Of a stretch of 64,000 nucleotides of DNA, positions 1-64,000 are shown in pieces. The stretch's first letter is position 1. Every line of letters begins with the position of its first letter. The translations under genes and the position numbers were made by a program. The notes under the pieces were generated by a model that worked only from the letters and a program-made list of their open reading frames with translations, was not told where the DNA came from and did not search any database. The stretch is from assembly GCA_947561585.1 (NCBI GenBank), contig CANNZV010000940.1, positions 278,919-342,918 on the forward strand. The letters run 5' to 3'. Origin of the DNA: Caprella mutica. Taxonomy: Eukaryota; Arthropoda; Malacostraca; Amphipoda; Caprellidae.

Positions 1-211
1 GGTTTAGTTTCTTTCATTTCATATCAGTACAAAGGGGCAAATTATTGTGGAAATTCCTAGATTTAAGTAATGTGTCCTGTAATTAAAGTTTTAATGTTAG
101 ATCTTTTATACAAAGTTATTTGTTCAAGTTAAACTTCTTGGTGTGTAGTTATGTGACAATTGAGTTTTGGAGTCAAGTGAATAGCGGCGATACATGGCCA
201 GTGATCCCTCT

Positions 212-375
212 TATTTTGGATGTCTTATTCCATTGGCACTCCTTCAATATTGCCTCTTCCTTTGGATGACTTATTCCAAAGATATCCCTTCATTATTCCC
301 CCTTCCTTTAGAAGTCTTATTCCATAGGTTTTCCTTAATTATTTCCTCCATTTATGAATGACTCATTCCATTTGT
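212..375. repeat. Degenerate tandem repeat, about 46-bp period, 4 copies
   Basis: The core tcttattcca with a preceding gatg or gaag recurs at about 219, 264, 310 and 356, giving a 45-46 bp period. The same array is inverted at about 19,590-19,755 and direct at about 63,400-63,565. It may lie in the upstream part of a BEL/Pao LTR. Confidence 0.6.
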
Positions 376-987
376 GAAGGCCAATATGTTATATTTATTT
401 CTTATTCATTATTAAATAATTTTCTAGTTTCTTGTCCTTCCCGTAGTTGGTGATACCGTATACACATTATATTAAGTTACCCAAAACTAGTTCTGAGGAA
501 CATTTATATTATAATTTTTTCATCCTACTGTTCATCATGGAATCACTTTCTCGTAAGTTTATTAGAAATAATATTTATTTTACTCTAGGTAGTTTAGGTC
601 GTTCATTAAGAAGTTGAAATTAGCATATCCAATTTATTCATTCTTTATTAAATGCTAATCTTATTAAGTGCTCTTTCTAATTTTTAAATTCTAATTTAAT
701 CCAGTAATAATAGTTAGTGTAAAATTATTAGCGGTATACTAGGCTTAGACGACCAAACTTTCTTATGATTTAAATTCTAAATTTAAAACTTCCTGTGTAA
801 TCTAGATAGGCTGTGAATGTTTAAAAATTTGAGAACAGTGCATATAGTCTTTAAATTAATTTATTTTACCTAGTCTAATATTTCCTTGTCAATAATTTTC
901 ACTTTGTTTACACGTGTTAAATTAGTGATCAACCAATTTCCTATATGAATTTAAATGTTTATTCTTCGTGATATCTACACTAAATCT

Positions 988-1262
988 TTGACTTTAAAAA
1001 CTAAATCTTCCTGTGAATCAAAAACTAAATCTTTGCGAATTAAAAACTAAATCTTTGCGAATTAAAAACTAAATCTTTGCGAATCAAAAACTAAATCTTT
1101 GTGAATCAAAAACTAAATCTTTGCGAATCAAAAACTAAATCTTTGCGAATTAAAAACTAAATCTTTGCGAATTAAAAACTAAATCTTTGCGAATTAAAAA
1201 CTAAATCTTTGCGAATTAAAAACTAAATCTTTGCGAATTAAAAACTAAATCTTTGTTAATTT
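988..1262. repeat. 22-bp minisatellite, about 12 copies
   Basis: The core aaaactaaatctttgcgaat recurs about 12 times with small variants (gcgaatca, gtgaatca, gcgaatta). The inverted counterpart at about 18,695-18,985 has longer variant units containing a duplicated gcaa, so the array has evolved separately in the two copies. Confidence 0.9.
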
Positions 1263-1517
1263 AGAAACCATTAAAATGTACTGTTATGATCTTTTAGGGT
1301 TTTCATTATTCTGGTATTTGTGTATTTGTTACTAAAATAGATTTTGATGTTAGTTTTTCCCTCTTTACAGGGACGTTGATTATTTACGGAATAAAGCTGT
1401 AAATTCTCCCTAGAGTAAATTCTCCCGAGAAATACTGTGGTGGAAGGTTGGATTTTGGATAAAGTCCGTCTTAGTCAAAACTTCAATTAACCAAGAGGCT
1501 AACATTATCTACTTATA

Positions 1518-2111
1518 ATGGAAAGCAAATCCGTTCGTAGCTGGATTCCAACTCTTAAAATGCTTGAAGACCAAAACGAACAGTTATTTAGTGTTCTCTT
1601 GAACATTATCTCTGCGTCATCTGGAGTGTTTAGTTCTGGCAATTCAAGCCTTATTCGCAACTTCATAGCTAAAGTGAAAGCTGAATCTAAAAAATACGAA
1701 GAATCCAATAAGCAGTTGTCCACTGCTTACACAAGTCGAGGCTCACCAGCAGCAGCCGCTATTGAGAGAGGAAGGCGAATTAATCTTGTCCACAAAGACT
1801 GTCGTGAGACCGTCATTGGACTGAATGGAGTTCTAGCTCGTTTAGATGAGGAAGTAGAATCCAGCCTCAGCTTCATACTATCACAGGCTTCTATCGGCAA
1901 ACCAAGAAAAGGTTTGAACCCTCTAACTGAAGTTCACGTGGCATCACTTGATTCGAGAAAACTCCCTATCGTTATTGCTGATGAAGCCTCAAATAGCTTA
2001 CAGCAGTTTCCAGAAAGAAGTATCCCAAAGAGGGATACAAACCGTTTATCAGGTGCACCAGAGAATGTCGCACCAGAAAATGCTGAACAAGACGATTTTG
2101 TACCTGGCAAC
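1518..2111 (+). pseudogene. gag: BEL/Pao-type gag, N-terminal part (broken by hAT)
   Basis: An open frame of 198 codons starts at an ATG about 85 bases after a possible primer-binding region near 1,437 (tggtggaaggtt). It encodes a helical, charged protein resembling the N-terminal gag region of BEL/Pao elements, with a conserved-looking start MESKSVRS and a long alpha-helical stretch at residues 15-120. The frame ends exactly where a hAT element enters: the stop TAG is the first three bases of that element. The downstream half at 4,593 is in the same frame once the insertion and one target duplication are discounted. A truncated copy lies at 18,155-18,424. The BEL assignment rests mainly on the C-terminal half and is an inference. 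Confidence 0.7.
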
Positions 2112-2124
2112 TAGGGTTGTGACA

Positions 2125-2345
2125 TTATGCATTTGCATATATGCAGTATATGCACTGGGAAATATACTGCATATGCAACAGGTTTTATGCTTTTAGAGCA
2201 AACGCATATGCATTTGAGAAAACGCATATGCATTTTAGGAAACGCATATGTTTTGCAGATAAAACATATGCACTTAAAGATAATGCATATAAAAAAAGGC
2301 ATATGCATTTGAAACTGAAAGGAAGGCAATATATGCACTTCCAGC
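2125..2345. repeat. Left subterminal atgcat/gcatatgc array of hAT element
   Basis: The words gcatatgca, acgcatatgcat and related variants recur about every 20-25 bases. Short reading frames through it are shadows of the repeat. Confidence 0.85.
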
Positions 2346-2582
2346 ATGTTTATATCTGGTGGGAGGTTGAACAAACACCCTAATTTATTTGTTATAAATA
2401 CAGTATACCTTTATGTGTTCTATCATTTCGTTTACCTGATGAATATGATTTTAAATTTTTGTTCGAAAATTAAAGAATATTGTTAACTATATGGTGCTAT
2501 CAAGCTAAAAGTAACACTCACACTAATGTAAATAAAGAATAGGATAATAATAGAAACAGATTATAGACACAGGTGGTCAGTA

Positions 2583-3612
2583 TGGCAGTAGGACTTTTCT
2601 CCGCCGGACTATTCCCCGTCAGGATTTTCCCCGCCGAATAAAATATCAGTAATTTAGATTATCAAAGTCTGATTTTGATAAAACACAAAATTTATTTATT
2701 TATTTATTAATAGAAAACACACTTTATTAACAGAATTTGATTTCCGTAATTATGTGCCCATATTGTTCGTTCAATTTTAAGACTGTGCCTTGGTATTTTC
2801 GTATATAATTAGGAGATGCAACAAAGTACGAACATTATTGCAATACTAAGGGTTACCAAGTGTCGCAAGGTACTCTAAGCAGCTTCGATTTGTTCAGTTA
2901 TTTAAACTCTGTAGTTTTCTCTATCGTGAATTTATTATTTTATTTTTCAGCTATACATAAGATGGTGATCTATTAACTACTCGTTCAAATTTATGTTTAA
3001 CAGATCATTAATATACTTTATTATTATTTTTTAGAATTAATTTATTAATTAACCTCATAATTAATAAACCTACTGCAAATTTTTATTACACTAAATATTG
3101 ATTTCTTTTTTAGTGTCCTATATCTAATATATGTATATTTAATATTTGTACCTTAAAAATCTTACAATGGTTTAGCCATTATTATGAAAATACCTAAGTA
3201 AGTTAAAATGCAGAAATCCTTAAATTAAGACTTTTCGCGTAGTCAGGTTTCAGAATGATTTATATATATTGTCGTACATTTTCCCTAAAATTCTCCAACG
3301 AAAACTAATAATCGAGGAGTAACAAATTCAAAACTAGTTCGGTTCAAAAAGTTGGTGGTGACCCATTTTCAGTCAACTAGGAACCTATTAAAAAAGGTCT
3401 GTTATTTGAGACGGCAGACTTCGGTATATAATTTCGTGGCAACGGATATATTTGTCAAAACTATTTATTTTCGAAAATTAAATATAGAATCGCAACATTA
3501 AATTATCTTCCAGAGTCTAATTTTAAATAAATCCGAGGGGGGGGAGGGGAGAGGGAGTCCTGGCGGGGAAAAGTCCGCGGGCGTGTAATAGTCCGGCTGG
3601 GAATAGTCCGTT
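2583..3612. mobile_element. Nested foldback element with GGACTTTTCCCCGCC-like ends
   Basis: At 2,588-2,637 the words ggacttttctccgcc, ggactattcccc and ggattttccccgcc occur in series. At 3,560-3,612 their reverse complements occur (ggcggggaaaagtcc, taatagtccggc, gaatagtccg). The inside is AT-rich with no frame. A G-rich run (about 3,536-3,556) precedes the right array. Boundaries are approximate and no target duplication was identified. Confidence 0.6.
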
Positions 3613-3825
3613 TCCCGTGATTCTTAGTTTCTGTTCTTATATAACTAGTAGCCATGAAAATTCACTTCACTATTATAGTATCCTATAGTCCAACAATATA
3701 ATGTGTCTTTCTCTGAAACACTTAAGTGTTTTGAAATACTTGGCATTTTAAATTTGGAACATTACTATTAAATGCATAATAATTCATAATATATGCAAAT
3801 TCATATTAATAGTTAATTTAGTAAG

Positions 3826-4180
3826 GGTTTAACGTCTGCTTCTGAACCAAAGGCCATATCGCTGACATCAAAAGGAAATTAAATACAAGGGACTAGAACA
3901 AGCAGTCAAAAAGGAAAGTGGTTCTATATGGAACAAAGTCATTTACTACTGTCGGTGACAATGCTCATGGATGCAGAAAAGCTACTCAGTGAATGCAGTG
4001 ACGAAAAGGGACACAAAACAATGGTGGCTGCTCTTACAAATGGAAGAGGAAAATGGAAGGGTGATAGAAAATGAACCCTACGAGCCTACCAAACTCAAAA
4101 ATCAAAGACCTCGTAGTTGAAGAGCATAACCAAACTCTAAAACTGCAAGTAGCGTTACAAAATGATAAATATAATAAAAA
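3826..4180 (+). repeat. Dispersed sequence family, fullest copy
   Basis: It begins near gtttaacgtctgcttctg, passes through aaaggccatatcgctga, gtcatttactactgtcggtg and atggaagaggaaaatgg, and ends near aaactgcaagtagcgtta. Clear relatives lie at 13,995-14,160 (+), 14,165-14,485 (-), 17,635-17,715 (-), 20,120-20,345 (-), 22,330-22,620 (+), 25,195-25,320 with 26,090-26,335 (+), and 28,620-28,745 (-), plus right-arm mirrors. Parts read as protein-like (for example AYEPTKLKI-like words), but no long frame survives. Its nature is unknown. Confidence 0.75.
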
Positions 4181-4257
4181 TGAAAAAAAAAACAATCCAT
4201 AATCCAAATTACAACAGTTCGGGGCCCAATGTACACCACCCACTTCTCTTCCATTCG

Positions 4258-4570
4258 TAACAGACAGCTTCAGACTAGGCATATTTATAAATGTATATGC
4301 ATGCTTATAGATGCATATGCAAATTGGCAAATGCATTTGCATATTGGTAAATGCATTTGCATATTGGTAAATGCATATGCATATTGGTAAATGCATATGC
4401 ATATTGCTAAATGCATATGTGCAAATTAGTAAATGCATATGCATATTGTTAAATGCATATGCATATTGTTAAATGCATATGCATATTTATAATTGCATAT
4501 GGATGTTGATAAATGCATATACGAATCAAATAAGCATATGCGTTTTAGAAAAGCATATGCAAAATATGCA
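4258..4570. repeat. Right subterminal atgcatatgc array of hAT element
   Basis: About 12 units of the type aaatgcatatgcatattggt recur with a period of 20-24 bases. Predicted proteins rich in MHMHLPICI on either strand are repeat artefacts. Confidence 0.88.
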
Positions 4571-4592
4571 ATGTCACAACCCTACTGATAAC

Positions 4593-5576
4593 CCTTTGAT
4601 AATGCCTGTGAAAATTCGTAACCCAATCGAAATCATTGCAGGCGACAACCCAGACCCTCTGCAAGACTTTAACGAAGAGCGCAGTTATTATTCTACACCC
4701 CCTTTGTTAACAATATGTGAGAATCCTTCACCAGACGAAGTTCCCGATAATATTGAGAAGCTCGACTCCATTACAAGAAGACAGTTGAGGCAAGATCTAC
4801 TCAAGGGTTATGACGACCCATTTCCAGGTGATCCTCAAACATTCTGGTTGTGGAAACAACAGCTTCAAAGACGCATCTTGGAGAGCGAAGCAGGCTATCT
4901 CGATACTCTGCAAATCCTTAGAGCAAACGCTATCGGGCGTCCGAAGAAGTTGGTAGTTGACTTGACGTCTGCTGGGTATCAAGATCCCAAACGAACACTG
5001 AATCAGATCTGGTCTACATTTAGGCGACGATTTGGTAATAACACAGCAGTGTCCGATTCACAAGTATCAAAACTGTATAGCTTCCCAACTATAAAAGTTC
5101 ATCAAACTCAACTAATGGAAGACCTCTTAGATTTTGCAAGAATACTCAGCGCTACAATCTCCAAATGTCCGGATCTGATTAGGTATACTACTCCATCTGG
5201 AATGAGAGAGATCTGGACAAAGATGCCCGACGCTTTTCAGAACAGACTAAGAAAGGCGATGCACGACATAGAGAAACGATCTGGCTCCTTTCTTAACTTC
5301 GACAAGTTCATCAACCAATTAGAAGATTACATCGAAGAAGTCTCCATGCCCAACTTCAGGAACCCCTTCAGAGGAAGTGAACAGCGCTTAGTGTCCTTCG
5401 ATAGTGCAGATACAGGGAGATATCGTGACAATCAACCAAACTTCATGAAATCCCCTATTGCCCGAAAAACCCTACGATAGAGCTCTGATACTCAAAACTG
5501 TATCTATCACAATACAAAGGGTCACGATTCGAAGAACTGTGGAGCCTTTGCCAAACTAAACTTCACTGAAAAGAAA
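4593..5576 (+). pseudogene. gag: BEL/Pao-type gag, C-terminal part with zinc knuckle
   Basis: The frame resumes after the hAT element with IMPVKIRNPIEI and runs to a TAG at 5,478-5,480. Words such as DPFPGDPQTFWLWKQQL and the helical segments after it match the BEL/Pao gag layout. Past the in-frame TAG the same frame continues to about 5,576. It includes CIYHNTKGHDSKNC, a knuckle of the form C-x2-H-x4-H-x4-C in which the usual second Cys is His, followed by FAKLNFTEKKIF, the position of the FxxLSxxER-like linker in this family. The gag stops at a junction with an oppositely oriented Gypsy fragment, so protease and polymerase are missing. Disablement is clear: transposon insertion, nonsense codon and truncation. 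Confidence 0.8.
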
Positions 5577-5582
5577 ATCTTC

Positions 5583-6379
5583 GAACGATCCATGTCAGGC
5601 CAGTAATAACGTGACTTGATAGATTTTACAGTTGCCTTTACTCCTGGGTGGGAAATATTATGGAGACTGTCAAATATTGATTTTCTGACACTTGCAGGAA
5701 CGAAAGGTCTTGGAACAGGAGTGGATGTATCACAGAGGATTTGCAAATCATTTTTCAGTGTAAATTGAGATAACTTTTCAGCTTTGGATTCCACTTCCTC
5801 ATCACCTTCTTGCTTCTTGGCTATTTCAGTGAGTTCACAAACGTCTATTAGGACTGCATTTGTTGGACGTGACAAGCAATCAGCTACGATGTTCTGGTTG
5901 CCTTTAATGTGAGCCATGTCGTTTATGTATTCAGATACTATGGACAGATGACGCTGTTGACGGTCACTTTTTGCTGGGTTGTGGCTCTTAAAGCTGCTAA
6001 CAAGTGGTTTATGGTCAGTTAGTAGAAGAACATTTCGACCTTCGATTGCATGCTTGAAATGCAGTGTGGCTAAGTAAGCCACCAGCAATTCTCTGTCATA
6101 AGTAGAGTAGCGTTGCTGAGCAGCTGAGAGTTTTTTGGAAAAGAATCCGATAGGAATTGCGTCATTGTTCTGCATTTGATGCAGAGCTGCTCCAACTGCG
6201 TACTGGCTACTGTCTGTAACCAGCTGATATTGAGTCGCAGAGGAATCTGGATGGGCCAGTCTTTTCAACTCGGCAACCTCTTTCTTTATATCACCGAACG
6301 CCTTTTCTTCCACGGAGGACAGTCTCAGAGTCTTTGCCTTTGGATTGAGCCTCACACATTCTGTAAGAGAAACAATCTT
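5583..6379 (-). pseudogene. pol: Ty3/Gypsy RNase H and integrase zinc domain (truncated)
   Basis: The translated frame (about 277 codons, 6,355-5,522) has the RNase H tether and core. D48 lies in LVTDSSQYAVGAAL, E89 in YDRELLVAY, D114 in LLTDHKPLV and D159 near NIVADCLSRP. An integrase zinc-binding start follows, with H232 and H236 in HNISHPGVKATV and then SRYYWPDM. The sequence then runs into the reverse strand of the BEL gag, so the two zinc Cys residues and the DDE core are lost. The link to the RT frame upstream is broken by a frameshift around 6,360-6,385. It is part of one decayed element spanning to 8,567. Confidence 0.9.
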
Positions 6380-6380
6380 T

Positions 6381-7148
6381 TCAGGAAAATTTAGGGATAA
6401 GCTTCCTATAAAATCCTATCATTCCTAAAAACCTACGGAGAGATTTTATATCATTAGGAGATGGGAAATTAATTAATTCGTTAACCTTAGAATTCGTTGG
6501 CTTAATACCTTGAGCACTAACGTTACATCCTAAAAAGTCAATATTTTCTTTCATGAATTCGCATTTATCAATGGAAATTTTAAGATTGAATTCATGTAAT
6601 TTTTTTAGAACAGATTCCAGGTGTTTCATGTGACTTTCGTCATCATTAGAAAAGATAAGAATATCGTCAATGTAGTTAAAGACATAAGGAATACCAAAGA
6701 ATATATCATCCATAAATCTTTGAAACGTAGCACTACTATTACGCAGTCCAAATGGCATGTAATTATATTCAAATAGACCAAATGGCGTTATTATTGCAGT
6801 TTTCGGAATGTCGTCTTTGTGTATTGGAATTTGATGGAAAGCAGCTATGAGGTCAATTTTTGAAAATATTTGCATGCCATGTAATTTGGATGAAACTGAA
6901 TTTATATTGGACAAAGGATAGCTATATCTAAGAGTTATAGAATTTAAATTTTTATAGTCACCACATGGACGGTACTTCCCCAGTTGGTTTTTGGCGACCA
7001 TATGAAGAGGAGAAGCCCACGGTGACCTGGATGGTGCGATTATTCCTGCTTCATATAATTTCCTGAATTCTTCTTTTGCAATTTTAAATTTTTCCTCAGA
7101 GAGCTGTCTCACTTTACAGTGTACGGGGCTGTGCATTTCCGGTATCAA
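6381..7148 (-). pseudogene. pol: Ty3/Gypsy reverse transcriptase
   Basis: This 255-codon frame covers a complete RT palm and fingers. It has SPWASPLHMVAK (residues 42-53), the catalytic Asp in IFSKIDL (D99), MPFGLRNSSATFQ (131-143), the active-site YIDD (159-162) and FLGCNVSAQGI followed by LRRFLGMIGFYRKLI. Gypsy elements of the CsRn1 group have this same style of motifs (inference from resemblance). Catalytic residues are intact, but the frames on both sides are shifted: the junction with the protease side at about 7,125-7,135 lies in a short C run. The domain is therefore not expressed as a normal polyprotein. Confidence 0.92.
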
Positions 7149-7790
7149 TACGATGACACACGTTGTGTTTGACGTTCGTTACAGTTGTAGGCGTTACCAC
7201 AGACTCGTAATTTTTTAATAGAGGTTTTATTTTACTTGGTACTGGAAGATCATTAATTACTATGTTGATCGATGCGTTTATTTCGTTTGCTTTCACTGCC
7301 TGTTTAGTAACAGTGTCAATTACAATTTTCTTTGCACAGTCTACGGATAGCTTGAAATTACGAAGAAAATCGGATCCTAGCAGGGGATGTGTTGTGTCTG
7401 CAATTACAAAGTCCCATGAAAGGCTCTGTGTAATGAAGGAAACCGAATAGAGAGTTTAGATTGTCCCAAGCATCTAATTGTATCACCAGTTGCAGTTTTT
7501 AGGGTAACTGGAGTCCTTTGTAATGAGATTCCTTGAAGATTTATTTGAGTGCTTGGAATGATGCTTACTGATGCACCGGTGTCAACAATAAAGTTTAACT
7601 TAGTTGCCCCTAGACAAGCGGCTATTTCTGGTAGTGGCGGGTCTGATAGGGCAACTGCAGCCCGCCTCTCTAGTTTTCCTGTCTTCCGTTTCCAGCGGGA
7701 GAAGAAGAACGGGAGCTGGGTCTTGAGTTTGGTAACATTTTGCATCCTCTCTTCTCTGGTCATGTGCACCATGGTTTGCAAGAATGCGCT
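7114..7790 (-). pseudogene. pro: Ty3/Gypsy retropepsin and linker to RT (frameshifted)
   Basis: The frame at 7,781-7,404 contains the aspartic protease active site in FIVDTGASVSIIP (Asp at residue 67) and LKTATGDTIRCLG, the flap-like region. The reading continues in another frame at about 7,420-7,297 (ADTTHPLLGSDFL) and then at 7,296-7,114 up to the RT. At least two frameshifts split the region. Confidence 0.85.
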
Positions 7791-8530
7791 CTACCGCCAT
7801 AATAGAGGTGCGATCGGCATACTTTCGTACGTTGGCCTTCCTTCTATGGTCTTACAGGCAGAGGAATAGTGCTAATTGGAGAGTTGCGATTCCTGTATTT
7901 GTTTTCATGCCATGAAGCCTGAGGTTCGTGGAACCTATCTGGTTTGTATGAAGTGTTGGGAGTAATTGCCATTACTGAGGGGTTATGCTGCGTTGTAAAA
8001 TAGGGAAGTAATTCATTCGCGAGAGCTCCCAACTGATCCATATCTAATGACTTCTGTGTTACTAAGACTGATGATATATTTGGTGGTAAGGTTTGTAGAA
8101 ACTTCAACCTAGCTATATCATCTGGTACGTTAATTTTTCGTGCCAGATTAGTCAACTCATGAAGTTTTTCAGAAGGTCTCCCAGATAGTGTAGTAGTTTC
8201 CATTAGCCTATCTAGCAATTCCGGCTTGCTTTGTTCGTAGATTGCAACTATTGCACTTTTCACCTTGTCATAAGAATTACTGGTAATAACACTACTAGGT
8301 AATTTATCAACCACACTTGCCGGTAGTGCTGCGATAGCATTGTAGAATTTCGTCACTTGAGTAGTGACGCCTTTTAATGCGAACTGGGCATCTAGTATCG
8401 CAAACCACCCTTCGACAGAAGTCTCACTAAATTCTGGTGCTTTGACTGAAATATGAGTTACGTGTTCGTGATTAGTTCCATTGCTCTCCTCCACCTCTTC
8501 ACTTTTACCATCCTCTCCGTTTTTAGACAT
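7790..8530 (-). pseudogene. gag: Ty3/Gypsy gag (CsRn1-like)
   Basis: A 228-codon frame starts at an ATG at 8,530, 20 bases from the primer-binding site. It encodes a gag with VEGWFAILDAQFALKGV and a helical capsid-like body through QLGALANELLPYF, typical of the short gags of the CsRn1 group. After the frame ends near 7,844, another frame shows C-x3-H-R-R-K-A-N-V-R-K-Y. I read this as a decayed version of the unusual Cys-His box of that group, with one Cys changed and a stop inside. Function would be RNA packaging and particle assembly; this copy is disabled. Confidence 0.8.
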
Positions 8531-8549
8531 ACTTTTATTTCTGGCTATT

Positions 8550-8567
8550 CGAGTTCCGGGGTCACCA
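8550..8567 (-). promoter_or_regulatory. Primer-binding site of the Gypsy element (tRNA-Trp-like)
   Basis: On the minus strand the sequence tggtgaccccgg follows the presumed LTR end directly. The first 11 bases match the complement of the 3' end of tRNA-Trp, the primer known for CsRn1-type elements. It lies just upstream of the gag ATG. Confidence 0.7.
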
Positions 8568-8568
8568 A

Positions 8569-8960
8569 TGAGGATAAGGAGCGAGAGACTTCTTTTTTTA
8601 ATTTTTTAGTTCCAACCTTGCACCTGTAAATTTTACAGTAATTTTGTTTAATATTTTAACTACATAAACAATTTAATATATAGATCAATAGATTCTAAAC
8701 CAAAAAATGAAAATACTATTAAATAAAAATTATGTGCTCGGTAATACATGACTTACACTAATCAGGGAATTGGAGTTTAATCTATAGGGTTGCACAGTTG
8801 CAGTTTTAAGCCTTTATGAATTTGAAAATAAATAATAAATCACTTTCTATAATAAAAGAAATTACATTAGTTGAATACTAAATAGCTAGTTGTAAGTTCC
8901 AGATTAGGTAGAAATTCTAAAGTTAAATGTGCACGGCAAGGAACCAAACGAAACACCGAT
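8569..8960 (-). repeat. Probable 5' LTR remnant of the Gypsy element
   Basis: The minus-strand sequence ending in ca immediately before the primer-binding site should be the LTR 3' end. The LTR far end is not defined because there is no second LTR for comparison. The interval is AT-rich and carries no frame. Confidence 0.4.
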
Positions 8961-9231
8961 AGTTCAATTTCATAGTAACTAGCAGTGCTTCGCCTGGCCG
9001 ATTGTGTAGCACAAATTATAATTTTATGACGATAAGTAAACTAATATTATATAGAAATTTACTAATTTTAAATAAACTAATTAAACCATTATTATATTCA
9101 TAAGTAAATGAACAAAATTAAGTTGATATAAATAATTGACAGAAACTTCTAGAATGTAATAGAGACTATTGAAAAGAAAATTGATCTGATTGAGCACATA
9201 CTATTATAAATATTATTAATTTCTAATCAGG
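8961..9231. other. AT-rich spacer before the satellite
   Basis: No gene, motif array or inverted repeat is visible. It may include more LTR sequence. Confidence 0.5.
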
Positions 9232-12200
9232 CACTACAGTACCAACAGTTCAGAGTAGGTACCAACAGTTCAGGGTAGGTACCAACAGTTCAGGGTAGGT
9301 ACCAAAAGTTCAGGGTAGGTACCAACAGTTCAGGGTAGGTACCAACAGTTCAGGGTAGGTACCAACAGTTCAGGGTAGGTACCAAAAGTTCAGGGTAGGT
9401 ACCAACAGTTCAGGGTAGATACCAACAGTTCAGAGTAGGTACCAACAGTTCAGGGTAGGTACCAACAGTTCAGGGTAGGTACCAACAGTTCAGGGTAGGT
9501 ACCAACAGTTGAGGGTAGGTACAGACAGTTCATGGTAGGTACAGACAGTTCAGGGTAGTTACCGACAGTTCAGGGTAGGTACCGACAGTTCAGGGTAGGT
9601 ACCGACAGTTCAGGGTAGGTATTGACAGTTAAAGGTAGGTACCAACAGTTCAGGGTAGGTACCAACAGTTCAGGGTAGGTACCAACAGTTCAGGGTAGGT
9701 ACCAACAGTTCAGGGTAGGTACCAACAGTTCAGGGTAGGTACCAACATTTCAGGGTAGGTACCAACAGTTCAGGGTAGGTAACAACAGTTCAGGGTAGGT
9801 ACCAACAGTTCAGGGTAGGTACCAACAGTTCAGGGTAGGTACCAACAGTTCAGGGTAGGTTCCTACAGTTCAGGGTAGGTACCAACAGTTCAGGGTAGGT
9901 ACCAACAGTTCAGGATATGTACCAACAGTTCAGGGTAGGTACCAACAGTTCAAGGTAGGTACCAACAGTTCAGGGTAGGTACCAACAGTTCAGGGTAGGT
10001 ACCAACAGTTCAGGGTAGGTACCAACAGTTCAGGGTAGGTACCAACAATTCAGGGTAGGTACCAACAGTTCAGGGTAGGTACCAACAGTTCAGGATAGGT
10101 ACCAACAGTTCAGGATAGGTACCAACAGTTCAGGGTAGGTATCAACAGTTCAGGGTAGGTACCGACAGTTCAGGGTAGGTACCAACAGTTCAGGGTAGGT
10201 ACCGACAGTTCAGGGTAGGTACCGACAGTTCAGGGTAGGTACCAACAGTTCAGGGTAGGTACCAACAGTTCAGGGTAGATACCAACAGTTCAGAGTAGGT
10301 ACCAACAGTTCAGGGTAGGTACCAACAGTTCAGGGTAGGTAACAACAGTTCAGGGTAGGTACCAACAGTTGAGGGTAGGTACAGACAGTTCAGATAGGGT
10401 CCCTACAGTTTAGGGTAGGTACCGACAGTTCAGGGTAGGTACCGACAGTTCAGGGTAGGTACCGACAGTTCAGGGTAGGTATTGACAGTTAAAGGTAGGT
10501 ACCAACAGTTCAGGGTAGGTACCAACAGTTCAGGGTAGGTACCAACAGTTCAGGGTAGGTACCAACAGTTCAGGGTAGGTACCAACAGTTCAGGGTAGGT
10601 ACCAACAGTTCAGGGTAGGTACCAACAGTTCAGGGTAGGTACCAACATTTCAGGGTAGGTACCAACAGTTCAGGGTAGGTAACAACAGTTCAGGGTAGGT
10701 ACCAACAGTTCAGGGTAGGTACCAACAGTTCAGGGTAGGTACCAACAGTTCAGGGTTGGTACCAACAGTTCAGGGTAGGTACCAACAGTTCAGGGTAGGT
10801 ACCAACAGTTCAGGATATGTACCAACAGTTCAGGGTAGGTATCAACAGTTCAGGGTAGGTATCAACAGTTCAGGGTAGGTACCAACAGTTCATGGTAGGT
10901 ACCAACAGTTCATGGTAGGTACCAACAGTTCAGGATGGGTACCAAAAGTTCAGGGTAGGTATCAACAGTTCAGGGTAGGTACCGACAGTTCAGGGTAGGT
11001 ACCGACAGTTCAGGGTAGGTACCAACAGTTCAGGGTAGGTACCAACAGTTCAGGGTAGGTACCAACAGTTCAGGGTAGATACCAACAGTTCAGAGTAGGT
11101 ACCAACAGTTCAGGGTAGGTACCAACAGTTCAGGGTAGGTACCAACAGTTCAGGGTAGGTACCAACAGTTCAGGGTAGGTACAGACAGTTCATGGTAGGT
11201 ACAGACAGTTCAGGGTAGGTACAGACAGTTCAGGGTATGTACCGACAGTTCAGGGTAGAAACCAACAGTTCAGGGTAGGTACCGACAGTTCAGGGTAGGT
11301 ACCACCAGTTCAGGGTAGGTACCAACAGTTCAGGGTAGGTACCGACAGTTCAGGGTAGGTACCGACAGTTCAGGGTAGGTACCAACAGTTCAAGGTAGGT
11401 ACCAACAGTTCAGGGTAGGTATCAACAGTTCAGGGTAGGTACCAACCGTTCATGGTAGGTGCCAACAGTTCAGGGTAGGTACCAACAGTTCAGGGTAGGT
11501 ACCGACAGTTCAGGGTAGGTACCGACAGTTCAGGGTAGGTACCGACAGTTCAGGGTAGGTACCAACAGTTCAGGTCAGATACCGACAGTTCAGGGTAGGT
11601 ACCGACAGTTCAGGGTAGGTACCAACAGTTCAGAGTAGGTACCAACAGTTCAGGGTAGGTACCAACAGTTCAGGGTAGGTACCAACAGTTCAGGGTAGGT
11701 ACCAACAGTTCAGGGTAGGTACCAACAGTTCAGGGTAGGTACCAACAGTTCAGGGTAGGTACCGACAGTTCAGGGTAGGTACCAACAGTTCAGGGTAGGT
11801 ATCAAAAGTTCATGGTAGGTACCAACAGTTCAGGGTAGGTACCATCAGTTCAGGGTAGGTACCAACAGTTCAGGGTAGGTACCAACAGTTCAGAGTAGGT
11901 ACCAACAGTCCAGGGTAGGTACCAACAGTTCAGGGTAGGTACCGACAGTTCAGGGTAGGTACAGACAGTTCAGGGTAGGTACAGACAGTTCAGGGTAGGT
12001 ACAGACAGTTCAGGGTAGGTACAGACAGTTCAGGGTAGGTACAGACAGTTCAGGGTAGGTACAGACAGTTCAGGGTAGGCACAGACAGTTCAGGGTAGGT
12101 ACAGACAGTTCAGGGTAGGCACAGACAGTTCAGGGTAGGTACAGACAGTTCAGGGTAGGTACAGACAGTTCAGGGTAGGTACAGACAGTTCAGAGTAGGT

Positions 12201-12322
12201 ACAGACAGTTCAGGGTAGGTACAGACAGTTCAGGGTAGGTACAGACAGTTCAGGGTAGGTACAGACAGTTCAGGGTAGGTACAGACAGTTCAGGGTAGGT
12301 ACAGACAGTTCAGGGTAGGTAC
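9232..12322. repeat. 20-bp satellite, about 154 copies in unbroken register
   Basis: The unit accaacagttcagggtaggt repeats for about 3.1 kb, and every unit starts at the same position modulo 20, so no net indel has accumulated. Variants are base substitutions only: accgacagtt, acagacagtt, cagagtaggt, caggatatgt. Variant order is repeated at a distance: attgacagttaaaggtaggt lies at 9,621 and 10,481, accaacatttc at 9,741 and 10,641, and caggatatgt at 9,911 and 10,811. This indicates duplicated blocks of 860-900 bp. The last 360-380 bp are a nearly uniform run of the acagacagtt variant, a sign of recent local expansion. Each unit carries a palindromic ggtacc where it joins the next. Confidence 0.97.
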
Positions 12323-12363
12323 CGAGAATTAAACCAATTTCAGTTAGTTTAATGATAAAAGTC

Positions 12364-12802
12364 TTACCAGAAACAGATTTCAATGTAAGATTTCCTGATG
12401 ATGCACCTGCAGGACCCTGTTGCCTCGAAACAAGTTGTGTTTTTTTGGTTTGAGCATGACTTAATAGTTTCATTTTGTACTAAGTTTAAATTTAAGCTGC
12501 CACTAGGTAAACTCCACAAAATTTGGATTTTTCTTTGGTCGATGACCAATTTTCTCATAGGCACCTTAAGAGATTTATGGATCACTATCAGATAGAATTT
12601 ACTCCTTCCTTTTGTATGCAACCAATGTGATATGATTATCACTCAAGTCTAACTCTATTTCTGGAGTTTCGTACACACAGTCATCTGATAAGACACAAGC
12701 AATTTCTTCAGAGGAGCTATGAAATAATATTTCAAACGGATCCTTCATTCTAAATTCTAGTAATATTAAAAAGAAATTATAATGAGATTTAGCTTTTATC
12801 AA
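12364..12802 (-). other. Protein-like segments beside the satellite, unrecognised
   Basis: Two overlapping minus-strand frames look less repetitive than their surroundings. One (12,802-12,599) reads KDPFEILFHSSSEEIA then ETPEIELDLSDNH and is preceded by a possible splice acceptor near 12,760. The other (12,642-12,364) reads KVPMRKLVIDQRKIQILW. A third ends at a possible donor (tctggtaag) near 12,366. They do not join into one frame, and no family was recognised. It could be a decayed gene or chance. Confidence 0.25.
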
Positions 12803-13994
12803 AGCAACGGTTATTTATCAATCCGGTGTTAGTTTAAATAAGAAAATAAACACAAGAAATTAATATTTCTTGATGCAACAGATCTGACACCTCAGTGTGT
12901 AGGGTAACGGCTCCTTGTATCGCCACTCTCCATTTATCGTCACGTTTCAGTTATTTTCGTCTATAACAAGACCTATAAACATTTTCATGGTTTAGGTTTT
13001 TACAATTCGATGTTTCCATATATTTATAATATTGTTACAAAATGTAAGTGATTTTAGTTAAAATTACAGATAGTGTCAGCTTAACTGTTAAGATGTATGA
13101 CGATACTTTACATTCAGGATAAACCTACCGAAATTGATTAGGTATATAGAATTTGCTAATAAAAAAAATTCAATGTAATGTTCATACAATTTTGCTTGTT
13201 TTAAATTGCATTTCTTAAATATAAAATCAGAAATAAATTCAGTCATCAATATTTAAAATAAATCGATGTGTCGATATTTGGTTATCAATAAAGAGGGTTT
13301 TCAATTTATCGTCATGGGGTGACGATAAATGGTATTTTGATCAATTTCGAAATAGTGGTTCTAAAACAGTTTAATGGTTGGTAAATATATTTATTCTCAA
13401 TATTTATTCAATTTTACATACATAGATAGCTTTTACCCATTTATCGACCTACTGGAACTCAATTATAGGGTGGTAAGGGAGGGAGGAAGTGAGTAATTAG
13501 AAGGGGGGGGGGAGGGCTATACATATATAATAGAATCAGAATAGTTGATTATACTATTCAATATACCTTGTTCATCTGAATAATGATTAGTAAAACATTA
13601 AAATTTGATTTGAATAGAAAATGTGTCACCTAATTTAATTAAACGTACAAAATTTTCACAAGTTTTAGACGTACAATGTTGTTGTGTTGCCGTACACGTT
13701 ATCCAGAGAATGTTTGCACTTCTGCGTGTGATATTCTTAATTTATATATTGCTGTTATTCATCTTAAAATCATTTAATAGGTAGATTAGTGTTTACATTT
13801 CTCTGAGACTTGGTTAAATATTATTTACACAGTTTACGATGATATATATTTTGTGAACTTCATATATTTGGAAAAAAGAACAACGTGATATATCAAAATT
13901 TCGGTAAGACTTTGGTTTTCTAAAACTTTTTCCTCTCAAAATAAATTGATAATTTAATGAGAAGGAAATTAAAAATATTGTCGCTTTGATTAAT

Positions 13995-14485
13995 TACTTA
14001 CGTAGGGGTTTTTACGTCTGCTGCAGAATCGGAGGCCAATTCACTGACTTCAAAATGTAATTTTATTAAGATGAGATTCATGAACAAAGTCAAATACCAC
14101 CTGTCGGTGTCTAGCTCATTGATGCAGGAAAGCTACTCCGTGAATGTAGTAACTTACCAAAAAGGTGACGAAGAAGTACTTAGAACTTTATGTTAGGTAG
14201 ACTCGTAGGCTTCATTTACTATCAACTCTTCATTTTCCTCTTCTATCCGTGAGTGCAGCGAACGGTTCTTGTGTCCCGTTTCGTTACATTCCTTGGGAAG
14301 GAACTGCTATCACTGAGTAGCTTTACTACATCCATGAGCTTTGTCACCGACGGTCGTAGGTGACTTTGTTCATGAAGCAACTTTTCTTTCTGACTGCTTC
14401 TTCGAGTCCCTTGTGTTTAATTTCATTTTGACATCAGCGATAATATGACCTTTGGCTTCGAAGCAGACGTTAAACCCGTACTACA
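13995..14485. repeat. Head-to-head pair of the dispersed sequence
   Basis: A forward copy (about 13,995-14,160, starting gggtttttacgtctgctgc) is followed at once by an inverted, longer copy ending in gcttcgaagcagacgttaaac at about 14,475. Together they form a hairpin-capable inverted repeat of about 490 bp. Confidence 0.75.
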
Positions 14486-14499
14486 ATCATTAATTTCTC

Positions 14500-14640
14500 C
14501 ATTCTAGCATCATTTTCCCTACTCAATTTCTCCCATTCTACCTAATTTCCTCCATTCCACCTATTTTCCCTTATTCTTCCTAATTTTTCCCATTCTACCT
14601 AATATTCCCCCATTCTACCTGATTTTCCCCCATCCTGCCA
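14500..14640. repeat. Short array of ccattctacctaatttt units
   Basis: About six degenerate pyrimidine-rich units of 20-26 bp (ttcccattctacctaattt and variants) lie next to the inverted pair. Confidence 0.7.
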
Positions 14641-15069
14641 GCTGTTCAATGAAAATTTTATTCTGTGGACGATATCACCAATGTATCGACACATGACGAT
14701 AAATGGGTAATAACATGTGACGATATTTGGTTTCAACATGTCGGTAATTGGTGTTTTTTAGATATATTATTTGATTCAATGTAGATTAATTTATACTTAA
14801 CGAATTGCATAGTACTTTATATGGTGTAAAAGATTTTAATTTCATCTTTTAGTTAGTTCTGTCGTATATGCATTAGTAGAGAGGAGAGTTAAACAATAAT
14901 AATAATTTTGAAGGAAACCTCTTAAGTGGCCGATAAATGGGGACTTCCCCCCCTTCCCAATAACCAATATAAATAAACAATAGCCAAAATAACACAGTAG
15001 CCGATATCTAGTTAGGAAAGAATGTTCAATTTTCGAGAATTAAAGTTCAAACTTCTTGTCAATGATGGA

Positions 15070-15595
15070 ACATCTTTTGGGATCTTTCCTATTTGACGAC
15101 CTCCACCAAATTTAATTCCATTTTTTTTACATGTATTTTTGTCCATAGAAACTAAAAATTATTAGTTAATAATAATAGTTGTAAGTCTGCGGTTCATTTA
15201 TTATTTTAAATCTAATTCAAATATTAAATTCTATATCGTCCTTTAATTTAAAATCTTACATTGTCACATATCTATATATTATCCTACAACTATTATTCTA
15301 TAGTTTTCATTTAAATTCAGTGCTGTAATAGTTTGATTATATTTTACTATATTATGTAGTAATTGTTCCTAACTAATTCTAATGATGCTATTTATATTAC
15401 TATTGTATATAGGTACTGATTTGTGCGAATAATTATCTGTATGTAATTTATCTTCTACAGGTTACTAACTAAATAAACATACTCCTGCTAGTATGTTTTC
15501 TTGGTCCGTCGTGCCGAGACAAATACATATAAAAAACTACTTTAAATTTAATCTGTTGGGGCTCGTCAAATGGGAAAGATCCATTTTTTGCAACT
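15070..15595. mobile_element. Small foldback MITE
   Basis: The left end gggatctttcctatttgacga is mirrored at the right end by tcgtcaaatgggaaagatcc. The interior of about 480 bp is AT-rich without a frame. No target duplication could be assigned. Confidence 0.55.
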
Positions 15596-16035
15596 AGCTG
15601 TCGGTTGCTGTGTAACCTAGTTCAATTTTTAATATCTATTAGTGTGTTCCCATTGGAGAGAAATTTGAAGAATCTATTCTGTGGTCTTCAAATCTTACTG
15701 TGCCGACTTTAAATAGATTAGTTACTCTTAAACAAATTCTGAATGAGGTACTACTCATTTGAATGGATTTTTAAGTAAATGTTACAGATTCCAGTTGTTT
15801 AAATTCAGAAAATTCTTCGTAATATCTGTTCCGTTAAACTCTAACATTTATGGTGAATACAATTCTAGTTTTAATCACAACACAATTTGTTATTATTTCT
15901 TTTCGTGTTCTCGAATATCATCGAACAATAAATAATTTTCTATATATGTATGAATATTTTAACGGCAGCGTTTGATGTTTTATTTTGCAATTTTTACCGT
16001 TTTTTTAATTTACTTCCCAGGCAAACATTTCCAAG
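15596..16035. other. AT-rich interval without visible gene
   Basis: Nothing recognisable was found on either strand. Confidence 0.5.
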
Positions 16036-16084
16036 AAAATGCACAAAAAAGTTTCATTTTGCTGACTATAAGTCAGTGTGGAGG

Positions 16085-16195
16085 GAGTGAAATTATGGTG
16101 TACCACATGGTGTACGGACAACTGCCATGCGGATAACTTCCATAGTGGACAACTGCCATGAGGACAACTGCCATGAGGACAACTGCCATGCAATA
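16085..16195. repeat. Array of ggacaactgccatg words
   Basis: Units of about 15 bp (ggacaactgccatga, ggataacttccat, gtggacaactgccat) occur about six times. A reading frame rich in HGSCP is an artefact of the array. Confidence 0.85.
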
Positions 16196-16371
16196 TATTA
16201 TAATTTTATTTTGGGTGAGTTTTTATGCACTTGTAAACTTAACCTATCATGAATTGAATTTAATGTGAAGTATATTATTATTTTAACCTAAGAATTTAGT
16301 ATAAATGTTAATTGTGTTGTGTATAGTCCGAAATTGTGAATGAAGAGGCATTGAAATTATGATTGCAGTAA

Positions 16372-17078
16372 AACAAAAATCATTTTATTTCACATTTAAC
16401 GACTTTAATATTCAAATAGTCGACAAAAAGGTTTAAATCTATAGATGCAAAACTTTCTTTCCAAACATTTCAGAATAAAAGGAATAGAACAAACATAAGC
16501 TTTACAGGCTAAAAATTCCAGTACGTCCCATTATTTGAATCTTATTAATATAGATTTACTTTTACGCAACTCTGGACATATATGACTTAATAAACTGTTG
16601 ATTTGTCATTAGTATAATAAAATAATAGATAAAATATATTTCAGTAATAGTTATTGAGATATTTTGACTCTTTTAAATTTTTTTCAATATATTTGATGAG
16701 TGCATGAGCTGGAAACAAAAAACGATAAGTAAACAATTTCAAATTTCAAAGTTATCGAGTAAAGTGTTATTTGAAGTTAAAAAAAAATAACATAGAAATA
16801 TGATTAATACTACTTTAGTTTCTAACCCTGAATCAAGCAGTAAAGTTAGTATTTACAAATAAAAAACATTAATTAACCCAATTTAAAATTATAAAATAAT
16901 AGGATGGAAAATCACACTCACTGGTAATTTTAACCTGTAAAGCTTGTGTTTGTACTATTCTTTGTATTCTGAAATGTTTGAAAAGAAAGTTTTGCATCTA
17001 TTGATTTAATCTTTTTGTCAACCCTTTGATTATTTAAAGGGGCTTAAATGTGTTAAAAGTGAATGAAAATGATTTAAC
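16372..17078. mobile_element. Foldback element with inverted ends of about 150 bp
   Basis: The left end (gacaaaaaggtttaaatcta, then gatgcaaaactttctttcca, then aagctttacaggctaaaa) is mirrored by the right end (aacctgtaaagcttgtg, then gaaagttttgcatct, then ctttttgtcaaccctttgat). The centre is AT-rich and non-coding. Confidence 0.75.
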
Positions 17079-17096
17079 TAAGAAATAAATTCAGTT

Positions 17097-18085
17097 TATT
17101 GCTCGAATTATTATATTGCGCACAGTTTTCAGATATATAAAAGTCATTCATTCATGAAGTGAAGCTGCACCAACCATCCTATTTTTTTAGTAATTGATAA
17201 TAACTGTGTCTATTTTTTCATTGCTATATAGTATTAATCATTGTATAACTGATTTTAGATTTTACACTTCCTGTTTTCTTATTTTATTTCCATCTTGTCT
17301 GTAACATGTGAATGGGTATCTTGTGGTGAATTGGTAATGTTTCATAGTGTTTATGTAGTTTTTATCATAAAACCAGAATGATTATGTATATTAATTTTCA
17401 ACTAGCCTATATCTTTGTCCCAAAAGTAAAGTTTCAGTATATTTACGTATTATACTAATTAATTATTGGTTGAGTTGATGGTTGTTGAATATTTGAAGAC
17501 AGTTACAGTTATGGGTGCAGTGTATTGCCATATTTTGGTAAGTTTTGGTGATCTTTTAGGATGTAGAGACTATACCACCTTACGGTTGTGCGGAGTATAG
17601 ATTTATCGGCATATTGTGAGAATTAAAATCTAAGCTATTTTCCTTTCTGATTGCTTTTTTAAGTCCCTTTTTCTTAGTTTCCTTTTGACATTAGTGATAT
17701 GGCCTTTGGTTAAAGTTTATTCTTACTAATTAAAGTTAGCACGACCTCTGTTAATCGTTGCACTTGTATATTTTATATTTTTGTTATTTTACCTGATCTC
17801 CCTATCTTGTTGAATTTTCCTCTTCTACCCCATTCGAGGAATTAATTATTCGAGCAATTAATCATTCGAGCAATTGTTCGTTCGAGAAAATGTTCTTCGA
17901 TCAATTGTATTTCGAGCAATTGTTCATTCGAGCGATTGTTCGTTCGAGAAAATGTTCTTCGATCAATTGTTCATTCGAGCAATTGTTTATTAGAGCAATT
18001 GATTTCGAGCAATTGTTTATTAGAGCAATTGATTTCGAGCAATTGTATTTCGAGCAATTGTATTTCGAGCATTTCACCGGATAGT
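17097..18085. mobile_element. Repeat element with gagcaattgttc array, copy 1
   Basis: It starts near attgctcgaattatt and ends in an array of gagcaattgttcattc words (17,831-18,071). The body matches the element at about 26,808-28,930 over several hundred bases, including ggatgtagagactataccac and ttacggttgtgcggagtat. That copy has an extra hAT insertion, so this one is the empty-site version. It carries an inverted piece of the dispersed sequence at 17,635-17,715. Confidence 0.75.
17831..18071. repeat. Array of ttcgagcaattgttcattcg words
   Basis: About 13 units of 15-20 bp based on cgagcaattg. The apparent protein rich in FEQLFIRAI is a repeat artefact. Confidence 0.88.
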
Positions 18086-18120
18086 CTATATTAATAAGGG
18101 AAAACGTACAGTTCTAATAA

Positions 18121-18424
18121 AATGACGGTCTCACGACAGTCTTTGTGGAAGAGATTAATTCGCCTCCCTCCCTCTCTCAATAGCGGCTGCTGCTGGTGAG
18201 CCTCGACTTGTGTAAGCAGTGGACAACTGCTTACTGGATTCTTCGTATTTTTTAGATTCAGCTTTCACTTTAGCTATGAAGTTGCGAATAAGGCTTGAAT
18301 TGCCAGAACTAAATACTCCAGATGACGCAGAGATAGTGTTCAAGAGAACACTAAATAACTGTTCGTTTTGGTCTTCAAGCATTTTAAGAGTTGGAATCCT
18401 GCTACGAACGGATTTGCTTTCCAT
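18121..18424 (-). pseudogene. gag: Truncated BEL/Pao gag start in unit A'
   Basis: This is the inverted copy of the gag beginning at 1,518. It reads MESKSVRSRIPTLKM and continues to about residue 85, where a small insertion in an AG-rich run (near 18,167-18,176) shifts the frame. Sequence identity with the other copy ends at 18,121, so the rest of gag is absent. Two residues differ from the first copy in the first 30. Confidence 0.8.
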
Positions 18425-18694
18425 TATAAGTAGATAATGTTAGCCTCTTGGTTAATTGAAGTTTTGACTAAGACGAACTTTATCCAAAATCCAACCTTCC
18501 ACCACAGTATTTCTCGGACTGTTACGGAAGGATAAAGATACTCTAGGGAGAATTTACAGCTTTATTCCGTAAATAATCAACGTCCCTGTAAAGAGGGAAA
18601 AACTAACATCAAAATCTATTTTAATAACAAATACACAAATACCAGAATAATGAAAACCCTAAAAGATCATAACAGTACATTTTAATGGTTTCTA

Positions 18695-18985
18695 AATTAA
18701 CAAAGATTTAGTTTTTAATTCGCAAAGATTTAGTTTTTAATTTGCAAGCAAAGATTTAGTTTTTAATTTGCAAGCAAAGATTTAGCTTTTAATTCGCAAA
18801 GATTTAGTTTTTAATTCGCAAAGATTTAGTTTTTAATTCGCAAAGATTTAGTTTTTAATTCGCAAAGATTTAGTTTTTAATTCGCAAAGATTTATTTTTT
18901 TAATTCGCAAAGATTTAGTTTTTGATTCGCAAAGATTTAGTTTTTAATTCACAGGAAGATTTAGTTTTTAAAGTCAAAGATTTAG
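18695..18985. repeat. 22-bp minisatellite (inverted counterpart)
   Basis: Units of the type tttagtttttaattcgcaaa, with two longer variants (aatttgcaagcaaagattta) not seen in the copy at 988-1,262. Confidence 0.88.
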
Positions 18986-19964
18986 TGTAGATATCACGAA
19001 GAATAAACATTTAAATTCATATAGGAAATTGGTTGATCACTAATTTAACACTTGTAAACAAAGTTAAAATTATTGACAAGGAAATATTAGACTAGTTAAA
19101 ATAAATTAATTTGAAGACTATATGCACTGTTCTCAAATTTTTAAATATTCACAGCCTATCTAGATTACACAGGAAGTTTTGAATTTAGAATTTAAACTTA
19201 AGAAAGTTTGGTCGGCTAAGCCTAGTAGCACTAATAACTTTACACTAACTATTATTACTGGATTCAATTAGAATTTAAAAATTAGAAAGAGCACTTAATA
19301 AGATTAGCATTTAATAAAGAATGAATAAATTGGATATGCTAATTTCAACTTCTTAATGAACGACCTAAACTACCTAGAGTAAAATAAATATAATTTCTAA
19401 TAAACTTACGAGAAAGTGATTCCATGATGAACAGTAGGATGAAAAAATTATAATATAAATGTTCCTCAGAAGTAGTTTTGGGTAACTTAATATAATGTGT
19501 ATACGGTATCACCAACTGCGGGAAGGACAAGAAACTAGAAAATTATTTAATAATGAATAAGAAATAAATATAACATATTGGCCTTCACAAATGGAATGAG
19601 TCATCCATAAATGGAGAAAATAATTAAGGAAAACCTATGGAATAAGACTTCTAAAGGAAGGGGGAATAATGAAGGGATATCTTTGGAATAATTCATCCAA
19701 AGGAAGAAGGAATATTGAAGGAGTGCCAATGGAATAAGACATCCAAAATAAGAGGGATCACTGGCCATGTATCGCCGCTATTCACTTGACTCCAAAACTC
19801 AATTGTCACATAACTACACACCAAGAAGTTTAACTTGAACAAATAACTTTGTATAAAAGATCTCCTAACATTAAAACTTTAATTACAGGACACATTACTT
19901 AAATCTAGGAATTTCCACAATAATTTTTCCCTTTGTACTGATATGAAATGAAAGAAACTAAACC

Positions 19965-21559
19965 AACGTCAATCATTTTATTAAAATATCAAATAGCACA
20001 TAATTTAGAAAGGGCTTAATGTAATTAAACGTAAATTAATTCCTGGACAACTTGTTTACATGTTATGGAGGCTCAATATATCTATATTTTATAAGCTCTC
20101 ATTATTTTTCAATAGATATTTTTTATTTATTCTATAACGCTATGGTTGTACTTTTCAATTGCAAAGTTTTCAATTTTTAGTTAAAAATGGCTCGCAGGTT
20201 TCATTTACCATCTCCTCCTTCCTCATCTTCCTCTTCCATCTATTAATGCAGTCAACACTCAACAGTGCATTTGTCTCTTTTTGCAAAATTATTGACCACT
20301 ACAATCGATTGGTGGTAGCGAAGTTTACTTTCCTGTGTGACAACTAGTACAAAGTCTTTTGTAATTGGTTCTTTACTTTAAGCTGGAGCAAATTCATACA
20401 ATCGAGCAATTAATTTCGTCATTAATCTTAAATTTCTTCATATTCTCGACTATGAAGTGAATCTAGTGGTGTCAGTGCAGCTATAGTTTTAGTGCACGCG
20501 TTTCATGCTATATACTATATAGTACTCACAATTAATTGAAGAGAACATGTCTCTAGAATTGTAACTTCTTAGTAAACCATATTGCCAGAAACTGTGATAA
20601 TGGTACCTACAAAGAAATAAAATAATTAGTTATAAATTATAATACATCAATAATCTGTATTCAATTAGTTAATCCATAAATTAAATAAATACCTAAGTGA
20701 AAATATTCTTTCAAATTTTAAAAGATGAAAAAGTAGATAGTAAAGGGAATACAGATTTAGAAAAGAAAAATGTTTTTGAGAAACCATATGGGTCAAAAAA
20801 ATGAAAAAAAAATCAAATAAAGTAAAACAAGAAGTGGCTCATGAATGAAGAAAAGCTACTATGAACATTATTAACATTAAAATCATTATTAGCACTTTTA
20901 AAATTTTACTATTGAACTCAGTTTAAGGACAGGTCACTGAAGAAATAGTTTTATGAAATTTTATATCTCACTTACAGAGGCTAGAGAATGTGTATTGTTT
21001 AACCTAAATATGTAGCTAAATATTAATAAACAATTTCATAATATAAATTTACATAGTGAACCCATTTACAATTGAAGTATAAACTGATTATACTTATGAA
21101 TAGAAATTGGCGTACAAACTAAAATAGTACGGTAGGTGTGGTAAGTAGGGTCACGCAGGTAAATTGCGGTACTTTAAATTTTAATTGCAGCCCTCTCAAA
21201 AGAGTCTAAAACATTCTGAACCGATATTCCATTAAAATGTTGGATAGCTATCAAAAGAAGCTCAGTGCATGCTATAATTTATTAATTTCAGTTTTTAGCG
21301 TGTGTTTTGAAGCTATGATGTGTCTGTTGTTTGAGAGCTCAGTTAGTTAGTGTGCCGTAATTTACTTGCTTGACCCTACTCTTATTCCGTTATGACCAGA
21401 TTTCAATACTTAACTTTAAACCAAAATTTAAAATAGTTGAGTGATAATTGCTAATGAAACAATGGTGTACATTCGTTAAACATTTGCAATCATGATACTA
21501 ACCTCATTTTCTTGAATTGACACTAAATTAACTACTCTCTCTTATAGTCCGTCTACTAA
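19965..21559. other. AT-rich arm segment without a supported gene
   Basis: A degraded inverted copy of the dispersed sequence (with cttcctcttccatctatt and ctttcctgtgtgac) lies at about 20,120-20,345. The rest shows no frame, and the 62-codon frame at 20,159 is not supported. Confidence 0.6.
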
Positions 21560-22233
21560 AGGCCTTGTTACACGGTGCAAGTTACTGTTGTGACAGTGGG
21601 CAGTAGCTGTCCCACTGTGCTCGCACGCGAGTAGCTCGACTCGCCTCACCCGGTCACACAAGTGCGAACTGCTGGCTTGAAAATAGACAGTTACTGAACC
21701 TACACTCGCATTGTGTATTATAATATTTATTCAATAAATAAATAACTTCTTATATTTAATATTTTTTTTAAATTTTATTAACAATTTATTAATTTCACTA
21801 ATAAATAATATTATATTAGCCCAATTTAAATAAAAATTAATAATTAATATTTTATTAATTTAATTAATACCTAATTACTATTTTTATGATTAATAATTAC
21901 TATTTTTATTAATTTAATTAACATTTTATTAGTTAATTTAACGTTTATTTAATTTGATTTAATATTAAAAACCTAGGTATATCTGCATGACGTACGAGTT
22001 ACAGTTATGTTGTAACACCATGCAAGTTGACATCCGAGTTTCGCAGGCGAGTGGCTGACTCGCTCATGAGTGGCGAGTAAAAACAAAAAGAATTTGTAGT
22101 AACTTGCATGCGAGTTACTAACCTCCTGCACATGACAATTTCTCGGCTGATGCGGTCACACTGTGCGAGTAGCTGCACTAAAGTAACTAGCTAGGCCAAC
22201 TCTCACGTTTACTCGCACCGTGTAACAGGGCCT
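21560..22233. mobile_element. PIF/Harbinger-like MITE
   Basis: The ends aggccttgttacacggtgca and gcaccgtgtaacagggcct are inverted repeats flanked by TAA on both sides (21,557-21,559 and 22,234-22,236). GGCC...GTTACACGGT ends with a 3-bp TWA duplication are typical of PIF/Harbinger MITEs. Subterminal zones repeat the words gcgagtagct and gagttact; the centre is very AT-rich. The mirror copy is at 60,931-61,604. Confidence 0.88.
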
Positions 22234-22329
22234 TAAGTCTGAACTGCACTGCTGCAAGGAGAAAACTAAATGGGATAAAAATTATTTTGGCTACCTGATT
22301 CGCATCTTTAAGTATGTAGTTTCGGATTT

Positions 22330-22620
22330 CATTCAAACGAAATAATTCACTTGGTGGTTTAGTATCTACTTTAGAACAAAAGGTCATATCACTGAAATTT
22401 GGACATACAAGAGACTGGAAGAAGCAGCCAGAAAGGAAAGTGACTTTTAGATGCTCATGGATGTAGAAAATCTCCATGAAGGAGTTTTGTATGAATGGAA
22501 GATGAAATGGAAGCACATACCTTACACGGAAATCTAACACCTCATTGTCGAAGAGCTTATATACTCTTGCGCTATCCTCTAAAACTACAAGTAGGGTTAA
22601 AAATTATTTAGATGGTAAAA
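22330..22620 (+). repeat. Dispersed sequence copy
   Basis: Contains aaaaggtcatatcactgaaa, ggaagaagcagccagaaagg, gctcatggatgtagaaaa and aaaactacaagtagggtt in the same order as the copy at 3,826. The mirror is at about 60,545-60,835. Confidence 0.7.
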
Positions 22621-22699
22621 ATTAGAAGAGAACATATGAAATCCAAATTACAACAGTTCATCTCACAAACCCTCGTTTCTTAGTAATCCAATAAGACAA

Positions 22700-23320
22700 C
22701 CAAATTCTAAGGAAATAAAAAAAAATCATCGTTCGATTCCATTGACATTCCTTTGATGTTTGAAATACATACTTTAAATTTCCCATCTTCCAGGAACATT
22801 CCTTCATTTTACCCAATGGGATACATTCCTTATCAAAAATATTGAAATAGTTCCAGGGATATTCAAAAGTATTTCTTAAGAAGAAAATTTTTTCATTCGA
22901 TTCTTGTGACATTCCCTCATTGTTTCAAGAATAATAATATAGAGTCCAATTGTTCCAGGGATATTCTTTTGTTTTATTTTTGGGGAATACTATTATACGT
23001 AACTAGATTGATAATTTTTGGGATATTTATGTGATATTCAGAATGGAATACTATCCAAAATATATATTCCAAGAATATTTCAATTTGGTTCGTATGGAAT
23101 ACTATAGAATTATGATATTCCCTGAATATCCTAGGATGATATCTGACCGAATACTGTAACTCTCCAATATTCCTGGAATATTCCCTCGTATAAGAATTTG
23201 AATACTATCCAATATTATTGTCACAGGAATATCCCTTCATAATCAAACTGTGAATGGAGATTAGGAGGGAATATTGTAGATATTAAGGGAATATCCCAGG
23301 AACATAACCTTGTTGCCCAG
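22700..23320. repeat. Degenerate ggaatattcc-rich region
   Basis: The palindromic words ggaatattcc, gggatattc and ggaatactat recur about every 20-40 bases in both orientations over 600 bp. It ends near ggttatgttcctgggatatt (reverse strand) beside gcaacctgggcaacaagg. The 84-codon frame here is not supported as a gene. The mirror is at about 59,855-60,470. Confidence 0.65.
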
Positions 23321-25190
23321 GTTGCATCACAATTATTGCAGATTCTTAGGTATGGGTCGTAATAAAAACGGGGCCTGCCTGTAATTGTAATACATCTTTT
23401 TTGTCTTTTTGACTCATTTTAAATATCATTATGATCTAAAATACAGTGTATATATGTATCTTTTTTCTTTGTTGCAGATTCACTTTTGTGCCTGCGAATC
23501 AGATAATTGCAACTAAGCGTCAGGCCTCTCAGTGAACATGCTGGTGACTTCATCCATGATGGTGTTTGCCCTCTTTGCCGCCAGGGGGTGGATGTGATAG
23601 AAGTAACGTGTTATTAGATAATTGATTATATAATTATATTCAGCATAAAGTGCATTTTTAATGTTATTTATTACACAGGAAGTATGAATGACGTGTTATT
23701 CTTGTGTTTTAAATTTTAATTGCTTGTTGCGCTTGATGAGGTTAATAATTTGAAGCTTAATATTTTTATTTCAACATAGAAGGAGTCAACTTTCTTCAAA
23801 GTACCTACATCCGAGTCAAAATATTCCTTCTTCTTAAATTTTTGTATCACTAATACTCAAATATTATCAGATTGAACATTACTAATAATATTGTTAGTTG
23901 GAAATTACGTAAATTTCTAATGATACGTTGAACAACACTTTAGTTATATTCATCCTTAATGGATCTTCTTTCGATTATAATTTTCAGGCTGGGAGCAGTT
24001 ATTGAAAGTTTCCGAAAAAATTCGAAAATCAAAAATATATATTAAAAAAATTCAATAATTAATTTAAACATTATTATACAATCTTACATATGTATAGTTA
24101 TGAACTTATGATAGATTATAGTTATTATGCTATACAGCTAGTATGAAAATAAAAATAAAATAATTAAATAAAAACATTATCTTTACTATAATAGCTATTT
24201 TGACTAGAAACGGAGAGATGAAACTAGTAATTATGGTATGGACGACTATAAAAACTATGATAAATCATCTTTTACATTCGAATGGTCTGTTTACAAGCTA
24301 CGATAAATTGTAGCGATTTATCGTGATGAAGAATTTGTTAAAATTTATCATTACGTGTAGAAAGGAATTGTGTGGATGGTATCATGAAGCAGGCTCAATT
24401 TTTTTTTAAATCGTGACAATAAGAATCGATACATTTAGCTACAATTTGTAATTCCATCTTTATTAACAAATACATATCTTATATTTTTGATATAATTAAA
24501 CATACGTGATACATTAAATTAACTATGAAATAAATAAATTTTGAAATAATTTTATTTGAAAATATATTTCAAATGATTATTTCACGAAATTTTGAACTGT
24601 AGAATGAATTGTTCCGAATTTTCATAGACAAGAAATGTTTTTTTCGAGAGTTACTTCAGTTACCCATGGTGTATCACTGTATAACAGTTATTTTAGTATT
24701 CTCTTTGATTTTATTATCATTTATTGCTGACGAAGCACAATAATCATTAAGATTGAGAAATGAACACGCATGAATCAGTTTTTTGTTCACGATGTCGAAA
24801 AAACTTCGTAATTACTTATTTTTTCGATTTAATTAAAAAGAGACCGTAGATTTATTAAAAGCATTCGGTTGATTCGAAACAATAGTTACTTTTGCAGATT
24901 TCCTTTTTATTACGTTGCAGCTCACAAAGAATTCAAAATACTTGAGTTCGATAGCATTACAGCTAATTCAAAAATAAATTAAATATCATTAGTTGGTAAA
25001 AACTTTTGCGGATCCAAAAGAAGAGCATGGTATAGTGAAGAATAATCTGTGACACCATTGTGCAATGTACGATGCTGTTTCAGTTTAGTTGCAATCAACG
25101 CAACACCATGCAGCTTCATACCAATTGAACAGTTGTAGTTACGTTTATATTGAAAACATCATAGTTATGGAACAATTAATAAGTAGGGGT
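23321..25190. other. AT-rich arm segment without a supported gene
   Basis: A short GC-richer stretch near 23,475-23,610 (tgccgccagggggtggatg) follows a possible splice acceptor (ttctttgttgcag), but no frame extends. Nothing else is recognisable. Mirror about 57,975-59,855. Confidence 0.5.
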
Positions 25191-25194
25191 TTGG

Positions 25195-26335
25195 CCCTTC
25201 TTTATTTATTACGAAGCCATTTGTAATAAGGCCATATAGCTGAAGTTGAAATGAAAATGAATTAAAAAAACTAGAAAAATTGAAGCTGTCAGGAAGAAAG
25301 TGACTCTAAAAACAAAATGGCTCTATGTCAAATCGCAGAAAACATTCGCTGAAAACACTTTCGTTGAAAACACATTTGCCGAAAATACATTACCCGCACG
25401 ACACATTCACCGAACCAAACTTTCACCGAAAAAATATGATTATTTAGAAGGTAAAGAAATTTATCTCATATGTCCAGATAAAATTACATATAGATGAACC
25501 AACATATAAGTCAATAAATTGATTTTCAGTATTCTACATAATTATTGGTTACACTTTATGGAATTTACGTTATTTTAAATAACTCATATGATATATGTTA
25601 ATCCTATTTTCTGTTTACAATTATCAGTTACAAAAGAAAATAAATTTTTAACAGATTTATTTCTAGGTTTTAAGAATATTATATTACTATTACTTTTGTA
25701 AAATATTGACGATATGGAGAAGTATATTTGAGTATAAAACGGAAGTCGAAATCAATTTTGTTCAACAACTTCTCTTAAAAAATGAAAAGTTTATGTTAGA
25801 ATAAATGTATTAAATAACTGTAAATCCTCAACTTTCGAGATTGAATATCTCGAAAACCTAGAAATAAATCTGTTATATTAGCTTCCCTTTCGTACTCAAA
25901 TACATTTCTCCATATTGTCAAAGTTTTATAAAAGGAATAGTTATATGTAAGTTCATCTATATGTAATTTCATCTGGACATATGAGATAAATTTGTTTACC
26001 TTTTTAAATAATCATATTGTTCGGCGAAAGTGTCGTTAGGCAAATGTGTTTTCGGCGAATTTGTTTTCGTCGAATGGACCGACCGGTCACCCCTACAAAA
26101 TCACCTACTTACAGTCTGCGACAAAGCTAGTGGATGCTTAATTAAGGAGCAAATGTACCAGAACCTTCACTCTTGTATGGAAGAGGAACATGAAAAGGTG
26201 AACGTACTAAATGAAACATATGAACCTAACAAACATGAAATCCAAGGCCTTGTAGTTGCAGAACATAACAATAGGCCTATATATCCTCTAAAACTGCATA
26301 TAGTCTTAAAATAATGATATGGGCAATAAAGCATG
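25195..26335 (+). repeat. Dispersed sequence copy split by a foldback element
   Basis: The first part (25,195-25,320: aataaggccatatagctgaa, gtcaggaagaaagtgactct) and second part (26,090-26,335: cacctacttacagtctgcg, tgtatggaagaggaacatga) are the two consecutive halves of the dispersed sequence. The second half holds a 94-codon frame with SCMEEEHEKV and ETYEPNKHEIQGLVV. The mirror at about 56,830-57,975 is split at the same point. Confidence 0.75.
25331..26083. mobile_element. Foldback element with ttcggcgaa arrays
   Basis: The left end has ttcgctgaaaacactttcg, then aatatgattatttag and tctcatatgtccagataaaa. The right end mirrors it with gacatatgagataaatt, aaataatcatatt and ttcggcgaaagtgtcg. 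A second inner pair (aacagatttatttctagg against cctagaaataaatctgtt) makes almost the whole 750 bp foldback. No coding capacity. Confidence 0.8.
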
Positions 26336-26807
26336 GTAAAACGGGGAATATTTTCGTAACTTGCTATCTGCTACTTCGTCATATCGGTTTTGGTCAATTA
26401 CGCTACATTGATAAAATTTACAATTTATACAATTATAATTACAATTTAAAATAGTGAACTATTTTTTTAGAATATTTTCAATATATTCTATAACTTCAAT
26501 GTTAAAATGGACGAACGCCGCAGTTGTTGGGAGAAGTGTGAAAGCTAAAAAAATTGTCTGGTAATTCATTGTGCAACCCTCAACATAGGTCATTTTTTAA
26601 GATAATATTTTTCCATTAAAAAAGAGATTACTCATCTTCAAAATTCTTTGCTCTTCTTTTGAATCCGTATCAATTTACACCACATCATGTAATTTTAAGT
26701 TCTTTGAATGAAGCTTGATAAATATATTTTACGTTTTATGAGCACTGAAAAGAAAAAGGATATCTGTAATTGTTACAGTTGATTCAAACCTACTGAGATA
26801 TATTAAT

Positions 26808-28930
26808 TATTGCTCGAAAGAACAATTGCTTTATTGAACAATTGGTCGAATGAACAATTGCTCTAATGCACAATTATTGCTCGAATTATAAAAGTACACA
26901 CAGTTTTCAAATTTATAAAAGTCTGTTATTCATGAAATGGACTTTTTAGTGATTGATAAAACTGAGTCTATTTGTTCATAGCTATTTACTATTAATCATT
27001 GTATACCTGATTTTAAAATTTACTCTTCCCACTTTTTTTTCCTTTTTTTTCTAGAGGCTATTTCAATCATCTCGTTTGTAAAAGGTGAATGGTTATCATG
27101 TGGTGAAGTGGTACTATCCATATTTTTATCATAAAACTCGAATGATTATGTACGTAGATTAAATTTCGACTAGCCATACATGTATGTGGCAATTAAATAG
27201 GTGAAATAACTCAAAGTAATGGTAAACTAAGTAAAGTTTCAGTTTATTTACGTATTATACTATTTAACTAATGGTTGCATTGATAGTGTCTTATGGTTAT
27301 GACTAGGGATGTGACATTGTGCATATTGCATATATGCAGTCCTCTGTATATATTTCAAGAGCATATAATATGAACGTGTGCAAATATGCTAACCGAGAAA
27401 TATGCACTTCTTGGTCAATTTTTAACATGTAAATGTCTTATCTATGCCGTTTTCTTCTGGACTCCGGCATAGCAAACGATTTTAACTGTGGACCCAAGTA
27501 TATTTTATCAAACTAATTATTCATATTTAAAATGTTTTTAGGTGGAATATTTAAACTACAAATGAATTAATAAATAATATGACACTTGGTGTTTAGTAAA
27601 TATTAGTAGTAATTGATAAATAAATGAATAGATACACATATATCAACACTTTATAAAACGTATATATTCATTAAGTAATTGAACACAAAATGGTTTAATT
27701 TTACCATTTAATGACGTAGTGTCGCTGTTTAGAGTTGGGGATCATTTAAAGGGAACCGCTGGTCTAACTAGATGGTTTATAATTTTCAAGTTATCAGTTA
27801 AGTAATGAATTTTAAAACTATTTAATTTAGTTTTAATGTGATATATGAATGTAGGATAGTTTAGAACTTTAGAAGACTAAATTGGCTTAAAGAAACATTC
27901 GCTCCTCTCGTTTCTTGTGATGTAGAACGGGTTCTTTCCCAGATAATAGAAAGAGATTCACTGTTGGAAACCTGAAATACCATTTAATGATAATGTCCAA
28001 TTCCAGTTTGAAATTGAATGTGTATATTTAAAATTGACATACTATTAAAAAGTCTAACTTTGAAACAGCTTTGTTATATTTTCTTTTCTAACGTTAAACA
28101 TTCCACAGTAAAAATACAAACTTGAGATTACACCTTCGTTTTATTGTAAGTTCCATTCAAACCACCAAAGTACAATTACAATCAAAACACAACTATATAC
28201 ACTATACATATTAACTTTATTTTAAATTCTGTAATTAACATTGAGCATGTAATATGCACACTATATTGAATAACTTCTGGCCTATAAAATGCATATTTCC
28301 AATATGCATTTTGGTTCAGCATATATGCACATTGACTTTTTGCATATATATGCATATTTCCATTATGCATTTTGGTTCTGCATATATGCACATTGACTTT
28401 TTGCATATTATATGCAGAAATAGGCATATAATATGCTGCATATCGTGTCAAAAATTATGCATATTTTATGATGCATATTGACACATCTCTAGTTATGACT
28501 TATGATTGTGGGTGTAGTGTATTGCCATATTTTGGTAAGTTTTGGTGATCTTTTAGGATGTAGAGACTATACCACCTTACGGTTGTGCGGAGTATAGATT
28601 TCACGACATGTAGTGAGAATTAAAAGGTGAAGCTATTTTCGTTTCTGATTGTTGTTCCCTGTCCCTTATTAAGAATTGCCAATTAACATCAGCGATATGG
28701 CCTTTGGTTAAAGTTAAATAGTAATGATTAATGTTAGCAAGACCTCTGTTAATCGTACCACTTGTTTATTTTTATTTTCCCTCTCTATACCTAATCTCCC
28801 TATCTTTTTGACTCTTCCTTTTCTACCACACTCATTTAATTATTTGACCAATTAATTATTATAACAATTATTAATTTTTTTTATTCGAATTATTCGAATA
28901 TTGTTCTTTTCTTGCCTTTGTTTTGTAGCA
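26808..28930. mobile_element. Repeat element with gagcaattgttc arrays, copy 2
   Basis: Opens with attgctcgaaagaacaattg and closes near gaattattcgaatattgttc. The body is collinear with 17,097-18,085 except for a hAT insertion (27,304-28,491). The mirror is at about 54,190-56,365. Confidence 0.75.
27304..28491. mobile_element. Non-autonomous hAT-like MITE with perfect 8-bp duplication
   Basis: The ends tagggatgtgacatt and tgacacatctcta are flanked by gttatgac at 27,296-27,303 and again at 28,492-28,499. The related site in the copy at 17,097-18,085 lacks the insertion. Subterminal zones are rich in gcatat words, as in the element at 2,112. No transposase frame. Confidence 0.9.
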
Positions 28931-30307
28931 ATTTACCGGATACCAGCTACAGCCTACATTGTATCATTCACATGATATATCAAAAATACTTTGAGAAATC
29001 ATTTATATTAATTACACTTTTGATTGGAGTTTTACGAGACTCTGCATACTGTTGATTATTTGTCAAGTGTGGGATGATAAATTTTAACTTCAGAGCTAAC
29101 GAATTTTGTTCTGGAAAATTAATTTATCTTATTTATTTATTTATGATCAAAATATTCCCTTACTTGGGACGTGATACATGGGATAATTTCACGTTTAATT
29201 ACAAATATATACATGAAAGTAGATATAGGAAACATTGAGGCCCGATAAGCTTAATCCTAGTTAAAATTGAATAATTTTTTGTGCATTGTGAATTGAAGTC
29301 TACAAACAAAACAAAAGAACGAAATTTAACTTTATTTTATGCTTTCTCAATAAGAATGTATTAGTGTATTTCTCCAAATGAATTATCTCAATTTTAAATA
29401 GTTACATGATTTAGTCTGTCTTGAAAGTAATATGAAAAAAAATATATATTTGAGAGCCGTCAGCCGTCAAAGAAGTTATCCAGTTTTTATTAAGTGCTGT
29501 TTGACCCTCCTACTGTGAAAAAAAACTTTAACATTTAAACTTTGTGAGCAAATTTTAGAGGTGAAAATATCACAGTAGTCTTAAGTTATCACTAAAACAA
29601 ATATATGTATTGGACATTAAGTTTCTTGTTTTATTTTTGTATATATGAGACATAAAACTGTAGATCTTAACTGGTTATTTAATATGAAAGAATGGAAAAG
29701 TTGGATGGGGATATCTTAGTGAGTGGTACACTATTGGCGAAATTCATCACACCGTTGTCGATAGCATTAAAATTAAAAAATTAATGTTGGAGTGAACAGT
29801 TTGAAATATACAAATATAGATTTTGCTCTTTGAATTATAACAATAATAATGTTTGCAGGGATTTAGCTTTTCCTAGATACTAATAAGATATTAAGGTTCA
29901 TGATTATTAGAAAAATGAAAGAAAGCTTAATTGGGAGCACATTATTTATTTAAATAAATATGTTGACAGAACATGGAAATTGATTAATATAAAACTAAAA
30001 AACGGTAATATAGTATAATTCTTCTCTATTTAATTACAACTGGGTAATAATTATACTAACCTATTTCACTATATAAGAATAAAGAGCCCCGTGGAAAACT
30101 GATATAGAAATCAACTGAAAATAAAAAATAAGTCAATCTGGTCATTATTGGTGGAACATTTGAGAATTTAGTGATTATCAAAATCTAATATCAATATTCA
30201 CTATATGTTCCAACAGCTGAATAGATATTTACAAGTTTCGAATCTAGCAGGTGAGTCAGCGAGAAAAGAAATCCGTACTTGCCGCAAAAGCCCGTAAAGA
30301 GTCCTAA
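28931..30307. other. AT-rich segment downstream of the left-arm gene
   Basis: No supported gene. It corresponds to the 3' flank of the minus-strand gene; mirror about 52,793-54,189. Confidence 0.5.
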
Positions 30308-33064
30308 CTAGAAACGAGGTCTTCCTCGTTTCTTCTGGTGGTGAGACGCCGGCATTGCGTTTAAAAGAACGATACTCTTTCCATTAGAAGGGACTTTTAT
30401 TGCTGATGCACGACCTGACACAGAGTAATTAGATGATACTCTACTAGATTTTTTGATTTGTTTTAGGTAGTCATCGGGATCATTTACGGCTTCTGAATTC
30501 GCAGCTGTACCGGAAATTGACACTCCCGAGAAAAAATTAGAGTCATCTAGAGATTTAGATAATCTTCTTTTCTTCGTATTTAATGTCAGATCATTTTTGC
30601 TATTATCGCTTTCAACTTTCCCTCTGCAGTAATCACATTTCGACGTTCTGTGTTTCAAATGCTCCTGGAATTCTTCTGTTTTTTCAGGTTCATTTGCATT
30701 ATTTTCATTTAACTGATCTAATTTATAATATTTGATTAGATCATAGGAATTTCTTCTTTTTATCTGAAATAAATAGATAGAGTGAATAAGACTAAAAGAG
30801 TAAAAATATTATCTGTTAAGAAATATACATCGAATATACAATTAATGAAGTAAAGCTTACAAAATACATTCACATCTTATTTAGTAAGTAAGAACAATGT
30901 AACATCAAAAGTGGTATACATTTTAGTACGAAAGAGCTTTATAAGTAATATATTCGATGATATATGTATTATATATATTATGTGATATGCACCATTAGAC
31001 TTAAAATAATTTAAATATGAAAACTCTTTGAAACAAATTATAATTCAAAGCTTTTAATTCTATAAGATCAGTATACTCACAGTAGTCATAGCTCTCGCAT
31101 TTATTCTGCTGATGCTGTGTGTTATATCCATATTTATGAAAGGCTTGAAGATATCTGGCAGATCTTCGCACATCTTGTTCAATATCTCCAATAAGAAAAA
31201 AAGTCTTTCTGGATCTGTAATCTGGAAAAAGAACGTATATGTTAAGGAACAGCTGAGAGATCACGTGAACAAATATTTATATACTTAATGTCCTATGTTA
31301 CTTAGATCATAAGGGATTTTACCTGGACAACGTAGCTGTTCATCAGTCTTAGCAGATGAACAACAAGTCTGACTATACAGACTCCTTTCTCACTAACATC
31401 CTCTGCAAAGGATGCCAGCTCTCCCATCAGATCTTCGGCTTCCTCATGGGATCTTAGAGTCTGCAAAGATGAGCTTGAGAGCTTGTCCATTATCTTCTTT
31501 ATAGCGGTGGTGAATGGAGCACCTGGAAAAGATAGGGGAGAGTTAGATAAAGTAATTCACTCTGGATGGTGATTAAGATAATTTGAAGCAGTTATTTATA
31601 TCCTTGATTGAAGATATTTAAGATAAACTAAATCAAAGAATAAAATAATAATAATAAGCTTCATGGAAGACCTATACACAGTATACAGTAGGAGTCAAAA
31701 GAAGCGAGTACAAAATTAAATTCGCCAAGAATCATCGTATTTTCGTGTGGTTTTATTTGGCTAATGCAGATTTTTACCATATTTTTAGTTAGCTTTCAAA
31801 AATTTCACACCGTGAGTAAAATGTCTTTTAGACGCGAGACATTTTGTATCAGCAACATTGTATAGGTATAAATATCGCACAAATGCTTCTGTATACGGCA
31901 AGCAATCTGTTTAGACGAGAATACGTGGTGCGAGGCAAGTCTAGTAGTGTCGCACAAGCATTTGTAAATAGTGAAAATTACATCACTTGTTATTAGTTAT
32001 ATCAAATGATTGAAGGATAGGTGCTTCGAGGGATAAGGATCATCCAGAAGGTATTTTTACTTGGATATAAAAGGAAGAGAAGAGGCTCATTCAACCATAA
32101 TTTAGAAGAATAATTTGTTATAATAAGTGCACAAATCTTTGACTTATAAAACTTAACGCGTGACAAAATGAACGCAATGAAATAATAAGTTGATAGGACG
32201 GCAAATTTTTTTTATTCAATTTATAGAGGGTTGGGTATACCTGGGTGGACAGTCCTGAAACAAATTGTCGCACGATAATGTGAAAATGTACAACGTCTAG
32301 AAGGCTCTTTATTCGTTCTTTTAATTGTTTCAGATTGGCAGGAGGGGAGGAGTATACATAATTTCACAATTAAATGAATTAACCTCACTAGATATAATTG
32401 CAAGCAGTTAAATCTGAGCTTCTCTGAGTCCCATACAATGGCAAGACCCTCGGCAATTATTCGATATTCAAATTGTTCCAACAGTCGTTTTTTGACAAGT
32501 GTTTTTTGTACTGAGGTAAGATCCTGCAACTACCATACCTGGTTCAAAGTTTCTTCATAAAAATGCCCTAGTTTCAGAATTATACACTGATTAAAAATAA
32601 GGGTTCTTAAAAACATACTAATTTTCGGTGGTGAAACCTAATCTTCTGACGAGCAAAGTTTGAAATTGGTTCGAGCAAGAGCTATTTTGATAATTAAATT
32701 ATTATTAAATATAGGATAAATGTGAATAAATCGAATTGCACTAATATTCAAAAACAACAAAGTAAATTGGTTAGTAATTATTATTAATATAATTGATATT
32801 ATGGAAAACAAAACACAGCCAAATATGACTAGGTAGACGACTTCAAAAATTTAAAATATACAATGCTGGCGTAAGTTAGCTGTAGGGATATTATTGTATT
32901 CTATAATGCAGTAAAATGTGGATGTTTTTTTCTACTTGGATGTTTTTATGAAACATCACAGAATTAAATAAACGTGTATTCTTTCGAAAACAAGTATACA
33001 TTAATTGAAAAAAACTATAAACTCTGTGAAACATTTACTTACAGATAACTTCAAATGTGGGCAT
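30308..33064 (-). CDS. Unrecognised multi-exon gene, left-arm copy
   Basis: Exons on the minus strand are 33,064-33,043 (tentative first exon, MPTFEVI), 32,523-32,358, 31,522-31,323, 31,221-31,081 and 30,763-30,308. Donor and acceptor sites are GT/AG, and the phases of exons 2-5 agree, giving 320 codons without a stop. The protein is helical and leucine-rich over the first 170 residues (LLEQFEYRIIAEGL, ELASFAEDVSEKG, FFLLEILNKMCEDL). A polar tail has a Cys pair CDYC (residues 212 and 215), a basic KKRR cluster and a C-terminal AT-hook-like KKRGRPRF. This hints at a nuclear or chromatin role, but no family was recognised. Exon 1 as drawn does not match the phase of exon 2, so a small exon may be missing. 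The opposite-arm copy is at 50,104-52,792. Confidence 0.7.
32885..32960. other. Arm-specific insertion of copied DNA in intron 1
   Basis: The right arm lacks this stretch. Its first 50 bases (gggatattattgtattctat to tttttttcta) are identical to 48,161-48,210 in the right arm. They differ by one base from the reverse complement of 34,958-35,007 in the left arm. A second partial copy of tggatgttttt follows. Confidence 0.85.
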
Positions 33065-33166
33065 TTTGAAAGGAATAACTTCGGTCTTATAGACTTAAAT
33101 AAATTATCTAGAGCTGACTATGTCACAGACGGCAGGTAACTGTTTTGAAATTAGAAAGTGGATTCA

Positions 33167-33173
33167 TTTTATA
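33167..33173 (-). promoter_or_regulatory. TATA box of the left-arm gene
   Basis: Minus-strand tataaaa lies 103 bases upstream of the first ATG (33,064), within a stretch that is less AT-rich than average. It is identical in sequence and spacing in the other arm. Confidence 0.5.
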
Positions 33174-33697
33174 GGCGAGTTTGAAACCCACGAAAAGGGG
33201 CTGGACTAAGGAAAGGGGCTGGACTAAGAATTTCATACAATGGCAATCGAAATGGAGTGCTGTGATTGGCTGCATATCGGAAGAAGATAAAATGTTTTAG
33301 AACAACAAATCAGCTATTTGTTCTCAACCACAATTGTTCTGAGGGTTTTATTATTAATACGGGGATAAAGCATAATTTTATTATGTTATAAATTAATATT
33401 AATATTTTATTTTATAAATATTTGTTTAGCAACATTAAACAAAGTATAGGATTAAAAAAATCACAATAGTTATTGATATGCAGTTAATTGTAAGAAAGCG
33501 TTAAATCTTCATACCATTTCCTAAAAAAAGGAAAGATCAGCGTATCAATTATATTTTCTATATCTTTTTCATTTCTAAGATTTAATATTTAAAAATTTAA
33601 CTGATTTGGATGAAAGTCTGTTGGAACATCATTTGCCTAAATCTATTATTAACAACATCAGAATTTGTAGGAATAATATTTGACCTAATTTTCTTCT

Positions 33698-33913
33698 TTG
33701 GAGTTCCTGAGAAGCGGCCATTGGGTTTCCATGGCACAGTCTGTTAGTAAGTTTCGGAGTTATTCTTTGGAATTTGTATTGCAAGTTGATTTTTGTTTAT
33801 TTTTAGGTCGTGGTGTTAAATTAGTATATAATGAAAAACATTCGACAAAGAATGAGGTGATATCAAAGAGGATATTTTACGGGTCAATTACGTACTATCA
33901 TAGAAAAAAGTAG
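33698..33913 (+). other. Open 71-codon stretch identical in both arms, unsupported as a gene
   Basis: The frame opens at a TTG, not ATG, and shows no family. A possible donor (tgttagtaagt) lies inside. It is listed only because both arms encode the same residues (mirror 49,253-49,468). Confidence 0.2.
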
Positions 33914-35145
33914 TGTTGATGTGTGTTTTATTAATTAGTCTAATTCTTTTACCTCTAATTCAAACTTACAATAATGTATTTAAATGTACTTAAACTAAGT
34001 AAATTTAACAATTATGAATAAATGTGTTAATGGTAAACTTTAGAATTATTATCCTAGTTATATGTGTAGCGTCTAGTGTACATTTTTTTGTGGTTAATAA
34101 CAAATTCGAATAGATAACCACGGAATTAATCCGACAATAACATGAACAAGAGACAAAGATGGCTATTGTTTCTGAATTTCTTTGAGGTTTTATAATAGTA
34201 TTAAATGTGAATGTTAATATTACAACAATAACATATGTTTGTAAGGTACAAGGTATTTCTATTTATTTATTAGGATGTAGGTATTTATATTTGTTCGATT
34301 GATTTTTTCAAAGGCTCAAAATATTCTTTTAGTTTTATACCTGATTCCGATAAAAAACTTTCTTTTTATTGTGTTTGAACATATTCATCCATATCTATAC
34401 ATAATTTTACATACTGCAGTGATTTCGAATGCGGAAGTATATACCAGGATATACACTCGTAACTATATATGAAGATTAAAGAAGAGACGTTTGACAGCTA
34501 TCTAATATTTTCCAAAGCTTAACACCGCGTGATGTTACAAACAATAACGTGAAAGATTTTGTTAATATGTAAATCTGACCATAATCCGATAGGAACGGAA
34601 AAGTACTAGTAAATGATTGATGAGTTTGGGGTAACAAGTTAAGAAGGTAAATGTTAATTACAATGTGAACAGTGGATTATATGACTGTAGATTGGGTAAC
34701 TCCACATGCATATTGTATTTGTAAACATCCCAGCAAACCTTCGCCTTGTATGATTTGAGACGTCTAGTAATACGAAATATGGATTAAATAACACGTTTTG
34801 TAGTCGTAACACAATAATTTTGCCAAAGAGTCCAAAATGTTCAAGACTTGGAGTTGACGTGATCGAGGTAGTGACGGCTGTCTGCGACGTAATTATTCAT
34901 TAAAATGATATATTCTTAACCGCATAATTAATTATCACTTTATATTAATTATTTTACTAGAAAAAAACATCCACATCTTACTGCATTATAGAATACAATA
35001 ATATCCCAATAATGAAATAAATCTAAATATCTACTTCATCTGACAATTTGAAACTTCATTGATATTGAAATTAAGTTAATAATTTATATTTTATTCAACC
35101 TACCAATACTGAGAATTAATTAAAATGAGAACTACTCAATGTACA
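33914..35145. other. AT-rich arm segment
   Basis: No supported gene. A moderately GC-rich stretch at 34,690-34,905 has no continuous frame. Mirror about 48,030-49,250. Confidence 0.5.
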
Positions 35146-35318
35146 TACTTTTCATGTTCATACTTTTCATGTTCATACTTTTCATGTTCATACTTTTCAT
35201 GTTCATACTTTTCATGTTCATACTTTTCATGTTCAAACTTTTCATGTTCATACTTTTCATGTTCAAACTTTTCATGTTCATACTTTTCATGTTCATACTT
35301 TCCATGTACATAATTTTC
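35146..35318. repeat. 15-bp minisatellite, about 11 copies
   Basis: The unit tacttttcatgttca is repeated with few variants. Because 15 is divisible by 3, all frames stay open, producing spurious FSCSY or NMKSM proteins. The right-arm array (47,758-48,028) has about 18 units. Confidence 0.95.
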
Positions 35319-35530
35319 ATGTACACACTCTTCAAATTTGCACTTTTAATTCTCACTTTTAACCCTGTATATAATTGTGATACAAGTTAATTATCATTGG
35401 GTCAAACAATATTCCATTATAGAACTAATTACAACTGAAACAAAGGAATTTTTAGTTTTAATGATGGGATGTATAGATTTGCTTTACTTCATCCAACTAG
35501 CTGTTGAATATTAGAGATTGTTTTTTTCAG

Positions 35531-35736
35531 TGCAACTCTCAAATCGTGCTGTACATCCAGTTTGATGGAAAGAAAAGTGGAAACTCACTTTCAAATCCAC
35601 GATACCAGAACTTATCTTTATATACCAACTAAAATAGAAATTAAATTCTTCTTACGTGTCCGGAAACCTGAAACATCGGATAACTTGGAGCTTATCAAAC
35701 TTATTTTACAGTGCACAAAATTGCATTATTTTCATT
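35531..35736 (+). CDS. Possible exon of an unrecognised gene, left arm
   Basis: A pyrimidine tract and acceptor (tttttttcag) precede an open stretch reading ATLKSCCTSSL, then THFQIHDTRTYLYIP and KFFLRVRKPETSDNLELI. It ends at a possible donor (cattgtaac). The two arms encode the same residues across the predicted exon, with differences only beyond the donor. No partner exon and no family were recognised. Confidence 0.3.
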
Positions 35737-36535
35737 GTAACATTTATAAAAATAAAGTATCAAGCCAATTACTCACTTATACTCTGTGAGAGCTCAGTTA
35801 AGGTTCAATTTTAATAATTTTAATTCATTAGCTCTTTCATCACAGTTCAAGACCTGATTCTGGTAGCAAGTACTGAACACAGCTAACACTGCATGTATTC
35901 TCTTAGTCAACACTCTCAAAACAATATTATTATATTCCAATTAATAGACAATAATATTTTTAAGGAGTAACAATTTATAAATATTAGAGTCATACTTATT
36001 TAATATTTCTGTCACCACCCATTCCATTTTAATTTCAATATAATTTGCAAAAAATTAGCGTTCACTAAAATCCATAGCAGATTTCAAATTAATAAAACTC
36101 TTCAGTTATTCAAGTCATTGAGGTAATATTACCTATATTATTATCAGGATTCTACACTTGGAAGTTTTCTTAATTAAGTTGTAGAAATATTAATACCTAA
36201 TGTAAGTTCATTATCAATTAATAATATATATAGAACTTTACTGGGTGAGATGATGAAGACTTTTGTCAACAATTCATCAAGAATCAAAAATGTTGTATAT
36301 GGATAACGTTAATTAAACATATTTTCACAGTAAAATACTAGTAACAAGTGTAATTGAATATAACCGGGCACTAGAACGGAAAGAAAAGTTTGAAAATTCA
36401 TCATTAAAATATTATATCACCAATTTGAATAATTGATTTTGAATGGAGAAATTTGGATCTTTAAATGTAAATAATTAATAATTAATCGTATAAAAGTATT
36501 ATGCATATTTTCTCACTATCATTTAAGTTAAGAGG
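35737..36535. other. AT-rich arm segment
   Basis: Nothing recognisable was found on either strand. Mirror about 46,540-47,340. Confidence 0.5.
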
Positions 36536-36540
36536 CCTGA

Positions 36541-36645
36541 TAAGAATTGTCCGGGTGTTAATTGTCCGGGGGTGGTAATTGTCCGGGATTGTTAATTATC
36601 CGGGGGTAGAAATTGTCCGGGGGTGGCAATTCACCGGTTCCGCAA
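36541..36645. repeat. Array of attgtccgggggtgg words
   Basis: Five to six units of 15-22 bp (aattgtccgggggtgg and variants), ending in caattcaccggttccgc. The mirror is at about 46,440-46,535. Confidence 0.88.
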
Positions 36646-37555
36646 ATTCCATAGTAATTCATAATATTATTTTGCTGCCCCGATCAATATGATTTTTTAT
36701 GAAAAATATTACAATTATATAATTTTCTTCAAATCGATTTTAGAGCAATCATTTTACTATTATTATTATTTGGAAGATTTGGCATAACTCTAACCCTTCA
36801 TTTTAAATTGTACTGATCTCGAGTTTAACAGCATTTCACAATATTTTAAATTGACAATAATTCGAATTAACATAAAATATATGTAAATTTTCAAATATTT
36901 CAGTTATCTACCTAATTTTCTGTACAAGTTCTTTATTAAATATTATACGAATGATACTATGCGCATTAAATTTCTCTTAATGTGTTTCTATTGTTTAATT
37001 TCCGGTCATAAGATTAAAATTCGTTCACAGAATAGGTTTATATTAGGCCTAAATTCAATATGAGATGAAAAAATAAGCCACATATGAATATATAAATATA
37101 TCAATTTTCAATATAATTATTTTCTCATTCAGATTACTAAATAAAAAATCAAATCAATAAGAGGATTAAGTTTAACATTTGATTTTAATGAATAATTTCG
37201 AGCAACGTTTTGGAACACTCTCTTACCAAACAGGATGTACATTGTTCTTGTGGTTGAGGTAAGACGTTAAAGCCTCTTTACCTTATTTCGAACATCTCCG
37301 TACTGTACAAGCCGTTAGTAATTCTGAGGACCATACATTTCGAATGTACATCTCAACAAGTGAAGTTTATGCTGTCTCTTGGAGTCTCCAAGAATTGTGA
37401 TATTGAGTCAAAAAGCTATGGAGGATAACAAAGATACGAACATGAGTTTTAATATACTATTTTTTTTTCGTTAGTTTAAATTCTTATATGAAAGTAGTTA
37501 CTGATTATACTCTTTTAGGAAGTCTTTTGTAATTTCTATAACAGAGTTGTACGGT
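36646..37555. other. AT-rich interior between two word arrays
   Basis: No frame. It may be the inside of a non-autonomous element bounded by the two arrays, but the arrays use different words and inverted ends were not seen. Confidence 0.4.
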
Positions 37556-37557
37556 AC

Positions 37558-37705
37558 AAGGACAGAATACCTACGGACAAAATGCCTAGGGACAAAATGC
37601 CTACAGACAAAATGCCTAACGGACAGAATGCCCAACGGACAGAATGCCCAACGGACATAAGGCCTAAGGGACAAAATTCTTAATGGACAAAATGCCTAAT
37701 TTACA
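37558..37705. repeat. Array of ggacaaaatgcctag words
   Basis: About nine units of 14-16 bp (ggacaaaatgcctag, ggacagaatgcccaac). The mirror (45,338-45,520) carries additional units. Confidence 0.88.
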
Positions 37706-38925
37706 AAATATATGGATAAAGAAAATAGAAATTGTAAAATAATGACGTAAAAGGATGTTGCAAAGTGAATAAGAGAATTAACTCAATATTTAAATAAATG
37801 GGCAGAATAGAAAACATTGAAGTGATATCTGTAATGGATTAAATATTGGTAAATAATGAACATAATACATTATATAGTATTGCCATAATGCAATAAGTGA
37901 ACATTAATTAATGTAAAACATAAGAAAAAAATGTATAATACGTCAAAATTACATCTCATAAAGAATACTGTATTTTTTCCATCGGAACTTCTAATACTAT
38001 AAGGGTAGTTGAATAAGACTACCCTTATTCAAGTAAATATCGGCGGCATTTTTTTTTTGTAACCAGAGTAGTTAATTGCATGTCAGAACTAACTTATATA
38101 GACATTGTTATAATCGCTCTAAAATTAATCTTCCTACATCCTGTCCATTTTTATTGGATATCATAATCATCTTCTTTTATCATTTTTTTTTAAAGATATC
38201 TATAATCATCAATTTCATACCAGAACTAACTTATATAAATATTGTAATTACTTAAGGGGACCGACTCCGTAAAAAATTGAAAATTTAGCAAATATTTTTT
38301 TATTGCTTAAATAGCTTCTTTAGAGAAAAAGATTAGCTTTGCTTTTAAGAAACTATTCGCTTGTAAGGGGTTACCATGAACTAAAATAAAAGACTACCAA
38401 CAAACAATCTAAACCTCTAAACGGCAAGGATATAAATATCATTTAGAAAGATAGAATATATTTATTAGAATGCTACATAATTGTGGTAGCATGTTATAAT
38501 GTTAAAGTAATTCCCCAATGTAGCAGGTCTCTCGGCGTTACTGCTCTATCCCCGTGATGACTGAGATACCTGAAATTTAAGAAAGGAATTCAAATATCCA
38601 GTCATTTAATAATTTACATACCGCACAGGATTTACAATCCTAGCCTTTTAAATATTGGCTTTAACTTTTAAATAATAAAAAAAAATAAAAAAAATGATGT
38701 ATAATCATAATTCCCTTATAATAACCGAGAATCCAATTCTATTATATACTAATTTTAATCAGATTTTAATTATGTTTAATGAGATTAATTTAGAGGGTTA
38801 AAGAGTTCTTTATATCTTTATGGATGAGGAAAAGTAAAGAAAATGAATCCTTAACACTTACATCGTTTGATATTGTATGTCCTGCATGGAAAACACTTCC
38901 ATAGTGCTATCTCAGTAGTTGGTCA
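37706..38925. other. AT-rich arm segment
   Basis: No supported gene. Short GC-richer words (ctcggcgttactgctctatc) lie near 38,530. Mirror about 44,120-45,337. Confidence 0.5.
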
Positions 38926-39366
38926 GTTTTAGGGTTTCGCCCGTGGCCAGTTCATCGCAACTCGGGCATGACATCTCTCTCACTCCATGTTCAAAATATG
39001 GGCCTCCATTAGAGGTCTCATATTGCGATCGTTAGTTAAAGTCCCGCATTCAAATATAGTGGATTAAACCCTAGCTAGGTAAGCACTTTGATGAGCTGAA
39101 GATAGGAATGACATATGGAGACTGATAGCCGTTTAAATATTCACAGTAGGAGGAGGAGATGACCACTGACTTTTAGCCCCAAACATTCCACAATCACAGG
39201 TGCGAAATAAGATGTTGCCAGATTTCTGCAGGTAAAACAGGGGAAAACAGAGGACGGCGAATCCACTCATCGCTCGATAACTCATTGTAATGGTCAAGGA
39301 TTCATATGAATTAATATTGAAATCAAGCAAGAATGGATTCGCGGTCAGTTAAGGAATTATAATATA
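38926..39366. other. GC-richer segment at the inner end of the left arm
   Basis: This block is clearly less AT-rich than its surroundings and runs to the palindrome boundary. On the minus strand it contains a 65-codon frame with MSYRAMSGFAVLCFP and FRTCDCGMFGAK. The other arm (43,718-43,915) differs at one residue. No family recognised; it could be a gene remnant or an unidentified repeat. Confidence 0.4.
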
Positions 39367-39545
39367 TACTCCCCTAACAAAAACAAATGTTCGACGTAAG
39401 AAAAAATGAAATCGAACATTTGTTCATCCAAAAATTAAAATAAATCAATAATACCCTATTTTAGAGAGGTTTAATGTATAATATTAAATAAATTCTGAAA
39501 AACATCAAACAAGAACATATTTACAGTAGAACAATTATATACAAT
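39367..39545. other. Left edge of the inner spacer
   Basis: AT-rich, no frame; probably trailing sequence of the BEL/Pao fragment or its target. Confidence 0.4.
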
Positions 39546-40142
39546 TTATACGGCACCATCATCTTGGCACCGCTTGATCATCTGACGACATTTGATGGCA
39601 GATTTTCGCTGGGATGGTTTTCTAGGTTTGGGCGAAGAATTAGCTTCTGTACAATCAGATGAAGCTCCATTCAGTGGAATCAGCGAAGAAACGTGTCTCT
39701 CTAGTTTCTCACGTGTAGCTCCCTTCAACAGCTGCGCCGAGGTAACCTCTCCCATGTCGTTCACCATGACGCTTTCGACAATAGCAAGTGGGTAGCTTGA
39801 CTCTTTAAGGAATGGTTCTTGTATCAGAACCAAATCTCCACACTCTACGTTAGTGTATTTTACTGGTTCAAATCTTTTCTTCATATTGGAAGACTGATAT
39901 GCTAATGTGGCGAGGAATTCATGATAAAGCTTTTGAAGTTTTTCACGTGTCCTGCGCAAATTATTGTAGTCTTCCGCAAGATCAGGATTCGCGTTAAATG
40001 GTGACCAGTCTGGATCTCTTGAATCGCGCTGAAGTTCCGGAATTATATTAAGAGATACTAAGTTGTACCCTTTGACGAGCAACTCGGGTGTGATTGGCTC
40101 TGGTATAAAATCCAGATTGCTACTGTCACGAAGAGCCTCCCT
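39546..40142 (-). pseudogene. pol: BEL/Pao integrase C-terminal domain
   Basis: The frame continues directly from the integrase core after an in-frame TAA (40,143-40,145). It reads ALRDSSNLDFIPEPITP, then a helical RREKLQKLYHEFLATL-like stretch, and then a small barrel-like domain with YTNVECGDLVLIQEP and SAQLLKGATREKLERHVSSL. This matches the conserved C-terminal domain found after BEL/Pao integrases, thought to bind DNA. It ends near 39,546 with a basic tail. Confidence 0.88.
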
Positions 40143-41957
40143 TTAAGCTACTGGTCTTCTATTTACCAAGTGACACGCTTGCGCTACGAAGAACTCGAAC
40201 TGAAAATAGTCCAGAACCATTTGACCAACAGAGCTGCTTAGTAGTCTCTTCACTAGCTTTACCATTATTTCAATGAGTCCTCCAAGCTCTTTCCTTCCCT
40301 TAGGAAATTGTTCAAAGGTCATCTTTTTAATGGAATTTTTCATCAAGTACTCTACGGAGTCTTTGTCGCTCAAGAATTGAGCGACTATGTTAGCTCCTGC
40401 ACGAAGCTGCGACCCCATATCAGATATGATGAGTTCAGGAATGCCGTAGTCATAGATGTGAAGCTGCAAGGATCTCAGGAAACATTGAACTGAAAGATCA
40501 AGAGAAATTTTAATATTGACAGCTCTACACCATAAGCAACTTATAATTAAAAGGTAAACTTTTGTTTTGCTACCATTTATATAGACATAATAAGGTCCAC
40601 AATAGTCAATGAAGATATTCCTGAAGGGAATTACAGATGGGTCAGATCTAAAGCTCCTGTAAGAGTTTTGGTTAATCTTGAAAGGCTTATTGTTCTGTTT
40701 TCGACAAACTATACAATTCCTCAATACTATTTTCACAACTGAATATACCTGCGGAATCCAAATAGTCTTTCTTAACTCTGTTAGTACTGAGTACACACCT
40801 GAATGACCAATCTTAGTGTGTATATCAAAGACTATCTTTCGAGCTAGATCACTGTGCTTAGATAACAAGATAGGGAAGCCAAACTTATTACCCCTCCAGC
40901 CTTTAAATTTAGCTTTGACTCTCAAAATACCTTCCTGGTCCAAGAATACATTCAATTGGCTAATTATTGGAGGAGCATCTCTTAATAATTTCCTGTTGGA
41001 AAGAAGATAATTAAATACTTCAGGGAAATGACGCCACTGGTCTACGGCAATACATTTCCTGTAAGCCTCTTTACGAAGCTCTGTTTCATTCCTAATATTT
41101 AAGGTTTGATAAGCTTCCCCATTCTTGGCTTTTAATCTTAACTTCAGTTGATTTATGAACTTGAGACACAGATAATGAACATTGACCAACTGCCCGAAAT
41201 TCGATACCCTATCAGAATCAACAATTTCATGTTCCATCTTATCAGTTGCAATCAACTCACTTGTAATATTGTAAACAACTTCACAGTGTACAGAATTAGG
41301 ATTCGGCACAATTACCGTAGGGTGCTGATCATCATGCGAGTCTACAAAGTCTACATTCAAACCCGAATGAAAATTTGTTTCTAATAACTGTTTGCTAGAT
41401 ACTACGCGAGTCATGAAGTCAGCCGGGTTATCAACGCCCGAGCAAAATCTAAATTCTATTTCATGAGATTTGCATTCGACGCCGATTTTACGAAGTTTGT
41501 TTTTTACGAAAACAGATAGCTTGTTTGTTTTAGAATACTTAGAGTGAAAATTTTGAATCCAATTGAGACAAACATGACTATCAGTAAACAACTTCAACTT
41601 AGTTATCTTAATAGGACTGACAGTTTTATTACTACTAAGTTCTTTGTACATGTCAATTGCAGTCTCCACACCCATAAGTATTGCAACCAATTCAAGACAT
41701 GGAATAGATCTGTTTTCCAAGTTCTTCCCAACTATCTTATTTTTAGCTGCAAGGAAATTCATTTTGTCAGATTCATTATTCAACAGATAAAGCACCACAC
41801 CACATAAATCTTTAGAACTATCCGTACATACAATCAATTGATAGGAGTCTGTTTCATTACCTACAAAACGTTCAATTTCAAATGGTTGGGCTTTATTGAC
41901 TTGATTGCAAATATTTCGCCACTCATTCAACTCTTCAACTGACAATTTTGATCCCAT
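40143..41957 (-). pseudogene. pol: BEL/Pao RNase H and integrase core
   Basis: A 604-codon frame. RNase H is seen with D46 in VCTDSSKDLCG, E89 in CLELVAILMG, D126 in LFTDSHVCLNWI and SGVDNPADFMTR (about 173-184). The integrase zinc site has H380, H385, C415 and C418 (IVFDIHTKIGHSG, RNCIVC). The integrase catalytic triad is visible as D451 in FIDYCG, D513 in IISDMGSQL and E563 in GGLIEIMV. The frame is offset from the RT frame upstream (overlap 41,927-41,957) by a small indel and ends at a nonsense TAA, after which the same frame goes on. Confidence 0.93.
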
Positions 41958-43057
41958 TTTAGGTCTTTTTTACACTGTAATAAATGAAGAAACAACCTAG
42001 CGCGGTTCAAAACTGGACCGGTAATGTTGAAAACGTCGTAATTAGTGGCGTAAGTTGATAAGACTTTCCGTTTAGTGTCGCATTCCACATCCAAGTAACA
42101 TTTATCCGCAAACAAATTGTCACTTTCTACATTCCAATTGAGTCCCAATAATTTAGTCACAACATCAGGGGATTCATTACATTCTAGTTTAATTAACTCA
42201 TTTACTTTCTTATCATTGGATACAAACTTCTGTAATGGAAATGAGTAAGACCCAAATATGTCTCTTATCTGTCTAAAAGCCCATAATAATTGGTCTGAAT
42301 TAGGTGCTCCTACAGCCCCATTATCCATATACATTCTATGGTAAATAGAAGTTTTTAAATCTCTTAAATCCTGTGGATCATTTTCCCCATCTACAATTAA
42401 CATGATATACAGGGCAATCATTAACAAAGCTGGACTACATGGTAAACCAAAGGGAACCCGTGAACACTTATACGCGACAATTTCAAAATTATCCGCATTA
42501 ACATCTTTATACCATAACAAACATAGTTTCAACTGATCGTCTGGTTTTAAACCTAACTGCAAAAAAGCCTTGACAATATCAAAAACCAATAGTTTAGCAT
42601 CGAACCTCAAATTAACTAATGCAGTGGTAATCTTTTTATTCAAATTTGGTCCAGGATAAATAGCTTTGTTATGAGAAATGGGTTCACCTTTTAAGGGCTT
42701 CTGAGCTAAGTTAGCTAGATAAACCACACGACATTTTGTGGTACCATTATTCATTTTAAATACAGGCATGTGAGATAGAAATTTAATATCATTTCCATGT
42801 AGCAATTCTTTGAAATTTTCAATTTCTACAATGACTCCTGCATCAATTTGATCTTTAAATACATTATCAACCATTGCAAGACGAGATGGATTCTTTTTTA
42901 ACTTACTCAAATTTGACTTCAAAATATTTTGAGCTAAATTGTAATTGCTATTCATCAAATCAGATGTACTTCCATTCCACAAAATAGGCATGATTATCCG
43001 CCCTTCATTATCACGTGAATGATTATCAATTGCAAAATTAGTTAACTCTCTATTCAA
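41927..43057 (-). pseudogene. pol: BEL/Pao reverse transcriptase with YMDN active site
   Basis: A 376-codon frame containing the BEL/Pao RT. It has MPVFKMNNGTTKCRVVY (97-113), the catalytic Asp in VFDIVKAFLQLGL (D160), VPFGLPCSPALL (201-212) and RMYMDNGAVG (241-250), where the usual YxDD is YMDN. It then runs through LLGLNWN and the thumb-like end (LNRARLFLHLL). The frame opens after an in-frame TAG at 43,058-43,060 rather than at a true start. Reverse transcription is the family function; this copy lies in a broken polyprotein. Confidence 0.93.
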
Positions 43058-43380
43058 CTAATCATTCTCCATCTCAGTCTCGGAGTCAATATAATTCAAA
43101 TATTTATAGCATTTCTCATTCAAAATATCACTCGAACAATCTGCTATCATAGATTTTGCAGCATCTTTAGCATTCTCGAACGTAATTTCACTCACCTCAG
43201 TTGCAGCAGAAAAAACTTGCACTTCGACCTCATCACCCGGTGATGCCTGATGATGTACAAGGTTCGGTGACATGCAGTTCCTTCTGTTCGGTGTTAAGTG
43301 GTATCACCTCTTTGTGCAAATGTTCACCCAACCGCAATGCCGTATCTTCAAAATTGACGGAGATTTATAACGTTCAATAC
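43058..43380 (-). pseudogene. pol: BEL/Pao linker upstream of RT
   Basis: The stretch reading EVSEITFENAKDAAKSMI then KCYKYLNYIDSE is in the same frame as the RT and is separated from it by a single TAG. It corresponds to the region between protease and RT. No protease, gag or LTR is identifiable further upstream, so the element is truncated at its 5' side. Confidence 0.7.
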
Positions 43381-43681
43381 AGTAATTTATAAGTTTTCAG
43401 AACAGGTAATAAAAGCCAAACAATGTTTTTTTTGTTTGTTTTTTGTCTGACACTGAATCCCCTTGGGCTGTCAGAGCTTTCTGTCAGGGATCTCTGTCAG
43501 GGCTCTCTGTCAGCTGGGTACTTCAGGCATATAACCGACAATAATTCTTTGCTATAGCAAAAATAAAACATAAACAACTATTTTTATAAGAGCTAAATTC
43601 GAAAAGAGATAAAGGTAAAAAAAAACGCTACCTATAGTATTAATATTTGACACAGACAATCTTACCATATAATTGAAGCTG
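43381..43681. other. Right edge of the inner spacer with a short ctgtcag repeat
   Basis: Four ctgtcag words spaced about 15 bases apart lie at about 43,467-43,515. The rest is AT-rich. No frame. Confidence 0.5.
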
Positions 43682-44120
43682 TATATTATAATTCCTTAAC
43701 TGACCGCGAATCCATTATTGCTTGATTTCAATATTAATTCATATGAATCCTTGACCATTACAATGAGTTATCGAGCGATGAGTGGATTCGCCGTCCTCTG
43801 TTTTCCCCTGTTTTACCTGCAGAAATCTGGCAACATCTTATTTCGCACCTGTGATTGTGGAATGTTTGGGGCTAAAATTCAGTGGTCATCTCCTCCTCCT
43901 ACTGTGAATATTTAAACGGCTATCAGTCTCCATATGTCATTCCTATCTTCAGCTCATCAAAGTGCTTACCTAGCTAGGGTTTAATCCACTATATTTGAAT
44001 GCGGGACTTTAACTAACGATTGCGATATGAGACCTCTAATGGAGACCCATATTTTGAACATAGAGTGAGAGAGATGTCATGCCCGAGTTGCGATGAACTG
44101 GCCACGGGCGAAACCCTAAA
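43682..44120. other. GC-richer segment at the inner end of the right arm
   Basis: Mirror of 38,926-39,366, with the same 65-codon frame on the plus strand (43,718-43,915). Confidence 0.4.
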
Positions 44121-45337
44121 ACTGACCAACTACTGAGATAGCACTATGGAAGTGTTTTCCATGCAGGACCTACAATATCAAACGATGTAAGTGTTAAGGA
44201 TTCATTTTCTTTACTTTTCTTCATCCATAAAGATATAAAGAACTCTTTACCTCTAAATTAATCTCATTAAACATAATTAAAATCTGATTAAAATTAGTAT
44301 ATAATAGAATTGGATTCTCGGTTATTATAAGGGAATTATGATTGTACATCATTTTTTTTATTTTTTTATTATTTAAAAGTCAAAGCCAATATTTAAAAGG
44401 CTAGGATTGTAAATCCTGTGCGGTATGTAAATTATTAAATGACTGGATATTTGAATTCCTTTCTTAAATTTCAGGTATCTCAGTCATCACGGGGATAGAG
44501 CAGTAACGCCGAGAGACCTGCTACATTGGGGAATTACTTTAACATTATAACATGCTACCACAATTATGTAGCATTCTAATAAATATATTCTATCTTTCTA
44601 AATGATATTTATATCCTTGCCGTTTAGAGGTTTAGATTGTTTGTTGGTAGTCTTTTATTTTAGTTCATGGTAACCCCTTACAAGCGAATAGTTTCTTAAA
44701 AGCAAAGCTAATCTTTTTCTCTAAAGAAGCTATTTAAGCAATAAAAAAATATTTGCTAAATTTTCAACTTTTTACGGAGTCGGTCCCCTTAAGTAATTAC
44801 AATATTTATATAAGTTAGTTCTGGTATGAAATTGATGATTATAGATATCTTTAAAAAAAAATGATAAAAGAAGATGATTATGATATCCAATAAAAATGGA
44901 CAGGATGTAGGAAGATTAATTTTAGAGCGATTATAACAATGTCTATATAAGTTAGTTCTGACATGCAATTAACTACTCTGGTTACAAAAAAAAAAAAATG
45001 CCGCCGATACTTGTCTTATTCAACTACCCTTATAGTATTAGAAGTTCCGATGGAAAAAATACAGTATTCTTTATGAGATGTAATTTTGACGTATTATACA
45101 TTTTTTTCTTATGTTTTACATTAATTAATGTTCAATTATTGCATTATGGCAATACTATATAATGTATTATGTTCATTATTTACCAATATTTAATCCATTA
45201 CAGATATCACTTCAATGTTTTCTATTCTGCCCATTTATTTAAATATTGAGTTAATTCTCTTATTCACTTTGCAACATCCTTTTACGTCATTATTTTACAA
45301 TTTCTATTTTCTTTATCCATATATTTTGTAAATTAGG
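44121..45337. other. AT-rich right-arm segment
   Basis: Mirror of 37,706-38,925; no supported gene. Confidence 0.5.
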
Positions 45338-45520
45338 CATTTTGTCCATTAAGAATTTTGTCCCTTAGGCCTTATGTCCGTTGGGCATTCTGTCCGTTGG
45401 GCATTCTGTCCGTTGGGCATTCTGTCCGTTAGGCATTTTGTCTGTAGGCATTTTGTCCCTAGGCATTTTGTCCCTAGGCATTTTGTCCCTAGGCATTTTG
45501 TCCGTAGGTATTCTGTCCTT
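45338..45520. repeat. Array of taggcattttgtccc words
   Basis: Mirror of 37,558-37,705, with two to three extra units of taggcattttgtccc. Confidence 0.88.
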
Positions 45521-46439
45521 GTACCGTACAACTCTGTTATAGAAATTACAAAAGACTTCCTAAAAGAGTATAATCAGTATCTACTTTCATATAAGAATTT
45601 AAACTAATGAAAAAAAAATAGTATATTAAAACTCACGTTCGTATCTTTGTTATCCTCCATAGCTTTTTGACTCAATATCACAATTCTTGGAGACTCCAAG
45701 AGACAGCATAAACATCACTTGTTGAGATGTACATTCGAAATGTATGGTCCTCAGAATTACTAACGGCTTGTACAGTACGGAGATGTTCGAAATAAGGTGA
45801 AGAGGCTTTAACGTCTTACCTCAACCACAAGAACAATGTACATCCTATTTGGTAAGAGTATGTTCCAAAACGTTGCTCGAAATTATTCATTAAAATCAAA
45901 TGTTAAACTTAATCCTCTTATTGATTTAATTTTTTATTTAGTAATCTGAATGAGAAAATAATTATATTGAAAATTGATATATTTATATATTCATATGTGG
46001 CTTATTTTTTCATCTCATATTGAATTTAGGCCTAATATAAACCTATTCTGTGAACGAATTTTAATCTTATGACCGAAAATTAAACAATAGAAACACATTA
46101 AGAGAAATTTAATGCGCATAGTATCATTCGTATAATATTTAATAAAGAAATTGTACAGAAAATTAGGTAGATAACTGAAATATTTGAAAATTTACATTTA
46201 TTTTATGTTAATTCGAATTATTGTCAATTTAAAATATTGTGAAATGCTGTTAAACTCGAGATCAGTACAATTTAAAATGAAGGGTTAGAGTTATGCCAAA
46301 TCTTCCAAATAATAATAATAGTAAAATGATTGCTCTAAAATCGATTTGAAGAAAATTATATAATTGTAATATTTTTCATAAAAAATCATATTGATCGGGG
46401 CAGCAAAATAATATTATGAATTACTATGGAATTTGCGGA
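45521..46439. other. AT-rich right-arm segment
   Basis: Mirror of 36,646-37,555; no supported gene. Confidence 0.4.
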
Positions 46440-46535
46440 ACCGGTGAATTGCCACCCCCGGACAATTTCTACCCCCGGATAATTAACAATCCCGGACAAT
46501 TACCACCCCCGGACAATTAACACCCGGACAATTCT
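46440..46535. repeat. Array of ccacccccggacaatt words
   Basis: Mirror of 36,541-36,645. Confidence 0.88.
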
Positions 46536-47341
46536 TATCAGGCCTCTTAACTTAAATGATAGTGAGAAAATATGCATAATACTTTTATACGATTAATTAT
46601 TAATTATTTACATTTAAAGATCCAAATTTCTCCATTCAAAATCAATTATTCAAATTGGTGATATAATATTTTAATGATGAATTTTCAAACTTTTCTTTCC
46701 GTTCTAGTGCCCGGTTATATTCAATTACACTTGTTACTAGTATTTTACTGTGAAAATATGTTTAATTAACGTTATCCATATACAACATTTTTGATTCTTG
46801 ATGAATTGTTGACAAAAGTCTTCATCATCTCACCCAGTAAAGTTCTATATATATTATTAATTGATAATGAACTTACATTAGGTATTAATATTTCTACAAC
46901 TTAATTAAGAAAACTTCCAAGTGAAGAATCCTGATAATAATATAGGTAATATTACCTCAATGACTTGAATAACTGAAGAGTTTTATTAATTTGAAATCTG
47001 CTATGGATTTTAGTGAACGCTAATTTTTTGCAAATTATATTGAAATTAAAATGGAATGGATGGTGACAGAAATATTAAATAAGTATGACTCTAATATTTA
47101 TAAATTGTTACTCCTTAAAAATATTATTGTCTATTAATTGGAATATAATAATATTGTTTTGAGAGTGTTGACTAAGAGAATACATGCAGTGTTAGCTGTG
47201 TTCAGTACTTGCTACCAGAATCAGGTCTTGAACTGTGATGAAAGAGCTAATGAATTAAAATTATTGAAATTGAACCTTAACTGAGCTCTCACTGAGTATA
47301 AGTGAGTAATTGGCTTGATACTTTAATTTTATAAATGTTAC
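46536..47341. other. AT-rich right-arm segment
   Basis: Mirror of 35,737-36,535; no supported gene. Confidence 0.5.
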
Positions 47342-47547
47342 AATGAAAATAATGCAATTTTGTGCACTGTAAAATAAGTTTGATAAGCTCCAAGTTATCC
47401 GATGTTTCAGGTTTCCGGACACGTAAGAAGAATTTAATTTCTATTTTAGTTGGTATATAAAGATAAGTTCTGGTATCGTGGATTTGAAAGTGAGTTTCCA
47501 CTTTTCTTTCCATCAAACTGGATGTACAGCACGATTTGAGAGTTGCA
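47342..47547 (-). CDS. Possible exon of an unrecognised gene, right arm
   Basis: Mirror of 35,531-35,736 with the same 206-base length, splice-like borders and encoded residues. Evidence for expression is only the shared frame, which is weak because the arms are about 98% identical. Confidence 0.3.
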
Positions 47548-47757
47548 CTGAAAAAAACAATCTCTAACATTCAACAGCTAGTTGGATGAAGTAAAGCAAA
47601 TCTATACATCCCATCATTAAAACTAAAAATTCCTTTGTTTCAGTTGTAATTAGTTCTATAATGGAATATTGTTTGACCCAATGATAATTAACTTGTATCA
47701 CAATTATATACAGGGTTAAAAGTGAGAATTAAAAGTGCAAATTTGAAGAGTGTGTAC

Positions 47758-48028
47758 ATGAAAATTATGTACATGGAAAGTATGAACATGAAAAGTATGA
47801 ACATGAAAAGTTTGAACATGAAAAGTATGAACATGAAAAGTATGAACATGAAAAGTATGAACATGAAAAGTATGAACATGAAAAGTATGAACATGGAAAG
47901 TATGAACATGAAAAGTATGAACATGAAAAGTATGAACATGAAAAGTATGAACATGAAAAGTATGAACATGGAAAGTATGAACATGAAAAGTATGAACATG
48001 AAAAGTATGAACATGAAAAGTATGTACA
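47758..48028. repeat. 15-bp minisatellite, about 18 copies
   Basis: Unit aaaagtatgaacatg, about seven units longer than the left-arm array; some units carry ggaaag in place of aaaag. Confidence 0.95.
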
Positions 48029-49994
48029 TTGAGTAGTTCTCATTTTAATTAATTCTCAGTATTGGTAGGTTGAATAAAATATAAATTATTAACTTAAGTT
48101 CAATATCAATGAAGTTTCAAATTGTCAGATGAAGTAGATATTTAGATTTATTTCATTATTGGGATATTATTGTATTCTATAATGCAGTAAAATGTGGATG
48201 TTTTTTTCTAGTAAAATAATTAATATAAAGTGATAATTAATTATGCGGTTAAGAATATATCATTTTAATGAATAATTACGTCGCAGACATCAGTCGCTTC
48301 CTCGATCACGTCAACTCCAAGTCTTGAACATTTTGGACTCTTTGGCAAAATTATTGTGTTACGACTACAAAACGTGTTATTTAATCCATATTTCGTATTA
48401 CTAGACGTCTCAAATCCTACAAGGCGAAGGTTTGCTGGGATGTTTACAAATACAATATGCATGTGGAGTTACCCAATCTACAGTCATATAATCCACTGTT
48501 CACATTGTAATTAACATTTACCTTCTTAACTTGTTACCCCAAACTCATCAATCATTTACTAGTACTTTTCCGTTCCTATCGGATTATGGTCAGATTTACA
48601 TATTAACAAAATCTTTCACGTTATTGTTTGTAACATCACGCGGTGTTAAGCTTTGGAAAATATTAGATAGCTGTCAAACGTCTCTTCTTTAATCTTCATA
48701 TAGTTACGAGTGTATATCCTGGTATATACTTCCGCATTCGAAATCACTGCAGTATGTAAAATTATGTATAGATATGGATGAATATGTTCAAACACAATAA
48801 AAAGAAAGTTTTTTATCGGAATCAGGTATAAAACTAAAAGAATATTTTGAGCCTTTGAAAAAATCAATCGAACAAATATAAATACCTACATCCTAATAAA
48901 TAAATAGAAATGCCTTGTACCTTACAAACATATGTTATTGTTGTAATATTAACATTCACATTTAATACTATTATAAAACCTCAAAGAAATTCAGAAACAA
49001 TAGCCATCTTTGTCTCTTGTTCATGTTATTGTCGGATTAATTCCGTGGTTATCTATTCGAATTTGTTATTAACCACAAAAAAATGTACACTAGACGCTAC
49101 ACATATAACTAGGATAATAATTCTAAAGTTTACCATTAACACATTTATTCATAATTGTTAACTTTACTTAGTTTATATACATTTAAATACATTATTGTAA
49201 GTTTGAATTAAAGGTAAAAGAATTAGACTAATTAATAAAACACACATCAACACTACTTTTTTCTATGATAGTACGTAATTGACCCGTAAAATATCCTCTT
49301 TGATATCACCTCATTCTTTGTCGAATGTTTTTCATTATATACTAATTTAACACCACGACCTAAAAATAAACAAAAATCAACTTGCAATACAAATTCCAAA
49401 GAATAACTCCGAAACTTACTAACAGACTGTGCCATGGAAACCCAATGGCCGCTTCTCAGGAACTCCAAAGAAGAAAATTATGTCAAATATTATTCCTACA
49501 AATTCTGATGTTGTTAATAATAGATTTAGGCAAATGATGTTCCAACAGACTTTCATACAAAACAGTTAAATTATTTTAAATATTAAATCTTAGAAATGAA
49601 AAAGATATAGAAAATATAATTGATACGCTGATCTTTCCTTTTTTTAGGAAATCTTTTGAAGATTTAACGCTTTCTTACAATTAACTGCATATCAATAACT
49701 ATTGTGATTTTTTAAATCCTATACTTCGTTTAATGTTGCTAAACAAATATTTATAAAATAAAATATAAATATTAATTTATAACATAATAAAATTATGCTT
49801 TATCCCCGTATTAATAATAAAACCCTCAGAACAATTGTGGTTGAGAACAAATAGCTGATTTGTTGTTCTAAAACATTTTATCTTCTTCCGATATGCAGCC
49901 AATCACAGCACTCCATTTCGATTGCCATTGTATGAAATTCTTAGTCCAGCCCCTTTCCTTAGTCCAGCCCCTTTTCGTGGGTTTCAAACTCGCC
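48029..49994. other. AT-rich segment upstream of the right-arm gene
   Basis: Mirror of about 33,174-35,145. Near the gene, an 18-base unit (cttagtccagcccctttc) is present twice in tandem at about 49,938-49,973 and may belong to the promoter region. No supported gene otherwise. Confidence 0.45.
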
Positions 49995-50001
49995 TATAAA
50001 A
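49995..50001 (+). promoter_or_regulatory. TATA box of the right-arm gene
   Basis: tataaaa in the context cgcctataaaatgaatcc, 103 bases before the ATG at 50,104. A start of transcription would be expected around 50,025-50,030 (inference). Confidence 0.5.
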
Positions 50002-50103
50002 TGAATCCACTTTCTAATTTCAAAACAGTTACCTGCCGTCTGTGACATAGTCAGCTCTAGATAATTTATTTAAGTCTATAAGACCGAAGTTATTCCTTTC
50101 AAA

Positions 50104-52792
50104 ATGCCCACATTTGAAGTTATCTGTAAGTAAATGTTTCACAGAGTTTATAGTTTTTTTAATTAATGTATACTTGTTTTAGAAAGAATACACGTTTATT
50201 TAATTCATCTACTACAGCTAACTTACGCCAGCATTGTATATTTTAAATTTTTGAAGTCGTCTACCTAGTCATATTTGGCTGTGTTTTGTTTTCCATAATA
50301 TCAATTATATTAATACTAATTACTAACCAATTTACTTTGTTGTTTTTGAATATTAGTGCAATTCGATTTATTCACATTTATCCTATATTTAATAATAATT
50401 TAATTATCAAAATAGCTCTTGCTCGAACCAATTTCAAACTTTGCTCGTCAGAAGATTAGGTTTCACCACCGAAAATTAGTATGTTTTTAAGAACCCTTAT
50501 TTTTAATCAGTGTATAATTCTGAAACTAGGGCATATTTATGAAGAAACTTTGAACCGGGTATGGTAGTTGCAGGATCTTACCTCAGTACAAAGAACACTT
50601 GTCAAAGAACGACTGTTGGAACAATTTGAATATCGAATAATTGCCGAGGGTCTTACCATTGTATGGGACTCAGAGAAGCTCAGATTTAACTGCTTGCAAT
50701 TATATCTAGTGAGGTTAATTCATTTAATTGTGAAATTATGTATACTCCTCCCCTCCTGCCAATCTGAAACAATTAAAAGAACGAATAAAGGGCCTTCTAG
50801 ACGTTGTACATTTTCACATTATCGTGCGACAATTTGTTTCAGGACTGTCCACCCAGGTACACCCAACCCTCTATAAATTGAATAAAAAAAATTTGCCGTC
50901 CTATCAACTTATTATTTCATTGCGTTCATTTTGTCACGCATTAAGTTTTATAAGTCAAAGATTTGTGCACTTATTATAACAAATTATTCTTCTAAATTAT
51001 GGTTGAATGAGCCTCTTCTCTTCCTTTTATATCCAAGTAAAAATACCTTCTGGAGTGATCCTTATCCCTCGAAGCACCTATCCTTCAATCATTTGATATA
51101 ACTAATAACAAGTGATGTAATTTTCACTATTTACAAATGCTTGTGCGACACTACTAGACTTGCCTCGCACCACGTATTCTCGTCTAAACAGATTGCTTGC
51201 CGTATACAGAAGCATTTGTGCGATATTTATATATATACAATGTTGCTGATACAAAATGTCTCGCGTCTAAAAGACATTTTACGCACGGTGTGAAATTTTT
51301 GAAAGCTAACTAAAAATATGGTAAAAATCTGCATTAGCCAAATAAAACCACACGAAAATACGATGATTCTTGGCGAATTTAATTTTGTACTCGCTTCTTT
51401 TGACTCCTACTGTATACTGTGTATAGGTCTTCCATGAAGCTTATTATTAATATTTTATACTTTGATTTAGTTTATCTTAAATATCTTCAATCAAGGATAT
51501 ATAAATAACTGCTTCAAATTATCTTAATCACCATCCAGAGTGAATTACTTTATCTAACTCTCCCCTATCTTTTCCAGGTGCTCCATTCACCACCGCTATA
51601 AAGAAGATAATGGACAAGCTCTCAAGCTCTTCTCTGCAGACTCTAAGATCCCATGAGGAAGCCGAAGATCTGATGGGAGAGCTGGCATCCTTTGCAGAGG
51701 ATGTTAGTGAGAAAGGAGTCTGTATAGTCAGACTTGTTGTTCATCTGCTAAGACTGATGAACAGCTACGTTGTCCAGGTAAAATCCCTTATGATCTAAGT
51801 AACATAGGACATTAAGTATATAAATATTTGTTCACGTGATCTCTCAGCTGTTCCTTAACATATACGTTCTTTTTCCAGATTACAGATCCAGAAAGACTTT
51901 TTTTCTTATTGGAGATATTGAACAAGATGTGCGAAGATCTGCCAGATATCTTCAAGCCTTTCATAAATATGGATATAACACACAGCATCAGCAGAATAAA
52001 TGCGAGAGCTATGACTACTGTGAGTATACTGATCTTATAGAATTAAAAGCTTTGAATTATAATTTGTTTCAAAAAGTTTTCATATTTAAATTATTTTAAG
52101 TCTAATGGTGCATATCACATAATATATATTATACATATATCATCGAATATATTACTTATAAAGCTCTTTCGTACTAAAATGTATACCACTTTTGATGTTA
52201 CATTGTTCTTACTTACTAAATAAGATGTGAATGTATTTTGTAAGCTTTACTTCATTAATTGTATATTCGATGTATATTTCTTAACAGATAATATTTTTAC
52301 TCTTTTAGTCTTATTCACTCTATCTATTTATTTCAGATAAAAAGAAGAAATTCCTATGATCTAATCAAATATTATAAATTAGATCAGTTAAATGAAAATA
52401 ATGAAAATGAACCTGAAAAAACAGAAGAATTCCAGGAGCATTTGAAAAACAGAACGTCGAAATGTGATTACTGCAGAGGGAAAGTTGAAAGCGATAATAG
52501 CAAAAATGATCTGACATTAAATATGAAGAAAAGAAGATTATCTAAATCTCTAGATGACTCTAATTTTTTCTCGGGAGTGTCAATTTCCGGCACAGCTGCG
52601 AATTCAGAAGCCGTAAATGATCCCGATGACTACCTAAAACAAGTCAAAAAATCTAGTAGAGTATCATCTAATTACTCTGTGTCAGGTCGTGCATCAGCAA
52701 TAAAAGTGCCTTCTAATGGAAAGAGTATCGTTCTTTTAAACGCATTGCCGGACTCTCACCACCAGAAGAAACGAGGAAGACCTCGTTTCTAG
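50104..52792 (+). CDS. Unrecognised multi-exon gene, right-arm copy
   Basis: Exons are 50,104-50,125 (tentative), 50,574-50,739, 51,578-51,777, 51,879-52,019 and 52,337-52,792 (stop at 52,790). Exons 2-5 sum to 963 bases and join in phase to 320 codons plus stop, the same lengths as in the left arm. Acceptors are strong (cttttccag, tttttccag, tatttcag) and two donors are gtgagt and gtaaaa; the exon 2 donor gtatac is weaker. Against the left copy, 15 bases differ: exon 2 three, all changing residues; exon 3 two, both silent; exon 4 none; exon 5 ten, eight changing residues. The protein has a helical body, a CDYC pair and a C-terminal KKRGRPRF resembling an AT hook. I do not recognise the family. 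Confidence 0.72.
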
Positions 52793-54189
52793 TTAGGACT
52801 CTATACGGGCCTTTGCGGCAAGTACGGATTACTTTTCTCGCTGACTCACCTGTTAGATTCGAAACTTGTAAATATCTATTCAGCTGTGGAACATATAGTG
52901 AATATTGATATTAGATTTTGATAATCACTAAATTCTCAAATGTTCCATCAATAATGACCAGATTGACTTATTTTTTATTTTCAGTTGATTTCTATATCAG
53001 TTTTCCACGGGGCTCTTTATTCTTATATAGTGAAATAGGTTAATATAATTATTACCCAGTTGTGATTAAATAGAGAAGAATTATACTATATTACCGTTTT
53101 TTAGTTTTATATTAATCAATTTCCATGTTCTGTCAACATATTTATTTAAATAAATAATGTGCTCCCAATTAAGCTTTCTTTCATTTTTCTAATAATCATG
53201 AACCTTAATATCTTATTAGTATCTAGGAAAAGCTAAATCCCTGCAAACATTATTATTGTTATAATTCAAAGAGCAAAATCTATACTTGTATATTTCAAAC
53301 TGTTCACTCCAACATTATTTTTTTAATTTTAATGCTATCGACAACGGTGTGATGAATTTCGCCAATAGTGTACCACTCACTAAGATTTCCCCATCCAACT
53401 TTTCCATTCTTTCATATTAAATAACCAGTTAAGATCTAGAGTTTTATGTCTCATATATACAAAAATAAAACAAGAAACTTAATGTCCAATACATATATTT
53501 GTTTTAGTGATAACTTAAGACTACTGTGATATTTTCACCACTAAAATTTGCTCACAAAGTGGAAATGTTAAAGTTCTTTTTTAAAGTAGGAGGGTCAAAC
53601 AGCACTTAATAAAAACTGGATAACTTCTTTGACGGCTGACGGCTCTCAAATATATATATTTTTTCATATTACTTTCAAGACAGACTAAATCATGAAACTA
53701 TTTAAAATTGAGATAATTCATTTTGAGAAATACACTAATACATTCTTATTGAGAAAGCATAAAATAAAGTTAAATTTCGTTCTTTTGTTTTGTTTGTAGA
53801 CTTCAATTCACAATGTACAAAAAAATATTCAATTTTAACTAGGATTAAGCTTATCGGGCCTCAATGTTTCCTATATCTACTTTCATGTATATATTTGTAA
53901 TTAAACGTGAAATTATCCCATGTATCACGTCCAAAGTAAGGGAACATTTTGATCATAAATAAATAAATAAGATAAATTAATTTTCCAGAATAAAATTCGT
54001 TAGCTCTGAAGTTAAAATTTATCATCCCACATGACAAATAATCAACAGTATGCAGAGTCTCGTAAAACTCCAATCAAAAAAGTAATTAATATAAATGATT
54101 TCTCAAAGTATTTTTGATATATCATGTGAATGATACAATGTAGGCTGTAGCTGGTATCCGGTAAATTGCTACAAAACAAAGGCAAGAAA
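52793..54189. other. AT-rich 3' flank of the right-arm gene
   Basis: Mirror of 28,931-30,307; no supported gene. The 70-codon frame at 53,861-54,073 has no recognisable features. Confidence 0.5.
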
Positions 54190-56365
54190 AGAACAATATT
54201 CGAATAATTCGAATAAAAAAAATTAATAATTGTTATAATAATTAATTGGTCAAATAATTAAATGAGTGTGGTAGAAAAGGAAGAGTCAAAAAGATAGGGA
54301 GATTAGGTATAGAGTAGGGAAAATAAAAATGAACAAGTGGCACGATTAACAGAGGTCTTGCTAACATTAATCATTACTATTTAACTTTAACCAAAGGCCA
54401 TATCGCTGATGTTAATTGGCAATTAAGTATAAGGGACAGGGATCAACAATCAGAAACAAAAATAGCTTCACCTTTTAATCCTCACTATATGTCGTGAAAT
54501 CTATACTCCGCACAACCGTAAGGTGGTATAGTCTCTATATCCTAAAAGATCACCAAAACTTACCAAAATATGGCAATACACTACACCCACAATCATAAGT
54601 CATAACTAGAGATGTGACATTATGCATCATAAAATATGCATAATTTTTGACACGATATGCAGCATATTATATGCCTATTTCTGCATATAATATGCAAAAA
54701 GTCAATGTGCATATATTCAGAACCAAAATGCATAATGGAAATATGCATATATATGCAAAAAGTCAATGTGCATATATGCTGAACCAAAATGCATATTGGA
54801 AATATGCATTATAAAGGCCAGAAGTTATTCAATATAGTGTGCATATTACATGCTCAATGTAATTACAGAATTTAAAATAAAGTTAATATGTATAATGTAT
54901 ATAGTTATGTTTTGATTGTAATTGTACTTTGGTGGTTTGAATGGAACTTACAATAAAACGAAGGTGTAATCTCAAGTTTGTATTTTTACTGTGGAATGTT
55001 TAACGTTAGAAAAGAAAATATAACAAAGCTGTTTCAAAGTTAGACTTTTTTAATAGTATGTCAATTTTAAATATACACATTCAATTTCAAACTGGAATTG
55101 GACATTATCATTAAATGGTATTTCAGGTTTCCAACAGTGAATCTCTTTCTATTATCTATTTATCTGCTAATGTATTTTGTACTGAGAAAATACCCGTTCT
55201 ACATCACAAGAAACGAGAGGAGCGAATGTTTCTTTCAGCCAATTTAGTCTTCTAAAGTTCTAAACTATCCTACATTCATATATCACATTAAAACTAAATT
55301 AAATAGTTTTAAAATTCATTACTTAACTCATAACTTGAAAATTATAAACCATCTAGTTAGACCAGCGGTTCCCTTTAAATGATCCCCAACTATAAACAGC
55401 GACACTACGTCATTAAATGGTAAAATTAAACCATTTTGCGTTTAATTACTTAATGAATATATACGTTTTATAAAGTGTTGATATATGTGTATCTATTCAT
55501 TTATTTATCAATTACTACTAATATTTACTAAACACCAAGTGTCATATTATTTATTAATTCATTTGTAGTTTCAATATTCCACCTAAAAACTTGTTAAATT
55601 TGAATGATTAGGTTGATAAAATATACTTGGTCCACAGTTAAAATAGTTTTCTATGCCGGAGTCCAGAAGAAAACGGCATAGATTAGACATTTACATGTTA
55701 AAAATTGACCAAGAAGTGCTTATTCCTCGGTTAGCATATATGCACAAGTGCATATTATATGGCATATATGCACACGTGCATATTATATAGCATATATGCT
55801 CTTGAAATATATGCAGAGGACTGCATATATGCAATATGCACAATGTCACATCCCTAGTCATAACCATAAGACACTATCAATACAACCATTAGTTAAATAG
55901 TATAATACGTAAATAAACTGAAACTTTACTTAGTTTACCATTGCTTTGAGTTATTTCACCTATTTAATTGCCACATACATGTATGGCTAGTCGAAATTTA
56001 ATCTATGTACGTACATAATCATTCGAGTTTTATGATAAAAATATGGATAGTACCACTTCACCACATGATAACCATTCACCTTTTACAAACGAGATGATTG
56101 AAATAGCCTCTAGAAAAAAAAAGAAAAAAAAGTGGAAAGAGTAAATTTTAAAATCAGTTATACAATGATTAATAGTAAATAGCTATGAACAAATAGACTC
56201 AGTTTTATCAATCACTAAAAAGTCCATTTCATGAATAACAGACTTTTATAAATTTGAAAACTGTGTGTAATTTTATAATTCGAGCAATAATTGTGCATTA
56301 GAGCAATTGTTCATTCGACCAATTGTTCAATAAAGCAATTGTTCTTTCGAGCAATAATTAATATA
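54190..56365. mobile_element. Repeat element with gagcaattgttc arrays, right-arm copy
   Basis: Mirror of 26,808-28,930, carrying the same hAT insertion. Confidence 0.75.
54607..55856. mobile_element. hAT-like MITE, right-arm copy
   Basis: Ends tagagatgtgacatt and aatgtcacatcccta, flanked by gtcataac at 54,599-54,606 and 55,857-55,864. It is 62 bases longer than the left copy because a subterminal gcatatatgcac unit has been duplicated near 55,735-55,800. Confidence 0.9.
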
Positions 56366-56829
56366 TCTCAGTAGGTTTGAATCAACTGTAACAATTACAG
56401 ATTTCCTTTTTCTTTTCAGTGCTCATAAAACGTAAAATATCTTTATCAAGCTTCATTCAAAGAACTTAAGATTACATGATGTGGTATAAATTGATACGGA
56501 TTCAAAAGAAGAGCAAAGAATTTTGAAGATGAGTAATCTCTTTTTTAATGGAAAAATATTATCTTAAAAAATGACCTATGTTGAGGGTTGCACAATGAAT
56601 TACCAGACACAATTTTTTTAGCTTTCACACTTCTCCCAACAACTGCGGCGTTTGTCGATTTTAACATTGAAGTTATAGAATATATTGAAAATATTCTAAA
56701 AAAATAGTTCACTATTTTGAATTGTAATTATAATTGTATAAATTGTAAATTTTATCAATGTAGCGTAATTGACCAAAACCGATATGACGAAGTAGCAGAT
56801 AGCAAGTTACGAAAATATTCCCCGTTTTA

Positions 56830-57975
56830 CCATGCTTTATTGCCCATATCATTATTTTAAGACTACATGCAGTTTTAGAGGATATATCGGCCTATTGTTA
56901 TGTTCTGCAACTACAAGGTCTTGGATTTCATGTTTGTTAGGTTCATATGTTTCATTAGGTACGTTCACCTTTTCATGTTCCTCTTCCATACAAGAGTGAA
57001 GGTTCTGGTACATTTGCTCCTTGATTAAGCATCCATTAGCTTTGTCGCAGACTGTAAGTAGGTGACTTTTTAGGGGTGACCGGTCGGTCCATTCGACGAA
57101 AACAAATTCGCCGAAAACACATTTGCCTAACGACACTTTCGCCGAACAATATGATTATTTAAAAAGGTAAACAAATTTATCTCATATGTCCAGATGAAAT
57201 TACATATAGATGAACTTACATATAACTATTCCTTTTATAAAACTTTGACAATATGGAGAAATGTATTTGAGTACGAAAGGGAAGCTAATATAACAGATTT
57301 ATTTCTAGGTTTTCGAGATATTCAATCTCGAAAGTTGAGGATTTACAGATATTTAATACATTTATTCTAACATAAACTTTTCATTTTTTAGAAGAAGTTG
57401 TTGAACAAAATTGATTTCGACTTCCGTTTTATACTCAAATATACTTCTCCATATCGTCAATATTTTACAAAAGTAATAGTAATATAATATTCTTAAAACC
57501 TAGAAATAAATCTGTTAAAAATTTATTTTCTTTTGTAACTGATAATTGTAAACAGAATATAGGATTAACATATATCATATGAGTTATTTAAAATAACGTA
57601 AATTCCATAAAGTGTAACTAATAATTATGTAGAATACTGAAAATCAATTTATTGACTTATATGTTGGTTCATCTATATGTAATTTCATCTGGACATATGA
57701 GATAAATTTCTTTACCTTCTAAATAATCATATTTTTTCGGTGAAAGTTTCGTTCGGTGAATGTGTCGTGCGGGTAATGTGTTTTCGGCAAATGTGTTTTC
57801 AACGAAAGTGTTTTCGGCGAATGTTTTCGGCGATTTGACATAGAGCCATTTTGTTTTTAGAGTCATTTTCTTCCTGACAGCTTAAATTTTTCTATTTTTT
57901 TTTAATTCATTTTCATTTCAACTTCAGCTATATGGCCTTATTACATATGGCTTTGTAATAAATAAAGGGCCAAAC
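56830..57975 (-). repeat. Dispersed sequence copy split by foldback, right arm
   Basis: Mirror of 25,195-26,335; halves at about 56,830-57,080 and 57,845-57,975. Confidence 0.75.
57083..57840. mobile_element. Foldback element with ttcggcgaa arrays, right arm
   Basis: Mirror of 25,331-26,083 with the same two-level inverted structure. Confidence 0.8.
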
Positions 57976-59854
57976 CCCTACTTATTAATTGTTCCATAAC
58001 TATGATGTTTTCAATATAAACTTAACTACAACTGTTCAATTGGTATGAAGCTGCATGGTGTTGCGTTGATTGCAACTAAACTGAAACAGCATCGTACATT
58101 GCACAATGGTGTCACAGATTATTCTTCACCATACCATGCTCTTCTTTTGGATCCGCAATAGTTTTTACCAACTAATGATCATTTAATTTATTTTTGAATT
58201 AGCTGTAATGCTATCGAACTCAAGTATTTTGAATTCTTTGTGAGCTCCAACGCAAAAAAAGGAAATTTGCAAAAGTAACTATTGTTTCAAACCAACCGAA
58301 TGCTTTTAATAATTCTACGATCTCTTTTTAATTAAATCGACAAAATAAGTAATTTCGAAGTTTTTTCGACATCGTGAACAAAAAACTGATTCATGCGTGT
58401 TCATTTCTCAATCTTAATGATTATTGTGCTTCGTCAGCAATAAATGACAATAAAATCAAAGAGAATACTAAAATAACTGTTATACAGTGATACACTATGG
58501 ATAACTGAAGTAACTCTCGAAAAAAACATTTCTTGTCTATGAAAATTCGGAACAATTCATTCTACAGTTCAAAATTTCTTGAAATAATCATTTGAAATAT
58601 ATTTTCAAATAAAATTATTTCAAAATTTATTTATTTCATAGTTAATTTAATGTATCACGTATGTTTAATTATATCAAAAATATAAGATATGTATTTGTTA
58701 ATAAAGATGGAATTACAAATTGTAGCTAAATGTATCGATTCTTATTGTCACGATTTAAAAAAAAATTGAGTCTGCTTCATGATACCATCCACACAATTCC
58801 TTTCTACACGTAATGATAAATTTTAACAAATTCTTCATCACGATAAATCGCTACAATTTATCGTAGCTTGTAAACAGACCATTCGAATGTAAAAGATGAT
58901 TTATCATAGTTTTTATAGTCGTCCATACCATAATTACTAGTTTCATCTCTCCGTTTCTAGTCAAAATAGCTATCATAGTAAAGATAGTGTTTTTATTTAA
59001 TTATTTTATTTTTATTTTCATACTAACTGTATAGCATAATAACTATATTCTATCATAAGTTCATAACTATACATATGTAAGATTGTATAATAATGTTTAA
59101 ATTAATTCTTGGATTTTTTTAATATATATATTTTTAATTTTCGAATTTTTTCGGAAACTTTCAATAACTGCTCCCAGCCTAAAAATGATAATCGAAAGAA
59201 GATCCATTAAGGATGAATATAACTAAAGTGTTGTTCAACGTATCATTAGAAATTTACGTAATTTCCAACTAACAATATTATTAGTAATGTTCAATCTGAT
59301 AATATTTGAGTATTAGTGATACAAAAATTTAAGAAGAAGGAATATTTTGACTATGATGTAGGTACTTTGAAGAAAGTTGACTCCTTCTATGTTGAAATAA
59401 AAATATTAAGCTTCAAATTATTAACCTCATCAAGCGCAACAAGCAATTAAAATTTAAAACACAAGAATAACACATCATTCATACTTCCTGTGTAATAAAT
59501 AACATTAAAAATGCACTTTATGCTGAATATAATTATATAATCAATTATCTAATAACACGTTACTTCTATCACAACCACCCCCTGGCGGCAAAGAGGGCAA
59601 ACACCATCATGGATGAAGTTACCAGCATGTTCACTGAGAGGCCTGACGCTTAGTTGCAATTATATGATTCGCAGGCACAAAAGTGAATCTGCAACAAAGA
59701 AAAAAGATACATATATACACTGTATTTTAGATCATAATGATATTTAAAATGAGTCAAAAAGACAAAAAAGATGTATTACAATTACAGGCAGGCCCCGTTT
59801 TTATTACGACCCATACCTAAGAATCTGCAATAATTGTGATGCAACCTGGGCAAC
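57976..59854. other. AT-rich right-arm segment
   Basis: Mirror of 23,321-25,190; no supported gene. Confidence 0.5.
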
Positions 59855-60470
59855 AAGGTTATGTTCCTGGGATATTCCCTTAATATCTACAATATTCCCT
59901 CCTAATCTCCATTCACAGTTTGATTATGAGGGGATATTCCTGTAACAATAATATTGGATAGTATTCAAATTCTTATACGAGGGAATATTCCAGGATTATT
60001 GGAGAGTTACAGTATTCGGTCAGATATCATCCTAGGATATTCAGGGAATATCATAATTCTATAGTATTCCATACGAACCAAATTGAAATATTCTTGGAAT
60101 ATATATTTTGGATAGTATTCCATTCTGAATATCACATAAATATCCCAAAAATTATCAATCTAGTTACGTATAATAGTATTCCCCAAAAATAAAACAAAAG
60201 AATATCCCTGGAACAATTGGACTCTATATTATTATTCTTGAAACAATGAGGGAATGTCACAAGAATCGAATGAAAAAATTTTCTTCTTAAGAAATACTTT
60301 TGAATATCCCTGGAACTATTTCAATATTTTTGATAAGGAATGTATCCCATTGGGTAAAATGAAAGAATGTTCCTGGAAGATGGGAAATTTAAAGTATGTA
60401 TTTCAAACATCAAAGGAATGTCAATGGAATCGAACGATGATTTTTTTTATTTCCTTAGAATTTGGTTGTC
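59855..60470. repeat. Degenerate ggaatattcc-rich region, right arm
   Basis: Mirror of 22,700-23,320. Confidence 0.65.
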
Positions 60471-60544
60471 TTATTGGATTACTAAGAAACGAGGGTTTGA
60501 GAGATGAACTGTTGTAATTTGGATTTCATATATTCTCTTCTAAT

Positions 60545-60835
60545 TATTACCATCTAAATAATTTTTAACCCTACTTGTAGTTTTAGAGGATAGCGCAAGA
60601 GTATATAAGCTCTTCGACAATGAGGTGTTAGATTTCCGTGTTAGGTATGTGCTTCCATTTCATCTTCCATTCATACAAAACTCCTTCACGGAGATTTTCT
60701 ACATCCATGAGCATCTAAAAGTCACTTTCCTTTCTGGCTGCTTCTTCCAGTCTCTTGTATGTCCAAATTTCAGTGATATGTCTTTTGTTCTAAAGTAGAT
60801 ACTAAACCACCAAGTGAATTATTTCGTTTGAATGA
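60545..60835 (-). repeat. Dispersed sequence copy, right arm
   Basis: Mirror of 22,330-22,620. Confidence 0.7.
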
Positions 60836-60930
60836 AATCCGAAACTACATACTTAAAGATGCGAATCAGATAGCCAAAATAATTATTATCCAATTTAGTT
60901 TTCTCCTTGCAGCAGTGCAGTTCAGACTTA

Positions 60931-61604
60931 AGGCCCTGTTACACGGTGCGAGTAAACGTGAGAGTTGGCCTAGCTAGTTACTTTAGTGCAGCTACTCGCA
61001 CAGTGTGACCGCATCAGCCGAGTAATTGTCATGTGCAGGAGGTTAGTAACTCGCATGCAAGTTACTACAAATTCTTTTTGTTTTTACTCGCCACTCATGA
61101 GCGAGTCAGCCACTCGCCTGCGAAACTCGGATGTCAACTTGCATGGTGTTACAACATAACTGTAACTCGTACGTCATGCAGATATACCTTGGTTTTTAAT
61201 ATTAAATCAAATTAAATAAGCGTTAAATTAACTAATAAAATGTTAATTAAATTAATAAAAATAGTAATTATTAATCATAAAAATAGTAATTAGGTATTAA
61301 TTAAATTAATAAAATATTAATTATTAATTTTTATTTAAATTGGGCTAATAAAATATTATTTATTAGTGAAATTAATAAATTGTTAATAAAATTTATAAAA
61401 AAATGTTAAATATAAGAAGTTATTCATTTATTGAATAAATATTATAATACACAATGCGAGTGTAGGTTCAGTAACTGCCTATTTTGAAGCCAGCAATTCG
61501 CACTTGTGTAACCGGGTGAGGCGAGTCGAGCTACTCGCGTGCAACACAGTGGGACAGCTACTGTCCACTGTCACAACAGTAACTTGCACCGTGTAACAAG
61601 GCCT
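60931..61604. mobile_element. PIF/Harbinger-like MITE, right arm
   Basis: Ends aggccctgttacacggtgcg and gcaccgtgtaacaaggcct, flanked by tta on both sides (60,928-60,930 and 61,605-61,607). Confidence 0.88.
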
Positions 61605-63191
61605 TTAGTAGACGGACTATGAGAGAGAGTAGTTAATTTAGTGTCAATTCAAGAAAATGAGGTTAGTATTATGATTGCAAATGTTTAACGAATGTACACC
61701 ATTGTTTCATTAGCAATTATCACTCAACTATTTTAAATTTTAATTTAAATGAAAGTATTGAAATCTGGTCATAACGGAATAAGAGTAGGGTCAAGCAAGT
61801 AAATTGCGGCACACTAACTAACTGAGCTCTCAAACAACAGACACATCATAGCTTCAAAACACACGTTAAAAACTGAAATTAATAAATTATAGCATGCACT
61901 GAGCTTCTATTGATAGCTATCCAACATTTTAATGGAATATCGGTTCAGAATGTTTTAGACTCTTTTAAGAGGGCTGCAATTAAAATTTAAAGTACCGCAA
62001 TTTACCTGCGTGACCCTACTTACCACACCTACCGTACTATTTTAGTTTGTACGCCTATTTCTATTCATAAGTATAATCAGTTTATACTATAATTGTAAAT
62101 GGGTTCACTATGTTAATTTATATTATGAAATTGTTTATTAATATTTAGCTACATACTTAGGTTAAACAATACACATTCTCTAGCCTCTGTAAGTGAGATA
62201 TAAAATTTCATAAAACTATTTCTTCAGTGACCTGTCCTTAAACTGAGTTCAATAGTAAAATTTTAAAAGTGCTAATATTGATTTTAATGTTAATAATGTT
62301 CATAGTAGCTTTTCTTCATTCATGAGCCACTTCTTGTTTTACTTTATTTGATTTTTTTTTCATTTTTTGACCCATATGGTTTCTCAAAAACATTTTTCTT
62401 TTCTAAATCTGTATTCCCTTTACTATCTACTTTTTCATCTTTTAAAATTTGAAAGAATATTTTCACTTAGGTATTTATTTAATTTATGGATTAACTAATT
62501 GAATACAGATTATTGATATATTATAACTAATTATTTTATTTCTTTGTAGGTAACACTATCACAGTTTCTGGAAATATGGTTTACTAAGAAGTTACAATTC
62601 TAGAGACATGTCCTCTTCAATTAATTGTGAGTACTATATAGTATATAGCATGAAACGCGTGCACTAAAACTATAGCTGCACTGACACCACTAGATTCACT
62701 TCATAGTCGAAAATATGAAGAAATTTAAGATAAATGACGAAATTAATTGCTCGATTGTATGAATTTGCTCCAGCTTTAAGTAAAGAACCAATTACAAAAG
62801 ACTTTGTACTAGTTGTCACACAGGAAAGTAAACTTCGCTACCACCAATCGATTGTAGTGGTCAATAATTTTGCAAAAAGAGACAAATGCACTGTTGAGTG
62901 TTGACTGCATTAATAGATGGAAGAGGAAGATGAGGAAGGAGGAGATGGTAAATGAAACCTGCGAGCCATTTTTAACTAAAAATTGAAAACTTTGCAATTG
63001 AAAAGTACAACCATAGCGTTATAGAATAAATAAAAAATATCTATTGAAAAATAATGAGAGCTTATAAAATATAGATATATTGAGCCTCCATAACATGTAA
63101 ACAAGTTGTCCAGGAATTAATTTACGTTTAATTACATTAAGCCCTTTCTAAATTATGTGCTATTTGATATTTTAATAAAATGATTGACGTT
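61605..63191. other. AT-rich right-arm segment with a degraded dispersed-sequence copy
   Basis: Mirror of 19,965-21,559. The dispersed copy lies at about 62,805-63,035 (gatggaagaggaagatgag, aatgaaacctgcgagcc). No supported gene. Confidence 0.6.
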
Positions 63192-64000
63192 GGTTTAGTT
63201 TCTTTCATTTCATATCAGTACAAAGGGGCAAATTATTGTGGAAATTCCTAGATTTAAGTAATGTGTCCTTTAATTAAAGTTTTAATGTTAGATCTTTTAT
63301 ACAAAGTTATTTGTTCAAGTTAAACTTCTTGGTGTGTAGTTATGTGACAATTGAGTTTTGGAGTCAAGTGAATAGCGGCGATACATGGCCAGTGATCCCA
63401 CTTATTTTGGATGTCTTATTCCATTGGCACTCCTTCAATATTCCCTCTTCCTTTGGATGACTTATTACAAAGCTATCCCTTCATTATTCCCCCTTCCTTT
63501 AGAAGTCTTATCCCATAGGTTTTCCTTAATTATTTCCTCCATTTATGGATGACTCATTCCATTTGTGAAGGCCAATAATTTATATTTATTTCTTATTCAT
63601 TATTAAATAATTTTTTAGTTTCTTGTCCTTCCCGCAGTAGGTGATACCGTATACACATTATATTAAGTTACCCAAAACTACTTCTGAGGAACATTTATAT
63701 AATAATTTTTTCATCCTACTGTTCATCATGGAATCACTTTCTCGTAAGTTTATTAGAAATTATATTTATTTTACTCTAGGTAGTTTAGGTCGTTCATTAA
63801 GAAGTTGAAATTAGCATATCCAATTTATTCATTCTTTATTAAATGCTAATCTTATTAAGTGCTCTTTCTAATTTTTAAATTCTAATTGAATCCAGTAATA
63901 ATAGTTAGTGTAAAATTATTAGTGGTCTACTAGGCTTAGACGACACAAACTTTCTTATGATTTAAATTCTACATTTAAAACTTCCTGTGTAATCTAGATA
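63192..64000 (+). repeat. Start of another unit A (direct copy of 1-810)
   Basis: Collinear with 1-810 in direct orientation with a few percent substitutions, and inverted relative to 19,964-19,155. By analogy it should continue beyond the window into the BEL/Pao gag. Confidence 0.92.

What the first reader, a model, noticed from the sequence alone, without database searches (positions are those of the whole stretch)
18121..64000. Giant palindrome: arms over 20 kb around a 4.3-kb spacer
The two arms are reverse complements in strict order over at least 20 kb and differ by about 2% where checked. Arms of this size and similarity with a gene inside are known from ampliconic sex-chromosome palindromes, where arm-to-arm gene conversion maintains similarity. 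Whether this region is sex-linked cannot be seen here.
Basis: partly seen in the sequence, partly recalled or inferred. Interest (0 to 1): 0.85.

Follow-up and report, generated by a model that had tools for sequence, protein, structure and literature searches.

The report
Large inverted segmental duplication, partly seen
A 21-kb stretch of what looks like an animal genome is present as two mirror-image copies around a dead retrotransposon, with the end of a third copy nearby; this is probably an ordinary inverted segmental duplication, and nothing in the window shows that it is sex-linked.

Summary
The palindrome is real in the sequence: left arm 19157-39366 is the reverse complement of right arm 43682-64000, around spacer 39367-43681. 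Ungapped identity is 98.5% (296 mismatches, 37 indel runs; 96.9% counting gaps). The right arm runs off the window, about 1.0 kb before its predicted end. The order copy(-) / 16.3-kb spacer A / copy(+) / 4.3-kb spacer B / copy(-) is that of an inverted triplication. The "gene inside" is a broken BEL/Pao retrotransposon pol. Each arm holds three open terminal exons of an unidentified gene and no other convincing gene. Support for conversion between arms is weak: the three copies are about equidistant at the outer end, identity is far below human Y palindromes (>99.9%), and arm GC is not raised. The inner 8.7 kb, half as diverged as the rest, does fit conversion. Sex linkage is untestable here. 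The own-genome search was unreachable in 14 of 14 tries, so a misjoin is not excluded. Best reading: an inverted segmental duplication, probably from replication-based inverted amplification.

The parts
1..1817 (-). outer end of a third copy of the unit, same orientation as the right arm; cut by the window start
   Evidence: 96.1% BLAST identity to the reverse complement of 18121-19964; 1-808 is 97.5% identical to 63192-64000, direct
1503..2114 (+). 203-codon ORF (stop to stop) crossing the outer unit boundary; open in the third copy, frameshifted and cut at 18121 in the left arm; gag-like only by impression
   Evidence: no Pfam family
1818..18120 (.). spacer A between third copy and left arm: Ty3-type pol remains and a 20-bp minisatellite
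5522..8605 (-). broken Ty3-type retroelement (DUF7041 protein, RT, RNase H, start of integrase) in spacer A
   Evidence: PF23055, PF00078, PF17917, PF17919, PF17921 in separate ORFs; ORF matches to relatives
9239..12323 (+). 20-bp minisatellite, 154 copies, 94% matches
18121..39366 (+). left copy (arm) of the 21.2-kb unit
30308..31522 (-). three terminal exons (31323-31522, 31081-31221, 30308-30763) of an unidentified gene, left arm; exon model is inferred
   Evidence: AG/GT splice dinucleotides and one open frame of 264 residues plus stop
39367..43681 (.). spacer B
39546..43057 (-). broken BEL/Pao pol (RT, RNase H, integrase); no LTR, gag or protease detected
   Evidence: PF05380, PF17921 above and PF00078 below cut-off; 43 relatives of the piece 40143-41966, best 59% identity; 39549-40142 matches C-terminal parts of the same relatives
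43682..64000 (-). right copy (arm); runs off the window, predicted outer end near 65,036 if colinear
51578..52792 (+). the same three terminal exons, right arm, open with the same splice dinucleotides

Best explanation
This is an inverted segmental duplication in an animal (possibly arthropod) nuclear genome. A 21.2-kb unit is present in two nearly full copies head to head, with the outer end of a third copy, in alternating orientation (-,+,-). The two junction types, outer end to outer end across spacer A and inner end to inner end across spacer B, are those of an inverted triplication. Inferred mechanism: a replication strand switch (ODIRA- or MMBIR-like) made inverted copies, and later rearrangement and retrotransposon insertion opened the symmetric junctions to 16.3-kb and 4.3-kb spacers. 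The copies then diverged by point mutation and indels, with at most limited gene conversion near the centre. Shown: copies, order, orientation, divergence, junctions and spacer content in the given sequence. Inferred: the origin, and that the DNA molecule truly has this order. No function is proposed; in each arm I could find only the tail of a gene.
For: Colinear inverted arms. A third alternating copy, with an ORF running through the outer boundary in that copy but cut in the left arm, so 18121 is most simply the new junction. Star-like divergence at the outer end. Differences are mostly substitutions, 296 against 37 indel runs, and 5 of the 26 indels of 1-2 bp lie in homopolymers, so read errors are an unlikely source. 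In yeast, inverted triplications with rearranged junctions had spacers of 1.1-34.9 kb (PMC10766186, passages).
Against: Only 1.8 kb of the third copy is visible; it could be a dispersed repeat rather than a third unit. No ODIRA scar can be demonstrated at the present junctions. No reads and no own-genome search were available, so the order is the assembler's. The inner-outer divergence step is not explained by a single duplication without conversion or a second event.
Confidence: 0.55

Rival explanations
1. Assembly misjoin: two haplotypes of one locus (or collapsed paralogues) joined in inverted order at the spacer.
For: Divergence of 1.5-2% is within the range of invertebrate heterozygosity (recalled). 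Artificial palindromes are a known problem after whole-genome amplification (PMC6218980, abstract and outline only). The window ends before the right arm's outer junction, the place that would tell.
Against: A third copy is present, about as far from each arm as the arms are from each other (29 variable sites), where two alleles and a paralogue should be unequal. A single-molecule fold-back would be expected to give near-identical arms.
Confidence: 0.25
2. Ampliconic palindrome, possibly sex-linked, with arms kept alike by arm-to-arm gene conversion.
For: Size and ungapped identity fit the palindrome definition. The inner part is half as diverged as the outer part: 79 of 8,575 columns against 217 of 11,520, change point 30700, 0 of 300 permutations as strong. 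The step does not come from the gene tail: beyond it, towards the centre, 75 of 7,752 columns differ. The anatomy resembles the willow W palindromes.
Against: 98.5% identity instead of >99.9%. No excess L-R sharing at the outer end: private differences R 11, L 10, third copy 8. Arm GC of 30.0% is not above spacer B (36.0%) or spacer A (36.8%; its part 12324-18120 is 30.4%), though retroelements confound this. The longest identical run, 725 columns, is not unusual for the inner rate (6.8% of 1,000 simulations reach it). Only a gene tail was found in the arms.
Confidence: 0.15
3. The third copy at 1-1817 is only a dispersed repeat, such as the LTR and leader of a retroelement, and the structure is a simple two-arm inverted duplication. 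(Overlaps in part with the best explanation, so the odds do not sum to one.)
For: Retroelement remains lie in both spacers; the ORF at 1503-2114 could be a gag start (impression only); the three copies are star-like.
Against: The shared stretch is at least 1.8 kb and includes two tandem repeats (46 bp and 22 bp). Apart from the arms, (blastn, E<=1e-6, matches of 60 bp or more shown) finds no further copy of it in the window, so no partner LTR.
Confidence: 0.3

Closest known systems
Palindromes W.P1 and W.P2 of the Salix purpurea W chromosome (PMC7023750, passages seen)
   Same: W.P1 has 20-kb arms and a spacer of a few kb (2.6 kb in the text, 3,586 bp in its Table 2), with further copies of the same arm sequence beside it
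   Different: willow arms are >99% identical on average, carry several gene families and are female-specific; here 98.5%, one gene tail found, linkage unknown
Human Y palindromes such as P6 (PMC3723533, passages seen)
   Same: large inverted arms around a non-duplicated spacer
   Different: P6 arms differ by about 0.02% and convert actively; here 1.5%, with no conversion signal at the outer end
Inverted triplications (TRP/INV, DUP-TRP/INV-DUP; ODIRA model, PMC10766186, passages seen)
   Same: alternating orientation and two junction types; in yeast, rearranged junctions with spacers of 1.1-34.9 kb
   Different: those are recent events with known copy number; here the copies are diverged and the third is seen only at its end

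Membership tests
Palindrome as defined for ape sex chromosomes (PMC11168930) | arms >=8 kb, >=98% identity, spacer <=500 kb | tested here: met
   20.2-kb arms, 98.5% over ungapped columns (96.9% counting gaps), 4.3-kb spacer
Palindrome as defined for ape sex chromosomes (PMC11168930) | less than 80% repetitive content | not tested
   no repeat library of the host was available
Sex-chromosome ampliconic palindrome | located on a sex chromosome | not testable with these tools
   no reads by sex; own-genome search unreachable in 14 of 14 tries
Sex-chromosome ampliconic palindrome | arm-to-arm gene conversion keeps arms alike | tested here: inconclusive
   inner arm half as diverged; outer end star-like with the third copy; arm GC not raised
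Sex-chromosome ampliconic palindrome | intact multicopy genes in the arms | tested here: inconclusive
   three terminal exons open in both arms; no upstream exon above the scan's score cut; none of 622 candidates scored E<=1
Inverted triplication | three copies in alternating orientation with outer-outer and inner-inner junctions | tested here: inconclusive
   pattern seen, but only 1.8 kb of the third copy lies in the window
BEL/Pao retrotransposon (spacer B) | Pao-type RT, RNase H and integrase | tested here: met
   PF05380 and PF17921 above cut-off; PF00078 at 26.2 bits, under its cut-off of 29.6
BEL/Pao retrotransposon (spacer B) | complete element with LTRs, gag and protease | tested here: not met
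   no direct repeats flank it; only pol ORFs matched relatives there; pol broken by stops and a frame change

The most novel reading that the evidence does not exclude
The window is one period (63,191 bp) of a longer array in which a 21-kb unit alternates in orientation between two fixed spacers: an ampliconic, chromosome-scale repeat of an animal, perhaps on a sex or B chromosome, whose copies exchange sequence only near the palindrome centres.
Probability: 0.12. Interest if true: 0.6.

Novelty: new member of a known kind. Interest (0 to 1): 0.33.

Why it matters
If the order is real, it is a diverged inverted amplicon with more than two copies, and it would offer a test of whether conversion is focused near palindrome centres. 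Otherwise it matters mainly as a caution: a palindrome by itself is no sign of sex linkage. I make no claim that such structures are unreported in this animal group; the organism is unknown.

Tried and rejected
Chance: set aside by size and identity, without a formal model. Single-read fold-back artefact: disfavoured by 1.5% substitution divergence between arms. Functional gene in the spacer: rejected, broken BEL pol. Mobile element with 20-kb terminal repeats: not supported; of the 108 left-arm ORFs of 45 codons or more (recount of the list), 18 were sent to Pfam and none reached a cut-off, while 90 were not sent. RNA genes: no tRNA, no Rfam match at gathering score.

Identifying the gene tail: none of 622 candidates scored E<=1, but that search takes only proteins of 0.55-1.75 times the query's length, so a longer full protein would be missed. 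PDB matches lay at E 0.33-1 and are taken as chance. Pfam gave nothing above cut-off. A second weak coding candidate, 22190-22603 minus, scored 14.5 against 19-26 for the accepted pieces and has no Pfam family; I left it open.

Identifying the organism: the BEL pol's first relative with an organism name is Palaemon (rank 24 of 43, 37% identity over 71%), followed by Musca and Trichinella. The Ty3 RT's top hit is Oedothorax (51% over 61%), but its listed 120 of 1,815 also name Trichuris, Schistosoma, Trichobilharzia, Apostichopus, Araneus, Hymenolepis and Lasius at similar identity. That says animal; arthropod is only a guess. Viral-contig scans gave no relative of the BEL piece (9 pattern matches, none confirmed) and no match to the minisatellite unit.

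Full report
Observation. Self-comparison of the window finds one colinear inverted repeat, in several blocks, between 19157-39366 and 43682-64000. A global alignment of the two arms has 20,434 columns, with 296 mismatches (98.5% of ungapped columns identical) and 37 indel runs; counting the 339 gap columns, identity is 96.9%. Tandem repeats differ in copy number between arms, for example the 15-bp repeat with 13.1 copies at 35139-35334 and 19.1 at 47744-48029. The right arm is cut by the window end about 1.0 kb before its predicted outer end.

A third copy. One search shows that 1-1817 is the reverse complement of 18121-19964 and that 1-808 is a direct copy of 63192-64000. The order is copy(-), spacer A 1818-18120, copy(+), spacer B 39367-43681, copy(-); the direct period is 63,191 bases. 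At the outer boundary a 203-codon ORF (1503-2114) runs straight through position 1817 in the third copy, but is frameshifted and cut at 18121 in the left arm. Most simply, the left arm's edge is the new junction.

Spacers. Spacer B carries, on the minus strand, reverse transcriptase, RNase H and integrase of a BEL/Pao retrotransposon, in three ORFs broken by a frame change and stops. The 607-aa piece 40143-41966 has 43 relatives at E<=0.001, best 59% identity. No LTRs, gag or protease were detected. Spacer A holds a broken Ty3-type element and a 154-copy, 20-bp minisatellite.

Arms. Splice dinucleotides and open frames give the last three exons of one gene (200, 141 and 456 bp; 264 residues plus stop), open in both arms. 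They differ at 11 of 797 bp between arms, more than the two introns between them (2 of 418), and the last exon's ORF has 2 synonymous and 6 non-synonymous codon differences: no sign of constraint, though the sample is small. A codon-usage scan of the left arm, whose small training set included these exons and the boundary ORF, found no minus-strand candidate above its cut between 31,600 and 39,366, where 5' exons should lie; it did list a weaker candidate at 22190-22579. No homologue was found. The tail may well be a pseudogene in both arms.

Is there gene conversion? For: divergence drops from 217 of 11,520 columns (1.88%) outside 30700 to 79 of 8,575 (0.92%) inside it, with 0 of 300 permutations as strong; divergence falls towards the centre across 40 bins (Spearman -0.49, p 0.001). 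The gene tail does not make the step: from 31523 to the centre 75 of 7,752 columns differ. Permutation ignores other sources of clustering (variance to mean 2.2 across bins). The longest identical run, 725 columns, exceeds a uniform model for the whole arm but not clearly one for the inner part (6.8% of 1,000 simulations). Against: at the outer end the three copies have 11 (R), 10 (L) and 8 (third) private differences in 805 ungapped columns, whereas preferential L-R exchange should leave the third copy most distant. Arms are 30.1% and 29.9% GC, spacers 36.8% (A) and 36.0% (B), and the part of A right of the minisatellite 30.4%. In apes and in human P6, arms are richer in GC than spacers; here they are not, but retroelements confound the test. 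Human P6 arms differ by about 0.02%.

Mechanism. Outer-outer and inner-inner junctions in alternating copies are the topology of an inverted triplication, which the ODIRA model explains by strand switching at a replication fork. In yeast some such junctions were rearranged later, with spacers of 1.1-34.9 kb (PMC10766186, passages). The two inner arm ends, with the spacer left out, would meet in an AT-rich symmetric sequence (by eye). I infer origin by such an event followed by loss of symmetry and retroelement insertion. The inference depends on the third copy being a full unit, of which only 1.8 kb is visible.

Artefact? The differences are mostly substitutions, and 5 of 26 indels of 1-2 bp lie in homopolymers, so the copies are more likely real variants than read errors. 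Whether they lie on one molecule in this order is not shown. The own-genome search failed in 14 of 14 tries, and no reads are available.

Origin of the window. GC is 32%; there are no tRNAs and no Rfam matches at gathering score; inferred introns and animal-type retroelements are present. Named relatives of the retroelements are arthropods, nematodes, flatworms and an echinoderm, with a spider (Oedothorax) first for Ty3 and a shrimp (Palaemon) first among named ones for BEL (animal groups recalled). An animal is likely; arthropod is a guess.

Comparison. By size and ungapped identity the structure qualifies as a palindrome in the sense of PMC11168930. Its anatomy is closest to the willow W palindromes (PMC7023750). 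Neither resemblance shows sex linkage. Of the six paper searches I saw the listings; of four papers I saw passages and of one the abstract and outline.

Verdict. The interpretation as a conversion-maintained sex-chromosome palindrome is possible but poorly supported. An inverted segmental duplication is enough to explain most of it; the inner-outer divergence step remains open.

Noticed in passing
window 9239-12323: A 20-bp minisatellite of 154 copies at 94% matches, G+C-richer than its surroundings (49% GC at 10001-12000), beside a Ty3-type element.
   Followed up: partly
window 39382-39424: A perfect 13-bp inverted repeat with 17 bases between its arms at the left edge of spacer B, just beyond the left arm's inner end.
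   Followed up: partly
window 17096-17866 and 26874-28860: Older colinear matches (83-88% identity) between spacer A and the left arm, probably dispersed repeats.
   Followed up: no
window 4473-5480: A 335-codon plus-strand ORF in spacer A, gag-like by impression only, ending just before the broken Ty3 element; no Pfam hit.
   Followed up: partly
window 22190-22603: A 138-codon minus-strand ORF in the left arm with a moderate coding score (14.5) and no Pfam family.
   Followed up: partly
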